A stretch of DNA of 64,000 nt from Mugil cephalus. Taxonomy: Eukaryota; Chordata; Actinopteri; Mugiliformes; Mugilidae. The notes beneath the pieces are model-generated. The model worked only from the letters and a program-made list of their open reading frames with translations, ran no database searches and was not told the origin of the DNA. Of the stretch, positions 1 to 64,000 are shown one piece after another (the stretch's first letter is position 1; every line of letters begins with the position of its first letter). The DNA lies in NCBI RefSeq assembly GCF_022458985.1, contig NC_061790.1:2777001-2841000 (forward strand), written 5' to 3'. The position numbers were made by a program, and so were the translations under genes.

Positions 1-165
1 TGAACAAATACATTACACATAAATATTCCATCATCATTTTGCAACAATATTTAATCCATAGTGTCACTCTCCAAAGGGTAGAAATATGCAAAAAGATCCC
101 TTCAGTTTTTGTTATCTGTGTCATCTGTTGAAGATAATTTTGATGTGTTACTTTTTTTTGAGTTT

Positions 166-2710
166 TTAAATACAGGGAATGGCACACAGTTTATGAGATG
201 AAGGGCCAAGAGTGAAGCCGACACGTGGAGTCAGATCCAGGTCGTCCTCAGAAACTCCAGGTGGAGGAGTAAAACGGAAGCGCTGCAGGAGGGTGGTGAA
301 GAAAAGGAAGAGCTCCATCTTGGCCAGACTCTCTCCGAGACAAATTCGGCGACCTGTGAGAGACGACAAGGTAAATACTAACCGAGGGTTGGCCGACCCT
401 TGACAGCAAGTGATACTGAGGCTCACAAACCTGCAGAAAATGGCATGAAGGCGTCTCGCTTGACAAACTTTCCGTCTTTGTCCAGGAAGTGGGCGGGATG
501 GAAGGCGCGTGGCTTCTCCCACTGACTCTCATCGTACAGGACTGACGTCAGAAGAGGGAACACTGTGGTGCCCTGATGACGACATCAAAACTGAAAAGCT
601 TGACCTGTAGGTTTGTATCTATATGTTGTTTCACATTTTAAGGAATTAAAATTAATGATTACATCATGATCAGATTCTTTCATGTTCCTGTTGCCATTAG
701 CTCATAGATCTTAGTTATTTTATTCTCTCAGACCTTCTTAATGAAGTAACCCTGGAAGGTAACGTCCTTGCTGGTTCTGTGGGGCAGTGACGCGGGGACG
801 ATGTTGCCAAATCTTTGTGTCTCATGGATGACGGCGTCAGTGAAGGGCAGGTTCTTTCTGTCCTCAACCCGTGCCTGACGATCTCCTATAACCCTGCTCA
901 GTTCTTCGTGGACCTTTTCTGGAGAAGAGCAAAAACAAATACTCTTAGGAATATATTTTTTTTATATGTCTATGCATTTAAACAATGCATATTTATGTCT
1001 CTTTACCTTGTATTTTTGGATATTTTGCCATAAGTAAGAGTGCCCATCTGAGCGTGGTTGCAGTTGTTTCGGTGCCAGCATTGAACAAATTGAAAACAGT
1101 CATCATAAGGTTTCTTTCGTTGAAAATACTGTCGGTGCCTTGAGATTCCTGCACAAAAAAGAGTAACAAGCTGTAATAATTTGTAATTTGAAGAACTGTT
1201 GCTTTTGGTGGGCTGTGTCTATCTTCATTTAATTTTTCAGCCTTGGGTTTTGCCTCAAGCCCTTGACATATAAATAGAACTTTTAGCTCTGACAATTACC
1301 TCTGTTAATCATCAATTGTGCTGCAGTAAGATAAGATTTCTGCAAGTGTAGATGTCAGTCAAACATAGGTATAAAAATAGGCTGCAATATTTAACCTGAA
1401 TATAATTTAATAGTAAGCTGTTTCTATATGTTTATATATCATAGAGTTTTCCAACCTCCAGATGTTGTTTGCGGACCAGGAAGGCATCCACGAAGCCTCT
1501 GCACATCTGTGGGTTGAGGGTTTCTTTCAAACGACTGAACAATTGTAAGTTCTGTGTCTTATTGGCAAGAAACAACTGCTCCTGTTCCTTCTTGTTAGCA
1601 ATCAGTTTGCCAAGCCATGGGAACAGGTTGTACAACTACAAATAAAAAATGACAAGATTAGTTTGTGAATTGATATCTTCATTTAATACAATATACATGG
1701 ACTCATGGACTCAGTTATACCTGCATTGAGGGAGAGCCTGCAAGTTGAATGCTTTTGTTTGCTCTGTCTACCATAGATGTGAACTCAGGATCATTATACT
1801 CAAATCTGCTTCCATAAACCATGGAGGAGATAATATTAGAGACAGCATAGTTCACTGGTTGGGTTGTATCAAAAGGTTCTCCTGTGGTCAGAAAAAAACA
1901 AAAAGAAACATCAGATGGTTAAAATGTTGCCCATGTTTTTTTTTTTTATATTTGTTTTTTTTTTTTTTTGTTTTGTTTTTTGTTTTTTTTTGAATGAAGA
2001 CACTCACCTTTGAATTTCTCTATCACTTTCATGAGCTGGTGACATTCCTCAGTGATTTTGTCCTCACACGTCTTCTTGCCCATTCCATAGTCTCTTAGGT
2101 TAGTCAATGTGAAGCGTCTCAGTTCTTTCCATGTGTTTCCATTGGACCATAAAACCCCTGACGAGAAGAACCATCATATTACATACCTAACCAATCAAAA
2201 TTGAATCAACATTTGCTAAAAAGTCAAAAAGTAACAGAGAAGCTTCTTGATTCCAGCTCCATACCATGTCCCTGAGTTAATTCATCCAGAATCCGCAGTG
2301 GGGATCTTTCCCCAAACTCTTCATCATAGTTGACAAGTGCCTCCTTCACCGTCTTGTATCCGGCCAGCACCACCACTTTTTGGGTTCCCATGTAGACAGT
2401 AAAGACTGATCCATATTTCTTGGAAAGCTGAAAACAACGACAACAAAAAAGTGATTGATCTGGTATATGATGGCGTCTACGTACAGAAGCTAATTCTTGA
2501 CTCTGCCTTTACCTCCAGGAAGGTTTGGTAGGGTCTCTTGATGTCCAGCTGCAGCAGGTTACCAAGAATGGGAAGTGGTGTCGGTCCTGGAGGTTCCTTC
2601 CTGTGCTCCTGGGTGTTGAAGAAGATAAGATAGGTGAGAAGAAGAACCACCAGAGCTCCCAATATGGAGACAGTAGTGGAGGACTGGAGGAAAATATCAA
2701 ACAACGCCAT
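166..2710 (-). CDS. cyp2k: CYP2K-like cytochrome P450, copy 1 (nine exons, 502 aa)
   Basis: Microsomal haem-thiolate monooxygenase of the CYP2 family, acting on lipophilic substrates at the ER membrane with electrons from P450 reductase. Exons in coding order: 2513-2710, 2265-2427, 2008-2157, 1721-1881, 1456-1635, 1007-1148, 734-918, 431-572, 166-353. Lengths 198, 163, 150, 161, 180, 142, 185, 142 and 188 nt follow the CYP2 pattern and sum to 503 codons including TAA. Visible: hydrophobic N-terminal anchor (about residues 10-31), proline-rich [12 protein letters not shown] hinge, I-helix AGTETT near residue 308, ExxR as ETQR near 364, and haem loop FSAGRRICLG with ligand Cys445. I chose the Met at 2710 because the upstream in-frame ATG at 2794 lies close to the TATA box, probably before the transcript begins. 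The exon 5 acceptor is TAG where copy 2 has CAG. The K subfamily assignment is from recalled resemblance only. Confidence 0.92.
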
Positions 2711-2804
2711 GACTTGAAAATGAGCGGCGCTCAATGTGTCCTGTGTGCCAAGTGTGATCTTTCTGCTGCTTGGCAGTGCATATGACGGTACCAAGGGGTG
2801 GAGG

Positions 2805-2811
2805 TTATATA
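2805..2811 (-). promoter_or_regulatory. TATA box of CYP2K-like copy 1
   Basis: TATATAA on the minus strand, about 95 bp upstream of the chosen ATG. The same element sits at the same relative place in copy 2. A start site about 30 bp downstream would exclude the in-frame ATG at 2794 from the mRNA. Confidence 0.5.
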
Positions 2812-3261
2812 TTTACTTACTGAGGCCGGCTAATCAGAAAGTGTAACAATGTGAAGCAACATATTTAAAGAAAAAAAAAAGATGATTAAGTGATTAAGAG
2901 AGGGCATTATACAACATCATCAGCGTGGCTGATTGTGTGCCACGCCTGCTCCCGTGGGATAAACCGATCTCACTGGGGCAAAGCACATCGAATCTTAACC
3001 AGTTACACACAAGAAAAACATGTATCTTTTATTCACTGTACATATGTTGAATCAGTAATAGTTTCTCATCATGGTGCTTTAAGCCATTTCCTGACAGCTC
3101 AGATATGAATGAACAATCTCTGTGTATTCATAAATTATGTGTGTTTACTATTTACAATAAATGAAGTTTTAAGCTAAGTCCCAGTGTTGGTGTAAAAGTA
3201 CTCACGTTACTATGGAATAGTATGAGACACAAATGTAAACACAATGTTTCAGTGTCTGGGT

Positions 3262-3312
3262 TCAATGGTTGGGTTCTATCAAAAGGTTCACCTATGGCCA
3301 GAGAAAGAAACA
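3262..3312 (-). pseudogene. CYP2K exon 4 5'-end fragment
   Basis: The bases resemble the acceptor and first codons of exon 4 (GEPFD-TQP in translation), then diverge into unrelated sequence. No other exon accompanies it in order. It is read as debris of an older CYP copy upstream of copy 1; the equivalent fragment near copy 2 is at about 9891-9940. Confidence 0.6.
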
Positions 3313-3410
3313 AGGTCAGACTGAACGGCCCACGTGGGTTCAGTATGTGCAAAGTTGAAGGAGGAGGAGTGGTGTGATATTATGCTCTAAAACCCACAAA
3401 GTTAACAGTC

Positions 3411-3441
<31 letters not shown>

Positions 3442-4001
3442 TTCAAATGGAGACCACACACCTCCAATTTGTGTATGTATATATCTATATCAGGCTTTGG
3501 CTTTGTCTGCTTTGTCTGATTGTTTGAACTTGGACTCAAATCATGGAGGAGATAATATTAGAGAAGAAAGAAAGCCAGATTGAAGGGCCCATGTGAGTTC
3601 AGTATGTGCAAAGTTGAAGGTGAAAGAGGAGGAGGAGGAGTGATGTGATATTATACACTAAAACCACAAAATGATCATTCGACTGAACATTACACAATTA
3701 TTTTATATTATTTGGAGACCACACAACTCACAGTAATACACATGCACCATCTGAGCTCTATTATTTCCACCTTTCCACCAGAATAATGTCCTCCACGAAA
3801 AAAGTTCAACGTTGTCCTAACTTTTAAAACTATTAAATGAATTTAAATAACAACACAAAGTTAGTGTCTGCAGTTTACATGTTGGGACAAGACTTCAGTT
3901 GTTATAGTACTTGCAGATGATACAAAGCTTTCCATTTCATCATTCCAACAGAGTGCTGGGATTGTCTCAGAAAGAGAAAACCAAGTCAGGGGTCAAACTC
4001 A

Positions 4002-4098
4002 TTCTGTGTCTTATTGGCAAGAAACAACTGCTCCTGTTCCTACTTTTTAACAATGGGTTTGCCAATCCATGGGAACAGGTTGCACAACTGCAAATAAA
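4002..4098 (-). pseudogene. CYP2K exon 5 fragment, first
   Basis: On the minus strand this matches the start of exon 5 (coding for NLFPWLG and LFLANKTQN in the live genes) with several substitutions and a missing 3' half. It is an isolated exon relic. Confidence 0.65.
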
Positions 4099-4473
4099 CA
4101 ATACGTATTTACTCACGTGAGTGAGTTCAGTGTGTGCAAAGTTAAAGGTGAAGGAGGAGGAGGAGTGATATTATACACTAAAGCCACAAAGTTATTGTTC
4201 GACTACACATTACACAATTATTTTATATCATATGTAGGCCACACACCTCACATGCACCACCTGAGCTCTATTATTTCCGCCTTTCCACCAGAATAATCTC
4301 ACCTACCTAAAAACATTGCGTAACACCATAAAGGAAGTGTCAGCAGTGTATGTGTTGGGACAAGACTTCAGTTTTTATAGTGCTTGCAGATAACACAAAG
4401 CTTTCCATTTCATCATTCCAACAGACTGCTGGGATTGTCTCAGAAAGAGAAAACCAAGGCAGGGGTCAAACTT

Positions 4474-4563
4474 ATTCTGTGTCTTATTGGCAAGAAACAA
4501 CTACTCCTGTTCCTTCTTTTTAACAATGGGTTTGCCAATCCATGGGAACAAGTTGTATAGCTG
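4474..4563 (-). pseudogene. CYP2K exon 5 fragment, second
   Basis: A second isolated copy of the same exon 5 portion, about 470 bp from the first. The same flanking bases precede both (a run ending in aaaccaag-caggggtcaaac), so the fragment and its flank were duplicated together after decay. Confidence 0.65.
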
Positions 4564-4599
4564 ATAAAAAGTATTGATATTTATGGTTTCAACGTGTGT

Positions 4600-5520
4600 A
4601 TGTGACCATCACCGATCCTCCCTGGGAGCTAGTTTGTTGGTCTTTATTGAGTGGAGTGACCTCGTGTATCAGGGAGGGCAGTGTTACACCTCAGTGAATA
4701 TTGGGGGGAATAAACAACAGAGAAGATGTGGAAGGATGGAAAGATGAAGGGATGCTTGTGGTGCTGGTAGGAACTAGTGGAGTGAAAGATCCTGTTCTTT
4801 CCAAGCCATCTCACTCAGGATTGAGGGGGCCCAGGGGGTTTCTGTGTAGATCTGGATTTCTGCCTACCTCATTAGTCCTGCATCTGGGTCCTCACCTCAA
4901 CACCCTTCCCACTTGATAGAACGACGTGACCAAGCAGACTTTTTTTTCTTTTTTTCGATGAGGCAGAGCATATGAGGCGAGTACTTGCATATTACAAAGA
5001 ACGTATGCATGGGAGCAAGTCCTGGCTCATGCCTGAGTTCCAGCACCTGTCTGAGGAGACTCGCCTGGCCAGGAGCACCCCGACTGGGAGGCATGGCCCT
5101 CGTGGTCACCACGAAAGCAGACCCGGCCCCCCGCAGCGCCCCTAGTTCCCGATCCTTCCACGTTCCTGATCCTGAGGAGCCATTTGTTCCGGCAGTCCAC
5201 GTTCCCGATCATGATCTCTTAACAAGACCCTTTTGTGATGATATGTAAACGTGCCTTGGTGATTCATTAGTGGGGAGTTTTATGGATTCTACAGTGTGTA
5301 CAATTGTAATATTTGATTGAATGGACATTGCAGACTGTAGTGGAGGAATCAGCAGTATTTTGTTATCACATCACCGTTTAAAAGGTAAATTTGGTTATCT
5401 AAATGTCCATATGGCACAGAAAGAAACATCATCATCAGCATGCTTTCTTGTCTGCACTTGCGTTCTTGTGGCCTTATAAAACATCCTCAGCCATTGATTG
5501 AGTTCGGATTCAAAGTACAC
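4600..5520. other. No gene recognised
   Basis: The short open frames here on both strands (for example 4701-4916 and 4985-5248) show no family motif and no supporting splice structure. The stretch near 5030-5220 is GC-richer than its surroundings. I see nothing else to annotate. Confidence 0.5.
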
Positions 5521-5526
5521 ATCTCT

Positions 5527-5940
5527 CAATTCAACTCAACTCAACTTTATTTATATAGCACTTTAAACAACAGCTACAGCCAAGACAAAGTGCTTTACAT
5601 GGATAAAATTAGAGCATAAAACATAACACAATTAAAAGCAATAAAACAATAGAAAATAACAATAATAGAAAGCACTAAAAGCAGCAAGCAAGGGCAGACT
5701 CAAGTGCACAGGCAGCCAGTGAAGCGAGGCCAGAATGGGGTTTATGTGCTCTCTCTTACGTGTTCCAGTTAAGAGACGAGATGCCGCATTCTGGACTAAC
5801 TGGAGGTGTGCAAGGGAGGACTGGCTGACCCCAAAATAAAGTGCGTAACAGTAATCCAGCCGAGATGTAATGAAGGCATGGATTACTGGCTCAAGGTAAG
5901 GAGTGCAAGTGCAAGGAAATACGTCACCTTACTAGCTGCT
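5527..5940. repeat. Dispersed teleost repeat
   Basis: Begins with an ACTCAACTTTATTTATATAG-like motif and a tract ending in AAAGTGCTTTACA, then a block resembling sequence I know as very common in fish genomes (a gaggCCAGAATggGGTtTaTG segment and CAGTAATCCAGcC). Family not assigned. No gene is present in 5200-6175 apart from this repeat. Confidence 0.5.
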
Positions 5941-6177
5941 TAGGTGAAAACTGCTGGACTTAACTACGGTACCAATTTGATGATCCAAATCACTGTCCAT
6001 CTTGAAACGTTAAAATCACATAAAATGCGAAGGGGCCCAAGTCAGTTGTAGGGGTTCACACGAGTTACTCGGACCAAACACCATCACCAATGTTTTCATC
6101 TGACCAAGTACAATCCAAATATTTGGATGTGTTCTTGGTTAAAGGTTAAAAAGTGTTGCTTGTCATGTGTTTTTATA

Positions 6178-6222
6178 ATAAAGACACTGACCTTTGAATT
6201 TCTCAGTCACTTTAATGACCAC
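6178..6222 (-). pseudogene. CYP2K exon 3 3'-end fragment
   Basis: Matches the end of exon 3 and its splice donor (EKFKG plus the start of the intron), but the donor is changed and the exon is cut off after about 30 bases. It lies between the two live CYP copies. Confidence 0.55.
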
Positions 6223-6694
6223 CTAAGAATTTTAGACAGGAGATTATTGAAAAGTAGAATTGGAAGGAATAAATCTACCAAGAATAGTCACCAAGACACC
6301 CATGATTAACCTGAAAGAGCTGCATTGGTTCTTCACCAGTTAAAGAGAGTGGCAAAGCTCATATTAAATCTTTTTGTGCTGGGACTAGAATCTTTATTTG
6401 GTAGAAATCAAACACTGCCCATGACTAGAAATGCAACACTGGGAAGCATGGTGGTGGCAGTATCCTGCTGTGGGGTTGTTCTACAACAATGATGATGAAC
6501 ACATGTCTTTCTGTGTTTTTTTGGTTTTGAACAAATACATTACACATAAATATTCCATCATCATTTTGCAACAATATTTAATCCATAGTGTCACTCTCCA
6601 AAGGGTAGAAATATGCAAAAAGATCCCTTCAGTTTTTGTTATCTGTGTCATCTGTCGAAGATAATTTTGATGTGTTACTTTTTTTTTTGAGTTT

Positions 6695-9310
6695 TTAAAT
6701 ACGGAGAATGGCACACAGTTTATGAGATGAAGGGGCGACAGTTAAGCCGACACGTGGAGTCAGATCCAGGTCGTCCTCAGAAACTCCAGGTGGAGGAGTA
6801 AAACGGAAGCGCTGCAGGAGGGTGGTGAAGAAAAGGAAGAGCTCCATCTTGGCCAGACTCTCTCCGAGACAAATTCGGCGACCTGTGAGAGACGACAACG
6901 TAAATACTAACTGAGGGTTGGCCGACGCTTGACAGCAAGTGATACTGAGGCTCACAAACCTGCAGAAAATGGCATGAAGGCGTCTCGCTTTATAAACTTT
7001 CCGTCTTTGTCCAGGAAGTGGGCGGGATGGAAGGTCCCTGGCTTCTCCCACTGACTCTCATCGTACAGGACTGACATCAGAAGAGGGAACACTGTGGTGC
7101 CCTGTTGACAACATCAAAACTGACAAAACTGACAAGCTTGCCCTGTAGGTTTGTATATATATATATATATATATTGTTTCACATTTTAAGGAACAGTACA
7201 GGACTGACATCAGAAGAGGGAACACTGTGGTGCCCTGTTGACAACATCAAAACTGACAAAACTGACAAGCTTGCCCTGTAGGTTTGTATATATATATATA
7301 TATTGTTTCACATTTTAAGGAATTAAGCTCATAGGTCTTAGTTATTTCATTCTCTCAGACCTTCTTGATGAAGTAACCCTGGAAGGTAACGTCCTTGCTG
7401 GTTCTGTGGGGCAGTGACATGGCGGCGATGCTACAAAATCTTTGTGTCTCATGGATGACGGCGTCAGTGAAGGGCAGGTTCTTTCTGTCCTCAACCCGTG
7501 CCTGACGATCTCCTATAACCCTGCTCAGTTCTTCGTGGACCTTTTCTGGAAAAGAGCAAAAACAAATACTCTTAAAAATATATTTTGTATATGATTATTT
7601 ATATGTATATGTGCATTTAAACAATGCATATTTATGTCTCTTTACCTTGTATTTTTGGATATTTTGCCATAAGTAAGAGTGCCCATCTGAGCGTGGTTGC
7701 AGTTGTTTCGGTGCCAGCATTGAACAAATTGAAAACAGTCATCATAAGGTTTCTTTCGTTGAAAATACTGTCGGTGCCTTGAGATTCCTGCACAAAAAAG
7801 AGTGACAAGCTGTAATAATTTGTAATTTGAAGAACTGCTGCTTTTGGTGGGCTGTGTCTGTCTTCATTTAATTTTTCAGCCTTGGGTTTTGCCTCAAGCC
7901 CTTGACATATAAATAGAACTTTTAGCTCTGACAATTACCTCTGTTAATCATCAATTGTGCTGCAGTAAGATAAGATTTCTTCAAGTGTAGATGTCAGTCA
8001 AACATAGGTATAAAAATAGGCTGCAATATTTAACCTGAATATAATTTAATAGTAAGCTGTTTCTATATGTTTATATATCATAGAATTTTCTAACCTCCAG
8101 ATGTTGTTTGCGGACCAAGAAGGCATCCACGAAGCCTCTGCACATCTGTGGGTTGAGGGTTTCTTTCAAACGACTGAACAATTGTAAGTTCTGTGTCTTA
8201 TTGGCAAGAAACAACTGCTCCTGTTCCTTCTTGTTAGCAATCAGTTTGCCAAGCCATGGGAACAGGCTGTACAACTGCAAATAAATAAATAATGACAAGA
8301 TTAGTTTGTGAATTGATATCTTCATGTAATACAATATACATGGACTCATGGACTCAGTTATACCCGCATTGAGGGAGAGCCTGCAAGTTGAATGCCTTTG
8401 TTTACTCTGTCTACCATAGATGTGAACTCAGGATCATTATACTCAAATCTGCTTCCATAAACCATGGAGGAGATAATATTAGAGACAGCATAGTTCACTG
8501 GTTGGGTTGTATCAAAAGGTTTGCCTGTGGTCAGAAAAAACAAAAAGAAACATCAGATGGTTAAAATGTTGCCCATGTTTTATTTATTTTTGAATGAAGA
8601 CACTCACCTTTGAATTTCTCTATCACTTTCATGAGCTGGTGACATTCCTCAGTGATTTTGTCCTCACACGCCTTCTTGCCCATTCCATAGTCTCTTAGGT
8701 TAGTCAATGTGAAGCGTCTCAGTTCTTTCCATGTGTTTCCATTGGACCATAAAACCCCTGACGAGAAGAACCATCGTGTTACATACCTAACCAATCAAAA
8801 TTGAATCAACATTTGCTAAAAGGTCAAAAAGTAACAGAGAAGCTTCTTGTTTCCAGCTCCATACCATGTCCCTGAGTTAATCTATCCAAATTCAGCAGTG
8901 GGGATCTTTCCCCAAACTCTTCATCATGGTTGACAAGTGCCTCCTTCACCGTGTTGTATCCGGCCAACACCACCACTTTTTGGGTTCCCATGTAGATAGT
9001 AAAGACTGATCCATATTTCTTGGAAAGCTGAAAACAACGACAACAAAAAAGTTATTGATCTGGTATATGATGGCGTCTACGTACAGAAGCTAATTCTTGA
9101 CTCTGCGTTTACCTCCAGGAAGGTTTGGTAGGGTCTCTTGAGGTCCAGCTGCAGCAGGTTACCAAGAATGGGAAGTGGTGTCGGTCCTGGAGGTTCCTTC
9201 CTGTGCTCCTGGGTGTTGAAGAAGATAAGATAGGTGAGAAGAAGAACCACCAGAGCTCCCAATATGGAGACAGTAGTGGAGGACTGGAGGAAAATATCAA
9301 ACACCGCCAT
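6695..9310 (-). CDS. cyp2k: CYP2K-like cytochrome P450, copy 2 (nine exons, 502 aa)
   Basis: Tandem paralogue of copy 1 with the same microsomal monooxygenase role. Exons: 9113-9310, 8865-9027, 8608-8757, 8364-8524, 8095-8274, 7646-7787, 7361-7545, 6960-7101, 6695-6882. Lengths are identical to copy 1 and the frame is open throughout. The N-terminal anchor (MAVFDIF...), AGTETT, ETQR and FSAGRRIC haem loop are all present. Differences include LLNLDRL for LRILDEL near the end of exon 2, FCSIAAMS for FGNIVPAS after ETQR (a region that shapes substrate recognition site 5 in P450s) and a changed C-terminus. The exon 4 donor is CGG|GTATAA where copy 1 has CAG. Intron 7 holds a duplicated half of exon 8. 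Probably functional, with possibly different substrate preference. Confidence 0.92.
7063..7325. repeat. 133-bp tandem duplication including half of exon 8
   Basis: Sequence from 7063 is repeated from 7196. The second copy lies in intron 7 and carries the first ~40 bases of exon 8 with the same acceptor. Both copies end in a (TA)n tract. Copy 1 has a single version. Confidence 0.9.
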
Positions 9311-9403
9311 GACTTGAAAATGAGCGGCGCTCAATGTGTCCTGTGTGTCAAGTGTGATCTTTCTGCTGCTTGGCAGTGCATATGACGGTCCAAGGGGTGG
9401 AGG

Positions 9404-9410
9404 TTATATA
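9404..9410 (-). promoter_or_regulatory. TATA box of CYP2K-like copy 2
   Basis: TATATAA on the minus strand at the position equivalent to the element of copy 1, about 95 bp upstream of the ATG at 9310. Confidence 0.5.
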
Positions 9411-9890
9411 TTTACTTACTGAGACCGGCTAATCATTTATAGAAAGTGTAACAATTTGAAGCAACATATTTAAAGAAAAAAAAGATGATTAAGACAGGGC
9501 ATTATACAACATCGTCAGTGTGGCTGATTGTGTGCCACACCTGCTCCCGTGGGATAAACCGATCTCACTGGGGCAAAGTACATCGAATCTTAACCAGTTA
9601 CACACAACTAAAACATGTATCTTTTATTCACTGTACATATGTTGAACCAGTAATAGTTTGCCATCATGGTGCTTTAAGACATTTTTTGACAGCTCTGATA
9701 TGACTGACATAGACCTCTGGCGATTTTGTCACTATGAACAATCTTTGTGTATTCATAAATTATGTGTGTTTACTATTTACAACAAATAAAGTTTTAAGCT
9801 AAGTCCCAGTGTTGGTGTAAAACTACTCACGTTACTATGGAATAGTATGAGACACAAATGTAAACACAATGTTTCAGTGTCTGGGTTCAA

Positions 9891-9940
9891 TGGTTGGGTT
9901 CTATCAAAAGGTTCACCTATGGCCAGAGAAAGAAACAAGG
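9891..9940 (-). pseudogene. CYP2K exon 4 fragment upstream of copy 2
   Basis: Near-identical to the fragment at 3262-3312; it was duplicated with the CYP duplicon and predates the tandem duplication. Confidence 0.6.
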
Positions 9941-10080
9941 TCAGACTGAACGGCCCACGTGGGTTCAGTATGTGCAAAGTTGAAGGTGAAAGAGGAGGAG
10001 GAGTGGTGTGATATTATGCTCTAAAACCCACAAAGTTAACAGTCTTTTTTTTAAATATATCAAATGGAGATCACACACCT

Positions 10081-10980
10081 CACGAAATAAACATGCACCA
10101 TCTGAGCTATATTATTTACCTACAGTAGATACAATATATACAATGGGTTCTATCAAAACGTTCACCTGTGGCCAGAGAAAGAAACACGGTCAGATTGAAG
10201 TGCCCACATGAGTTCAATACGTGCAAAGTTAGGGGTCAGGGGTCAAACTCATTAAATGACTGAACAGTTGTAAGTTCTGTGTCTTATTGGCAAGAAACAA
10301 CTGCTCCTGTTCCTTCCTGTATCATTCAGTTTTCCAATCCATGGGAACAGGTTGCACAACTGCAAAAAAACAATACGCTTTTACCAGAAGTGCCCACGTG
10401 ACTTTAGTATGTGCAAAGTTAAAGGTGAAGGAGGAGGAGGAGTGGTGTGATATTATACACCAAAACCACAAAATTAACAGAGACTACACACCTCACACCT
10501 CACAGAAATAAACATGCACCATCTGAGCTATATTATTTACCTACAGTAGATACAATATATACAATGGGTTCTATCAAAACGTTCACCTGTGGCCAGAGAA
10601 AGAAACACGGTCAGATTGAAGTGCCCACATGAGTTCAATACGTGCAAAGTTAGGGGTCAGGGGTCAAACTCATTAAATGACTGAACAGTTGTAAGTCCTG
10701 TGTCTTATTGGCAAGAAACAACTGCTCCTGTTCTTTCCTGTATCATTCAGTTTGCCAATCCAGGGGAACAGGTTGCGCAACTGCAAAAAAACAATACGCT
10801 TTTACCAGAAGTGCCCACGTGACTTTAGTATGTGCAAAGTTAAAGGTGAAGGAGGAGGAGGAGTGGTGTGATATTATACACCAAAACCACAAAATTAACA
10901 GAGACTACACACCTCACACCTCACAGAAATAAACATGCACTATCTGAGCTCTGTTATTTACCTACAGTAGATAAAGTGAC
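10081..10980. repeat. 421-bp tandem repeat built from CYP exon 4 and 5 debris
   Basis: Two almost identical 421-bp units (about 10081-10501 and 10502-10922) and the start of a third. Each unit holds an exon 4 fragment (near 10142-10185 and 10563-10606) and an exon 5 fragment (near 10272-10375 and 10693-10796), both decayed and on the minus strand. Confidence 0.85.
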
Positions 10981-11189
10981 TATACTGAACAGATTCTATC
11001 CACCTAATTAGCCTTTTAAAGCTACTAAATGGATTTATATGACACCATAAAGTTACTGTCTGCAGTGTATGTGTTGGGACATGACATCACTCACAGACAA
11101 TATAAAGCTTTCCATTTTATTATTACAAAAGAGTGCTGGGATTGTCTCAGAAAGAGAAAACCAAGGCAAGGGTCAAGCTCATCAAATCC

Positions 11190-12057
11190 TGTCAGATCCC
11201 ATTATCAGTAATGTAGGGGCACAACAGGGGGCCATCTTATCTCCTTACCTGTTCAACCTTTACATCTCTGATTTCCGTTACAGCTCTGGGTCCTGCTCCC
11301 TGCAGAAGTTCTCTGATGACTCTGCAGTGGTAGGGTGTATCAGAAATGGACAGTATAGTATAGGACACTGATCAAGACACTGATTTTGTTGAGTGGTCCC
11401 GGGCAAACAACGTACTCCTGAACGTGGACAAGACCAAGGAGCTGGTCACTGACTTCAGGAGGAAGAGGACACCAGTGGACCCCATCATCACCACCATCAA
11501 GGGCCTGAAGATGGAAGTAGTGGACCACTACAAATACCTGGGAGTCCACATGAACAACAGATTGGACTGGAGGGACAACCGTAATGCTGTGTACAGGAAG
11601 GGCCTGAGCAGTAGAGTTTCTCAGGACGCTCAGGTCTTTCAATTTGCGCAGTGAGTTACTAGAGCCTTTCCAACAGTCTGTTGTTGTGAGTGCCCTGTTC
11701 CTTGCTGTGGTTTGTTGGGGAAGTAGTACCAGCAAAAAAGACATCAGTAGGAATGACAAATTGATCCGAAAGGCTGGACATGTGATCATTAGGGAGTTGG
11801 AGTCATTTATCTCAGTGAGGGACAGAAGGATATTTGGTGTTGTCCATAATGGAGAGCAGTTTATCAAACACTAGAGGGTCAGGAAACTCATTCTCCAGCA
11901 GAACGATTCAGCCCCACTGCCATAGTGAATGCTACAGAACTTCCTTTATGCATTATTCAAGCCAGCTGTATAACAGCTTATCTTTTTTGTGTCAATTAAG
12001 CTACTATGATCAATATATTTCCCTTGTGGATCATTAAAGTCTGTCTAAGTCTATCTG
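11190..12057 (+). mobile_element. L2-type LINE remnant (3' part of reverse transcriptase)
   Basis: Translations in different frames give reverse-transcriptase pieces in order: QGAILSPYLFNLYISD (motif B), FSDDSAVVG (a changed YADD box), KTKELVTDFRRKRTP and HYKYLGVHMNNRLDW, then a C-terminal VCWGSSTSKKD segment. Stops and frameshifts separate them, so the element is dead. The 3' end finishes in cttGTGGATCATTAAAGT and TCTAAG/TCTATC-like units, typical of L2 (Maui-like) tails. Confidence 0.8.
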
Positions 12058-12059
12058 TA

Positions 12060-13594
12060 CTCTATTATTTACCTACAGTAAATGAAGGACTATACTGAAC
12101 AGATTTTATCTGACCAATTAACCTCTAAAGCTATTCAATGGATTGATATAACACCATAAAGTTAGTGTCTGTTTATCGGTTTGGACGTCATGTCCCAACA
12201 AGTCAGCTAAACATTATACAGTGTAGGCCACACACCTCACAGTAATAAACATGCACCAACTGAGCTTTATTATTTCCACCTTTCCACCAGAATAATCTCG
12301 TCTACTATTATGTAACAACATAAGGGTAGTGTCTGCAGTTTATGTGGTTGTGTAGTTGTGTGTGTAAGACCTCAGTTTTATAGTGTTTGCACACAATAAA
12401 ATACAGAAAGAAAAAACCAAGGCAGGGGTCAAACTCATTGTCTAATAAACCACCCTGAAGCTTTTACTTAACACAAAGAAATGAGAAAAAAATACAGAAA
12501 TAAAAAGAAAACAAAAATACACGTTAGGTGCAGCCAAGACTAAAGCAATAACCTATGAACCAAATGACTATATTGAGCCAGACTCTGGATAAATATTCAG
12601 TGAATACTGGGCCAAATCAAAGATACCGCACTCTGCAGACAATGCTTTTGTGGATTTTTGTGTGACTACTGGTTTCAAACTTAATTTCATTATCCCACCA
12701 CTGCCATTATGAGACCCTTGTGACTCATGATGGCATGCCCATGCCCATGGTACTGATCAGAGAAGCCATAAACAAGCACCTAACCCCCAAATTACTCTCT
12801 AGGTGTGGGCCTCCTTGAGGCAGCAGGCCAATGCGCTGATTGTACACACTAGTCAACAAATGTTTGAACAAGTGGATGGGTCAAATCATTACAGTATTAT
12901 TAATTATTAAGGGTTTCAAGAGACTTCTTGTCCAGTTATTGTTAGTTTGAGAGTTAAGTTAGCAGATATGAACAATAGATCACACACAGTAGCGTCTTTG
13001 GATTAGAGGCTAGAGGGGAGGATTATCAGCTTTAATAAGTTTCCCTGTGTCAAAAATGTTGTGTGCATAAGTTAATATGTAATAAACTTTGTCCCCAATG
13101 AAATGTCCGCAATTTCCTCTAGACACTTCTAGTGGTGTAGTTGTGGGTGAATAACTCATGCCTGATGCTGCGTCTCTGTTTCCACTCAGTGGGGCCCAGC
13201 TGACATGGCCCTGGCCTGCAGTGTTGTGGACTAGTGAACTACTGCTCGTGAATGCTCGTGTACAGCGCACACTTTAGTTTGGTAGTGGGGGCTGAAGTTC
13301 AGGGCCCTAGAGCTCTATTCATTGGCTGATTTCATGAAAGTGGCGGGGACTGCACAGGCCGCGCAGGGCAACCTCACAGAGCTGTGTATCTGTCTGTGCT
13401 ATATTTTGTATATTGATTGCTGTGTATTGGATGTGCACCATTCACGGCATGCTCCATATTGTATTTTTATTGTTGTCACACTATGGTTCGATCACACACA
13501 CTGCGTGGCACCATTGATATGTCATAAAATTGGCATTGTTTGTGTGATGGCATTATTCAACTACAGTTGTGCTGTGGTTCCCTCTCCTACTTGC

Positions 13595-13649
<55 letters not shown>

Positions 13650-14520
13650 ACAGTATTGATTGTGATATTCCTGGATTTCATTAAAAGATTTTTCTGCATC
13701 GCCCCACCAGAATTTCCAAGCCAAAATCTCCACTGATCACACATGCTCAAAGCACACCGCTGTAACACAAGTGTTTCTATGACCAACGATGCCCTCTAGT
13801 GTTTAATCAAACCTGAGGCCTTTGCACATTCACATTATATACGGTACTCATATCTATTGATGGAGGTAAAGCTGAGGCTGATTTGCTTTGCGTACAGTTA
13901 CAAATAGTTTTTAGTAGCTTTTTTTCTTGTGTTTAGTCATTGTGGTGGTGATGTTGTCACCTAACACCTCCAGAGCTCTGCTGCTGCTGTTGTTGTTCTC
14001 ACCAAAACACTTCCTACTCAGTTCTTGAGACAAAGCTGCAACGAGGAACTGTTAAAATATAACATGAGAATACACAATTAAACGCACTAAAGTAAAAGTT
14101 ATTTTAAGTACAGCTATTTTTAAAATTGGATTGTGTGTGATGGTCAGCCAAGAAACAGTTCACATTCACATCAATGTCACTTTAACATTCCTATTGGTGG
14201 TTTATGGGACAGCAGTAGCTTTTTGGACCAATCAGAGCTCTGTGCACAAGTTGAGTTTGAGTAAATTCTGCATGATTCAATATTTCATTTTCTTCTGATT
14301 TCATGAACGTCATTATAACTTTTATTACTCAAGAACAATACCACTTGTGTGATTCTGACTTTTGTTATAGAAACTTAGGGGGTCTTGGCTTTAAAAAGAG
14401 ACCAAGAACATGCATGAGCTCCCAAATGTTCATCAACAGCATTCAGTTTACTTTGGGTATGTCCTAAATAGGTTATCTGATCGTCCTTGGTCCTTACATG
14501 CAATGAAGTCATGCAGAGGA
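12060..14520. other. Intergenic spacer between CYP and Ig clusters
   Basis: No gene recognised. Contains more CYP-flank-like repeat (12060-12450), a block near 13090-13320 resembling 25850-26020 and 37650-37830, and the GT microsatellite listed separately. From about 13960 it resembles the 5' flanks of the Ig genes (ACCTCCAGAGCTCTGCTGCT block). The open frame 13322-13684 is largely a translation of the microsatellite. Confidence 0.6.
13598..13646. repeat. (GT)n microsatellite
   Basis: Uninterrupted dinucleotide run of about 24 units. Confidence 0.95.
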
Positions 14521-14532
14521 GAAGACGTCACT

Positions 14533-14542
14533 GAGGAAGTAG
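14533..14542 (+). promoter_or_regulatory. PU.1-like site of gene A
   Basis: GAGGAAGTAG about 105 bp upstream of the leader ATG, in a block conserved before every gene of the array. Confidence 0.4.
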
Positions 14543-14642
14543 AGGCTACATTTATCTTCATGAGACACTAGTACAGAGACTGAGAGAGTTCAGAGCATGA
14601 GACGAAGACGGAAGAACAACGGTTGAGTTCAGATCATTCTCA

Positions 14643-15765
14643 ATGTTCCTGATAGTGATGCTTCTATCAGCGGGTAAGACACAGCTAAGTTTATTGTGTC
14701 TGTTGATGTGTGTTCAGTGTATTATTTCAACATGTATATAAAATGAAGTAGAAACAAGCTTATTTTTTGCATTTTTCTCATTTTCTCAACAGCAGTAACT
14801 CAAGTTTCCACCATCACTGTCAGAGCTAGAGATGACGTCACTCTGCCTTGTGAAAATATAAAAGATCTGAATGATGAATGTTTCAGTACTACCTGGCTCT
14901 GCAGTGGTTCAAGAAATACATCAACACTGTTTGAATATGGGAAGATTCTCAAAGATGTTGGATCTAAATCTAACAGACTGAGTGTTACAACAAACTGTTT
15001 ACTGGTTATTAAGAAGGTCACAGCTGAGGATGATGGTCGTTACACCTGCAGACAGTTCATATCGGGAAAACCAGTTACAGACTCTGGTGTTCATCTGTCT
15101 GTTTTTAACCGTGAGTATTTCTATCACAATGTTTACAGGCCACCGATACAGGAAATGAAGATGAACAGTATTGTGTCCTGTCTGTGTGTTAAATTTAACA
15201 TTGTGCACTGAAACTGTTTATTGATAGATCTGAACCTGACGTCAGCAGGCGTGGGCAAAGCCAACCCACCAGGTACATCTAGAGAAACGACTTCCTTAGG
15301 AACAACAACAGTGCCACATAAAACCACAACGATGAAGTCATCCTCACCTAGAACCACCTCTGTACCAGCCACGGATGAAGCCCCCACAGTGACAGAAGAA
15401 AGCATAAATAGAGGTACGGCATTAAAAATATCATAAAAATAGTTATTTCTAAATGTCATGATCCAAAAACACCTTCAGAGCTCTGTCTGCACCAACATCG
15501 TGTTTCATGTCTTCATCCGTCTGAAGGTTTTTGGACCAGGTTCATCTTTGTTTCTGTGGGTTTAGCAGCACTCATACTAACAAATGGACGAGAACTAAAG
15601 ATGACACATTTACAGATGAAAATATTAGAAACTAAACATAAACTCCAGTTTGGGCCTTTCTGGATGGAGTTTACATGTTCTCCCTGTGTCTGCATTCCCC
15701 GGGTACTCCGGTTTCCTCCCACCTCCAAAGACATGCTCAGTGCTCAAAGACGGGCTACTTGGTGA
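14643..15765 (+). CDS. Ig-V receptor A, class I with short TM and repeat-derived tail
   Basis: First gene of the array. Exons: leader 14643-14673, V domain 14793-15110, Thr-rich stalk 15228-15413, final exon 15527-15765; 258 codons including TGA, all in phase 1 until the end. The V domain has the family cysteines (LPC, DEC, TNC, YTC-RQF) plus an extra Cys after TTWL. The last exon begins like the other class I membrane exons ([15 protein letters not shown]), but about 17 bases are missing and the donor AAAG|GTGA has become AAAGATGA. The hydrophobic run is only about 14 residues, then the frame runs into an interspersed repeat. No tyrosine motif remains. It may be a weakly anchored or secreted form, or a pseudogene; the sequence does not decide. 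Confidence 0.5.
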
Positions 15766-15915
15766 CCCTAAATTGACCCTAGGTGTGAGTGTGAATGGTT
15801 TGTCTCTGTGTTAGCGCTGTGATAGACTGGAGACCTGTCCAGGGTGTACCCCGCCTTTCACCTGATGACAGCTGGAATAGGCTCCAGTACCCACAATAAC
15901 CCTAGTGAGGATAAT
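15655..15915. repeat. Interspersed teleost repeat inserted in the tail of gene A
   Basis: Contains CCCGGGTACTCCGGTTTCCT, a GTGTGAGTGTGAATGGTT segment and CCTGTCCAGGGTGTACCCCG, which I know as a very common fish repeat. After it the text returns to the intron that precedes the GYKGH exon in other genes (gaagactaaagtagaattcc), so it inserted in that intron. Confidence 0.7.
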
Positions 15916-17820
15916 TGGTAGTAGACTATGAAGACTAAAGTAGAATTCCTCCTCAATTCCCTAAAATCCCTGTTAAAATGTTGCACTTTTTATAGCTGGC
16001 AGTTGACGTATTGAACTGGTCAAGTCCAACATGTCGTTTGTGTATTTGTGTGTCTGTGAGAATGAAATTGCACTCAACATATACACTGACATTTCCACAT
16101 CTGTGCTTGCATGTGTGAAACAGCGACAACAGTTTCTGTATTATAGAGTCTGACATGGACTCACTTCACCATCCTTAATCAGACCAGTCAAAATGCTTGT
16201 TTCATTTGGAGGAACTTCACATAATGACGAGTTTATTCTGTGTTTGAGCTATTAGACACATAATTATCTTTTAAATAACAGGAGTTGTTGGAAATAAGGT
16301 TGTGATTTTGCATGTCAGTCCACACAGATTTGCAAAGATTCAGGAAGCACATGCAGAAACAGTTCACTGTCTTAAGAAATAAAAGACTGTAGTGGCAAAC
16401 TTTGACCAGCTGCCTACGGTGGCACTGTTTCACAAGGTTTTCGCCAGCTGTGTTCACCTTCGACCTCATTTTAATCACTGAATGCTCTGAGCTCATGAAT
16501 GAATTAATAAATCTAACATTTCAGACTTATAATATGTAACATTTGTACATACAAAAGAAAGAAATAATGACAAAATTATAAAAAAAAAGACAAAATGAAA
16601 ATAACAGAAAGACAGCCCACTTAGGACAAAGGACTAGGAAGAAGAACACTTCTACTGAACTATTGCTCAGCTTGTATTATCATGTATTCTATATAAACAT
16701 CCATATAAATATATAACATGTATATTGCCAGTTAACTTACACCCATTTTGTTTGCCTGTAATGTTTGTAATATATTCTTCTTATTTTATTCTTCTTATTA
16801 TTTAGGAGAATGGGTCTTAATGAGCATTCATTAATAACAAATGTGAGGCTTGTTGTATTGTTGTCTGTGTTGTTTTATTATTATTAGTGGACAAATAAAA
16901 TATCTACATCAGGGCAAAGTCAAACAAGTTTTTTTTTTTTGTTTTTTTTTTTTTTTTTGCCATTTCAACCACATATAGCAGGTGCTACACAAAGTGAGAT
17001 GAGAGAATATTCCTTCAGGACAAAGGACTAATAGGGACAATACAACTGAGCATAAATCTTATGGAGACAATACAAAACACAATGCACCTATTAAAAGACA
17101 TGACACAAAAACAGTGGACTGAGTATGATTTGAGGTGCAAATGCAGGACTGTTTGGACACAGTCTGTGCAAAGGACGCAAAGGTGTGTGCAAATGGCTGA
17201 GTAAAGGTTATGATATGACTGTGGTTGTGAGTGAGTGTGGGTATCCTGTCAGTCCTGCAGCTACAAGTCCGTCAAAATAATCTCACTCACTTAGAAAAAA
17301 AACAAGATTTGAAACACATGACAAACAAATGTGCATCACAAACCCCATAAAATAACAAGAGAATACACAAGAATACGATCTGTTCAGAACCTGAATTTCA
17401 TTTTTAAAACACGGATCAACATCCTGTTAAAGATTTCCGGGGTAAAGGGAGCTGTGGGCGATGCTCACTCGCATCAAATGTCTGAACAAAGGCCAGTGTT
17501 TATTTGGTCATCATTTGTGGGTAACACCTCCACAGCTCTACCGCTATTGTTGTAGCCACCTTCTCACCAAAACACTTCCTGTTCAGTTCTGAGAAAACGA
17601 TTCGGAGGCAAAGTCAACAGGTTTCAGACTACTACCATCTAATATCATCCAACAAAGAAGTATTACCATTATTTTACTGGATTATGCACAGATTCACATC
17701 AGGTCACCATATTACAACCTGTGATGCTGTTAACTGTTTTTTCCATATAGTATCAAATCATTTTAAATAGAAATGAATGAGATCCACCTACATTAACACT
17801 GAAGCCACAAAGAGGAGGAG
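15916..17820. other. Spacer between genes A and B
   Basis: No gene recognised. Around 16380-16500 it matches the 3' flank found after genes B, D and F (TGGTGGCACTGTTTCACAAG-like). A poly-T tract lies at about 16930-16959. From about 17460 the conserved 5' flank begins (AACACCTCCACAGCTCTAC, AAACACTTCCTG). Confidence 0.6.
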
Positions 17821-17825
17821 ACATC

Positions 17826-17838
17826 AAAGAGGAAGTAG
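17826..17838 (+). promoter_or_regulatory. PU.1-like site of gene B
   Basis: AAAGAGGAAGTAG, close to the A-rich plus GAGGAAGT consensus of PU.1/SPI1, about 100 bp before the ATG. Confidence 0.45.
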
Positions 17839-17938
17839 AGGCTACATTTGTCTTCACGAAACACTAGTACAGAGACTGAGAGAGCTCAGAGCGCGAGAAA
17901 AAGACGGAAGAACAACGGTTGAGTTCAGATCATATAAA

Positions 17939-20900
17939 ATGTTTCTGTTCCTGATACTGATGCTGCCATTAGGTAAGGAAACTTGTATATAATGTCCATT
18001 TATTGACACTGATTTAAATGAGACAGTCAAGTTTTAACTTTTAAACATAATGAGTATTCCTCAAACATATTTCTAAAATGAAGCAGAAACAGAAAAGCTG
18101 AAGTTTATTTTTTGTATTTCTCTCATGATCTCAGCAGCAGTAACTCAAGTTCCCACCATCACAGTCAGAGTTGGAGATGACGTCACTCTGCCTTGTAAAA
18201 ATATGAAAGATATTAAGGATGATTGTTATAGTACGACATGGCTCCTCAGTGATTTAACATACAGAACAACGCAACTCTTTAAAGATGGGAAGATTCACAC
18301 AGACGTTGGATCTAAATCATACAGACTGAGAGTTACAACAAAATGTTCTCTGGTTATAAAGAAGGTCACAGTTGAGGATGTTGGACTTTACGCCTGCAGA
18401 CAGTTCATATCAGGACAACAAGTCACAAACTCTCTGGTTCATCTGTCTGTTATTAACAGTAAGTATTTCCATCATGATGATTTTATTAGAATCTACCGAA
18501 ACTTGGCAATAATGAGGAAGTTTAATATGAAGCCACTGGTACAGTTACATCGTGTATTTGTTGACACATGGAGGTTGTGAACATACAATAAGATGATTTA
18601 TGAGAAACCGTAAGAAGCACCACCAGTTTAACTTTGACTTTGTTTGGACATTTTGTTCCATTCTGTTTATTCAAATATTAAGTAATATATACAATATATA
18701 TACCAGTCAAAAGTTTGGACACACCTTCTCATTGAATTCAATTCCCTTATGAATTCTTACTGTGAATTTTTAGTTTAGAAAAAAGTAGGCTTTGGTACTT
18801 AGTACTTGTGGTTTTGTGGAAACAACAGATATTTTCTAAACAAGAGATAAAAAAAAAAACAAGTAGGTAATTGGTCACTGGATCCTTACTAGCTGTACTC
18901 TGCTGAGACTCGTTGACCAGAGATTGTCTAACACATGTCTCCGTGTGTCATCATTAAATCCTTCAGCAAGCTCATGCAGTGCAAAAAACTGCAGTGCATC
19001 AAGTGGCCACTTGAGGCTCCCAAAATGGAGCAAATCCCCATAGACCCCCATGTTAAAAAGCCCAAATTTACAGCATTATTAAACATGTTTACAGCCTGGT
19101 ACAAAAAATTATTTTGGTCTCAATAGTTTATTTCACTATTCATGCACAGGGGGTGAATTACTTTTTTCTAACTCATTCGTTGATTTTCTATTAAGGTTTA
19201 AAATTTTGCATAATTAAGGGCGTTCCTACTGTGAGTCACAGGCCTCGGCTAATAGGTAGCAGAGAGTTGGGTTGGCGGGTCTTAATGTTCAACCTGACCC
19301 CCATGTCCATATCTGGAGTATCTGAATGTGGGAGGAGCAAAGTTCATCCAACATGGTGACTGCAAGCTCCGCCCACTTTGGGCTTAATTTTCAAGGTTCA
19401 GAATCCAGTGGGTCACGATGACGTCACGATGGGTTTGTCCATATTATATACAGTCAGTGGCTTCAACATAAAGATTTTGTTTCTTCTTTTGTCATTTTAC
19501 GTTGGTTGGCAAAGAACTTTTAGGTGCATTAGTGCCACCTTCTGGACCCGGACATAAAGATTAAAATTCAAAAGAATTGATAAGGGGTATCAATAAGCAT
19601 GAAGGCTAATGATATCAATGAATTGAACCAGTTGGAACAAGTTCTTGATGCCCATTCCTAGTCCTCACGGTGAGCTGCAGCAGCTCCGAAACCAGACAGT
19701 GATGCAGCGACCCATGATATGGCCGGGATTGGGGGTGGAAGATTTGCTCTTCTCAGCTTCCTGAAAAAGAAAGTACAGATGTTGTTTTTCTTTCTTGGTG
19801 ATGGAGCTGGTGCTGTGTGACCAGGTGAGGTTCTCTACCTGGTGAACACCAAGGATTTTAGTCCTCTCGATGATCTCTAGGGAGGATCTGTTGATGATCA
19901 GCGGAGAGCGGTCGCTCTATGCTCCCTGAGTCGCAATCATTCTGGTTTGTCAGAGACATCTCTCTGCATAGACAGTTAAATATAGATCCTCCGTGTATGC
20001 TGATCCGTTCTCGATGCCCACCATCGGTACAGTCATGTAAACTTGTGTGTTGTGCTTGATGCGTTGTGCACTTAGCATGGTCAGCTGGTGAAACAAAGGC
20101 ATTCAGCCCTGAGGGCCCACGTGTTAGTTGTACGGTGTGAGACCACAGTCTTGTTGACTTATGTGTATTACTTGTCTTGTTTCATGTTGTTTACCATCTT
20201 TATATGTCCTTTATGTGCCCTTTATTGTGACATGTGAATAGCATTTGTAGATATGTGTGTTTTGTATCCAGGTGGGTTTGGGCTAGGTGGTGAGTGGTGG
20301 TGATGGAATCCTTGATGGAGCATTTGGGACGATGTGTTAACTGCATACAGTCCAGTGAGGGAAGCCTTTTGAGGCACTTCATAACGATGGGTGTGAATGC
20401 AACAGGTCGGTAGTCACTAAGGCAGGACATCATTGACTTCTTTGGCATGGGGACGATTGAAGTGATCTTGAGGCATGTTGGAATGACAGTGCTGCTCAGT
20501 CAGATGTTGAAGATCTCAGTGAAGACATCAGCTAGCTGGTCAGCACAATCTCTGAGCACTCAACCATCTGTGGGTTGACCCTGCGTCAAATTTTCCTCAC
20601 ATCAGCTGTCATAGGGTGTCATATCATGTCTTCATGTGCAATGAAACAAACAGATTTTTGGACAGTTTTTGAATTTTAAGATGACATCACTAAAAAAAAA
20701 GATAGGTAATTTATCATCCACAGTAATAAATATAAAAACAACTAATGCATGATGAACAATAATAAATGCAGGTAAAGTAACAAAGAAGACAAAGAAACTC
20801 TACATGTTTAATTCATTACGGGATGAGGTGATGTTTTCATGAGTGTAATCAGTTTTTGTCATGTTTTAGGAGAAGAAACAGCGACATCTAAAATCACACA

Positions 20901-21774
20901 TAAAACCACAACAGCTAAATTGAATCCAGATCAAACAGTTGAACACCGAAGCACAAATACAGGTACAGTACAAAGCAACTTTGAGTTTTTTTGACTCACT
21001 GTTACAATAACAATAAAAATACCAACGTGCTGTTTGTTTCTTGTTTTAGGAAAATGCTTAAATAAGACTTAGTCAGTGATGTTGTTAGGTTAACGGTTTA
21101 GGTTAGAAATATTCTTTTTGTATTCATTTCATTATCAGATGGTGTTGTCATGAGTATGATCAACAGTGGGTCATTATCATGTCCATGAGGACAACAAGCC
21201 ACTAATCGTGAAACTATTCAGAATCAGCAAATATTCAGTCAGTAAGAACAAGAACTTTAGAGCTCTGTCTGAACTAACGACCTGTTTCATGTCATGATCT
21301 CTCTGAAGTGTTTTGGACCAGGTTCGTCTTTGTATCTGTGGGTTTGGCAGCACTTACACTAACTGTTGTGTCGGTCAACATATGGACGAGAACTAAAGGT
21401 GAAACACTTACAGATGAAGCTTTGAGAAACTAGACATTTGGATGAATCTTAATATTCACTATGAAAGCTAAAGTAGAATTCCTCTTTTGTCTTTTTCAGG
21501 TTACAAAGGTCATGATGGAGAGATGGTGAGTTTTAAAACTGAAACATCAAATTTTGATGTGAAATTACATTAAGACAAATGAATTCTTTCTTCAGTAAAA
21601 ACTTATTTATTTTGTTATTACAGATTTTTATGTTGTAAAGGTCAAATCACAGACTGAGAGATGTTTCTATTCTGTTGACATTTTGTGTTTTCACAGGTGT
21701 ACATCAATGAAGATGACGGTGTAGTGAACTATGAAAATATTGAAGACATTTATGCTTCTGTTACATTCCACTGA
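17939..21774 (+). CDS. Ig-V receptor B, class I with ITIM (213 aa)
   Basis: Putative type I membrane receptor. Exons: leader 17939-17972 ([11 protein letters not shown]), V domain 18138-18458, stalk 20870-20962, membrane 21309-21398, short link 21500-21525, tail 21697-21774 ending TGA; 642 nt, frame open. The V domain has Cys in LPC and YAC-RQF (B and F strands), Trp in TTW and a second pair (DDC, TKC). The stalk is short and Thr-rich. The membrane segment ([19 protein letters not shown]) lacks charge, arguing against pairing with a DAP12-like adaptor. The tail holds V-N-Y-E-N-I, which meets the ITIM rule and the Grb2 YxN rule, and D-I-Y-A-S-V, which misses the -2 position. Intron 2 is swollen to 2.4 kb by repeats. 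Ligand unknown. Confidence 0.85.
18695..18850. repeat. Interspersed repeat in intron 2 of B
   Basis: Starts ACCAGTCAAAAGTTTGGACA, a motif I recognise as widespread in fish genomes. Both ends of an element were not identified. Confidence 0.35.
18960..19465. repeat. Dispersed repeat in intron 2 of B
   Basis: Holds CTTGAGGCTCCCAAAATGGA and ends near ATATTATATACAGTCAGTGG. Related text, partly in the other orientation, occurs near 26285-26530 and 38095-38340 and at about 60260-60372. Confidence 0.5.
19650..20610 (-). mobile_element. L2-type LINE remnant in intron 2 of B
   Basis: The minus-strand frame at about 20200-20448 reads [20 protein letters not shown] and KCLKRL, the conserved N-terminal reverse-transcriptase segment of L2-like elements. 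The rest is broken by stops. It lies antisense to gene B. Confidence 0.7.
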
Positions 21775-22400
21775 TCAACAAATCAGTAGTGATATTATGT
21801 GTTAGCTGCATCAGAGAATATAATTTACTGTTCCATCAGGGCCAGAAATTTTTCTTTGTGTCAACAGCAAAGATAATGAACCAGAAATATGTTCTGTACC
21901 AAAAGAAAAATATATTTACTGTATATAAACACAATCTTTTTTTCTGTATACAGTGTGTTGTTTTCAGTGTTTTCCTCAAAAACTTTATGATAAATTATCA
22001 GATGTAATTTGAATTTGTTCTACTTCCCCCTAGTGGACAAAGAAACCATGTACATCACATGCAGCTTGACTTCAGTTTGACTTATTATTTCTTTATGTCA
22101 CAGTCTGAGAGGTAACCATGAAAGTGTACATACACCCACTCTGTGTGTGAATTCATTGCATGTGTATATGCACAAACAAGAATGACAGGAAATTCTGGAT
22201 CATTGTGTCTGACGTGGACTCATAGTGTCATCTTTAACTCTGTAGGTTACAAATATAAGACGCATTTTTTCATGTGAACCACTAGACCAATCAAATAAAT
22301 TGTTTAAATAGTGGTAATTTCATTCAAAGGCACAGCTGATAATTGGCTGATTATGCTTAAAGTGCAACATGTCACCACATTCCCATCATTAATCAAATGA
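21775..22400. other. 3' flank of gene B
   Basis: No gene. This includes sequence homologous to the 3' ends of D and F (GGGCCAGAAATTT, then TTTTCAGTGTTTT), probably 3' UTR. An AATAAA lies at about 22297. Confidence 0.55.
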
Positions 22401-22439
22401 TATATATATACATACATAAATACATATATACATATATAT

Positions 22440-23862
22440 GTATGTCAAGGCAGTCAGTCGCCCACACTGTTCTTGGTTCTCTGCCCTGGGTAACTTAAGG
22501 CTCTGGATGTTTTAGGGCTATCCTAGTTGACACGCCTCAGCAACATTGCGTGGACATCGGGGGCAGCGCCTCTGGAATGGCAGACCGGGGTGGTGATCCC
22601 CATCTTTAAGAAAGTGGACCAGAGGGTATGTTCTAACTATAGGGTAATCACACTCCTCAGCCTCCCTGGGTAAATCTACTCCAGGGTGCTGGAAATGAGG
22701 GTCAATCGATAGTTGAACCTCAGATCGAGGATGAACAATGTGATTTTTGTCCCGGGCGTGGAACCATGAACCAGTTCTTTACCTTTGCTGGAGGTGCTGG
22801 AGGGAATGTAGGAGTTTCCCCAACTGGTCCATATGTGGTTTGTGGATCTGGAGAAGGCTTACGACCGTGTCCCCAGAGGAATCCAGTGGGGGGTGCTCCA
22901 GGAGTATGGGTTGGATGGCCCCTTGCTATGGGCCATTCAGTCCCAATACCAAAGGAGTGAGAGTTTGCTCCGTGTAGGCGGCTCCAAGTCGGACTCGTTC
23001 CCAGTGAGGGTTGGACTCCGCCAGGGCTGCCCTTTGTCACCGGTTTCTAGATGCAGCCAGGTGGTGGAGGCTGTCAAATTCAGTGATCGGAGGATCTCAT
23101 CTCTGCTTTTTACTGATGATGTGGTCCTCCTTGCCTCATCAAGCTACGACCTCCAGCTCTTAATGGGGCCGTGTGAAGCAGATGGGATGAAGATCAGCAC
23201 CTTCAAGTCTGAGGCCATGGTCCTCACTCGGTGGATTGCTCACTCCGGGTCGGGGAGGAGGTCCTGCCTCAAGTGGAGGAGTTCTTACTCTGGATCTTGT
23301 TCACAAGTGAGGGTAGAATGAAGCGGGTGATTGACAGATGGATCAGAGCGGCGTCTGCAGTGATGCAGGTGCTTTATTGGTCTGTCGTGGTGAAGAGAGA
23401 GCTAAGCTGAAAGGTGAAGCTCTCAATTTACCGGTCGATCTACATTCCAACCTTCACCTATGGTCATGAACTTGAGTAATAACTAAAAGAACAAGATCGC
23501 GGATACAAGCAACCGAAACGAGTTTCCTCTGCAGAGTGGCTGTGCTTGGACACTCGGGAGGAGCTCCTCCACATCAAGAGGAGTCAGTTGAGGTGGTTTG
23601 TGCATCTGGTAAGGATGCCTCCCTGACTCCTCCCATTCGAGGTGTTCTGAGCATGTCCCACTGTAAAGGAGACCTCGGGATCACACCAGGACATGATGGA
23701 GGGATTATATCTCCCATATGGCCAGGGAGCACAGCAGGATTCCTCCAGAGGAGCTAGTGGATGTGACCTGGGGAGAGAGTCGTCTGGACCTCCCAGCTGA
23801 AGCTGCTGCCCCTGTGACCCGGACCCGGATAAGCAGAAGATGACAAAATAAAATGACAATAC
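22440..23862 (+). mobile_element. Degenerate non-LTR retrotransposon
   Basis: Reverse-transcriptase blocks in order across frames: FVDLEKAYDRVPR (motif A), RVGLRQGCPLSP (motif B), SSLLFTDDVVLLAS (motif C, TDD). Material between B and C is missing. A later RSQLRWFVHLVRMPP-like piece and a GACCCGGACCCGGATAAGC end mark the 3' terminus. Stops and frameshifts make it inactive. This is a different family from the L2-like remnants. Confidence 0.85.
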
Positions 23863-23879
23863 AACCTGTTGTATTTATA

Positions 23880-25440
23880 GTTTAATAAAAAGAGAGATCT
23901 TGAAAACAATGTCCTTATGATTTTATGTTTTTCTCAAGAGTGTAATGGCAAATTTGACCATCTGTCCATGGTGGCGCTGTTTCACAAGATTTTCTCCTGT
24001 TTCAGACTGAGCTGCTTTGACCTCAGCTTCATCACTGATTGCACAAGCTCTGACTTTAACTTACACTCACTATCAAAGTGTTTGTTAGATTTATAGGATT
24101 GAAAAAAAAAGAGCATTAAATGAGCATTAATTTAAGAATAATGAGTGGCGTGTTTTATCATTAAAATGGTAGCATATTCTGAAATGACTTCATTCAAAAT
24201 AAATTCTGCTATTGTTCTTCACATATTTCATGATTTTATACAACACTTTTATCCAGAACACTGTTCAATTCAAACACACATGCAGTGACTATCAGGAGCA
24301 ACGTTCACTGTGTTCTGCCGCCCCCCAGTGGACAAATTAAATCTCTACATCACATGCAGTTTGGTATCAGGGCTGATACTCACAGCTCCTCTGAAGCTAA
24401 TCACTGCAACAAACTACACTCACTCATTTAGAACAGACAGGAAGCAGCAGTGTTTTAAATTTCCTGATTGAACTTATCTCCAAGGTCCAAATAACACCCA
24501 TGTTGTTTGATGTTGTTTGACATGTTGTACATTTTGTGTGTAGCTCAGCACAGGTTCAATCCGGAAGATGAATAAGATCTCGTCACCACTGACACCACAA
24601 CCTCTGAGCCAATCATCTTACTGCTGTTATTTTTAACTGGTTCCTTTTTCTGTCGGTCCTTAAGTGTCTAATGCAACAATAACACACAACAGATGTATTT
24701 ATCTATTTGTTGGTTTAAAAACATTGTCACATCAGGAGAAGCATATATACAATCAAGTTGAGGCTAATGTGATGTTTTCGTCTGTGTGCAGCAATAAAAG
24801 AGTTGAATAACTCTGAGTCTGATGTCGTCTGTCTGTTCTCATGAGCCTTGTGTCAATCTGTGGTCATGTTGTCACATCTAGCGGCTAAAGCCTCCACAGC
24901 TCTGCTGCTGCTGCTGTTGTAGCCACATTCTCACTGAAACACTTCCCTCTCAGTTCTTGCGACAAAGACGCAATGTTGAACCAGCAGGTTACAAACCCCT
25001 TAGCGATAACATGAGAATACACAAAAATGTGATCTGTGCACAACTCAGCCTTTTCATTTTACACACGTGCCAACATTAAAAACTGTCTGTACGATTCTCA
25101 GTCAATTCAAAATAGTTCATTTGCAGTTGACATCGATGTGTGAACAAAGCCCAGTGTATATTTGTTCATTTGTGGGTAACACCTCCACATCTCTACTGCT
25201 GCAGTTGTAGCCATTCTCACTAAAACACTTCCTACTCAGTTCTGAGAAAAATGACTCTGAGAAAGAGTCAACAGGTCTCTGACCACTTCATCTGACAATG
25301 AAGTATCATTATTTTGTTATTTTTGTTGGAATATGTCTCCAGGTCACCATATTAAAACCTGTAACGTAGAAATGTTAAAAAGTTTCATTTATTTTTTTCT
25401 ATCAACTAATCTTAAAGATCCGCCTAAATTAACACTGACG
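23880..25440. other. Array spacer: 3' flank of B and 5' flank of C
   Basis: No gene. Sequence from about 24170 to 25800 is repeated at about 33280-34930 (before gene E) and 43600-45240 (before gene G). It includes CTGCCGCCCCCCAGTGGACA, a GTCTGATGTCGTCTGTCTG segment and the CACCTCCACATCTCTACTGC block. Confidence 0.7.
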
Positions 25441-25461
25441 CCACAAAGAGGAGGAGACATC

Positions 25462-25474
25462 AAAGAGGAAGTAG
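25462..25474 (+). promoter_or_regulatory. PU.1-like site of gene C
   Basis: AAAGAGGAAGTAG, identical to the site of gene B. The promoter block is intact although the gene behind it is lost. Confidence 0.4.
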
Positions 25475-25563
25475 AGGCTACATTTGTCCTCATGAGACAC
25501 TAGTACAGAGACTGAGACAGTTCAGAGCGCGGAAAAACAACGGTTGAGTTCAGATCATTTAAA

Positions 25564-25597
25564 ATGTCTCTGTTCCTGATACTGATGCTGCCATTAG
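25564..25597 (+). pseudogene. Ig-V receptor C: orphan leader exon of a deleted class II gene
   Basis: The 5' block, ATG, leader [11 protein letters not shown] and GTAAGG donor are intact and match E, F and G. The first intron is cut at about 25790, and the text jumps to sequence that follows the 3' end of gene E (37605 onward). V, stalk, membrane and tail exons are absent. Its position in the alternating order and its flank show that it was a class II gene. A transcript could splice from this leader into the V exon of D, since the phases agree. Confidence 0.8.
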
Positions 25598-25794
25598 GTA
25601 AGGAAACATACAACATGCTTTAAAAACTAACTATGTATTGATATTACTAATGAAAACTGTGAAGTAACGTTAATTTACTAAAATGTTCAATTTTAGTGTT
25701 TGTGTTTAACACGGTGAGTTCAGAGTTTTCTTCAAACATGGATCTAAAATGAAGTAGAAACAGAAAAGCTGAACTCATAACTGAACTTATAAAT

Positions 25795-26765
25795 TCAACT
25801 TTTCCCCAAATTAATTTTCCGCAGTTTTCATTTGATTAATGCAATTTCCTCTATAGACACTTCTTGTAGTGTAGTTGTTGATGCCTGATGATTCGTCTCT
25901 GTTTCCGCTCAGTGGGGAGCAGGTGAGATGTCCCTCCTGCAGGGTTGTGGACTGGTGAACTGCTTCAGTTTGGTCAGTGGGGCTTTAAGTTCAGGGTCTC
26001 AGAGGATTCTCATTGGCTGATTTGAAGAGGGGCGGGGCAGGTCTCGCTAGCTCGGCTAACGTAGTAATGTAACATACCAGTATCTAAGTCACATTTCATT
26101 CATTCATTGCATCATGAATCAAGTTGACCACCTGACTAAACAAATATCTAACAGGATCAAATTATCCAAAAGGTCAAAGGTCAGAGTTTGATCTCTTCCA
26201 GAGTGTTAGCTATATTAAATCACTGAGTAAAGAGGTGATGTTGAGCTCTTTTATTGGATGAGCTTGTTGTCAGTGTATAACCTGTGACTGTATATAAACA
26301 TCCATGTTAGGGTGAGTGGAGCTGAGGCAGTTAGCAAACTGTGATGACACCCACCTGCCACTCAAAGCAGCCACACCTTTAATTATTCATAAGTTTAAGT
26401 CTTTACATACCAGACAGTAAACATGTTCATCTTGGTGTAAAGTAGGGACATTTTAACATGGAGGTCAATGGGGATTGGTTTTGAACACCTCAAGTGGTCA
26501 TTCAAGGAACTGCTCAGCTTTTAGAACTTCCACATTGACTTCATCCTTCATCCCTGATGGTTGTAGATTAGATAGGACAGGACATTGTGTCTCAGCACTG
26601 CACATGGACAGTCCCTGCATATTCATGTACTGATATCTATTTATAGAGAAGGAGCTGAAGTGGATTTAGGTTGTTGTTGGGTTTGTTTTCATATGTCTTA
26701 TAGTTTGTGTCTATTCCCATGAGAATTGAGTTATTGTGGAACCAGTGAAGCAATGGGTCACAAAC
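25795..26765. repeat. Segment duplicated from the 3' flank of a class II gene (matches 37605-38530)
   Basis: Begins CCCCAAATTAATTTTCCGCA in both places and continues for about 0.95 kb with few differences, up to the 5' flank of genes D and F. It contains a dispersed repeat (CTGTATATAAACATCCATGT) and no gene. Confidence 0.9.
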
Positions 26766-27099
26766 CCACCGAACAAAGCCCAGTGTATATTTGTTCATTA
26801 GTGGTCAACACCTCCACATCTCTACTGCTGCAGTTGTAGCCACAATCTCACTAAAACACTTCCTACTCAGTTCTGAGAAAAATGACTCTGAGAAATAGTC
26901 AACAGGTCTCTGACCACTTCATCTGACAATGAAGTATCGTTATTTTGTTATTTTTATTGGAATATGTCTCCAGGTCACCATATTAAAACCTGTAACGTAG
27001 ACATGATTTAGTTTTCTATTTTTGTATCAAATATCCTTTAGTAGAAATGAATGAGATCGGCCTACATTAACACTGATGCCACAAAGAGGAGGAGACGTC

Positions 27100-27112
27100 A
27101 AAGAGGAAGTAG
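27100..27112 (+). promoter_or_regulatory. PU.1-like site of gene D
   Basis: AAAGAGGAAGTAG about 100 bp before the ATG of gene D. Confidence 0.45.
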
Positions 27113-27212
27113 AGGCGACATTTGTCCTCATGAGACACTAGTACAGAGACTGAGAGAGTTCAGAGCGTGAGAAGAAGACGGAAGAACAACGGTTGATTTC
27201 AGATCATTTAAA

Positions 27213-30200
27213 ATGTCTCTGTTCTTGATACTGATGCTGCCATTAGGTAAGGAAACATATAACATGCTTTAGACACTAACTTTGTATTGATATTACTAAT
27301 GTAAACTGTGAAGTAACGTTAATTTACTAAAATGGTCAATTTTACTGTTTGTGTTTAACACGGTGAGTTCAGAGTTTTCTTCAAACATGGATCTAAAATG
27401 AAGTAGAAACAGAAAAGCTCAACTTTTGACTAAGTTTATTTTTTGTTTTTCTCTCATTTTCTCAACAGCAGTAACTCAAGTTTCCACCATCACTTTCAGA
27501 GTTGGAGATGACGTCACTCTGCCTTGTGACAATATAAAAGATCTGAATGATGAATGTTTCAGTACTACCTGGATCTTCAGTGGTTCAGGAAGGTCGTCAA
27601 CGTCAACGTTGTTTGAACATGGGAAGATTCACAAAGATGCTGGATCTAAATCAAACAGACTGAGTGTTACAACAAACTGTTTACTGGTTATAAAGAAGGT
27701 CACAGTTGAGGATGATGGTCGTTACACCTGCAGACAGTTCAATAAATCAGGACGACAAGTTACAGACTCTGGTGTTGATCTTTCTGTTACCAGTGAGTAT
27801 TTCCATCATAATGATTTTATTAGATTCTATTTAAATGTGACAATAATTATGGTTACAGTGAGGAAGTTTAACATGAAGCCACTGATACAGTTACATCATG
27901 TTTCTCTGTGTTGACACATGGTTTCAGATCACATCACCTTTTATTGATATAGTTTCTATAAATGAGAACATGTGATATCTTCTTATTGAACAGTTTGTTG
28001 GGTTTTGCTGTGTTTTAGAAAAAGAAAAAACACCACCACCACCAACAACAACAACGATGAAAGCTGCAACAACAACAAAGACAGTAGCAACATCATCTAA
28101 AACTCCATCACCTCCACCTCCAACAACAACTAAAATGGCAATGACACACAACAACACACCTGATCAACCATCAACAACAGTCACAGGTGAGTCTGGCTCC
28201 AACACAACCACTGGTAAATCCACCACAGTAACACATGTAGAAATAAATAAATACATGTGTGAATGAACAACAACTTTCACTAAGGTAGTTCTAGGCAGAA
28301 CGGGTCCAACCTTTTACGAGCAAGGTGTACCTAATAAAGTGGCTGGTGAGTGTACATCCATTGACTGAGGGCGAGTAAAGTAATAAAAACTATGAAAGAC
28401 TGATCTTCATCTTTCTCATATGTAACTTGAGGGTTCTGCTGCTGAGCTGCTGCCTCTGAGATCAGTCACTGAGCAGACTCTGTTCCCTTTCACACGTCCT
28501 CCAGTTTCCCTGGACTCACCTGCACCTCTATCACAATAAAAACCAACAATCTGTAAGACTTTAGCCTATTTGACATGGAAAACATATCGTGACCAAACCA
28601 ATTAAGATATTTACAATGGCAATATATTCAGTCTTATTCCATATAAATTTCATTAACCTTCAGTTGTGTGCTTTGTTTACTATCTGACCTTTCATAATAA
28701 AATAATAAAAAGTATACATACGATTATGTCAGGGCATTTTTCATAGAGACAATGTCTACACCACATTACATCACTTCATTATATTAATTGTAATAATATT
28801 CACTCAATGAACAATCAAACCTGCCCACTCTAGACCTGTGATGGACTCATGGCTGCTGTTTGGTGCTGCTGCATCTTGGTTCTGACGGTCTACAAGACAA
28901 AGTTGCTTTTTGTTCAACGTTTTACCCAGTTTATTATCATCATTTCACAAAGATGCTGGATCTAAATCAAACAGACTGAGTGTTACAACAAACTGTTAAC
29001 AAGTTATAAAGAAAGTCACAGATGAGGATGATGGTCTTTACACCTGCAGACAGTTCATATCAGGACGACAATACACAGACTCTGAGGTTCATCTGTCTGT
29101 TAGTAACAGTGAGTATTTCCATCATAATGATTTTATTAGATTCTATTTAAATGTGACAATAATTGTGGTTACAGTGAGGAAGTTTAACATGAAGCCACTG
29201 ATACAGTTACATCATGTTTCTCTGTGTTGACACATGGTTTCAGATCACATCACCTTTTATTGATATAGTTTCTATAGATGAGAACATGTGATATCTTCTT
29301 ATTGAACAGTTTGTTGGGTTTTACTGTGTTTTAGAAGAGGACACAACAACAACAATGATAAAAGCTACAATGACCACAAAGATAGTGGCAACATCATCTA
29401 AAACTCCATCAACAGTCACAGGTGAGTCTGGCTCCAACTGAACCACAGGTAAATCCACCACAGTAACACATGTAGAAATAAATAAATACATGTCTGAATG
29501 AACAACATCTTTAAAACATTGACATTAACGACAGTTAGTTCTCAGTCAGTCTCAATTAGTGAGTTCACACTTTTTTTATTCCTCACGTTTCTGTCCACGT
29601 GTCGACTGCACAACTGAAAAACATCAGACCATTAACATAAGAAACTATAGAAAGAAGAGATACGTCATATTTAGGGTCTGTGCTGGAGTGGGACTCATTT
29701 TTAGTTCTGGAGTTTCATCAGACTGACCAAATTTACATCATAACTCATCACATTTAAATTGTGTATTAATAAGTTTATTTGAAATAATTCCAATTCACTG
29801 TAAGAAGTGGTAGGTTCCCACCGTAGATTTATCATTAGGTGCATATTTATAATATAACTCTTTGAAACATCAGTTTCCAAAAAATTCAAAAAACAATAAA
29901 TAAAATATCAAACATCAAATTTGAATAAAAAATAAATATACTGAGGGCGAGTAAAGTAATAAAAACTATGAAAGACTGATCTTCATCTTTCTCATATGTA
30001 ACTTGAGGGTTCTGCTGCTGATCTGCTGCCTCTGAGATCAGTCCCTGAGCAGACTCTGTTCCCTTTCACACTTCCTCCAGTTTCCCTGGACTCACCTGCA
30101 CCTCTATCACAATAAAAACCAACAATCTGTAAGACTTTAGTCTATTTGACATGGAAAACATGTTGTGACCAAACCAATTAAGATATTTACAATGGCAAAA

Positions 30201-32265
30201 TATTCAGTCTTATTCCATGTTGTCAGGAATGTGTGAGTTGAGGTGAGGACCCATAGTAGGACCACAAAGGTTCCACAAAAGGTATTTAATAATTTACAAA
30301 AAGCGCTGCGTAAGGCAGGTAAATCCAAAATCCAAAAACCAAAAGAATCATGGGCATGGCATAGAGACAAGGAACTAAGGGAAGGCAGGGCTGTAAGTAG
30401 AGAGGAGGGCTGAGGGATGACAAGACGCAGGTGAGACAGGTCAGGATGATGACACCAGGAGAAACCAATTAACAATCAAGAGACACAGAAGGAACACAGA
30501 CAGGAAATCATGAACTTAACAAAATAAAACAGGAAACACAACATGACACAGACAAACATAACAAAACCACAAGGAGGCACAACAGACAGGAAACTAAGAA
30601 ACTTGACAAAATAAAACAGGAAACTCCTGAACATGATTCACAAAATAAATGAAAAATAAAAGCCCACCCTGCAGCACTTTTCATTATATTAATTGTAATA
30701 ATATTCACTCAATGAACAATCCTACCTGCCCACTCTAGACCTGTGATGGACTCATGGCTGCGGTTTGTGTCATGGTCCTGCCGTTCCCTGTGCTTCCAGT
30801 TCCTTGTTTTTGTTCTCTCCCTCTGTTTCTGTCTCTCTGTCATGTCATTAGACTCACCTGGGCAGGAGACTGGTGGGAGCACCCGACCCAGCTGCAGCTA
30901 ATCCTAGTCAAGCGCAGTATAAAGCGATTGCCGTGGCTTCCCTCCAGTGCCAGATGAATCTGCTTCACTCATTCTGTCCAGAGCTTAGTCATCACCTACA
31001 ACAAGATGGCAAAACATTTTGTCGAGAGCTTCTTTTCACTCCTTGTGTTTTTCCTCCTTTTCTTCAGTGCCTCCTCAGAAGAGCCGGTCTCCTGCCCAGC
31101 CAGCCGCTTTGTGTTTTCTTAGCCTGGAGTTTCCAATGCTTTTGGTGCTCCTGTTTGCCCCTTTTGGCTTTTGTACGCTTTGCATGACTTTTTGTATTAA
31201 GCTTGTTCTTATTGACAACCTCCAGATAAAACGGGCATCACAGCTACTGCATCTCTGTTCTGAGGGTCTACAAGACAAAGTTTCCCAGTTATGTGACGTC
31301 ACATCTTCATGTAATTTAAATGATGTAACGTTAGGTTGGGCAGCTATGTTACAACGCCACACAACACACACACTTTTCTGTATCAGTTTCCAGTGTCTTT
31401 CTCTTTTTTATTTGTGCTTTTTCTGCGCCACCCTTACTCTTTTTAGTTTCCATTGTGTTAACGGTCGGATGCACTTCTGGGGCTGGAGCCAGGCTACAAA
31501 AACCATTGGGACATGTTATGTCAGACTGCATTTAAAAAGCGTATATATATATATATATATACTGCCCAGGGGCAGTGGTAAAAGTATATGTAATACCTAC
31601 GCAGTAACATGAATGAACACAGGCCCAAAATAAATAGGGAATTGTCCATGTCCTCCTGATTAGCTCCTGAGGGCCCGCTGGTCACCATAGTCTGGTAGAA
31701 CATGTTCTAAATGACCTTATCCTCCTGAGGAAATAGAGACGGCTCTGATCTCTTTTTCTATACTGAGTCTATGTTATAGTGTCTGAACTAACGCCCTGTT
31801 TCATGTCTTGATCTCTCTGAAGGTTTTTGGAGCTGGTTCATCATTGTTTCTGTGGGTTGGGCAGCAATCACACTAACTGTTGTGTCGGTCAACATATGGA
31901 CGAGAACTAAAGGTGAAACATTAACAGATGAAACTTTGAGAAACGAGACATGAAGACTAAAGTAGAATTCCTCTTTTGTGTTTTTCAGGTTACAAAGGTC
32001 ATAGTGGAGCGATGGTGAGTTTAAAACCGAAACATTAAATGTTGATGTGAAAAGACAAATGGATTTCTTCTTCAATATAAACTTTTATTTTGTTATTGCA
32101 GATTTTGTTTTTCAGAGATAAATCGCAGACTGAGAGATGTTTCTGTTCTGTTGACTTGCTGTGTTTTCACAGGTGTACATCAATGAAGATGAAGGTGTAG
32201 TGAACTATGAAAATACCAAAGACCTTTCTGCTCCTGTTAGAGTCCACAGGTCAACACATCAATAG
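27213..32265 (+). CDS. Ig-V receptor D, class I, ITIM lost (244 aa)
   Basis: Exons: leader 27213-27246, V domain 27469-27792, stalk 28019-28186, membrane 31823-31912, link 31989-32014, tail 32173-32265 ending TAG; 735 nt, open and in phase. The V domain carries Cys in LPC, DEC, TNC and YTC-RQF. The stalk is rich in Thr and Pro (KEKTPPPPTTTT, SPPPPTTTTK), suiting O-glycosylation. A second in-frame donor 45 bp downstream (ACTG|GTAAAT) could lengthen it. The membrane exon reads FWSWFIIVSVGWAAITLTVV. The tail motif is V-N-Y-E-N-T, so the ITIM +3 position is lost while YxN remains. Intron 3 (3.6 kb) holds a dead V exon, a spare stalk exon and repeats. Closest relative in the window is F. Confidence 0.83.
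28321..28356. repeat. Single end of the TIR element of gene E
   Basis: GGTGTACCTAATAAAGTGGC followed by TGGTGAGTG matches the right end of the MITE at 36475-36964. The other end is missing. The same stub occurs at about 40066-40099 in gene F. Confidence 0.65.
28370..28560 (-). other. Unidentified block, copy 1 (also 29940-30125 and 40100-40290)
   Basis: The minus strand of the 40-kb copy reads an open segment containing EDVLKGTESAQGLISEAAAQ and VTYEKDEDQSFIVF. This copy has a TGA within the same segment. Not recognised. Confidence 0.4.
28946..29421 (+). pseudogene. Dead V exon plus class II stalk exon inside intron 3 of D
   Basis: The 3' half of a V exon (28946-29108) starts at HKDAGSKSNRL, has a TAA at 28997-28999 just after TTNC, and ends in YTC-RQFISGRQ with a good donor. 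Then comes an 87-nt stalk exon (29335-29421) almost identical to that of gene G. Both lie between direct repeats (28370-28620 and 29940-30200), so a class II fragment was captured by duplication. The stalk exon is still phase 1 to 1 and could be spliced into D. Confidence 0.8.
29422..31750. repeat. Repeat-rich part of intron 3 of D (30150-31750 matches 40320-42010)
   Basis: The segment from 30220 contains TGTCAGGAATGTGTGAG, many ACAGGAAA units, then TGCCGTTCCCTGTGCTTCC and a CT-rich tract. These resemble terminal parts of non-autonomous teleost elements. Open frames of 60-200 residues here (for example 31019-31612) are low-complexity translations that differ between the two copies. A (TA)n tract lies near 31547-31561. 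Confidence 0.6.
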
Positions 32266-34560
32266 TGATATTATGTGTTAGAATATCATTTATTGTTCCA
32301 TCGGGGCCAGAAATTTGTCTTTGTGTCAACAGTAAAAACAATAAACCAGAAATATGTTCTGTACAAAAAAGAAAATATATTTACTGTAGATAAAGTCAAT
32401 CTTTTCACTGTATGTAGTTGGTTGTTTTCAGTGTTTTTCTCAACAACTTTATGGTAAAATATCAGATTAAATAAATAAAATAAATAAATTGTTCTACTGC
32501 CTCCTAGTGGACAAAGAACCCATCTACATCACATGCAGCTTGACTTCATTTTGACTTGTTGCACGAATGTTTGCCTTTTTTCCTTGCTTTTTTTTGTCTT
32601 TTGTGTATTTGTGTGTATGTCACAGACTAAGAGGTGACCATGAAAGTGCATAGAAACCCACTCTGTGTGTGAATCATTGCATGTGTATATGCACAAACTA
32701 GCATGACAGGAAGTTCTGGATCATTGTTTGTGTCGTGGACTCACTGTGTCATGTTAGTCTTTTAGGTTACAAATATACGAAACATGTCTTTCATGTAGAT
32801 CACTAGACCAGTCAAGATAACTGTATAATTAGTGGCAGCTCCATGGAAAGACACAACTGATGATTGGCTGCTAATATGTAAAGTGTGACATGTCAACACA
32901 TTTTCATCATTAATATTATCATGGATGCAAAGAAATGAATGCATTTGTTTTGTATTAATATATAACCTGTTGTAAATATATGTCTATAGTTTAATAAAAG
33001 GAAAGATATTGAAAAAAATGTGGTTTTACCTGTTTCTCAGTTCGCTCTCAAATGTAATGCCAAATGTGACCATCTGTCCATGGCGGCGCTGTTTCATAAG
33101 ATTCTCTCCTGTTTCAGACTGAGCTGCTTTGATCTCAGCTTCATCACTGATTGCACAAGCTCTGACTTTAACTTACACTCACTATCAAAGTGTTTGTTAG
33201 ATTTATAGGATTTTTTTTAGTAGAGTGGGTCCATAAATGATAATAAATTTTACTTGATTAATCAGTGACTTGTGTTAAGATTAATTCTGAAATGACTCAA
33301 TTCAAAATAAATTCTGCTATTGTTCTTCACATATTTCATGATTTTATACAACACTTTTATCCAAAACACTGTTCAATTCAAACACACATGCAGTGACTAT
33401 CAGGAGCAACGTTCACTGTGTTCTGCCGCCCCCCAGTGGACAAATAAAATCTCTACATCACATGCAGTTTGGTATCAGGGCTAATAGTCACAGCTCCTCT
33501 GAAGCTAACCACTGCAACAGGAAGTAGTTAAATACTTAGTCCTGCAGCTACAAGGGAGTAAAACTACACTCACTCATTTAGAACAGACAGGAAGTAGCAG
33601 TGTTTTAAATTTCCTGATTGAACTTATCTCCAAGCTCCAAATAACATGTTTGATGTTGTACATTTTGTGTGTAGCTCAGCACAGGTTCAATCCGGAAGAT
33701 GAATAAGATCTCGTCAACACTGACACCACAACCTCTGAGCCAATCATCTAACTGCTGTTATTTTTAACTGGTTCCTTTTTTTTTATTGGTGCTTAAGTGT
33801 CTAATGCAACAGTAACACAAAACAGATGTATTTATCTATTTGTTGGTTTAAAAACATTGTCACATCAGGAGAAGGATATATACAAATAAATTGAGGCTGA
33901 TGTGATGTTTCCATCTATGTGCAGCAATAAAAGAGTTGAATAACTCTGAGTCTGATGTCGTCTGTCTGTTCTCATGAGCCTTGTGTCGTTCTGTGGTCAC
34001 GTTGTCACATCTAGAGACTAAAGCCTCCACAGCTCTGCTGCTGCTGTTGTAGCCACATTCTCACTGAAACACTTCCCTCTCAGTTTTTGCAACAAAGCCG
34101 CAATGATGAACCAGCAGGTTACAAACCCCTTAGAGATAACATGAGAATACACAAATATGTGATCTGTTCACAACTCAACCTTTTCATTTTACACAGGTGC
34201 CAACATTAAAAAGTGTCTGTATGATTCTCTGTCAATTCAAAATAGTTCATTTCTAGTTGACATCAATGTGTGAACAAAGCCCAGTTATATTTGTTCATTT
34301 GTGGTCAACACCTCCACATCTCTACTGCTGCAGTTGTAGCCACATTCTCACTAAAACACTTCCTACTCAGTTCTGAGAAAAATGACTCTGAGAAAAAGTT
34401 GACAAGTGTCTGATCATTATTTTGTTATTTTATCGTAATATGTCTCCAGGTCACCATATTAAAACCTGTAACATAGACATGATTTAGTTTTCTATTTTCA
34501 TATCAAATATCCTTTAGTAGAAATGAATGAGATCCGCCTACATTAACACTGAAGACACAA
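32266..34560. other. Spacer between D and E
   Basis: No gene. 3' UTR-like text follows D (AATAAA at about 32340). The flank shared with B and F runs through 33060-33560 (TGGCGGCGCTGTTTCA, CTGCCGCCCCCCAGTGGACA), then the conserved 5' block of gene E begins near 34300. Confidence 0.6.
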
Positions 34561-34575
34561 AGAGGAGGAGACATC

Positions 34576-34588
34576 AAAGAGGAAGTAG
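34576..34588 (+). promoter_or_regulatory. PU.1-like site of gene E
   Basis: AAAGAGGAAGTAG about 100 bp before the ATG of gene E. Confidence 0.45.
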
Positions 34589-34688
34589 AGGAAACATTTG
34601 TCCTCATGAGACACTAGTACAGAGACTGAGAGAGTTCAGAGCGCGAGAAGAAGACGGAAGAACAACGGTTGAGTTCAGATCATTTAAA

Positions 34689-37344
34689 ATGTCTCTGTTC
34701 CTGATACTGATGCTGCCATTAGGTAAGGAAACATATAACATGCTTTAAAAACTAACTGTATTGATATTACTAATGAAAACTGTGAAGTAACATTAATTTA
34801 CTCAAATGGTCAATTTTACTGTTTGTGTTTAACACGGAGAATTCAGAGTTTTCTTCAAACATGGATCTAAAATGAAGTAGAAACAGAAAAGCCGAACTTT
34901 TGACTAAGTTTATTTTTTTGTTTTTCTCTGATTTTCTCAACAGCAGTAACTCATGTTTCCACCATCACTGTCAGAGTTGGAGATGACGTCACTCTGCCTT
35001 GTGACAAAATAAAAGATCTGAATGATGAATGTAACAGTACTACCTGGCTCTTCAGTGGTTCAAGAAATACATCAACACTGTTTGAATATGGGAAGATTCT
35101 CAAAGACGTTGGATCTAAATCAAACAGACTGAGTGTTACATCAAACTGTTTACTGGTTATAAAGAATGTCACAGATGAGGATGATGGTCGTTACACCTGC
35201 AGACAGTTCGATAAATCAGGACGACAAGTTACAGACTCTGGTGTTGATCTGTCTGTTAACAGTGAGTATTTCCATCATAATGATTTTATTAGATTCTATT
35301 TAAATGTGACAATAATTGTGGTTACAATGAGGAAGTTTAACGTGAAGCCACTGATACATCATGTTTCTCTGTGTTGACACATGGTTTCAGATCACATCAC
35401 CTTTTATTGATATAGTTTCTATAGATGAGAACATGTGTTATTTTCTCATTGAACAGTTTGTTGGTTTTTACTGTGTTTTAGATGAAACAACAACAACAAT
35501 ATCAACAACAACAAAGAAGAAAGCTGCTGCGACCACAAAGACAGTAGCAACATCATCTAAAACTCAATCACCTCCACCTCCAATAACAACTAAAATGGCA
35601 ACGACACACAACAACACACCTGATCAACCATCAACAACAGTCACAGATGAGTCTGGCTCCAACACAACCACGGGTAAATCCACCACAGTAACACATGTAG
35701 AAATAAATAAATACATGTGTGAATGAACAACAACTTTAAAACATTGACATTAATGACAGTTAGTTCTCAGTCAGTCTCAATTAGTGAGTTCACAGTTTTT
35801 TATTCCTCACGTTTCTGTCCATCTGTCCATTTCTGTTTCTGTGTGTTATATTTAGGGATAAATAGTTACATATATTTTGATGTTTAATTTAATGTTTTTT
35901 GATTGATTTTCCAGTTACTGTGACCGTTGTAGCTGTGATTTTAGCAGCTTTCATAATAACTGTCGTAGCTGTCGTCAGATGGAAGAAAACCAAAGGTCAG
36001 AACATTCACAGATTAAACCTTTAAAGTTTCTTCAGTTTTCTGTGTGAACTCTCTTTTTGTCTTTTCAGGAAACAGAACACAGACGAATGAAAACACTGTG
36101 AGTCTCTAAACTGAATCTTCAAATATTTGTTTTTGGCATCACTTTGTTTTTAGGTTTCCACTGCTGGAACTAGAAAACTATAACTAGAATATGTTTGTCC
36201 AGGAACTGAATGTAAAGCCTGAAGGGATTCGACCTGCTCCAGAAACCAGTCGGCTAGACACGGTTAGAAGTTGATCTTTTCTTATTTTATAAATGTTTGT
36301 TCTCCAACATGGAGCTGAGTCTTGTTTTCCTCTCCTCCCTTGTGTGTTTAGTCCCTCATTAGTATCACCTTTGTCTTGTTTGTCTCCCTCTGTCTTTGTC
36401 AATTTCTCTCAGTGCCAGTAGGGGGAGACAGAACTAATGTACTGTTGCTGTAACTAAAAGAAAGACCACAATTACTCTCACCGGCCACTTTATTAGGTAC
36501 ACCTTGCTAATGAAAGGTTAAACTCCCTTTTGCCTTCAGACCTGCCTTAATTTTTGATGCCACACTTTCAAAAAGATGTTGGAAACACTTTCATCTCCAA
36601 CCAGTCTGCCCATTCTCCTCTAACCTCTCACATCAACAAGTTATTTTCATCCACATAACTGCTGCTCACTGGATATTTTCTCTTTTTTGGACCATTCTCT
36701 GTAAACCCTAGAGATGGTTGTGTGTGAAAATCCCAATAGATCAGCAGTTTCTGAAATACTCAGACCAACAACCAGACCACGTTCAAAGTCACTTAAATCC
36801 CCTTTCTTCCTCATTCTGATGCTCAGTTTGAACTTCAGCGAGTTGTCTTGATCACCTCCATATGTCTAAATGGATTGAATTGTAGCCATGTGATTGGCTG
36901 ATTAGCTGTTTGTGTTAACAAGCAATTGAACGGGTGTACCTAATAAAGTGGCCAGTGAGTGTACATAAAGACACTAAATTAACTTGGGATTTAAAACTCT
37001 TATTAGTTCAATCAAAGTACTGATTATATTGAATATCGTTGTTGCTGTCCATCTTCACTGTGTAGGCTGATGCTGCAGATGATGTTTACTACTCCTCCAT
37101 CAGCTACATCAAGGACACCAACAGTAAAGCCAGGGTAAGCTCTCTGATTGGTTATTACCGGTCTGAAAAAATGAATTCTCCAATGAATGAACCCTGACTT
37201 CTAATTTTGTTTGTTTCTCTGGTCTCACTCGTTCAGGATAAGTCTAATGAAGGTGATTTAGGTGCCTACAGCACTGTCAAAGCTCCGTCCACTTCAGTTG
37301 CAGCCTCCACTGATTCCAACTGCTTGTACTCCACCATCACATGA
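34689..37344 (+). CDS. Ig-V receptor E, class II ITIM tail (296 aa)
   Basis: Exons: leader 34689-34722, V domain 34944-35261, stalk 35482-35673, membrane 35915-35995, 36069-36097, 36203-36262, 37066-37134, 37237-37344 ending TGA; 891 nt, open throughout. The V domain has the four family cysteines, TTW and YTC-RQF, with an N-glycosylation sequon NST after the second Cys. The stalk is Thr/Pro-rich. Its usual donor CAG|GTGAGT has become CAGATGAGT, so I extend it 45 bp to ACGG|GTAAAT, which keeps phase. The class II membrane segment is VTVTVVAVILAAFIITVVAV. The tail has an ITIM (V-Y-Y-S-S-I) and two near misses (G-A-Y-S-T-V, C-L-Y-S-T-I). Likely inhibitory through SHP phosphatases if expressed. 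A MITE lies in intron 6. Confidence 0.83.
36475..36964. mobile_element. MITE with terminal inverted repeats
   Basis: The left end ACCGGCCACTTTATTAGGTA is mirrored at the right end as TACCTAATAAAGTGGCCAGT. About 27 of the terminal 30 positions pair. No coding frame, about 490 bp, in an intron of gene E and absent from gene G at that place. Confidence 0.8.
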
Positions 37345-38860
37345 AAGAACCTATGAGAGGATCCAGTATGGTTTGACTTTTTTACACTGTTGTGATATTA
37401 GGATTTTAACATGTAGTGATGTTTTTCTTGTTTATGAGTCAGTTTGATGAAAATTTAAATGACTGCTGTAAACTATTTGTCCAGTAGGGGGTGTAGTTTT
37501 ACTGCTACGTTACTGTATATCAGTGTTTGTACTGGTGCTGCTGTGCAGGGGATGATTATACGCTTTTATAAGTTTTCTGGTGTAAGTTAGTAATAAATTC
37601 AATTTTGCCCCAAATTAATTTTCCGCAGTTTTCATTTGATTAATGCAATTTCCTCTATAGACACTTCTTGTAGTGTAGTTGTGTGTGATGCCTGATGATT
37701 CGTCTCTGTTTCCGCTCAGTGGGGAGCAGGTGAGATGTCCCTCCTGCAGGGTTGTGGACTGGTGAACTGCTTCAGTTTGGTCAGTGGGGCTTTAAGTTCA
37801 GGGTCTCAGAGGATTCTCATTGGCTGATTTGAAGAGGGGTGGGGCAGGTCTCGCTAGCTCGGCTAACGTAGTAATGTAACATACCAGTATCTAAGTCACA
37901 TTTCATTCATTCATTGCATCATGACTCAAGTTGACCACCTGACTAAACAAATATCTAACAGGATCAAATTATCCAAAAGGTCAAAGGTCAGAGTTTGATC
38001 TCTTCCAGAGTGTCAGCTATATTAAATCACTGAGTAAAGAGGTGATGTTGAGCTCTTATATTGGATGAGCTTGTTGTCAGTGTATAACCTGTGACTGTAT
38101 ATAAACATCCATGTTAGGGTGAGTGGAGCTGAGGCAGTTAGCAAACTGTGATGACACCCACCTGCCACTCAAAGCAGCCACACCTTTAATTATTCATAAG
38201 TTTAAGTCTCTACATACCAGACAGTAAACATGTTCATCTTGGTGTAAAGAAGGGACATTTTAACATGGAGGTCAATGGGGATTGGTTTTGAACACCTCAA
38301 GTGGTCATTCAAGGAACTGCTAAGCTTTTAGAACTTCCACATTGACTTCATCCTTCATCCCTGATGGTTTTAGATTAGATAGGACAGGACATTGTGTCTC
38401 AGCACTGCACATGGACAGTCCCTCCATATTCATATACTGATATCAATTGATAGAGAAGGAGCTGAAGTGGATTTAGGTTGTTGTTGGGTTTGTTTTCATT
38501 TGAGTTATTGTGGAACCAGTGAAGCAATGGGTCACAAACCCACCGAACAAAGCCCAGTGTATATTTGTTCATTTGTGGGTAACACCTCCACATCTCTACT
38601 GCTGCAGTTGTAGCCACATTCTCACTAAAACACTTCCTACTCAGTTGCGAGAAAAATGAATCTGAGAAAGAGTCAACAGGTCTCTGACCACTTCATCTGA
38701 CAATGAACTGTCATTATTTTGTTATTTTTGTTGGAATATGTCTCCAGGTCACCATGTTAAAACCTGTAACATAGACACGATTTAGTTTTCTATTTTTGTA
38801 TCAAATATCCTTTAATAGAAATGAATGAGATCCGCCTACATTAACACTGAAGACACAAAG
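37345..38860. other. Spacer between E and F
   Basis: No gene. The 3' flank of E includes TGTCCAGTAGGGGGTGTAG, shared with the flank of G at about 48400. From 37605 the text equals 25795-26765, then the 5' block of F follows. Confidence 0.65.
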
Positions 38861-38873
38861 AGGAGGAGACATC

Positions 38874-38886
38874 AAAGAGGAAGTAG
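38874..38886 (+). promoter_or_regulatory. PU.1-like site of gene F
   Basis: AAAGAGGAAGTAG about 100 bp before the ATG of gene F. Confidence 0.45.
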
Positions 38887-38983
38887 AGGAAACATTTGTC
38901 TTCAAGAGATAGTACAGAGACTGAGAGAGTTCAGAGCGCGAGAAGAAGACGGAAGAACAACGGTTGATTTCAGATCATTTAAA

Positions 38984-41900
38984 ATGTCTCTGTTCCTGAT
39001 ACTGATGCTGCCATTAGGTAAGGAAACATATAACATGCTTTAAAAACTAACTATGTATTGATATTACTAATGAAAACTGTGAAGTAACGTTAATTTACTC
39101 AAATGGTCAATTTTACTGTTTGTGTTTAACACGGTGAGTTCAGAGTTTTCTTCAAACATGGATCTAAAATGAAGTAGAAACAGAAAAGCTGAACTTTTGA
39201 CTAAGTTTAATTTTTGTTTTTTTCTCATTTTCTCAGCAGCAGTAACTCAAGTTTCCACCATCACTGTCAGAGTTGGAGATGACGTCACTCTGCCTTGTGA
39301 CAATATAAAAGATCTGAATGATGAATGTTTCAGTACTACCTGGCTCTTCAGTGGTTCAGGAAGGTCGTCAACGTCAACGTTGTTTGAACATGGGAAGATT
39401 CACAAAGACGTTGGATCTAAATCAAACAGACTGAGAGTTACAACAAACTGTTTACTGGTTATAAAGAAGGTCACAGATGAGGATGATGGTCGTTACACCT
39501 GCAGACAGTTCATATCCGGAGAACCAGTTACAGACTCTGGTGTTGATCTGTCTGTTACCAGTGAGTATTTCTATCGTAATGATTTTATTAGATTCTATTT
39601 AAATGTGACAATAATTGTGGTTACAGTGAGGAAGTTTAACATGAAGCCACTGATACAGTTACATCATGTTTCTCTGTGTTGACACATGGTTTCAGATCAC
39701 ATCACCTTTTATTGATATAGTTTCTATAAATGAGAACATGTGATATCTTCTTATTGAACAGTTTGTTGGGTTTTGCTGTGTTTTAGAAAAAGAAAGAACA
39801 CCAACACCACCAACAACAACAACAACAAAGACAGTAGCAACATCATCTAAAACTCCATCACCTCCACCTCCAACAACAACTAAAATGACACACAACAACA
39901 CACCTGATCAACCATCAACAACAGTCACAGGTGAGTCTGGCTCCAACACAACCGCGGGTAAATCCACCACAATAACACATGTATAAATAAATAAATACAT
40001 GTGTGAATGAACAACAACTTTCACTAAGGTAGTTCTAGGCAGAACGGGTCCAACCTTTTACGAGCAAGGTGTACCTAATAAAGTGGCTGGTGAGTGTACG
40101 TCCATTGACTGAAGGCGAGTAAAGTCATAAAAACTATGAAAGACTGATCTTCATCTTTCTCATATGTAACTTTAGGGTTCTGCTGCTGAGCTGCTGCCTC
40201 TGAGATCAGTCCCTGAGCCGATTCTGTTCCCTTTAACACGTCCTCCAGTTTCCCTGGACTCACCTGCACCTCTATCACAATAAAAACCAACAATCTGTAA
40301 GACTTTAGCCTATTTGACATGGAAAACATATTGTGAACAAACCAATTAAGATATTTACAATGGCAAAATATTCAGTCTTATTCCATGTTGTCAGGAATGT
40401 GTGAGTTGAGGTGAGGACCCATAGTAGGATCACAAAGGTTCCACAAAAGGTATTTAACAATTTACAAAAAGCGCTGCGTAAGGCAGGTAAATCCAAAATC
40501 CAAAAACCAAAGGAATCATGGGCATGGCATAGAGACAAGGAACAAAGGGAAGGCAGGGCTGTAAGTACAGAGGAGGGCTGAGGGATGACAAGACGCAGGT
40601 GAGACAGATCAGGATGATGACACCAGGAGAAACCAATTAACAATCAAGAGACACAGAAGGAACACAGACAGGAAATCCAGAACTTAACAAAATAAAACAG
40701 GAAACACAACATGACACAGACAGACATGACAAAACCACAAGGAGGCACGACAGACAGGAAACTAAGAAACTTGACAAAATAAAACAGGAAACTCCTGAAC
40801 ATGATTCACAAAATAAATTAAAAATAAAAGCCCACCCTGCAGCACTTTTCATTAAATTAATTGTAATAATATTCACTCAATGAACAATCCTACCCGCCCA
40901 CTCTAGACCTGTGATGGACTCATGGCTGCGGTTTGTGTCATGGTCCTGCCGTTCCCTGTGCTTCCAGTTCCTTGTTTTTGTTCTCTCCCTCTGTTTCTGT
41001 CTCTCTGTCATGTCATTAGACTCACCTGGGCAGGAGACTGGTGGGAGCACCTGACCCAGCTGCAGCTAATCCTAGTCAAGCGCAGTATAAAGCGATTGCC
41101 GTGACTTCCCTCCAGTGCCAGATGAATCTGCTTCACTCATTCTGTCCAGAGCTTAGTCATCACCTACAACAAGATGGCAAAACATTTTGTTCAGAACTTC
41201 TTTTCACTCCTTGTGTTTTTCCTCCTTTTCTTCAGTGCCTCCTCAGAAGAGCCGGTCTCCTGCCCAGCCAGCCGCTTTGTGTTTTCTTAGCCTGGAGTTT
41301 CCAGCGCTTTTGGTGCTTCTTTTTGCCCCTTTTAGCTTTTGTACGCTTTGCATGACTTTTTGTATTAAGCTTGTTCTTATTAACAACCTCTGGATAAAAT
41401 GGGCATCACAGCTGCTGCATCTTGGTTCTGAGGGTCTACAAGACAAAGTTCCCCAGTTATGTGACGTCACATCTTCATGTAATTTAAATGATGTAACGTT
41501 AGGTTGGGCAGCTATGTTACAACGCCACACAACTCATTGACTTGACAGGCTAATCAGTTAGCTCCAATGGTGCAGGTGTCCTACCTTACCCAGTTCATCA
41601 TCATTTCTGCTTGTGCTTGTTTTAATGGAGAAGCTGCCCATCTTCACACACTTTTCTGTATCAGTTTCCAGTGTCGTTCTCGTTTTTTATTTGTGCTTTT
41701 TCTGCGCCACCCTTACTCTTTTTAGTTTCCATTTTGCTAACGGTCGGATGCACTTCTGGGGGTGGAGCCAGGCTACAAAAACCATTGGGACATGTTACGT
41801 CAGACTGCGTCTGAAAAGCGTATATATACAGCCCAGGGGCAGTGGTAAAAGTATATGTAATACCCACGCAGTAACATGAATGAACACAGGCCCCATATAA

Positions 41901-42536
41901 ATAGGGAATTGTCCATGTCCTCCTGATTAGCCCCTGAGGGCCCGCTGGTCACCATAGTCTGGTAGAACATGTTCTAAATGACCTTATCCTCCTGAGGAAA
42001 TCGAGACGGCTCTGATCTCTCTTTGTATACTGAGTCTATGTTATAGAGTCTGAACTAACGCCCTGTTTCATGTCTTGATCTCTCTGAAGGTTTTTGGACC
42101 AGGTTCATCTTTGTTTCTGTGGGTTTGGCAGCACTCACACTAACTGTTGTGTCGCTCAACATATGGACGAGAACTAAAGGTGAAACATTAACAGATGAAA
42201 CTTTGAGAAACGAGACATGAAGACTAAAGTAGAATTCCTCTTTTGTCTTTTTCAGGTTACAAAGGTCATAGTGGAGCGATGGTGAGTTTTAAAACTGAAA
42301 CATTAAATGTTGATGTGAAAAGACAAATGAATTTCTTCTTCAATATAAACTTAGTTTATTTTGTTATTACAGATTTTTATTTTCAGAGATAAATCGCAGA
42401 CTGAAAGATGTTTCTGTTCTGTTGACTTGTTGTGTTTTCACAGGTGTACATCAATGAAGATGAAGGTGTAGTGAACTATGAAAATACCAAAGACCTTTCT
42501 GCTCCTGTTAGAGTCCACAGGTCAACAAATCAATAG
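38984..42536 (+). CDS. Ig-V receptor F, class I, ITIM lost (235 aa)
   Basis: Exons: leader 38984-39017, V domain 39240-39560, stalk 39787-39930, membrane 42090-42179, link 42256-42281, tail 42444-42536 ending TAG; 708 nt, open. It is the duplicate of D: the V domain differs at few positions (for example ISGEPVTD for NKSGRQVTD after RQF) and the stalk is 24 nt shorter. The membrane segment is [19 protein letters not shown]. The tail has V-N-Y-E-N-T, as in D, so there is no strict ITIM but a YxN site is kept. Intron 3 lacks the dead V exon seen in D but shares its repeats. Role inferred as a cell-surface receptor of unknown ligand. Confidence 0.86.
40100..40290 (-). other. Unidentified block, open copy
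   Basis: Third copy of the block at 28370. Here the minus-strand frame is open across the shared part (VSPGKLEDVLKGTESAQ, then EKDEDQSFIVFMTLLAFSQ). No start or splice structure supports a gene. It could be an exon relic or part of a repeat. Confidence 0.3.
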
Positions 42537-44880
42537 TGATATAATGTGTTAGAATATCATTTATTGTTCCATCAGGGCCAGAAATTTGTCTTTGTGTCAA
42601 CGATAAAAACAATACACCAGAAATATGTTCTGTTCAACAACGGAAATATATTTACTGTAGATAAAGTCAATCTTTTCACTGTATGTAGTTGGTTGTTTTC
42701 AGTGTTTTTCTCAACAACTTTATGATAAATTATCAGATGTAATTTTAAATTGTTCTACTGCCCCCTAGTGGACAAAGAAACCATCTACATCACATGCAGC
42801 TTGACTTCATTTTGACTTGTTGCACGAATGTTTGCCTTTTTTCATTGCTTTTTTTTTTTTTTTTGTCTTTTGTGTATTTGTGTGTATGTCACAGACTAAG
42901 AGGTGACCATGAAAGTGCATATAAACCCACTCTGTGTGTGAATCATTGCATGTGTACATGCACAAACTAGCATGACAGGAAGTTCTGGATCATTGTGTCT
43001 GACGTGAACTCACTGTGTCATGTTAGTCTTTTAGGTTACAAATATACGAAACATGTCTTTCATGTAGAGCACTAGACCAGTCAAGATAACTGTATAATTA
43101 GTGGCAGCTCCATGGAAAGACACAGCTGATGATTGGCTGCTAAACGTAAAGTGCGACACATCAGCACATTTTCATCATTAATATTATCATGGATGCAAAG
43201 AAATGAATGCATTTGTTTTGTATTAATATATAACCTGTTGTAAATATATATTTATAGTTTAATAAAAGGAGAGATCTTGAAAACAATGTGGTTTTACGTG
43301 TTTCTCAGTTCGCTCTGATTTGCAAATATTCAGGAAACACATGCAGAAACAATGAAGTCAAATGTAATGCCAAATGTGACCATCTGTTCATGGCGGCGCT
43401 GTTTCACAAGATTTTCTCCTGTTTCAGACTGAGCTGCTTTGATCTCAGCTTCATCACTGATTGCACAAGCTCTGACTTTAACTTACACTCACTATCAAAG
43501 TGTTTGTTAGATTTACAGGATTTTTTTTTTTCTCAAAAAAATATTTAGTAGAGTGGGTCCATAAATGATAATAAATTTTACTTGATTAATCAGTGACTTG
43601 TGTTAAGATTAATTCTGAAATGACTCAATTCAAAATAAATTCTGCTATTGTTCTTCACATATTTCATGATTTTATACAACACTTTTATCCAAAACACTGT
43701 TCAATTCAAACACACATGCAGTGACTATCAGGAGCAACGTTCACTGTGTTCTGCCGCCCCCCAGTGGACAAATAAAATCTCTACATCACATGCAGTTTGG
43801 TATCAGGGCTAATAGTCACAGCTCCTCTGAAGCTAACCACTGCAACAGGAAGTACTTAAATACTTAGTCCTGCAGCTACAAGGGAATCAAACTACACTCA
43901 CTCATTTAGAACAGACAGGAAGTAGCAGTGTTTTAAATTTCCTGATTGAACTTATCTCCAAGCTCCAAATAACACCCATGTTGTTTCATGTTGTACATTT
44001 TGTGTATAGTTCAGAACAGGTTCAATCCGGAAGATGAATAAGATCTCGTCACCACTGACACCACAACCTCTGAGCCAATCATCTTACTGCTGTTATTTTA
44101 AAATGGTTCCTTTTTCTGTCGGTCCTTAAGTATCTGATGCAACAATAACACACAACAGATGTATTTATCTATTTGTTGGTTTAAAAACATTGTCACATCA
44201 GGAGAAGCATATATACAATCAAGTTGAGGCTGATGTGATGTTTCCATCTGTGTGCAGCAATAAAAGAGTTGAATAACTCTGAGTCTGATGTTGTCTGTCT
44301 GTTCTCATGAGCCTTGTGTCGTTCTGTGGTCACGTTGTCACATCTAGAGACTAAAGCCTCCACAGCTCTGCTGCTGCTGCTGTTGTAGCCACATTCTCAC
44401 TGAAACACTTCCCTCTCAGTTCTTGTGACAAAGCCGCAATGATGAACCAGCAGGTTACAAACCCCTTAGAGATAACAGAATACACAAAAACGTGATCTGT
44501 TCACAACTCAACCTTTTCATTTTACACACGCGCCAACATTAAAAACTGTCTGTACGATTCTCAGTCAATTCAAAATAGTTAATTTCTAGTTGACATCAAT
44601 GTGTGAACAAAGCCCAGTGTATATTTCTTCATCATTTGTGGTCAACACCTCCACATCTCTACTGCTGCAGTTGTAGCCACGTTCTCACTAAAACACTTCC
44701 TACTCAGTTATGAGAAAAATTACTCTGACAAAGAGTCCACAGGTCTCTGACCACTTCATCTGACAATGAAGTATCATTATTTTGTTAATTTTATTGTAAC
44801 ATGTCTCCAGGTCACCATATTAAAACCTGTAACATAGACATGATTTAGAGATCCGCCTACATTAACACTGAAGCCACAAA
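42537..44880. other. Spacer between F and G
   Basis: No gene. The 3' UTR-like text and flank match those after D. A poly-T run lies at about 42850-42864. The conserved block runs from about 43600 to the 5' block of G. Confidence 0.65.
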
Positions 44881-44894
44881 GAGGAGGAGACATC

Positions 44895-44907
44895 AAAGAG
44901 GAAGTAG
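44895..44907 (+). promoter_or_regulatory. PU.1-like site of gene G
   Basis: AAAGAGGAAGTAG about 100 bp before the ATG of gene G. Confidence 0.45.
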
Positions 44908-45007
44908 AGGCTACATTTGTCCTCATGAGACACTAGTACAGAGACTGAGAGAGTTCGGAGCGTGAGAAGAAAACGGAAGAACAACGGTTGAGTCCAGATC
45001 ATTTAAA

Positions 45008-47224
45008 ATGTCTCTGTTCTTGATACTGATGCTGCCATTAGGTAAGGAAACATATAACATGCTTTAAAAACTATGTATTGATATTACTGATGAAAACTGT
45101 GAAGTAACGTTAATTTACTCAAATGGTCAATTTTACTGTTTGTGTTTAACATGGTGAGTTCAGAGTTTTCTTCAAACATGGATCTAAAATGAAGTAGAAA
45201 CAGAAAAGCTGAACTTTTGACTAAGTTTATTTTTTGTTTTTCTCTCATTTTTTCAGCAGCAGTAACTCAAGTTTCCACCATCACTGTCAGAGCTGGAGAC
45301 GACGTCACTCTGCCTTGTGACAATATGAAAGATTTGAATGATGAATGTAACAGAACTACCTGGCTCTTCAGTGGTTCAGGAACGTCGTCACCACTGTTTG
45401 AACATGGGAAGATTCACAAAGATGTTGGATCTAAATCAGACAGACTGAGTGTTACAACAAACTGTTTACTGGTTATAAAGAAGGTCACAGATGAGGATGA
45501 TGGTCGTTACACCTGCAGACAGTTCAATATATCAGGACACCAAGTTACAGACTCTGGTGTTGATCTGTCTGTTAGTAACAGTGAGTATTTTCATCATCAT
45601 GATTTTATTAGATTCTATTTAAATGTCACAATAATTGTGGTTACAGTGAGGAAGTTTACAAGGAGGTTTAACATGAAGCCACTGATACAGTTACATCATG
45701 TTTCTCTGTGTTGACACATGGTTTCAGATCACATCACCTTTTATTGATATAGTTTCTATGGATGAGAACATGTGATATCTTCTTATTGAACAGTTTGTTG
45801 GGTTTTACTGTGTTTTAGAAGAGGACACAACAACAACAATGATAAAAGCTACAATGACCACAAAGATATTGGCAACATCATCTAAAACTCCATCAACAGT
45901 CACAGGTGAGTCTGGCTCCAACTGAACCACGGGTAAATCCACCACAGTAACACATGTAGAAATAAATATATACATGTGTGAATGAACAACAACTTTAAAA
46001 CATTGACATTAATGACAGTTAGTTCTCAGTCAGTCTCAATTTGTGAGTTTGCACAGTTTTTTTATTTCTCATGTTTCTCTCTATCTGTCCGTTTCTGTGT
46101 GTTATATTTAGGGCTAAATAGTTACATATATTATAATGTTTAATTTAATGATTTTTGATTGATTTTCCAGTTACTGCGATCGTTGTAGCTGTGATTTTAG
46201 CAGCTTTCATAATAACTGTCGTAGCAGTCGTCAGATGGAAGAAAACCAAAGGTCAGAGTATTCACAGATTAAACCTTTAAAGTTTCTTCAGTTTTCTATG
46301 TTGAATGTGGACACTTTTGTCTTTTCAGGAAACAGAACACAGACGAATGAAAACACTGTGAGTCTCTAAACTGAATCTTCAAATATTTGTAGATATTTGT
46401 TTTTGGTATCACTTTGTTTTTAGGTTTCCACTGCTGGAACTAGAAAACTATAACTAGAATATGTTTGTCCAGGAACTGAACGTAAACCCTGAAGGGACTG
46501 GACCTGGTCCAGAAACCAGTCGTCCAGACAAGGTGTGAAGTTAAGCTTTTCTTATTTTATAAATGTTTCTTCTCCAACATGGAGCTGAGTCTTGTTTTCC
46601 TCTCCTTCCTTTTGTGTTTAGTCCCTCATTAGTCTCACCTTTGTCTTGTTAATCTCCCTCTGTCTTCTGTAGGCTGATCCTGCAGATAATGTTTACTACA
46701 CCTCCATCAGCTTCAACAAGGACACCAAGAGTAAGGCCAGGGTAAGCGCTCTGATTGGTTATTACTGGTCTGAATAAACATACAGCAGGCCATGTAGAGC
46801 AAGGGTGTGGACGCCTGGGGCCTTAGTGCAGGGAAACCTCTGTGGAGCAAGGCATCAGTAGCAGTAGCAGTAGACGAAACATCGGAAAGGGAGGTGCCCA
46901 CTTGAAAACCCCAATGATGTGCCGCATACTGCGTACTGCTGTTGGTTAGGCTAGATTGCTGGTGTCTTCTCGTTGATTGCTAGTTGGTAGCTGGTGACTA
47001 GCCTGCTGGTCTGGGACTGGATCTTATCCAATATGAATGTATTAAGATGAACTATCCAGTGGATGAACCCTGGTTTACTTTTTGTGTGTGTTGCTTTTGT
47101 TTGTTTCTGTGTTCAGGGTAAACCTGATGAAGGTGATGCAGTGACCTACAGCACTGTCAAAGCTCCGTCCACTTCAGCTGGAGCCTCCACTAATCCCAAC
47201 GGCCTCTACTCCTCCATCCCATAA
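45008..47224 (+). CDS. Ig-V receptor G, class II with two ITIMs (262 aa)
   Basis: Exons: leader 45008-45041, V domain 45260-45580, stalk 45819-45905, membrane 46171-46251, 46329-46357, 46473-46532, 46673-46741, 47117-47224 ending TAA; 789 nt, open. The V domain has the four family cysteines and YTC-RQF, with an NRT sequon before TTW. The stalk is the shortest of the array (87 nt). The downstream alternative donor used by E is useless here, because a TGA lies between the two. The membrane segment matches E. The tail carries ITIMs V-Y-Y-T-S-I and V-T-Y-S-T-V and a near miss G-L-Y-S-S-I; the SYIK tyrosine of E is Phe. About 250 bp of unrelated DNA is inserted in the last intron (46785-47040). 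This is the cleanest class II inhibitory receptor candidate. Confidence 0.87.
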
Positions 47225-49750
47225 GAGAACATATAGAAGGTATGCATTGGCCACGCTCCCCTGAGTGACAAAAACATGCTAAAATCTGTCAGTAAATAAA
47301 GTGAGATTGGGAAAAATGTGGATTATCACATTAAATTAGGGAAAATTTGACAGTTCTCCTGATATTTATATGGACCTGATTTCAATGCTAATATATACTA
47401 TACTTATGCTACAGTATGACCTTTTGGTTCTTTATACAACACAGGTCCAACAGCTTTGTGCTAGTGTACCCCCTTATTTGGAAAAGCGGATTTACCTAAG
47501 GCCACATTCACACATACCAGGACAATCTTTGTTTCTCAGTTTTTTTTCCACACTGGGACTTGGATTCAAAAAGGTGCAGTTCCAGTCACAGAAAGACCCG
47601 GATCCATCATGGACGGCCAGCAAAGACGTGCAAGACTTATGCAATTTCACACAAAAATCACATTTGTGTAAACACAGCCTTAGTTTCAGTGAGTTTCAGT
47701 TTTTTCCAGTTATAATTTAAAGATGCTAATGCTGAGAGCTTTACTGAGAAGTAACGTTAGCGATACAATACTGTAGCGTTAAAAGTATGACGAGGAGTGA
47801 TCACATATATTCAGTTTATTGTTTTATTGTCATGTATTGTTGGAAGTGAAATAGCAGTAACTACGCCAAAGCAAAAACATCTACAAACTTATCTGACAGC
47901 CCTCCAGAACTTAACTTAAGAAGTAACTTAAGGTTTGACTTCATCAAAAAATGCAGCGTAAAATAATATTATCTGACACTAAATGTGAACCACAACACCA
48001 GGTTCTTGGGTCTGGATTCCAGTTGTTTCTTCTAATGCAGCGATCCATTTACTTTTCTTTGGCAGATATCTGTAAAAATATATCTCTGACTGCTTTTCAT
48101 ATCTGTTGGTTCTGTCAATCAGACAACAGCTCTTCACCATTTTGTTTTGTTTAGTTTTACTGTTAAGATGCTATTAAAGCCTATGATTCAAATTAATTAT
48201 GCTAATATCCATACTCATCTGTCAATTTGTTGCCACTCAGTGGCCGTAACCATGGAGACTCGCTAGTTGTGATGTCATGTGCAAACCCTCAATTAGAGGA
48301 AGCAGTGTGGTTCAACTTCTATTTTATATGAAAACATGATGTAGTGACTTTTTTCTTGTGTATGAGTCTGTTCAATGAACATTCTGATGACTGCTGTAAA
48401 CATCTTTGTCCAGTAGGGGGAGTAGAAGACAAAGTATCACACTGTGAGAAGTTATCAGTCAGCATTTTTACTGCTTAGTTACTTCTGTCATTATTTGACA
48501 AGCTTGTTTTCTGCATTTATAAATTATTTGGAGCATGTTCTCAAAAAATTAAATCGTGTTAAATGTTAAATAAATAAAAGAACAATCACAGCCCCGAATG
48601 CTGATGGTTTTTGTTTTGAGGTTTTATAATTTCCAGAATTTCTACTCTTTCTCCACACCACCTCCCCTAAGTCACAATGAAATATTTCAAAGGAGACAGA
48701 ATTAGATTTTTTTTTCTTTTAATCCCATAGCCATGAGCATTTTCACCAGTGTGGCCATAGAAGAAAGAAAGGGAATTTTCCTGTCACTCCTATATGTCAG
48801 TGATCAGAATCAGAATGGACTTTATTGCCAAGTATGTTTGTACATACAATGAATTTGCCTTTCTGTGTATCTCTGAATACAATACAATCAGTGTCCCATT
48901 GAGAACTGCTGGCTCACCACTTTGATTTCAATGAGACTTTAAATCAGTTCATGTTTTCAGACACTACAGTGCAATCTGAACATATAACACCAACATACTT
49001 TCATTATGTGACTTGTTTTGCTGCTATTAAAAAGAGAGGGCTTCATGTTTCAACATAAGTTTTATTATAAATGAACAGTGTTGCAGATTACCAACCCCAG
49101 TATCACTGCACTTTCACATTTTACAAATACCAGTTATTTAGTGTAATGTGAGTCAGTTTACCCAATGAATGTTTCACCTGAGACATCAATATTTACTAAA
49201 ATGACCTGTAACGCCTCCAATGAGGGATTAAACAGGAGTCACCACTAAGCCAATATTCTTTGTGTGGGACAGACTGTTTATTTACTTCTCATCCTGTGTT
49301 CCTCTACTTGTCCTGTACTGAAGCTGTGAAGTTATTCCAATGACAAGTTGATTTGTTCTTTTATATATTCCATGTCAGCTATATAAAAGTGACTCACATC
49401 AGCTGGTGGTGACAAGACTGTTTCTGGAGAGTGGATGGGTCAAAAGTCCACTGTGTAGGATGTGAAACTGTGAATCACTGTGGTTTCATACCCATGTCCA
49501 GATGTGTGAAAGAAATACATTTTTAAAGGAAAGTTATGTCGTAAACAGTTACCATAACATTACATAATCGAGTCACAGTCACTTTAAAATAGTAGTGGGA
49601 AGGAAGTGTGTTGTAACTTCAGTAGGGAGTTTGTGGAGACAAAACTAATGCACAAATTAGTCAGAATTTTGAGTCAAATATTTCTTAGAACAGAGAAGTG
49701 AACGTAAAAGAAAAAAAAATGAAATAAGCATTAATATGACCCACCTAATC
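47225..49750. other. Spacer between G and H
   Basis: No gene. About 1.08 kb of extra DNA (47240-48320) separates the stop of G from the flank text shared with E (TGTCCAGTAGGGGG at about 48410). A dispersed fish repeat with GAATCAGAATGGACTTTATT lies at about 48805-48870. The rest is AT-rich with short frames only. Confidence 0.55.
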
Positions 49751-49754
49751 TCAG

Positions 49755-49767
49755 AAAAAGGAAGTAG
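49755..49767 (+). promoter_or_regulatory. PU.1/ETS-like site of gene H
   Basis: AAAAAGGAAGTAG; the GGAAGT core is kept but the preceding GA differs from the other genes. Confidence 0.35.
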
Positions 49768-49877
49768 AGGCTACATTTGTGTTCACGAGACACTAGTACA
49801 GAGACTGAGAGAGTTCAGAGCGTGAGAAGAAGACGTGAGAAGAAGACGTAAGAACGGTTGAGATCAGATCATTTAAA

Positions 49878-52100
49878 ATGTCTCTGTGCCTGATGCTAAT
49901 GCTCCTATTGACTGGTAAGTAGACTTGATATTATAAAAATATTGTGTAATGATTATATCAGTGATTGTTTATGAAGTAACCACCATTTTTACTGTTTGTG
50001 TTTAACTCGGCGAGATTTGAGTCTTCTTCAAACGTGGATCTAAAATGAGGTAGAAACAGAAAATTTGTTTTTCAATTCTATTGCTCTAATTTTCTCAACA
50101 GCAGTAACTCATGTTTCCACCATCACTGTCAGAGTTGGAGATGACGTCACTCTGCCTTGTGACAAAATAAAAGATCTGAATGATGAATGTAATAGTACTA
50201 CCTGGCTCTTCAGTGATACAGGAAGTACATCACCACTGTTTGAATATGGGAAGATTCACGAAGATGTTGGATCTAAATCAGACAGCCTGAATGTTACAAC
50301 AAACTGTTCTCTGGTTATAAAGAAGGTCACAGATGATGATGATGGTCGTTACATCTGCAGACAGTTCAGTAAATCACAACAAGTTACAGAGTCTGATTTT
50401 CGTCTGACTGTTATTAAGAGTGAGTATTTCCATCATAACGATTTTTATCAGAATCTACAGAAACATGACAATAATTGTGGTCACAGAGAGAAAGTTTAAC
50501 ATGAAATCACTGATACAGTTACATTATCGTTCTCTGAGTGAGGTTTGACTAAGTTTATTTTTTGTTTTTCTCTCATTTTCTCAACAGCACCAATTCAAGT
50601 TTCCACCACCACTGTCAGAGTTGGAGATGACGTCACTCTGCCTTGTGACAAAATAAAAGATCTGAATGATGAATGTAATAGTACTACCTGGCTCTTCAGT
50701 GATACAGGAAGTACATCAACGCTGTTTGAATATGGGAAGATTCACGAAGATGTTGGATCTAAATCAAACAGACTGAATGTTACAACAAACTGTTCTCTGG
50801 TTATAAAGAAGGTCACAGATGAGGATGATGGTCGTTACATCTGCAGACAGTTCATATCAGGACGACGACGAGGAGCAGACTTTCAGGTTGTTCTGTCTGT
50901 TATTAACAGTGAGTATTTCCATCATAATGATTTTATTAGAGTGTACTGAAACATGATCAACACAGGATGTGAAGACACCACCAGTCGGACTAAGTTTAAG
51001 TTACTCTAAGGTGACCAGACATCCTCTTTTTGAGAACTAAAAATGTGTCAAACTCAAACACTGAAACACTTTTAAACTTGTCTGGGATACTGTTCGATTA
51101 CTACAGCCTCAAACATGTTTACATTGAATTTGCGTTGTGTTTCTCTGTGTGTCCCCCACAGAAGGGTCCTCTTTTTTCACAAACTCAAATCTGGTCACCC
51201 TAAGTTATTTAGACATCAAATGATATATACTCAATGCAACAAAGAAGAGCTTTTAACTTTTACTCTATACTTTGATCTGGAGACTAGAATACGATCAACA
51301 GTTCCAGGGCCGAGATTTTTCATTGTACCGTTTGTTGGTTTTTATCTTGTTTTAGGAGAAGAAGCAACATCAGCAGCAGCAACAACACCTACGTTGATAA
51401 CATTGTTGACAACAGCAACAACACGTAAAACAACTGATCGACCATCAGCAACTGCAACGACAACAACAGTGGAGACGCAGAAAACCACAACAGCTAAATC
51501 AACCACAGATGAAACATCCACAACGGCAGGTACATCATTAACAGTGAGACTACATCAAAACTGTCATGTCTCCCTTTTACATGTGAATATTGAAGAAAAT
51601 GGAGAATTAAGTTATTTTTAAATGTCACTATCACAGAACAACTTTGGAGCTCTGTCTGAACTAACACCCTGTTTCATGTCTTGATCTCTCTGAAGTTTTT
51701 TGGACCAGGTTTGTCTTTGTTTCTGTGGGTTTGGCAGCACTCACACTAACTGTTGTGTTGGTCAACATGTCGACGACAACTAAAGGTGAAACATTACCAG
51801 ATTAAACTTTGAGAAACGAGACGTTTGGTTGAATCTAAAGTAGAATTCCTCTTCTGTCTTTTTCAGGTTACAAAGGTCACAGTGGAGAGAATGTGAGTTC
51901 TAAAACTGAATCATCAAACATTTCTGAGAAACTTTCTACTTGAATATTAACTTAGTTTCTTTAGTTAAAACGGATTTGTGTATATACAGTTCTGGTGACA
52001 TTTCGTGTTTTCACAGGTGCGCAACAATGAAGATGAAGGTGTGGTCATCTATGAAAATGTTGATGCTGCATCTGTTAGACCCTACAGATTAACAAATTAA
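49878..52100 (+). CDS. Ig-V receptor H, class I with two V domains and ITIM (349 aa)
   Basis: Exons: leader 49878-49914 (MSLCLMLMLLLT), V1 50102-50419, V2 50588-50908, stalk 51356-51529, membrane 51696-51785, link 51867-51892, tail 52017-52100 ending TAA; 1050 nt, open. V1 and V2 are nearly identical up to YIC-RQF and then diverge (SKSQQVTES against ISGRRRGADF). They are separated by a 168-bp intron, so the V exon was duplicated in place. Both have the four cysteines and an NST sequon. The stalk is Thr/Ala-rich. The membrane segment is [19 protein letters not shown]; the usual WTRTK stop-transfer is STTTK. The tail ITIM is V-I-Y-E-N-V. Exon skipping could give one-V forms, since both V exons are phase 1 to 1. 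Confidence 0.86.
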
Positions 52101-52785
52101 TAGTCAAGATATCTCTTAGCTGTCAGCAATTTAGAATAGAAAAGGTGCTTGTTTGTGCTGTAGCTATAATGTAATGATGCTTTTAATTTTGGCTGCTTAT
52201 ATGAGGCGACATAGGGCAACACATGAAGAAACTTTTATCATTCTTTTATTATGTACTGAAATAAAACTTAAAATTCTAAATTAAATTTCCTTTTTTTCTT
52301 CAAAAAAAAAGATGTTGGGTCTTAATGATTCTTAAACAACACTGATGAAGAAGCATTAAGGAAACGCTTTGATGTCTAAGCAGTAAAAGATTGTAATGGC
52401 GAACTGTGACCTGACGGAGGTGGTGGCGCTGTTCACCAGCTTTTTTGCCTGCTTTTTTGCTGCTCACACCATTTCAGGCTGTGAGCAGCTTAGACCTCGG
52501 GTTTTATCACCTAATGCAGAAGATTAGGTTTTAACTTTCAATCACTGAGAATGTGGTGAATTTTTTTTATTATTATTTATTTATTTTTTTTTTTTTACAG
52601 CATGGTTTACAGTATGAATTTATAATTTGAGAAAAGATCAATAAGTAATTCAAGTAATTTGAAAAAAAAAAGAATTTGTTAGTGTTATATTCTGCAAAAT
52701 GTCACGTAATGCAATGAATAAGTGGTTAGTGTTTGTTTTGTTTAAAGCACTGGAAATTTTGTACACATGCACACACACACATGTT

Positions 52786-53029
52786 TGTACAGCTATCTTT
52801 GTGAGGACACTCGTTGCCATAATGTATTCCCTGGCTCTTTACCTTAATCTTAACCATCTCAACTAGAAGCCTAACCCTAAGCCTTACCCAAACACTAACA
52901 GCCATAACCTAAATGTATTATTTACCTAAAACTGAGTTTTAACCCTCAAACAGCCTCGTAAAAAAAGGTGAGGACCAGCCAAAATGATGCTGTAAAACTT
53001 AAACTGGTCCTCAGAAAGATAGCTGTACA
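52786..53029. mobile_element. MITE with imperfect inverted repeats
   Basis: TGTACAGCTATCTTTGTGAG at 52786 is mirrored by CTCAGAAAGATAGCTGTACA ending at 53029. About 245 bp, non-coding; the interior is rich in CCTAA-like units. Confidence 0.75.
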
Positions 53030-53031
53030 GG

Positions 53032-53033
<2 letters not shown>

Positions 53034-53074
<41 letters not shown>
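53034..53074. repeat. (CA)n microsatellite
   Basis: Uninterrupted CA run directly next to the right end of the MITE. Confidence 0.95.
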
Positions 53075-53077
<3 letters not shown>

Positions 53078-54659
53078 TGCCAGCAATGACCAACAATCCT
53101 CTGGCATCAGAATCAACTTGAAATTCAGAGTTTTTGGTCATGGAGCTGTATCTGTCCTCAGTTTGTTGTTATTGTCAGATATTTTCCAACATGTTTTACT
53201 CAGTAATGCGCAGTTTATGCTTCGGCATGAATTTCACAACGTAGCTATGGTGACGCCTCAGACTCTGACAACAACAACACCCCTGCTGCATGATGCAATG
53301 TGTCATTTTCTTCTGGTTTCATTGATGAAAGTCATCAATGAGTGTATATATATATATATATAAAAGAATTCAGACAAACACTCAACAACTTCTTATTTTT
53401 AACTGTGTGCCAACTTTGATTACCCAAGAACAAAACCAGTACCAGGAACCTCAGAGTCTTGGCTTTATGAACAGCATTCAGTTGGTTGTGTCCTTCAGGT
53501 TTTTTTTTTTTTTTTCAACAACACTGGAACGATGGGAGGTTAAGTCATCTTCCATAAGTTATATTGCCAAAACAGCCCTTATCACCACCAACCTCTGAGA
53601 AGCACATGCTTTATTTTCATTTCCAGATTCAAATTGTCTCCAGGCTCCAAGTAACAGCGATGTTGTTTGAGGCAGACTGGGCCTTTTTGTTGGGAGACGG
53701 TTACACACCTCATACCTTTCCACATCAGCTGAGTGATGACGATCCTCCTTCTGTTTAACCAATCAGATTCGACCACAATCTCTGAGCCAATCATTTGACT
53801 GAAGAAATTCATGTTGTCTGTCTGTTCCCATGAGCCTTGTGTCATTCAGGTGATTATGTAATCATGTTCAGTGGCTCAAACCTCCAGATCTCGACTGCTG
53901 CTGCTGCTGTTGTAGCCACATTCTCAACGAAAAACACTTCCCTCTCAGGTCTTACGACAAGCTGCGATGACGAACCACCGGGTTACAAACTGTAGAAATA
54001 ACAGGAAAATACACAACAATATAACCTTGCACAACAGCATGTTTTGTTTTTTTTGTTTTTTTTTTCCATCAAATGCTCATTTAAAGTAAAAAGTAATTTT
54101 ATTTTTTGAGATTTACGTGTACAATGCTCAGTCAATTCAAAAATAATTACAAGTGATACCAGTGCATGAACAACATCTGTTTATTTGATCATCATTTGTG
54201 AGTAAAACCTCCAGAGCTCTGATGTTGTTGTAGCCACATCCTCACCAAAATACTCAGTTCTGAGAAACTGGGAAGTGTCAACAAATCTTAGACCAAAGTG
54301 TTATTATGTTGTTCTTAGTGCTGTTATTTAACTAGAATTCATCTCCCATTATGGAATCTTTACTATTTTATGTTTAGAGGGGTTCTTGAAGAAGAGTAAT
54401 TCAAGTCAAAGAATATTCCATCTTTAAGTGGACAAACCCGGTCTGAACAGAGTTTGAGAGCTACACAACTTCAGCAGTGAGCGGGTGGAGACAACACATC
54501 ACGCTGCATATTGGTCGCTCCTGTAAATTGTTTAAAAATTGAAAAACTGTTAGTTTACAGAGTCTGATTGTTCCCAAAATGGTGAAACTGTTGTAGAGTA
54601 GAAGTGAATGAGATGTGCCTGCGTTAACACTGACGTCACAAAGAGGAGGAGACGACAAT

Positions 54660-54669
54660 GAGGAAGTAA
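54660..54669 (+). promoter_or_regulatory. PU.1-like site of gene I
   Basis: GAGGAAGTAA about 90 bp before the leader exon. Confidence 0.4.
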
Positions 54670-54757
54670 ACGCTACATTTTCCTTCATGAGACACTAGTA
54701 CAGAGGCTGAGAGAGTTCAGAACGTGAAGAACAATGGTTGAGATCTGATCATTTAAA

Positions 54758-57543
54758 ATATCTCTGTTCCTGATTCTGATGCTTCTATCCACAGGTAAGG
54801 AAACTCATAACATTTCATTAGACATTAGTAGACAATAGTACAAACAGAAAAGCTATACTGTTGTCTAAGTTTATTTATTTTTTTTTTTTCTATTTCTCTC
54901 ATTTTGTCAACAGCAGCAACTGAAGTTTCCACCATCACTGTCAGAGTTGGAGGTGACGTCACTTTGCCTTGTAAAAATATAAAAAACCTTAATGATAAAT
55001 GTCGCCGTATTGCCTGGCTCCTCAGTGATTCAGGAAAGACGTCAACGTTGTTTGAACATGGGAAGATTCACAAAGATGTTGGATCTAAATCAAACAGACT
55101 GAGAGTTACAAAAAAATGTTCTCTGGTTATAAAGAAGGTCAGACTTAAGGACGATGGTCTTTACACCTGCAGACAGTTCATATCAGGACGACAACAATAC
55201 ACAGACTCTCAGGTTCATCTCTCTGTTACCAACAGTGAGTATTTACATCGTAATGAATTTATCAGAATCTCCTGAAACATGACAATCTTCATGTAAATTT
55301 TCATGTGAGGACACTGACAGTTACATTATTTTTCTCTGTGTTGACACATAATATATTGTACTAAGATGACTTTCCCGCTCAAGTTACTAAAGATGATGTA
55401 AAGATTTTGTCACTGTGAAGTTTGTTGGCTTTTGTCGCATTTTAGGAGAGGAAACAACAACAAGAAGGACGACAAAAACAACACTAACTACAACTACAAC
55501 TACAACGACACTGACGACGACAACGGCTACAGCGCGTAAAACCACAGCTTACCATCCATCGACAGCAACAGCCATGGAGAAATCTACCAGAGAAACCAAT
55601 GTAGAAACAGGTGTGCGCTAAGGTCGCCTTTTAAATGATTCATTATTGTAGTTTGACTCAGTGTCCAGACGCCTTCGTGTCCACAGGTTCAGTGATTGAT
55701 TTTCCTGTGGCTTTTTATTCATGTTGTTACTGTGGATGTAAACATGGAGAATGCTCTCACTCTACGGTTTGCTGGCTTTTCTCATTTTTATTAGAGGAAA
55801 CAACATCAGTGACTCCATCTGAAACTTCATTTCCACTTAGGATATCACTGATCGTTGTAACTGTGGCTTTAGCAGCTCTCATTATAACTGTTGTAGCAGT
55901 CGTCAGGAGGAAGAGAACCAAAGGTCAGAACATTCACAGATTAAACCTGTGAAGTTTTCTTCAGTTTTCCGTATTGAACATGAGCTCTTTTTGTCTTTTA
56001 AGGAAACAGAACACAGACGGGTAAAAACACTGTGAGTCTCTAAACTGAATCATTAAATATTTGTAGATGTTTTTTTTTTTAAGTTTCCACTGCTGGAACT
56101 AGAAAACTGTAACTAGACTGTGTTTGTCCAGGAGCTGAGCGTAAACCCTGATGTGATTCAACCTGGTCGAGAAACCGGTCGTCAACAGGTATTTTTTCTC
56201 CAACAGGAACCAGTTTAACACTCTATGTTGGATCAAATTTCTTCTTTCAAGGGAGATGAAAGTCATCTGATGGAGAAACAAGAATTACAAACACTAGCTT
56301 GAGCAAGTGGGTTCTACATAGTTAGTTAAACAAAACAAACAAACAACAACAACAAAAAACTAAGACAGAAAACATGGAAATAGTTGTGGCTTACACGGTG
56401 AAACAAAATGTTCACCATTACTCTAGTACCCCCATTTTAACATTTTGACAAAAACGATAACAACAAGGATAATGATGCAATGTTCTTGTTTATATTAATC
56501 CACTCCTGCTTGTAGTTTTAAGAATTAAGTACAACTTAACTGAAGAAAATTCTGATTCTCTACACTTAACCTAAAAAAACACACTTTCAGAAGAACGATT
56601 AGTCTTAGAAATAGAATATGGTGCATGTCAAGGTGTCTGTCTACAGTACCTACAACAAATACTCCAACCCTCGGATGTTAAACGGAATCATGGTCCACAT
56701 AATTGGGCTTTTTACACAAAAAAAATTACAAAAACGAATCTTCATTGACAACATTGAGTAAATAAACCAATCACAGCACTGTGTCTGTTCGGATAGATCG
56801 TAGTTCTCTTGCAGAAGCTTTTACAAGCCGCTGCCAAGAATCATCCCCACATCATGATGCTGTCACCACCAATTATTCACCTCTTGTCCACCTCTGCATG
56901 AAGACTGAGCATAACTGCTTTATTGTGTACCATGAAGAAGAAGTGGCCTAATGTTAATGTTTACCACTTAGGGACAAGAAACCATATATGGTAACTTCAT
57001 TTACCTCAATCTTCTAGATGAAAAAGAAACATTTTGAAGAGATTTCCAAGTATTTCAGTGAGTGCTCATAAACGGTTAAAGGGAGTGAATACTTATTCAT
57101 ATATTTTCATAAAAGACATTATTTTGCAAAAATCAGTTTTCACATTGATAGTAAAATCTTTGAGTTTGTGCATTTGTTTGGTTTTTCTTGTCTGGTTTGT
57201 CTCTGTAAGTGAAGAATTTGATCCACCGTCTGTCTTCACTGTGTAGGCTGATGTTGCAGATGATGTTTACTACACCTCCATCAGATACATCAAGAACACA
57301 AACAGTAAAGCCAGGGTAACATGTCTGATTGGTTATTACTGGTCTGAACAAATATGTACAACTCTCCAGTGGATGAACCCTCATGATTTTTGTTTGTTTG
57401 TTTCTCTGGTTTCACAGGTTCGGGGTAAATCTAATGAGGGTAATGCAGTGACTTACAGCACCGTCAAAGCTCCGCCCACTTTAGCCGGAGCCTCCACTGA
57501 TCCCCAAAGCCTCTACTCCACCATCACATCACCACACATCTAA
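54758..57543 (+). CDS. Ig-V receptor I, class II with three ITIMs, ATG changed to ATA
   Basis: Exons: leader 54758-54794, V domain 54914-55234, stalk 55446-55610, stalk-membrane 55795-55923, 56003-56031, 56132-56188, 57247-57315, 57418-57543 ending TAA; 933 nt with no internal stop. The leader reads ISLFLILMLLST because the ATG conserved in the other genes is ATA. The next in-frame Met leaves only about five residues before the V domain, and a TGA closes the frame upstream. The V domain keeps the four cysteines and YTC-RQF. The stalk is the most basic and Thr-rich of the array. The tail has three ITIMs: V-Y-Y-T-S-I, V-T-Y-S-T-V and S-L-Y-S-T-I. Every other exon is clean, so the loss is recent, or an alternative first exon or non-AUG start is used. 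Confidence 0.7.
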
Positions 57544-57952
57544 GAAGACACTGTTGCCATATTAGAATCAGCCATTTTTAACAGTGTTGCATTGTGCTGC
57601 AATTGCTGTGTAATTTTATCCCTCTAGAGGGTGTAGTGGAGCAAGTATCACACTGTGAAAAGTAGCTGTAAGTAAATCATTTGGCCTCTTGCAGTGTGCA
57701 AAGTATAAAAGAAAAAAGTTAAATATTTATTTTCAGGGATGAAAGGTGAAATTGAATGTTTTTGCATTGTTGCTTTTTCTAATGATTAAGTTCTGTTTAA
57801 GCAAATGTCTGTTAAGATTGGACAAGAGTAGAGGATATATATACAATATTTGAACTGGATGTGGCTGTTGAGGTGAATTTATCAATAAGTGGGAAAAATG
57901 AAAACAGACACATTTTGGGTTTTGATTTTCTTCTTATTATTATTGTTATTAA

Positions 57953-58022
57953 ATATTATTATTATTATTATTATTATTATTGTTGTTGTTGTTATTAGTA
58001 ATAGTAGTAGTAGTAGTAGTAG
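57953..58022. repeat. (ATT)n-(GTT)n-(AGT)n compound microsatellite
   Basis: Successive runs of trinucleotides, nearly pure. Confidence 0.95.
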
Positions 58023-59170
58023 TTGGGACAGTGCACATTAATGAACTTTGATACGTTAGTCATCACTGTAAATGCTCTGGACTTAGCACAAATGCTAATT
58101 TTCAGCCATAGCCCAAGGCAGATACACAAGACATACCCAGACGACTGTAAAACAACAATCATACAACAGACAACTACAGAACCAGACACCGATAGACAAT
58201 ACATCGAAACAGACAACATTAAGACAAAACATTTGACCCACAATTCTACAAAACATTTAAGACCAAGAACCCTGAGAGTATGCATCCGATTAATAAAACT
58301 ATTTGGGCTATGTGAGTAAATAATGTGATTTATTGTTAACCAATGTTTTTAAAGTAAGTATTTGTTGCAGTTTCTGATGTAACTGTGTTTCTCTTACAGA
58401 TGAGACCATCTGGGAGAATTTAGTCCTGTACCTCTATACACTACAGTCACCTCTAGTCAGAGCTCTCATTACTCGTCCTTGAGTGTTTTTTCTCTGGATG
58501 AATTCATTCAGTGGTGGTGGAGGCAAAACTTTAAAAATGAGACAGACATCATAAAGATTTGGTAGCTGTCTGGATCATATGTTTTTTTTGGGACGTTATA
58601 GTAAGTAAATCATTTGGTTCCATTTTCTCTGAAAGAATGAACGTAGAAGGAACACAACTCTCCGTGCTAGTGTTTTTCCTTCCCCTGGTTCATTCCTGGC
58701 TGCACATTTTCAAGTTATAGTTTCAATTCTAGGACTCAACTAGATTAAATTTTCATCAAGCAATGCAACAATGCAGAGTACTTTTAATCGAAGGAGGCTG
58801 GTGTTCAGCTTTCAAATGCCAAAACGTTTCATCCCCTGTTAATACATGACTTCTCGGTGCGGCGCTTTGTGGAGAGCATCCAACTGAGTGTAGTATTTTT
58901 AAGTATATTGTTAAACATTGATACAAAGGTCAAATTAGCATGAGTAAGGGAGACTGACACGTAGACTGCTGCAGCATTTCATTGTGTTTGTTGACATACT
59001 TTGCTGTTTGTAACTATTTTCATATTCATCAGAGAGAGATAAGGCCTCCTGAGATATTCTATTTAAGGGTTGTAGAATAAAATTCAAATTACCAAAAGGA
59101 TTTTTTTGATTAAAATGATTGATTGATTTGATTGAAAACCAGAACAGCGAGGTGAATGGCTGAGACCGAT

Positions 59171-59203
59171 GCCGACACGTGGAGTCAGATCTAGCTCGTC
59201 CTC
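59171..59203 (-). pseudogene. CYP2K exon 9 remnant
   Basis: 31 of 33 bases equal the exon 9 region of the live CYP copies that encodes the stretch around DLDLTPRVG. The minus-strand frame here reads [11 protein letters not shown]. No haem-loop Cys or other exon is nearby. It is a stray piece some 50 kb from the CYP pair. Confidence 0.65.
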
Positions 59204-60415
59204 GTCCCCCTCGTCCATAATTTATTAAAGGCATTTTCCTTTTTTTTTTTTTTTTAACTTTAGTGTTTTTGCCCTCAAGCAAAGAGCACCATGTTCAGTA
59301 GTTCAGTTAGTTCTTAGTTCCAGGCAGCACTCTGACGTTTTTATACCTGTGTTGAAGTTTTTCATGTGAATTGTATAGAGAATAGTAGGGCCAAAGACCT
59401 GAATCCATAGCTCCAGACAAGTCTGCATAGGCTGCCGTAGAGTGTTGATTTCAGCAGCTGCAGCAGTAATTGTACAACGGCATGATCTAGTCAGCTTCAC
59501 ATCTTTATGCAATGACAGAAGCTGAGGAATATTCCGTATTGTTTGGATTTTAAATGAGGTACAGATGATGCCATTTTTTAAAATTTTTTTATGTAAATGT
59601 ATCAGTACAACTTTCATAAAAGGTGTTAAATTGCAGTTGGATATATGTATATACATTTTCAATCTTAAAACATTAAGATATGAACAAATAAAAGAATAGA
59701 AAAGCATGTTTAATCAAATGTAATCCTTGTAAAGGTTCTCCACCTCTAGAGCTTCCAACAAAGCTGTTTTTATTAATTAATCACTACAAGATAAGGTAAA
59801 GCATGATACGATATGACAGACGTCAACAGTGAGTCATTTAAAAAGCATTGTTTCAATATTTGGCAGTAAGGGTTGACATCATAAACTGAATAAGAAGGGA
59901 CAACATGTCGCCACTTCCTTGCATTGGTCAAATTGATGCAATTCCTTCGCAACTATCTTGTGAGTTTGGAGGCAGTGTCAGAGGTTAACGTCATGTTAAC
60001 GATCACCAGACCCCACTTCCTCCAGACTCACTTGTGTTTTGGTTTAATTAATACTGCGCTCTGCTTTACCTGGATTATACACACTTTAATTTTCAACACT
60101 CCCATAGGACAGCTTTATGGGTGGTTGACATGACAACTGATAGTCGCCGCTATGTCACATCCTGTTTCAAATAAACAAATAGAACGAAACTTATGCAAAC
60201 AATTGACAATGTACCATTATATTAATTACCTAAAACGACAGAAACCATCCACTAACAAGGAGAAAGTGGAGCCTATGACCTATAGCCTGCAGCCAGCCAC
60301 CAGGGGGAGCTCTTCTTCTTTTGACTTCAACATTGAGGAGAACTTCTGGTGTCTATTTTTATACAGTCTATAGTTGATATCTTCAACATTTATGCAAACC
60401 AACGTGATAAAACCT

Positions 60416-62416
60416 CTATCTGTCTGGTTTGCTGATGGTAGAGTCGAGGTTTCTGGGATCAGCGGAAAATCCGTCAGAAGAAGCAGAGTAGGAAGCTTTC
60501 ACAGCACTGTAGATCACAGCACCACCTTTGTCATCATCATAACCACAAACCTAGAGGGGTACACACACAAACATAACACAACTTGGGTCCTGACTGTTCT
60601 GTTAACATCTCCACTATGATCCACTGGAGATCTTACCTGGGCTTTGGCTTTACTCTTGGTCTTCTTAGTGTATCTGATGGAGGCGTAGCAAACACCATCC
60701 TCAGGTTCAGCCTTCGCAATGAACACAACATGATGACTGCTCAGTGTATGTGGATTTACACTCTTGGTCATACATCTTACACAATTCATTTCAAATCTAG
60801 CAACAGAAACTTAGCTCACATTCTCAGAGTGAATCAGAACTAATTCGAACATAACATGTGATCTCACTGGTTGTTGGACCAGACTGAGTTTCTCCAGAGT
60901 TTAAGCTCATTCCCTGCACAAATACAGTTGAGGGACACTCAGTCAGAGCTTTACAGCGGAAACAACAACATATCAACATATTTATCTCTCGATAAGATGA
61001 TCTTTCTTTTCATTGCTAACATTTACTGTAGCAAAACAGATCTTATTTGTTTCTTAGTCTTTGTCATGTGTAGAATTACTGTACATAGTTAACAATGAAT
61101 TGGACACACTGCAACTCTTAGGTTATAACTTAGCATGTGCATTTAAATTTGTGTTGAGACTCACTGTGTGTTTTTCCGAGTCTCGTTTGTTTCCTGAAAA
61201 GACAAAAAGTCAAGAGGTTCAACAAAGGAAAAGGTTTGTCGAAAGAGTTTGATCAGTGAATGTTCTCACCTTTAGTTTTTCTCCGTTTGATGATCGCAAT
61301 AAAGAACACAACAATGAAGAATGCTGCCAAACTCACACAAACAATAACGTACAGCATCGACCAGCTATTATGAGGAGCTGAATGAAGTGGAAACAACAAC
61401 AACGAACACGGAGACTGAATCAGAAAACATCTACACCAGCCCAGAAGAGTCAGCCTTATGAGTTAGAGAGAAAGACATGTCCTGATTTTACCTTGTGGCG
61501 TTTTAGTTGACGGTGTATTAACTTTACAACAATAGTTTTTGATTCTCACCTGAGGACTGAGGGCTGAAGGTAAACAGCTGAACTTCATTAGTGTGAACAT
61601 CTGTCACTTTACACTTCAATAACTCATAAATCCTCTGATTAAGGTGAGATAATGTAAATGTCGCAGGGTCAGAACAAGAGCCTGGCGATGTCTCCATGTC
61701 TGATATTTCCTCTTCATCCTCATACAGCCACACCACTCGGTGTCTGCAGTGATCATAATCCAACACAGAGCAGTACAAGACAACTTTATCATTGTCCTCA
61801 TTTTCAGTCACTGGAGAAGATGGAGATATTGAGAAAGACAACAAGAGGAAAATGAACCTCAACACTGTGATCAAAATTATTGTCATGTTTCACTATGTTG
61901 TTCTAATGAGACAGTTTGACCTGGAAACATTATGATGGAAATACTCACTGCTAATAATAGACAGATAAACGTAAATGTCTTCTCCTTGTTGTCGTCCTGA
62001 TATGAACTGTCTGCAGCTGTAACGACCAACATCATCATCTGTGACCTTCTTTATAACCAGAAAACAGTTTGTTGTAACTCTCAGTCTGTCTGGTTCAGAT
62101 TTGATCTGTCCAAGATTAACCAGCTCTACTGATGTACTCTGTGAACGAGTGAATATCCAGGTAGTACTGTCACAGTTCTCCTGTCCATCTATTACATTTT
62201 CACAAGACAAAGTGACGTCATGTCCAAGTCTCACAGTGACATATGAATGTTGTCTGGTTGCTGCTGTTGAGACAAAGACAGAAATGTCTGAATGAAGTAA
62301 CATTAGTGATATTAATACAGCGATGGAACTGAATGTGTTTTCTATGTATCCTTACCTGGAAACTGAAGCATCAGGATCAGGAATAAAGACATTTGAATCC
62401 ATCTGAATTCAACCAT
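60416..62416 (-). CDS. Ig receptor J: V domain + second Ig domain, two ITIMs (about 337 aa)
   Basis: Reverse-strand relative of the array. Exons: leader 62356-62416, V domain 61949-62263, second Ig 61550-61810, stalk 61492-61521, membrane 61270-61377, 61165-61193, 60637-60711, 60416-60550; 1014 nt, open. An inner ATG at 62392 gives the family leader MSLFLILML. The V domain keeps LSC, ENC, TNC, YSC-RQF and TTW. The second domain has VVLYCSVL, WLYEDEEE, LLKCKVTD and ends in FTFSPQSS, a pattern I associate with a broad unnamed teleost Ig family. The membrane exon encodes a long hydrophobic run before KRRKTK. ITIMs are V-C-Y-A-S-I and V-I-Y-S-A-V; the third site has Asp for Tyr. The homologue of the 57-60-nt tail exon (60857-60913) has no donor in frame and is left out; skipping it keeps the frame. 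Confidence 0.83.
60857..60913 (-). pseudogene. Decayed tail exon within gene J
   Basis: Aligns without gaps to the 57-60-nt exon of E, G and I (GMSLNSGETQSGP against ELSVNPDVIQPGR) and has a good acceptor. At the expected donor the bases are TG rather than GT. The available GT donors one base later or 11 bases earlier break the frame. Confidence 0.6.
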
Positions 62417-62536
62417 TGCTCTTCCCTGTCTCTCACGTCCTCTTCTCTCGTCCTCACGTTGATGAATGACAAAGTCTCTAAAGAGGTTTCTACTTAAAGA
62501 TGAAAATAACATGTGACTAATGCGGCTAGTGAGGTC

Positions 62537-62544
62537 ACTTCCTC
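62537..62544 (-). promoter_or_regulatory. PU.1-like site of gene J
   Basis: GAGGAAGT on the minus strand, about 120 bp upstream of the first ATG, as in the array genes. Confidence 0.4.
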
Positions 62545-62559
62545 ATAGAGACTTTGTCG

Positions 62560-64000
62560 GGGTGGAGGTTTTTCTAGTTTATCAGTTTCACAGAAATGGT
62601 CCATTATCTTTTACACTTGAGTATCTCTTGCATTTCTGTTTCCTCATTATTGTTTTTTTGGTTTTTCATTTATAATTTTGTTCATATACAGACTGAGCAT
62701 CAAAGTCATTAAAACCGGCTATGATCAACTGGAGCTCACAACTCTTCATTAGCTTCTCTCAACAAACTGAGTTATTCTTGAAAATGGAACAACCATCAGA
62801 TACGACAAAGAGAAGTTTCACACGGATGGATGACTGTTCATTTCTGTGTCGTTTTACCAAGTCTGAAAGAAAACACGTCTGTCTGAGTTAAAAGAAGGAA
62901 ACTTAATAGGCTGACATTAGTAGTTGTGAAGTGTCACTTCCTTAGAGCGACTTTCAGTCTGCGTCTTCTGACCTCTGTTGCTAGTCAACGATGTTAAATT
63001 AGAATGTGTCAGATCTTTGTGTAGATAACCGAATGGTGAAACATAGTTTTTAACGTATCAACGTCCACATTTGTTGTATTCTTAGGACCTTCGTATCCTC
63101 AGTGTTTTACCGTCATGGAAACAGTTTAAAGGTTGTTGATCAGTGACAGAGGTGTGTGAAGATTGTTAGCTGAGATAAGTGCTCTGTTTTTAGCTGGTTA
63201 TTATTAGGCTGATGTTGGAACATCTGAATAACTCCAGTTAACAATCTAGAATGGTGTTTAAAAAAAAGAAGATTAAGATAAAAATACATCTAGCAAAAAC
63301 ACACACATACGCAATTTAAACACCTCCACAAATGGTATCATTATGTGTAACACACTTCCTCAAATGACCACTTAGTTATCCTTTGCTTCCAGCTTTTACT
63401 GCCCGCACTGCATTCAGTGACATTCATTAATAAGGCCACATCTCAAAAAGAAGTTTGTTTTGATCAGGTTAGGGGAAGGGAATGGTAGGCTATGGGACGA
63501 GATGGCAATGGATGTGGATGGAAGGGACGAGAGGAATTAGAGGGGATGTGTGGGGATGGGATGTGGAGGAACTCTAGGGAGGTATGGGGTCCTTCAGTTT
63601 TCTCTTTGGAAAGAGGGACGCCAAGACTGGCGTCAGGGGCAGACATTTGATGGGGCTGTGGGCTGGGGGTAACGATGAGTATGTGGGTTTGATGGTAAGA
63701 AAATACTTCAGCAGGTACTCATTGAACCACACCACACCACACAACCATGTGACTTTCAACAGAGGGATTAGCTTAGCCCTACTACTACTAAAACCACTAG
63801 CCTTACCTTTTTCCATTTCCTACTTAGCCATAGCCACTCACTTGCTCAATCTGCTGCCAGGGTCATGTTGTTTACTGCAACCCTCTGATCTCTACTGTGA
63901 ATGCCCAATGAATCACACAGGAGAGCAATAGTGGATTTTGCCACAAGGCCACGACAACCCACCTCCATCGACCTTCCACTGTCAGCTTCTCCTATCATCT
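62560..64000. other. Right-end spacer
   Basis: No gene recognised. 63460-63600 is G-rich, purine-biased low-complexity sequence (GGGATGGGATG-like units). The frames at 63464-63931 on both strands read through it and show no motif. Confidence 0.5.

Follow-up and report, generated by a model that had tools for sequence, protein, structure and literature searches.

Immunoglobulin V receptor genes of Mugil cephalus with an apparently shared ectodomain cassette on two kinds of putative signalling tail

In a stretch of Mugil cephalus DNA of 64,000 nucleotides (NC_061790.1, positions 2,777,001 to 2,841,000; the whole of it is called the window here), genes with similar IgV domains end in two different kinds of tail, which raises the question of how such an array was built and to which receptor family it belongs. 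Nine IgV receptor loci, named A to I, span 14.6-57.5 kb of the window, all on the plus strand; from left to right their tails are class I, I, II (a remnant), I, II, I, II, I and II, and a six-frame scan bore out this order, which the initial annotation had given. The scan placed class I TM matches at 15529 (A), 21311 (B), 31825 (D), 42092 (F) and 51698 (H), and class II TM matches at 35914 (E), 46170 (G) and 55836 (I). It also found ten complete V exons, in A, B, D, E, F, G, H (H1 and H2) and I on the plus strand and in a relative, J, on the minus strand, with one partial V match at 28940-29110.

The predicted receptor starts with a leader and a single V domain, doubled in H, in which a second cysteine pair is conserved; a stalk rich in Thr, Ser and Pro leads to the TM helix, and the protein ends in either kind of tail. 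Open spliced frames were obtained for seven of the nine plus-strand loci (B, D, E, F, G, H and I), with common intron phases, and six of the nine (B, D, E, F, G and H) combine such a frame with a start codon and GT-AG introns; the damaged loci are A, C and the start of I (3/9).

Regarding the class I genes, A (14643..15582) has a leader exon (14643-14673), a V exon (14793-15110) and a TM remnant from 15529; this TM exon has a 16-base gap relative to B, D, F and H, with AT where the donor GT is expected, and the gene looks like a pseudogene by its sequence. Gene B (17939..21774; leader 17939-17972, V 18138-18458, stalk 20870-20962, TM 21309-21398, cytoplasmic exons 21500-21525 and 21697-21774) encodes 213 residues with the tail motifs VNYENI, YIN and YEN; its 5' flank is class-II-like although its tail is class I. 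Gene D (27213..32265; leader 27213-27246, V 27469-27792, stalk 28019-28186, TM 31823-31912, cytoplasmic exons 31989-32014 and 32173-32265) encodes 244 residues, and its TM reads FWSW, without the Arg found in B, F and H. The stalk-TM intron of D harbours a plus-strand class II fragment (28944..29603), made of half a V exon with an in-frame stop, a stalk and the start of the next intron, which is 92.6% identical to 45413-46089 of gene G. Gene F (38984..42536, six exons) encodes 235 residues, with FWTR at the TM edge and YIN and YEN in the tail. Gene H (49878..52100; leader 49878-49914, V1 50102-50419, V2 50588-50908, stalk 51356-51529, TM 51696-51785, cytoplasmic exons 51867-51892 and 52017-52100) has a 349-residue frame that includes both V exons, and the tail motif VIYENV.

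As for class II, locus C (24170..25775) retains only the 5' flank and leader-exon region; it has no V or tail exon, and the six-frame scan gave neither a V nor a TM match there. Genes E (34689..37344), G (45008..47224) and I (54758..57543) have eight exons each: E encodes 296 residues with one ITIM match (VYYSSI) and the variants AYSTV and LYSTI, G encodes 262 residues with two ITIM matches (VYYTSI and VTYSTV), and I has a 310-residue open frame with three ITIM matches and ATA at the position of the start ATG of the other genes. The minus-strand relative J (60416..62392) comprises a leader, a V exon, a second Ig exon (61810-61550), a TM exon (61377-61270) and class-II-like tail exons, which were read one by one since at the fourth-last junction the spliced model goes out of frame. 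Its second Ig exon has four cysteines by eye, matched nothing among PDB sequences at E 0.1, and scored 21.1 bits against the Pfam C1-set (cut-off 21), too marginal to use. The two V exons of H, the missing V and TM matches of C, the ATA of I and the flank of B qualify what had been described initially; gene J lies outside the annotated interval.

The signalling ends of the two classes differ, with some overlap. Class I tails carry YxN motifs of the Grb2/GADS type (two each in B, D and F, one in H); for CD28 and CD28H, YxNx is described as a Grb2/GADS site that has been proposed, its consensus being Y-[EGVTA]-N-[VIMT] (PMC11599192). No ITAM was seen when the tails were inspected by eye. Paired receptors are usually described as pairs of an ITIM form and a form coupled to an ITAM adaptor. 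The class I Arg lies at the outer TM edge (B, F and H), not mid-membrane. From these motifs class I would not be clearly activating, given that VNYENI of B and VIYENV of H also fit the ITIM pattern, that D is without the Arg and that gene I, of class II, likewise carries an Arg at its outer TM edge.

The evidence on how the array arose comes from comparing its parts. The 5' flanks repeat in the rhythm of the classes, as had been noted: those of class II are 94.7% (C-E), 95.5% (C-G) and 96.4% (E-G) identical and those of the class I genes D and F 98.5%, while blastn found nothing that matched the D flank in the flanks of C, E and G (E<=1e-3). Across this division runs a block of about 1.5 kb in D, E, F and G, holding roughly 400-440 bp of sequence upstream of the start codon together with leader, V exon and stalk, which is 94.0-96.2% identical in all six pairs, across classes. 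It lies at 26771..28277 in D (442 bp ahead of the start codon, then the leader, the V exon, the stalk and a short stretch of intron; 94.3-96.2% to the other three), 34272..35737 in E, 38545..40021 in F and 44605..45996 in G, on the plus strand throughout. Its ends are abrupt, and its flanking and intronic DNA is as conserved as its exons. Outside it, the only matches between the classes were the fragment at 28944-29603 and a repeat (comparing the D flank with the C, E and G flanks, the 3' parts of D and F with E, and F with G). TM exons are 61.7-65.6% identical between classes and 81.5-96.3% within a class.

The ectodomains were initially described as near-identical. This holds for the V exons of D, E, F and G (92.1-96.3% across classes) and for that of A (90.9-92.7% to these four), but not for B, H1, H2 and I, which reach only 80.5-90.3% to other plus-strand V exons. 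In D, E, F and G, where near-identical predicted ectodomains sit on different putative signalling tails, the layout is that of paired receptors, and the spliced models, identities and tail motifs support the initial proposal of common ectodomains with two kinds of signalling end. Since the cassette is common to both classes, the remainder of each gene being specific to its class, these comparisons indicate that ectodomains of these four genes moved between signalling ends; a cassette holding the upstream region and the outer domain was apparently copied between the gene classes.

The simpler account, which the initial annotation favoured, is that a two-gene unit was duplicated in tandem without any exchange between the classes, the V domains being alike through slow evolution or a recent split of the classes. 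It is right in part: as judged from sequence, D-E and F-G are recent copies of a class I and class II unit, with D and F 95.9% identical in the tail region, and 13 of the 21 two-against-two cassette sites join D to F and E to G. The other eight sites disagree with a duplication of two units, and E and G share only 80.4% identity in their last two tail exons (306 aligned bases), which brings them no nearer to each other than E is to I (81.7%), so that even this duplication is uneven; the genes A, B, H and I are older and have diverged. Separate trees of V and tail exons had been proposed as a check, with independent origins of the genes as the refuting result; this is seen in part, in that the trees disagree in the manner of a mosaic. 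For seven genes, with A, C and J left out, the tree of the 5' halves rejects monophyly of the classes (AU p 0.008), and that of the TM exons rejects the D/E/F/G grouping of the 5' halves (AU p 4.2e-6); supports in the V-exon tree are low (50-82). The two-gene unit thus explains part of the array, whose 5' and 3' gene halves appear to differ in history, and since the two trees reject each other's grouping, the likeness of the ectodomains would be due to cassette copying between classes rather than to unit duplication alone. Slow protein evolution does not explain it either, because the conserved block extends through noncoding DNA and stops abruptly, and the pooled pN/pS of the V exons is 1.11; duplication as the whole story is therefore quite unlikely.

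That same ratio near 1 fits another possibility, a decaying cluster composed mostly of pseudogenes and fragments which recombination keeps alike and which have little function. By region, pN/pS from pooled, non-independent sequence pairs is 1.91 for the FG-loop columns 93-106 (codon bootstrap 1.05-6.89), a value that favours the paired-receptor reading, 1.15 for the framework (bootstrap 0.65-2.56), 0.66 for the CDR1-like and 0.79 for the CDR2-like loop; with the framework near 1 and both loops below 1, constraint on the V domain may be relaxed. The broken TM of A, the remnant C, the lost start of I and the class II fragment within D point the same way. Against decay stand the six genes with start codons, open spliced frames and GT-AG introns, the tail tyrosine motifs kept between diverged copies, and the four cysteines kept in all ten complete V exons (positions 19, 29, 66-70 and 83-87), which make a cluster in decay quite unlikely. 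Alternative splicing of a single gene was set aside, each modelled gene having its own leader and tail exons and polyA-like hexamers within 1.5 kb of the stop (7/7 modelled genes); read-through is still compatible with these data.

As for the family, the initial annotation could match the array to no named teleost group, and the tested features of NITR and NILT/CD300 were likewise absent here. The J motif of NITR (FGXG or TXLX(V/L/I)), which PMC2442602 describes as conserved in nearly all medaka NITRs, occurs in 0/10 complete V exons, and NITR was rejected on this point; an I domain with six conserved cysteines, absent also from some NITRs, was found in no exon of the modelled array genes. The V domains were also rejected as being of the NILT/CD300 type: none of the ten has the NILT spacing CX3C, CX6C or CX7C, the second (BC-loop/E-strand) pair being about 36-41 positions apart, and none has a WC for the strand C WCR motif of CD300, pIgR and SITR. 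The CD28H-type YxN is present in B, D, F and H, and the EIP motif of the CD28H CDR3-like loop is absent from the V ends, inspected by eye. Of five V-domain structure models one was good (mean pLDDT 79; the others 35-49), and for this reason cysteine distances were not used. Fold comparison ranked NITR10/11 at 3, 4, 9, 11 and 38 among the best 50 matches, tied with antibodies and 2B4, and with Foldseek against the PDB the matches listed were to RAGE and to antibody V domains, at TMq 0.66-0.81. PDB sequence searches returned mostly antibody light chains, with JAML second (best 60 of 232 matches), and, in a second search (best 60 of 85), JAML and butyrophilin-3A stood out among matches covering the full length; no NITR or CD300 was among the sequence matches listed, which excludes neither. 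Searches of viral material, a poor place to seek a fish gene, gave no match of the D cassette in a phage collection (distant blastn) and, with the V protein on viral contigs, eight pattern matches of which none was confirmed. That the array is a branch of DICP, or of NITR as a subfamily without J, in a species left out of earlier surveys is a possibility of some weight, albeit a minority one; against it stands the J motif, missing from all ten V exons and described as conserved in nearly all medaka NITRs (PMC2442602). The array probably encodes germline-encoded type I membrane paired receptors, of a teleost IgV family that is as yet unassigned.

Paired-receptor design is already known from other vertebrates, and a close parallel is the Xenopus CEACAM cluster, in which the N exons of ceacam pairs are described as kept alike by gene conversion (PMC5112662). 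There too, one cluster holds ITIM genes and genes of opposite signal, the V-like binding domain is alike and regions of the ligand face diversify. Conversion is described there for the N exon only (ceacam301/303), whereas the block in the mullet array spans upstream sequence, leader, V and stalk; the genes described there lie in opposite orientation and those of the array all one way, and the second tail of the array is YxN-type rather than ITAM or ITAM-like (PMC5112662). Siglec-11/Siglec-16 is likewise reported as an inhibitory/activating pair with extracellular regions made alike by gene conversion; it is another receptor family in another species, likened here by description and not by sequence (PMC5701461). 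Medaka NITRs, as described, share teleost clusters, a V domain, ITIM tails, a TM Arg in some members and a V fold that may be similar, and differ from the array, whose V exons are without a J or J-like motif and have the extra cysteine pair, and whose Arg lies at the TM edge, that of activating NITRs being mid-membrane (PMC2442602). The NILT genes described in Atlantic salmon resemble the array in their tight cluster, their leader, V, connecting-peptide, TM and tail exons, their phase-1 Ig and phase-0 ITIM exons and the Ser/Thr-rich stalk of NILT1, but differ from it in a spacing of 3, 6 or 7 residues between their extra cysteines (PMC3022915). CD28H and CD28HL3 are described as single-V receptors, with YxN in CD28H and ITIM/ITSM in CD28HL3; the array differs in having no EIP after the F-strand cysteine and in being tandem genes with shared ectodomains (PMC11599192).

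If the paired-receptor reading is correct, class II tails would recruit SHP-type phosphatases and dampen the cell, and class I might signal the opposite way via Grb2/GADS at YxN, perhaps aided by the Arg at the outer TM edge; the common ectodomain would let the activating form track the ligand of the inhibitory one, possibly a pathogen decoy. Because the cassette includes sequence upstream of the start codon, both forms could also share expression. A rather doubtful extension is that promoter and ectodomain form the unit of exchange, a single event giving the partner the same ligand and the same expression. Read-through could also occur: with phase 1 at every junction of leader, V, stalk and TM, and with the genes arranged head to tail, read-through splicing could join the V of one gene in frame to the tail of the next.

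In conclusion, the array, if expressed, would be a compact natural case in which ectodomains are handed between two signalling ends, the sharp edges marking out the exchanged part; the upstream sequence travelling with the binding exon would allow co-expression and shared ligand to be tested jointly, and the array would add an ITIM/YxN pairing to receptors usually given as ITIM/ITAM-adaptor pairs.

Four of the nine plus-strand IgV receptor loci (A to I, 14.6-57.5 kb), namely the class I genes D and F, with YxN tails, and the class II genes E and G, with ITIM tails, share a block of about 1.5 kb comprising upstream sequence, leader, V and stalk. It starts ∼400-440 bp ahead of the start codon and ends shortly after the stalk exon, with 94.0-96.2% identity in all six pairs, alike in coding and noncoding parts, and with abrupt edges. 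Beyond the block, the 5′ flank of D had no blastn match to the flanks of C, E or G, and the 3′ parts (D-E, F-E and F-G tested) matched only in a class II fragment lying in D and in a terminal-inverted-repeat element. TM exons from different classes were 61.7-65.6% identical, against 86.7-93.3% for those of class I among themselves and 81.5-96.3% for those of class II. In AU tests on seven genes (B, D, E, F, G, H and I), the 5′ half rejected a grouping by class (p 0.008) and the TM exon rejected a group made up of D, E, F and G (p 4.2e-6); since each part rejects the grouping of the other, the sequences indicate that the ectodomain block moved between class I and class II genes.

Of the 21 informative sites in the block, 13 pair D-F and E-G, 3 D-E and F-G, and 5 D-G and E-F; the 5′ flanks are class specific (D-F 98.5%, E-G 96.4%). 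Both fit a duplication of the D-E pair into F-G after the between-class move, accompanied to some extent by later exchange or homoplasy. The last two tail exons of E and G are more diverged (80.4%), a second break. In the class I gene B, the 5′ flank resembles that of class II, matching E in three collinear stretches and F in none, so that the flank of D and F looks like the newer one. The element whose terminal inverted repeats read GTGTACCTAATAAAGTGGC (4 matches against 0.02 expected) occurs at 36478-36965, 28325 and 40069; in D and F the exchanged block stops, on its 3′ side, right at one end of it.

Judged by gene anatomy and by resemblance to unnamed fish proteins, the window looks like a vertebrate locus, probably that of a teleost. 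Regarding gene anatomy, which like the mosaic structure is observed directly, a six-frame search with window-derived seeds picked up ten complete V exons plus a V fragment; TM exons were of class I in A, B, D, F and H, and of class II in E, G and I. Pfam assigned all five V exons tested (F, B, I, J and the first of H, H1) to V-set (2.2e-14 to 2.6e-7). Exon models with GT-AG introns gave open frames in B, D, E, F, G, H and I, with phase 1 at the leader, V, stalk and TM junctions and phase 0 for class II tail exons. Gene A is without a working TM exon, locus C is flank and leader region alone, and in I the position of the start codon reads ATA. The class II fragment (28944-29603) sits within the stalk-TM intron of D; direct repeats on both sides of it (28364-28642 and 29940-30218, 97.5%) resemble a product of unequal recombination.

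Besides the canonical cysteines, all ten complete V exons encode two more, located in the BC loop directly before strand C and at the start of strand E, which would form a disulfide; the V exon of A carries one additional cysteine. The stalks have 29-64 residues, 39-67% of them Thr/Ser/Pro. ITIM matches in the class II tails number one in E (VYYSSI), two in G (VYYTSI, VTYSTV) and three in I (VYYTSI, VTYSTV, SLYSTI). Of the class I tails, those of B, D and F contain both YIN and YEN, and that of H contains YEN alone; the tails of B (VNYENI) and H (VIYENV) also match the ITIM pattern. The class I TM starts with FWTR in B, F and H and with FWSW in D; an Arg just outside the TM is also present in the class II gene I.

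Pooled pN/pS for the nine plus-strand V exons was 1.11, with 1.91 for FG-loop columns (codon bootstrap 1.05-6.89), 1.15 for the framework (0.65-2.56), 0.66 for CDR1-like and 0.79 for CDR2-like columns. These values, pooled over non-independent pairs, suggest that the FG loop diversified; relaxed constraint may also lie behind them. Gene H carries two V exons in frame (49878-50908); identity between them is 95-100% in the central part (about 50140-50340) and 68% toward the ends, as expected if exchange occurred inside H.

Outside the array, the minus-strand gene J (60416-62392) is a diverged relative with a V exon, a second, four-cysteine Ig exon (Pfam C1-set right at the cut-off) and a class-II-like tail (VCYASI and VIYSAV, by eye); it may be a two-domain, ancestor-like form. 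Two tandem cytochrome P450 genes, presumably CYP2-type, occupy 534-10081 of the minus strand (Pfam p450 match at 6695-7057), their copies at 534-3464 and 7196-10081 being 90.7% identical. ORF remnants like LINE reverse transcriptase were noted by eye at 11029-11874, 19665-20499 and 22518-23757.

As for signaling, ligand and expression, which we infer, class II receptors would most likely be inhibitory through their ITIMs, and class I receptors would pair with them, having an ectodomain of the same kind and a different signal via YxN, a route proposed for CD28H (PMC11599192). Exchange of the block would hold both ligand faces alike, in the way argued for the ceacam pairs of Xenopus (PMC5112662), even as the FG loop changes.

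The array is most likely a paired-receptor cluster; its features were compared with those of NITR, NILT and CD300. The features tested exclude the NILT and CD300 types, and the J motif of NITR was not found in any of the ten complete V exons. In a comparison of folds, the V domains of catfish NITRs rank with the nearest solved structures among the matches listed, level with 2B4 and the V domains of antibodies. In the openly licensed literature searched, no description of this receptor family came up, and one may exist elsewhere. In conclusion, exchange that keeps ectodomains alike is already known from paired-receptor clusters; the less usual points of this array are the upstream sequence inside the exchanged block and the pairing of ITIM with YxN.
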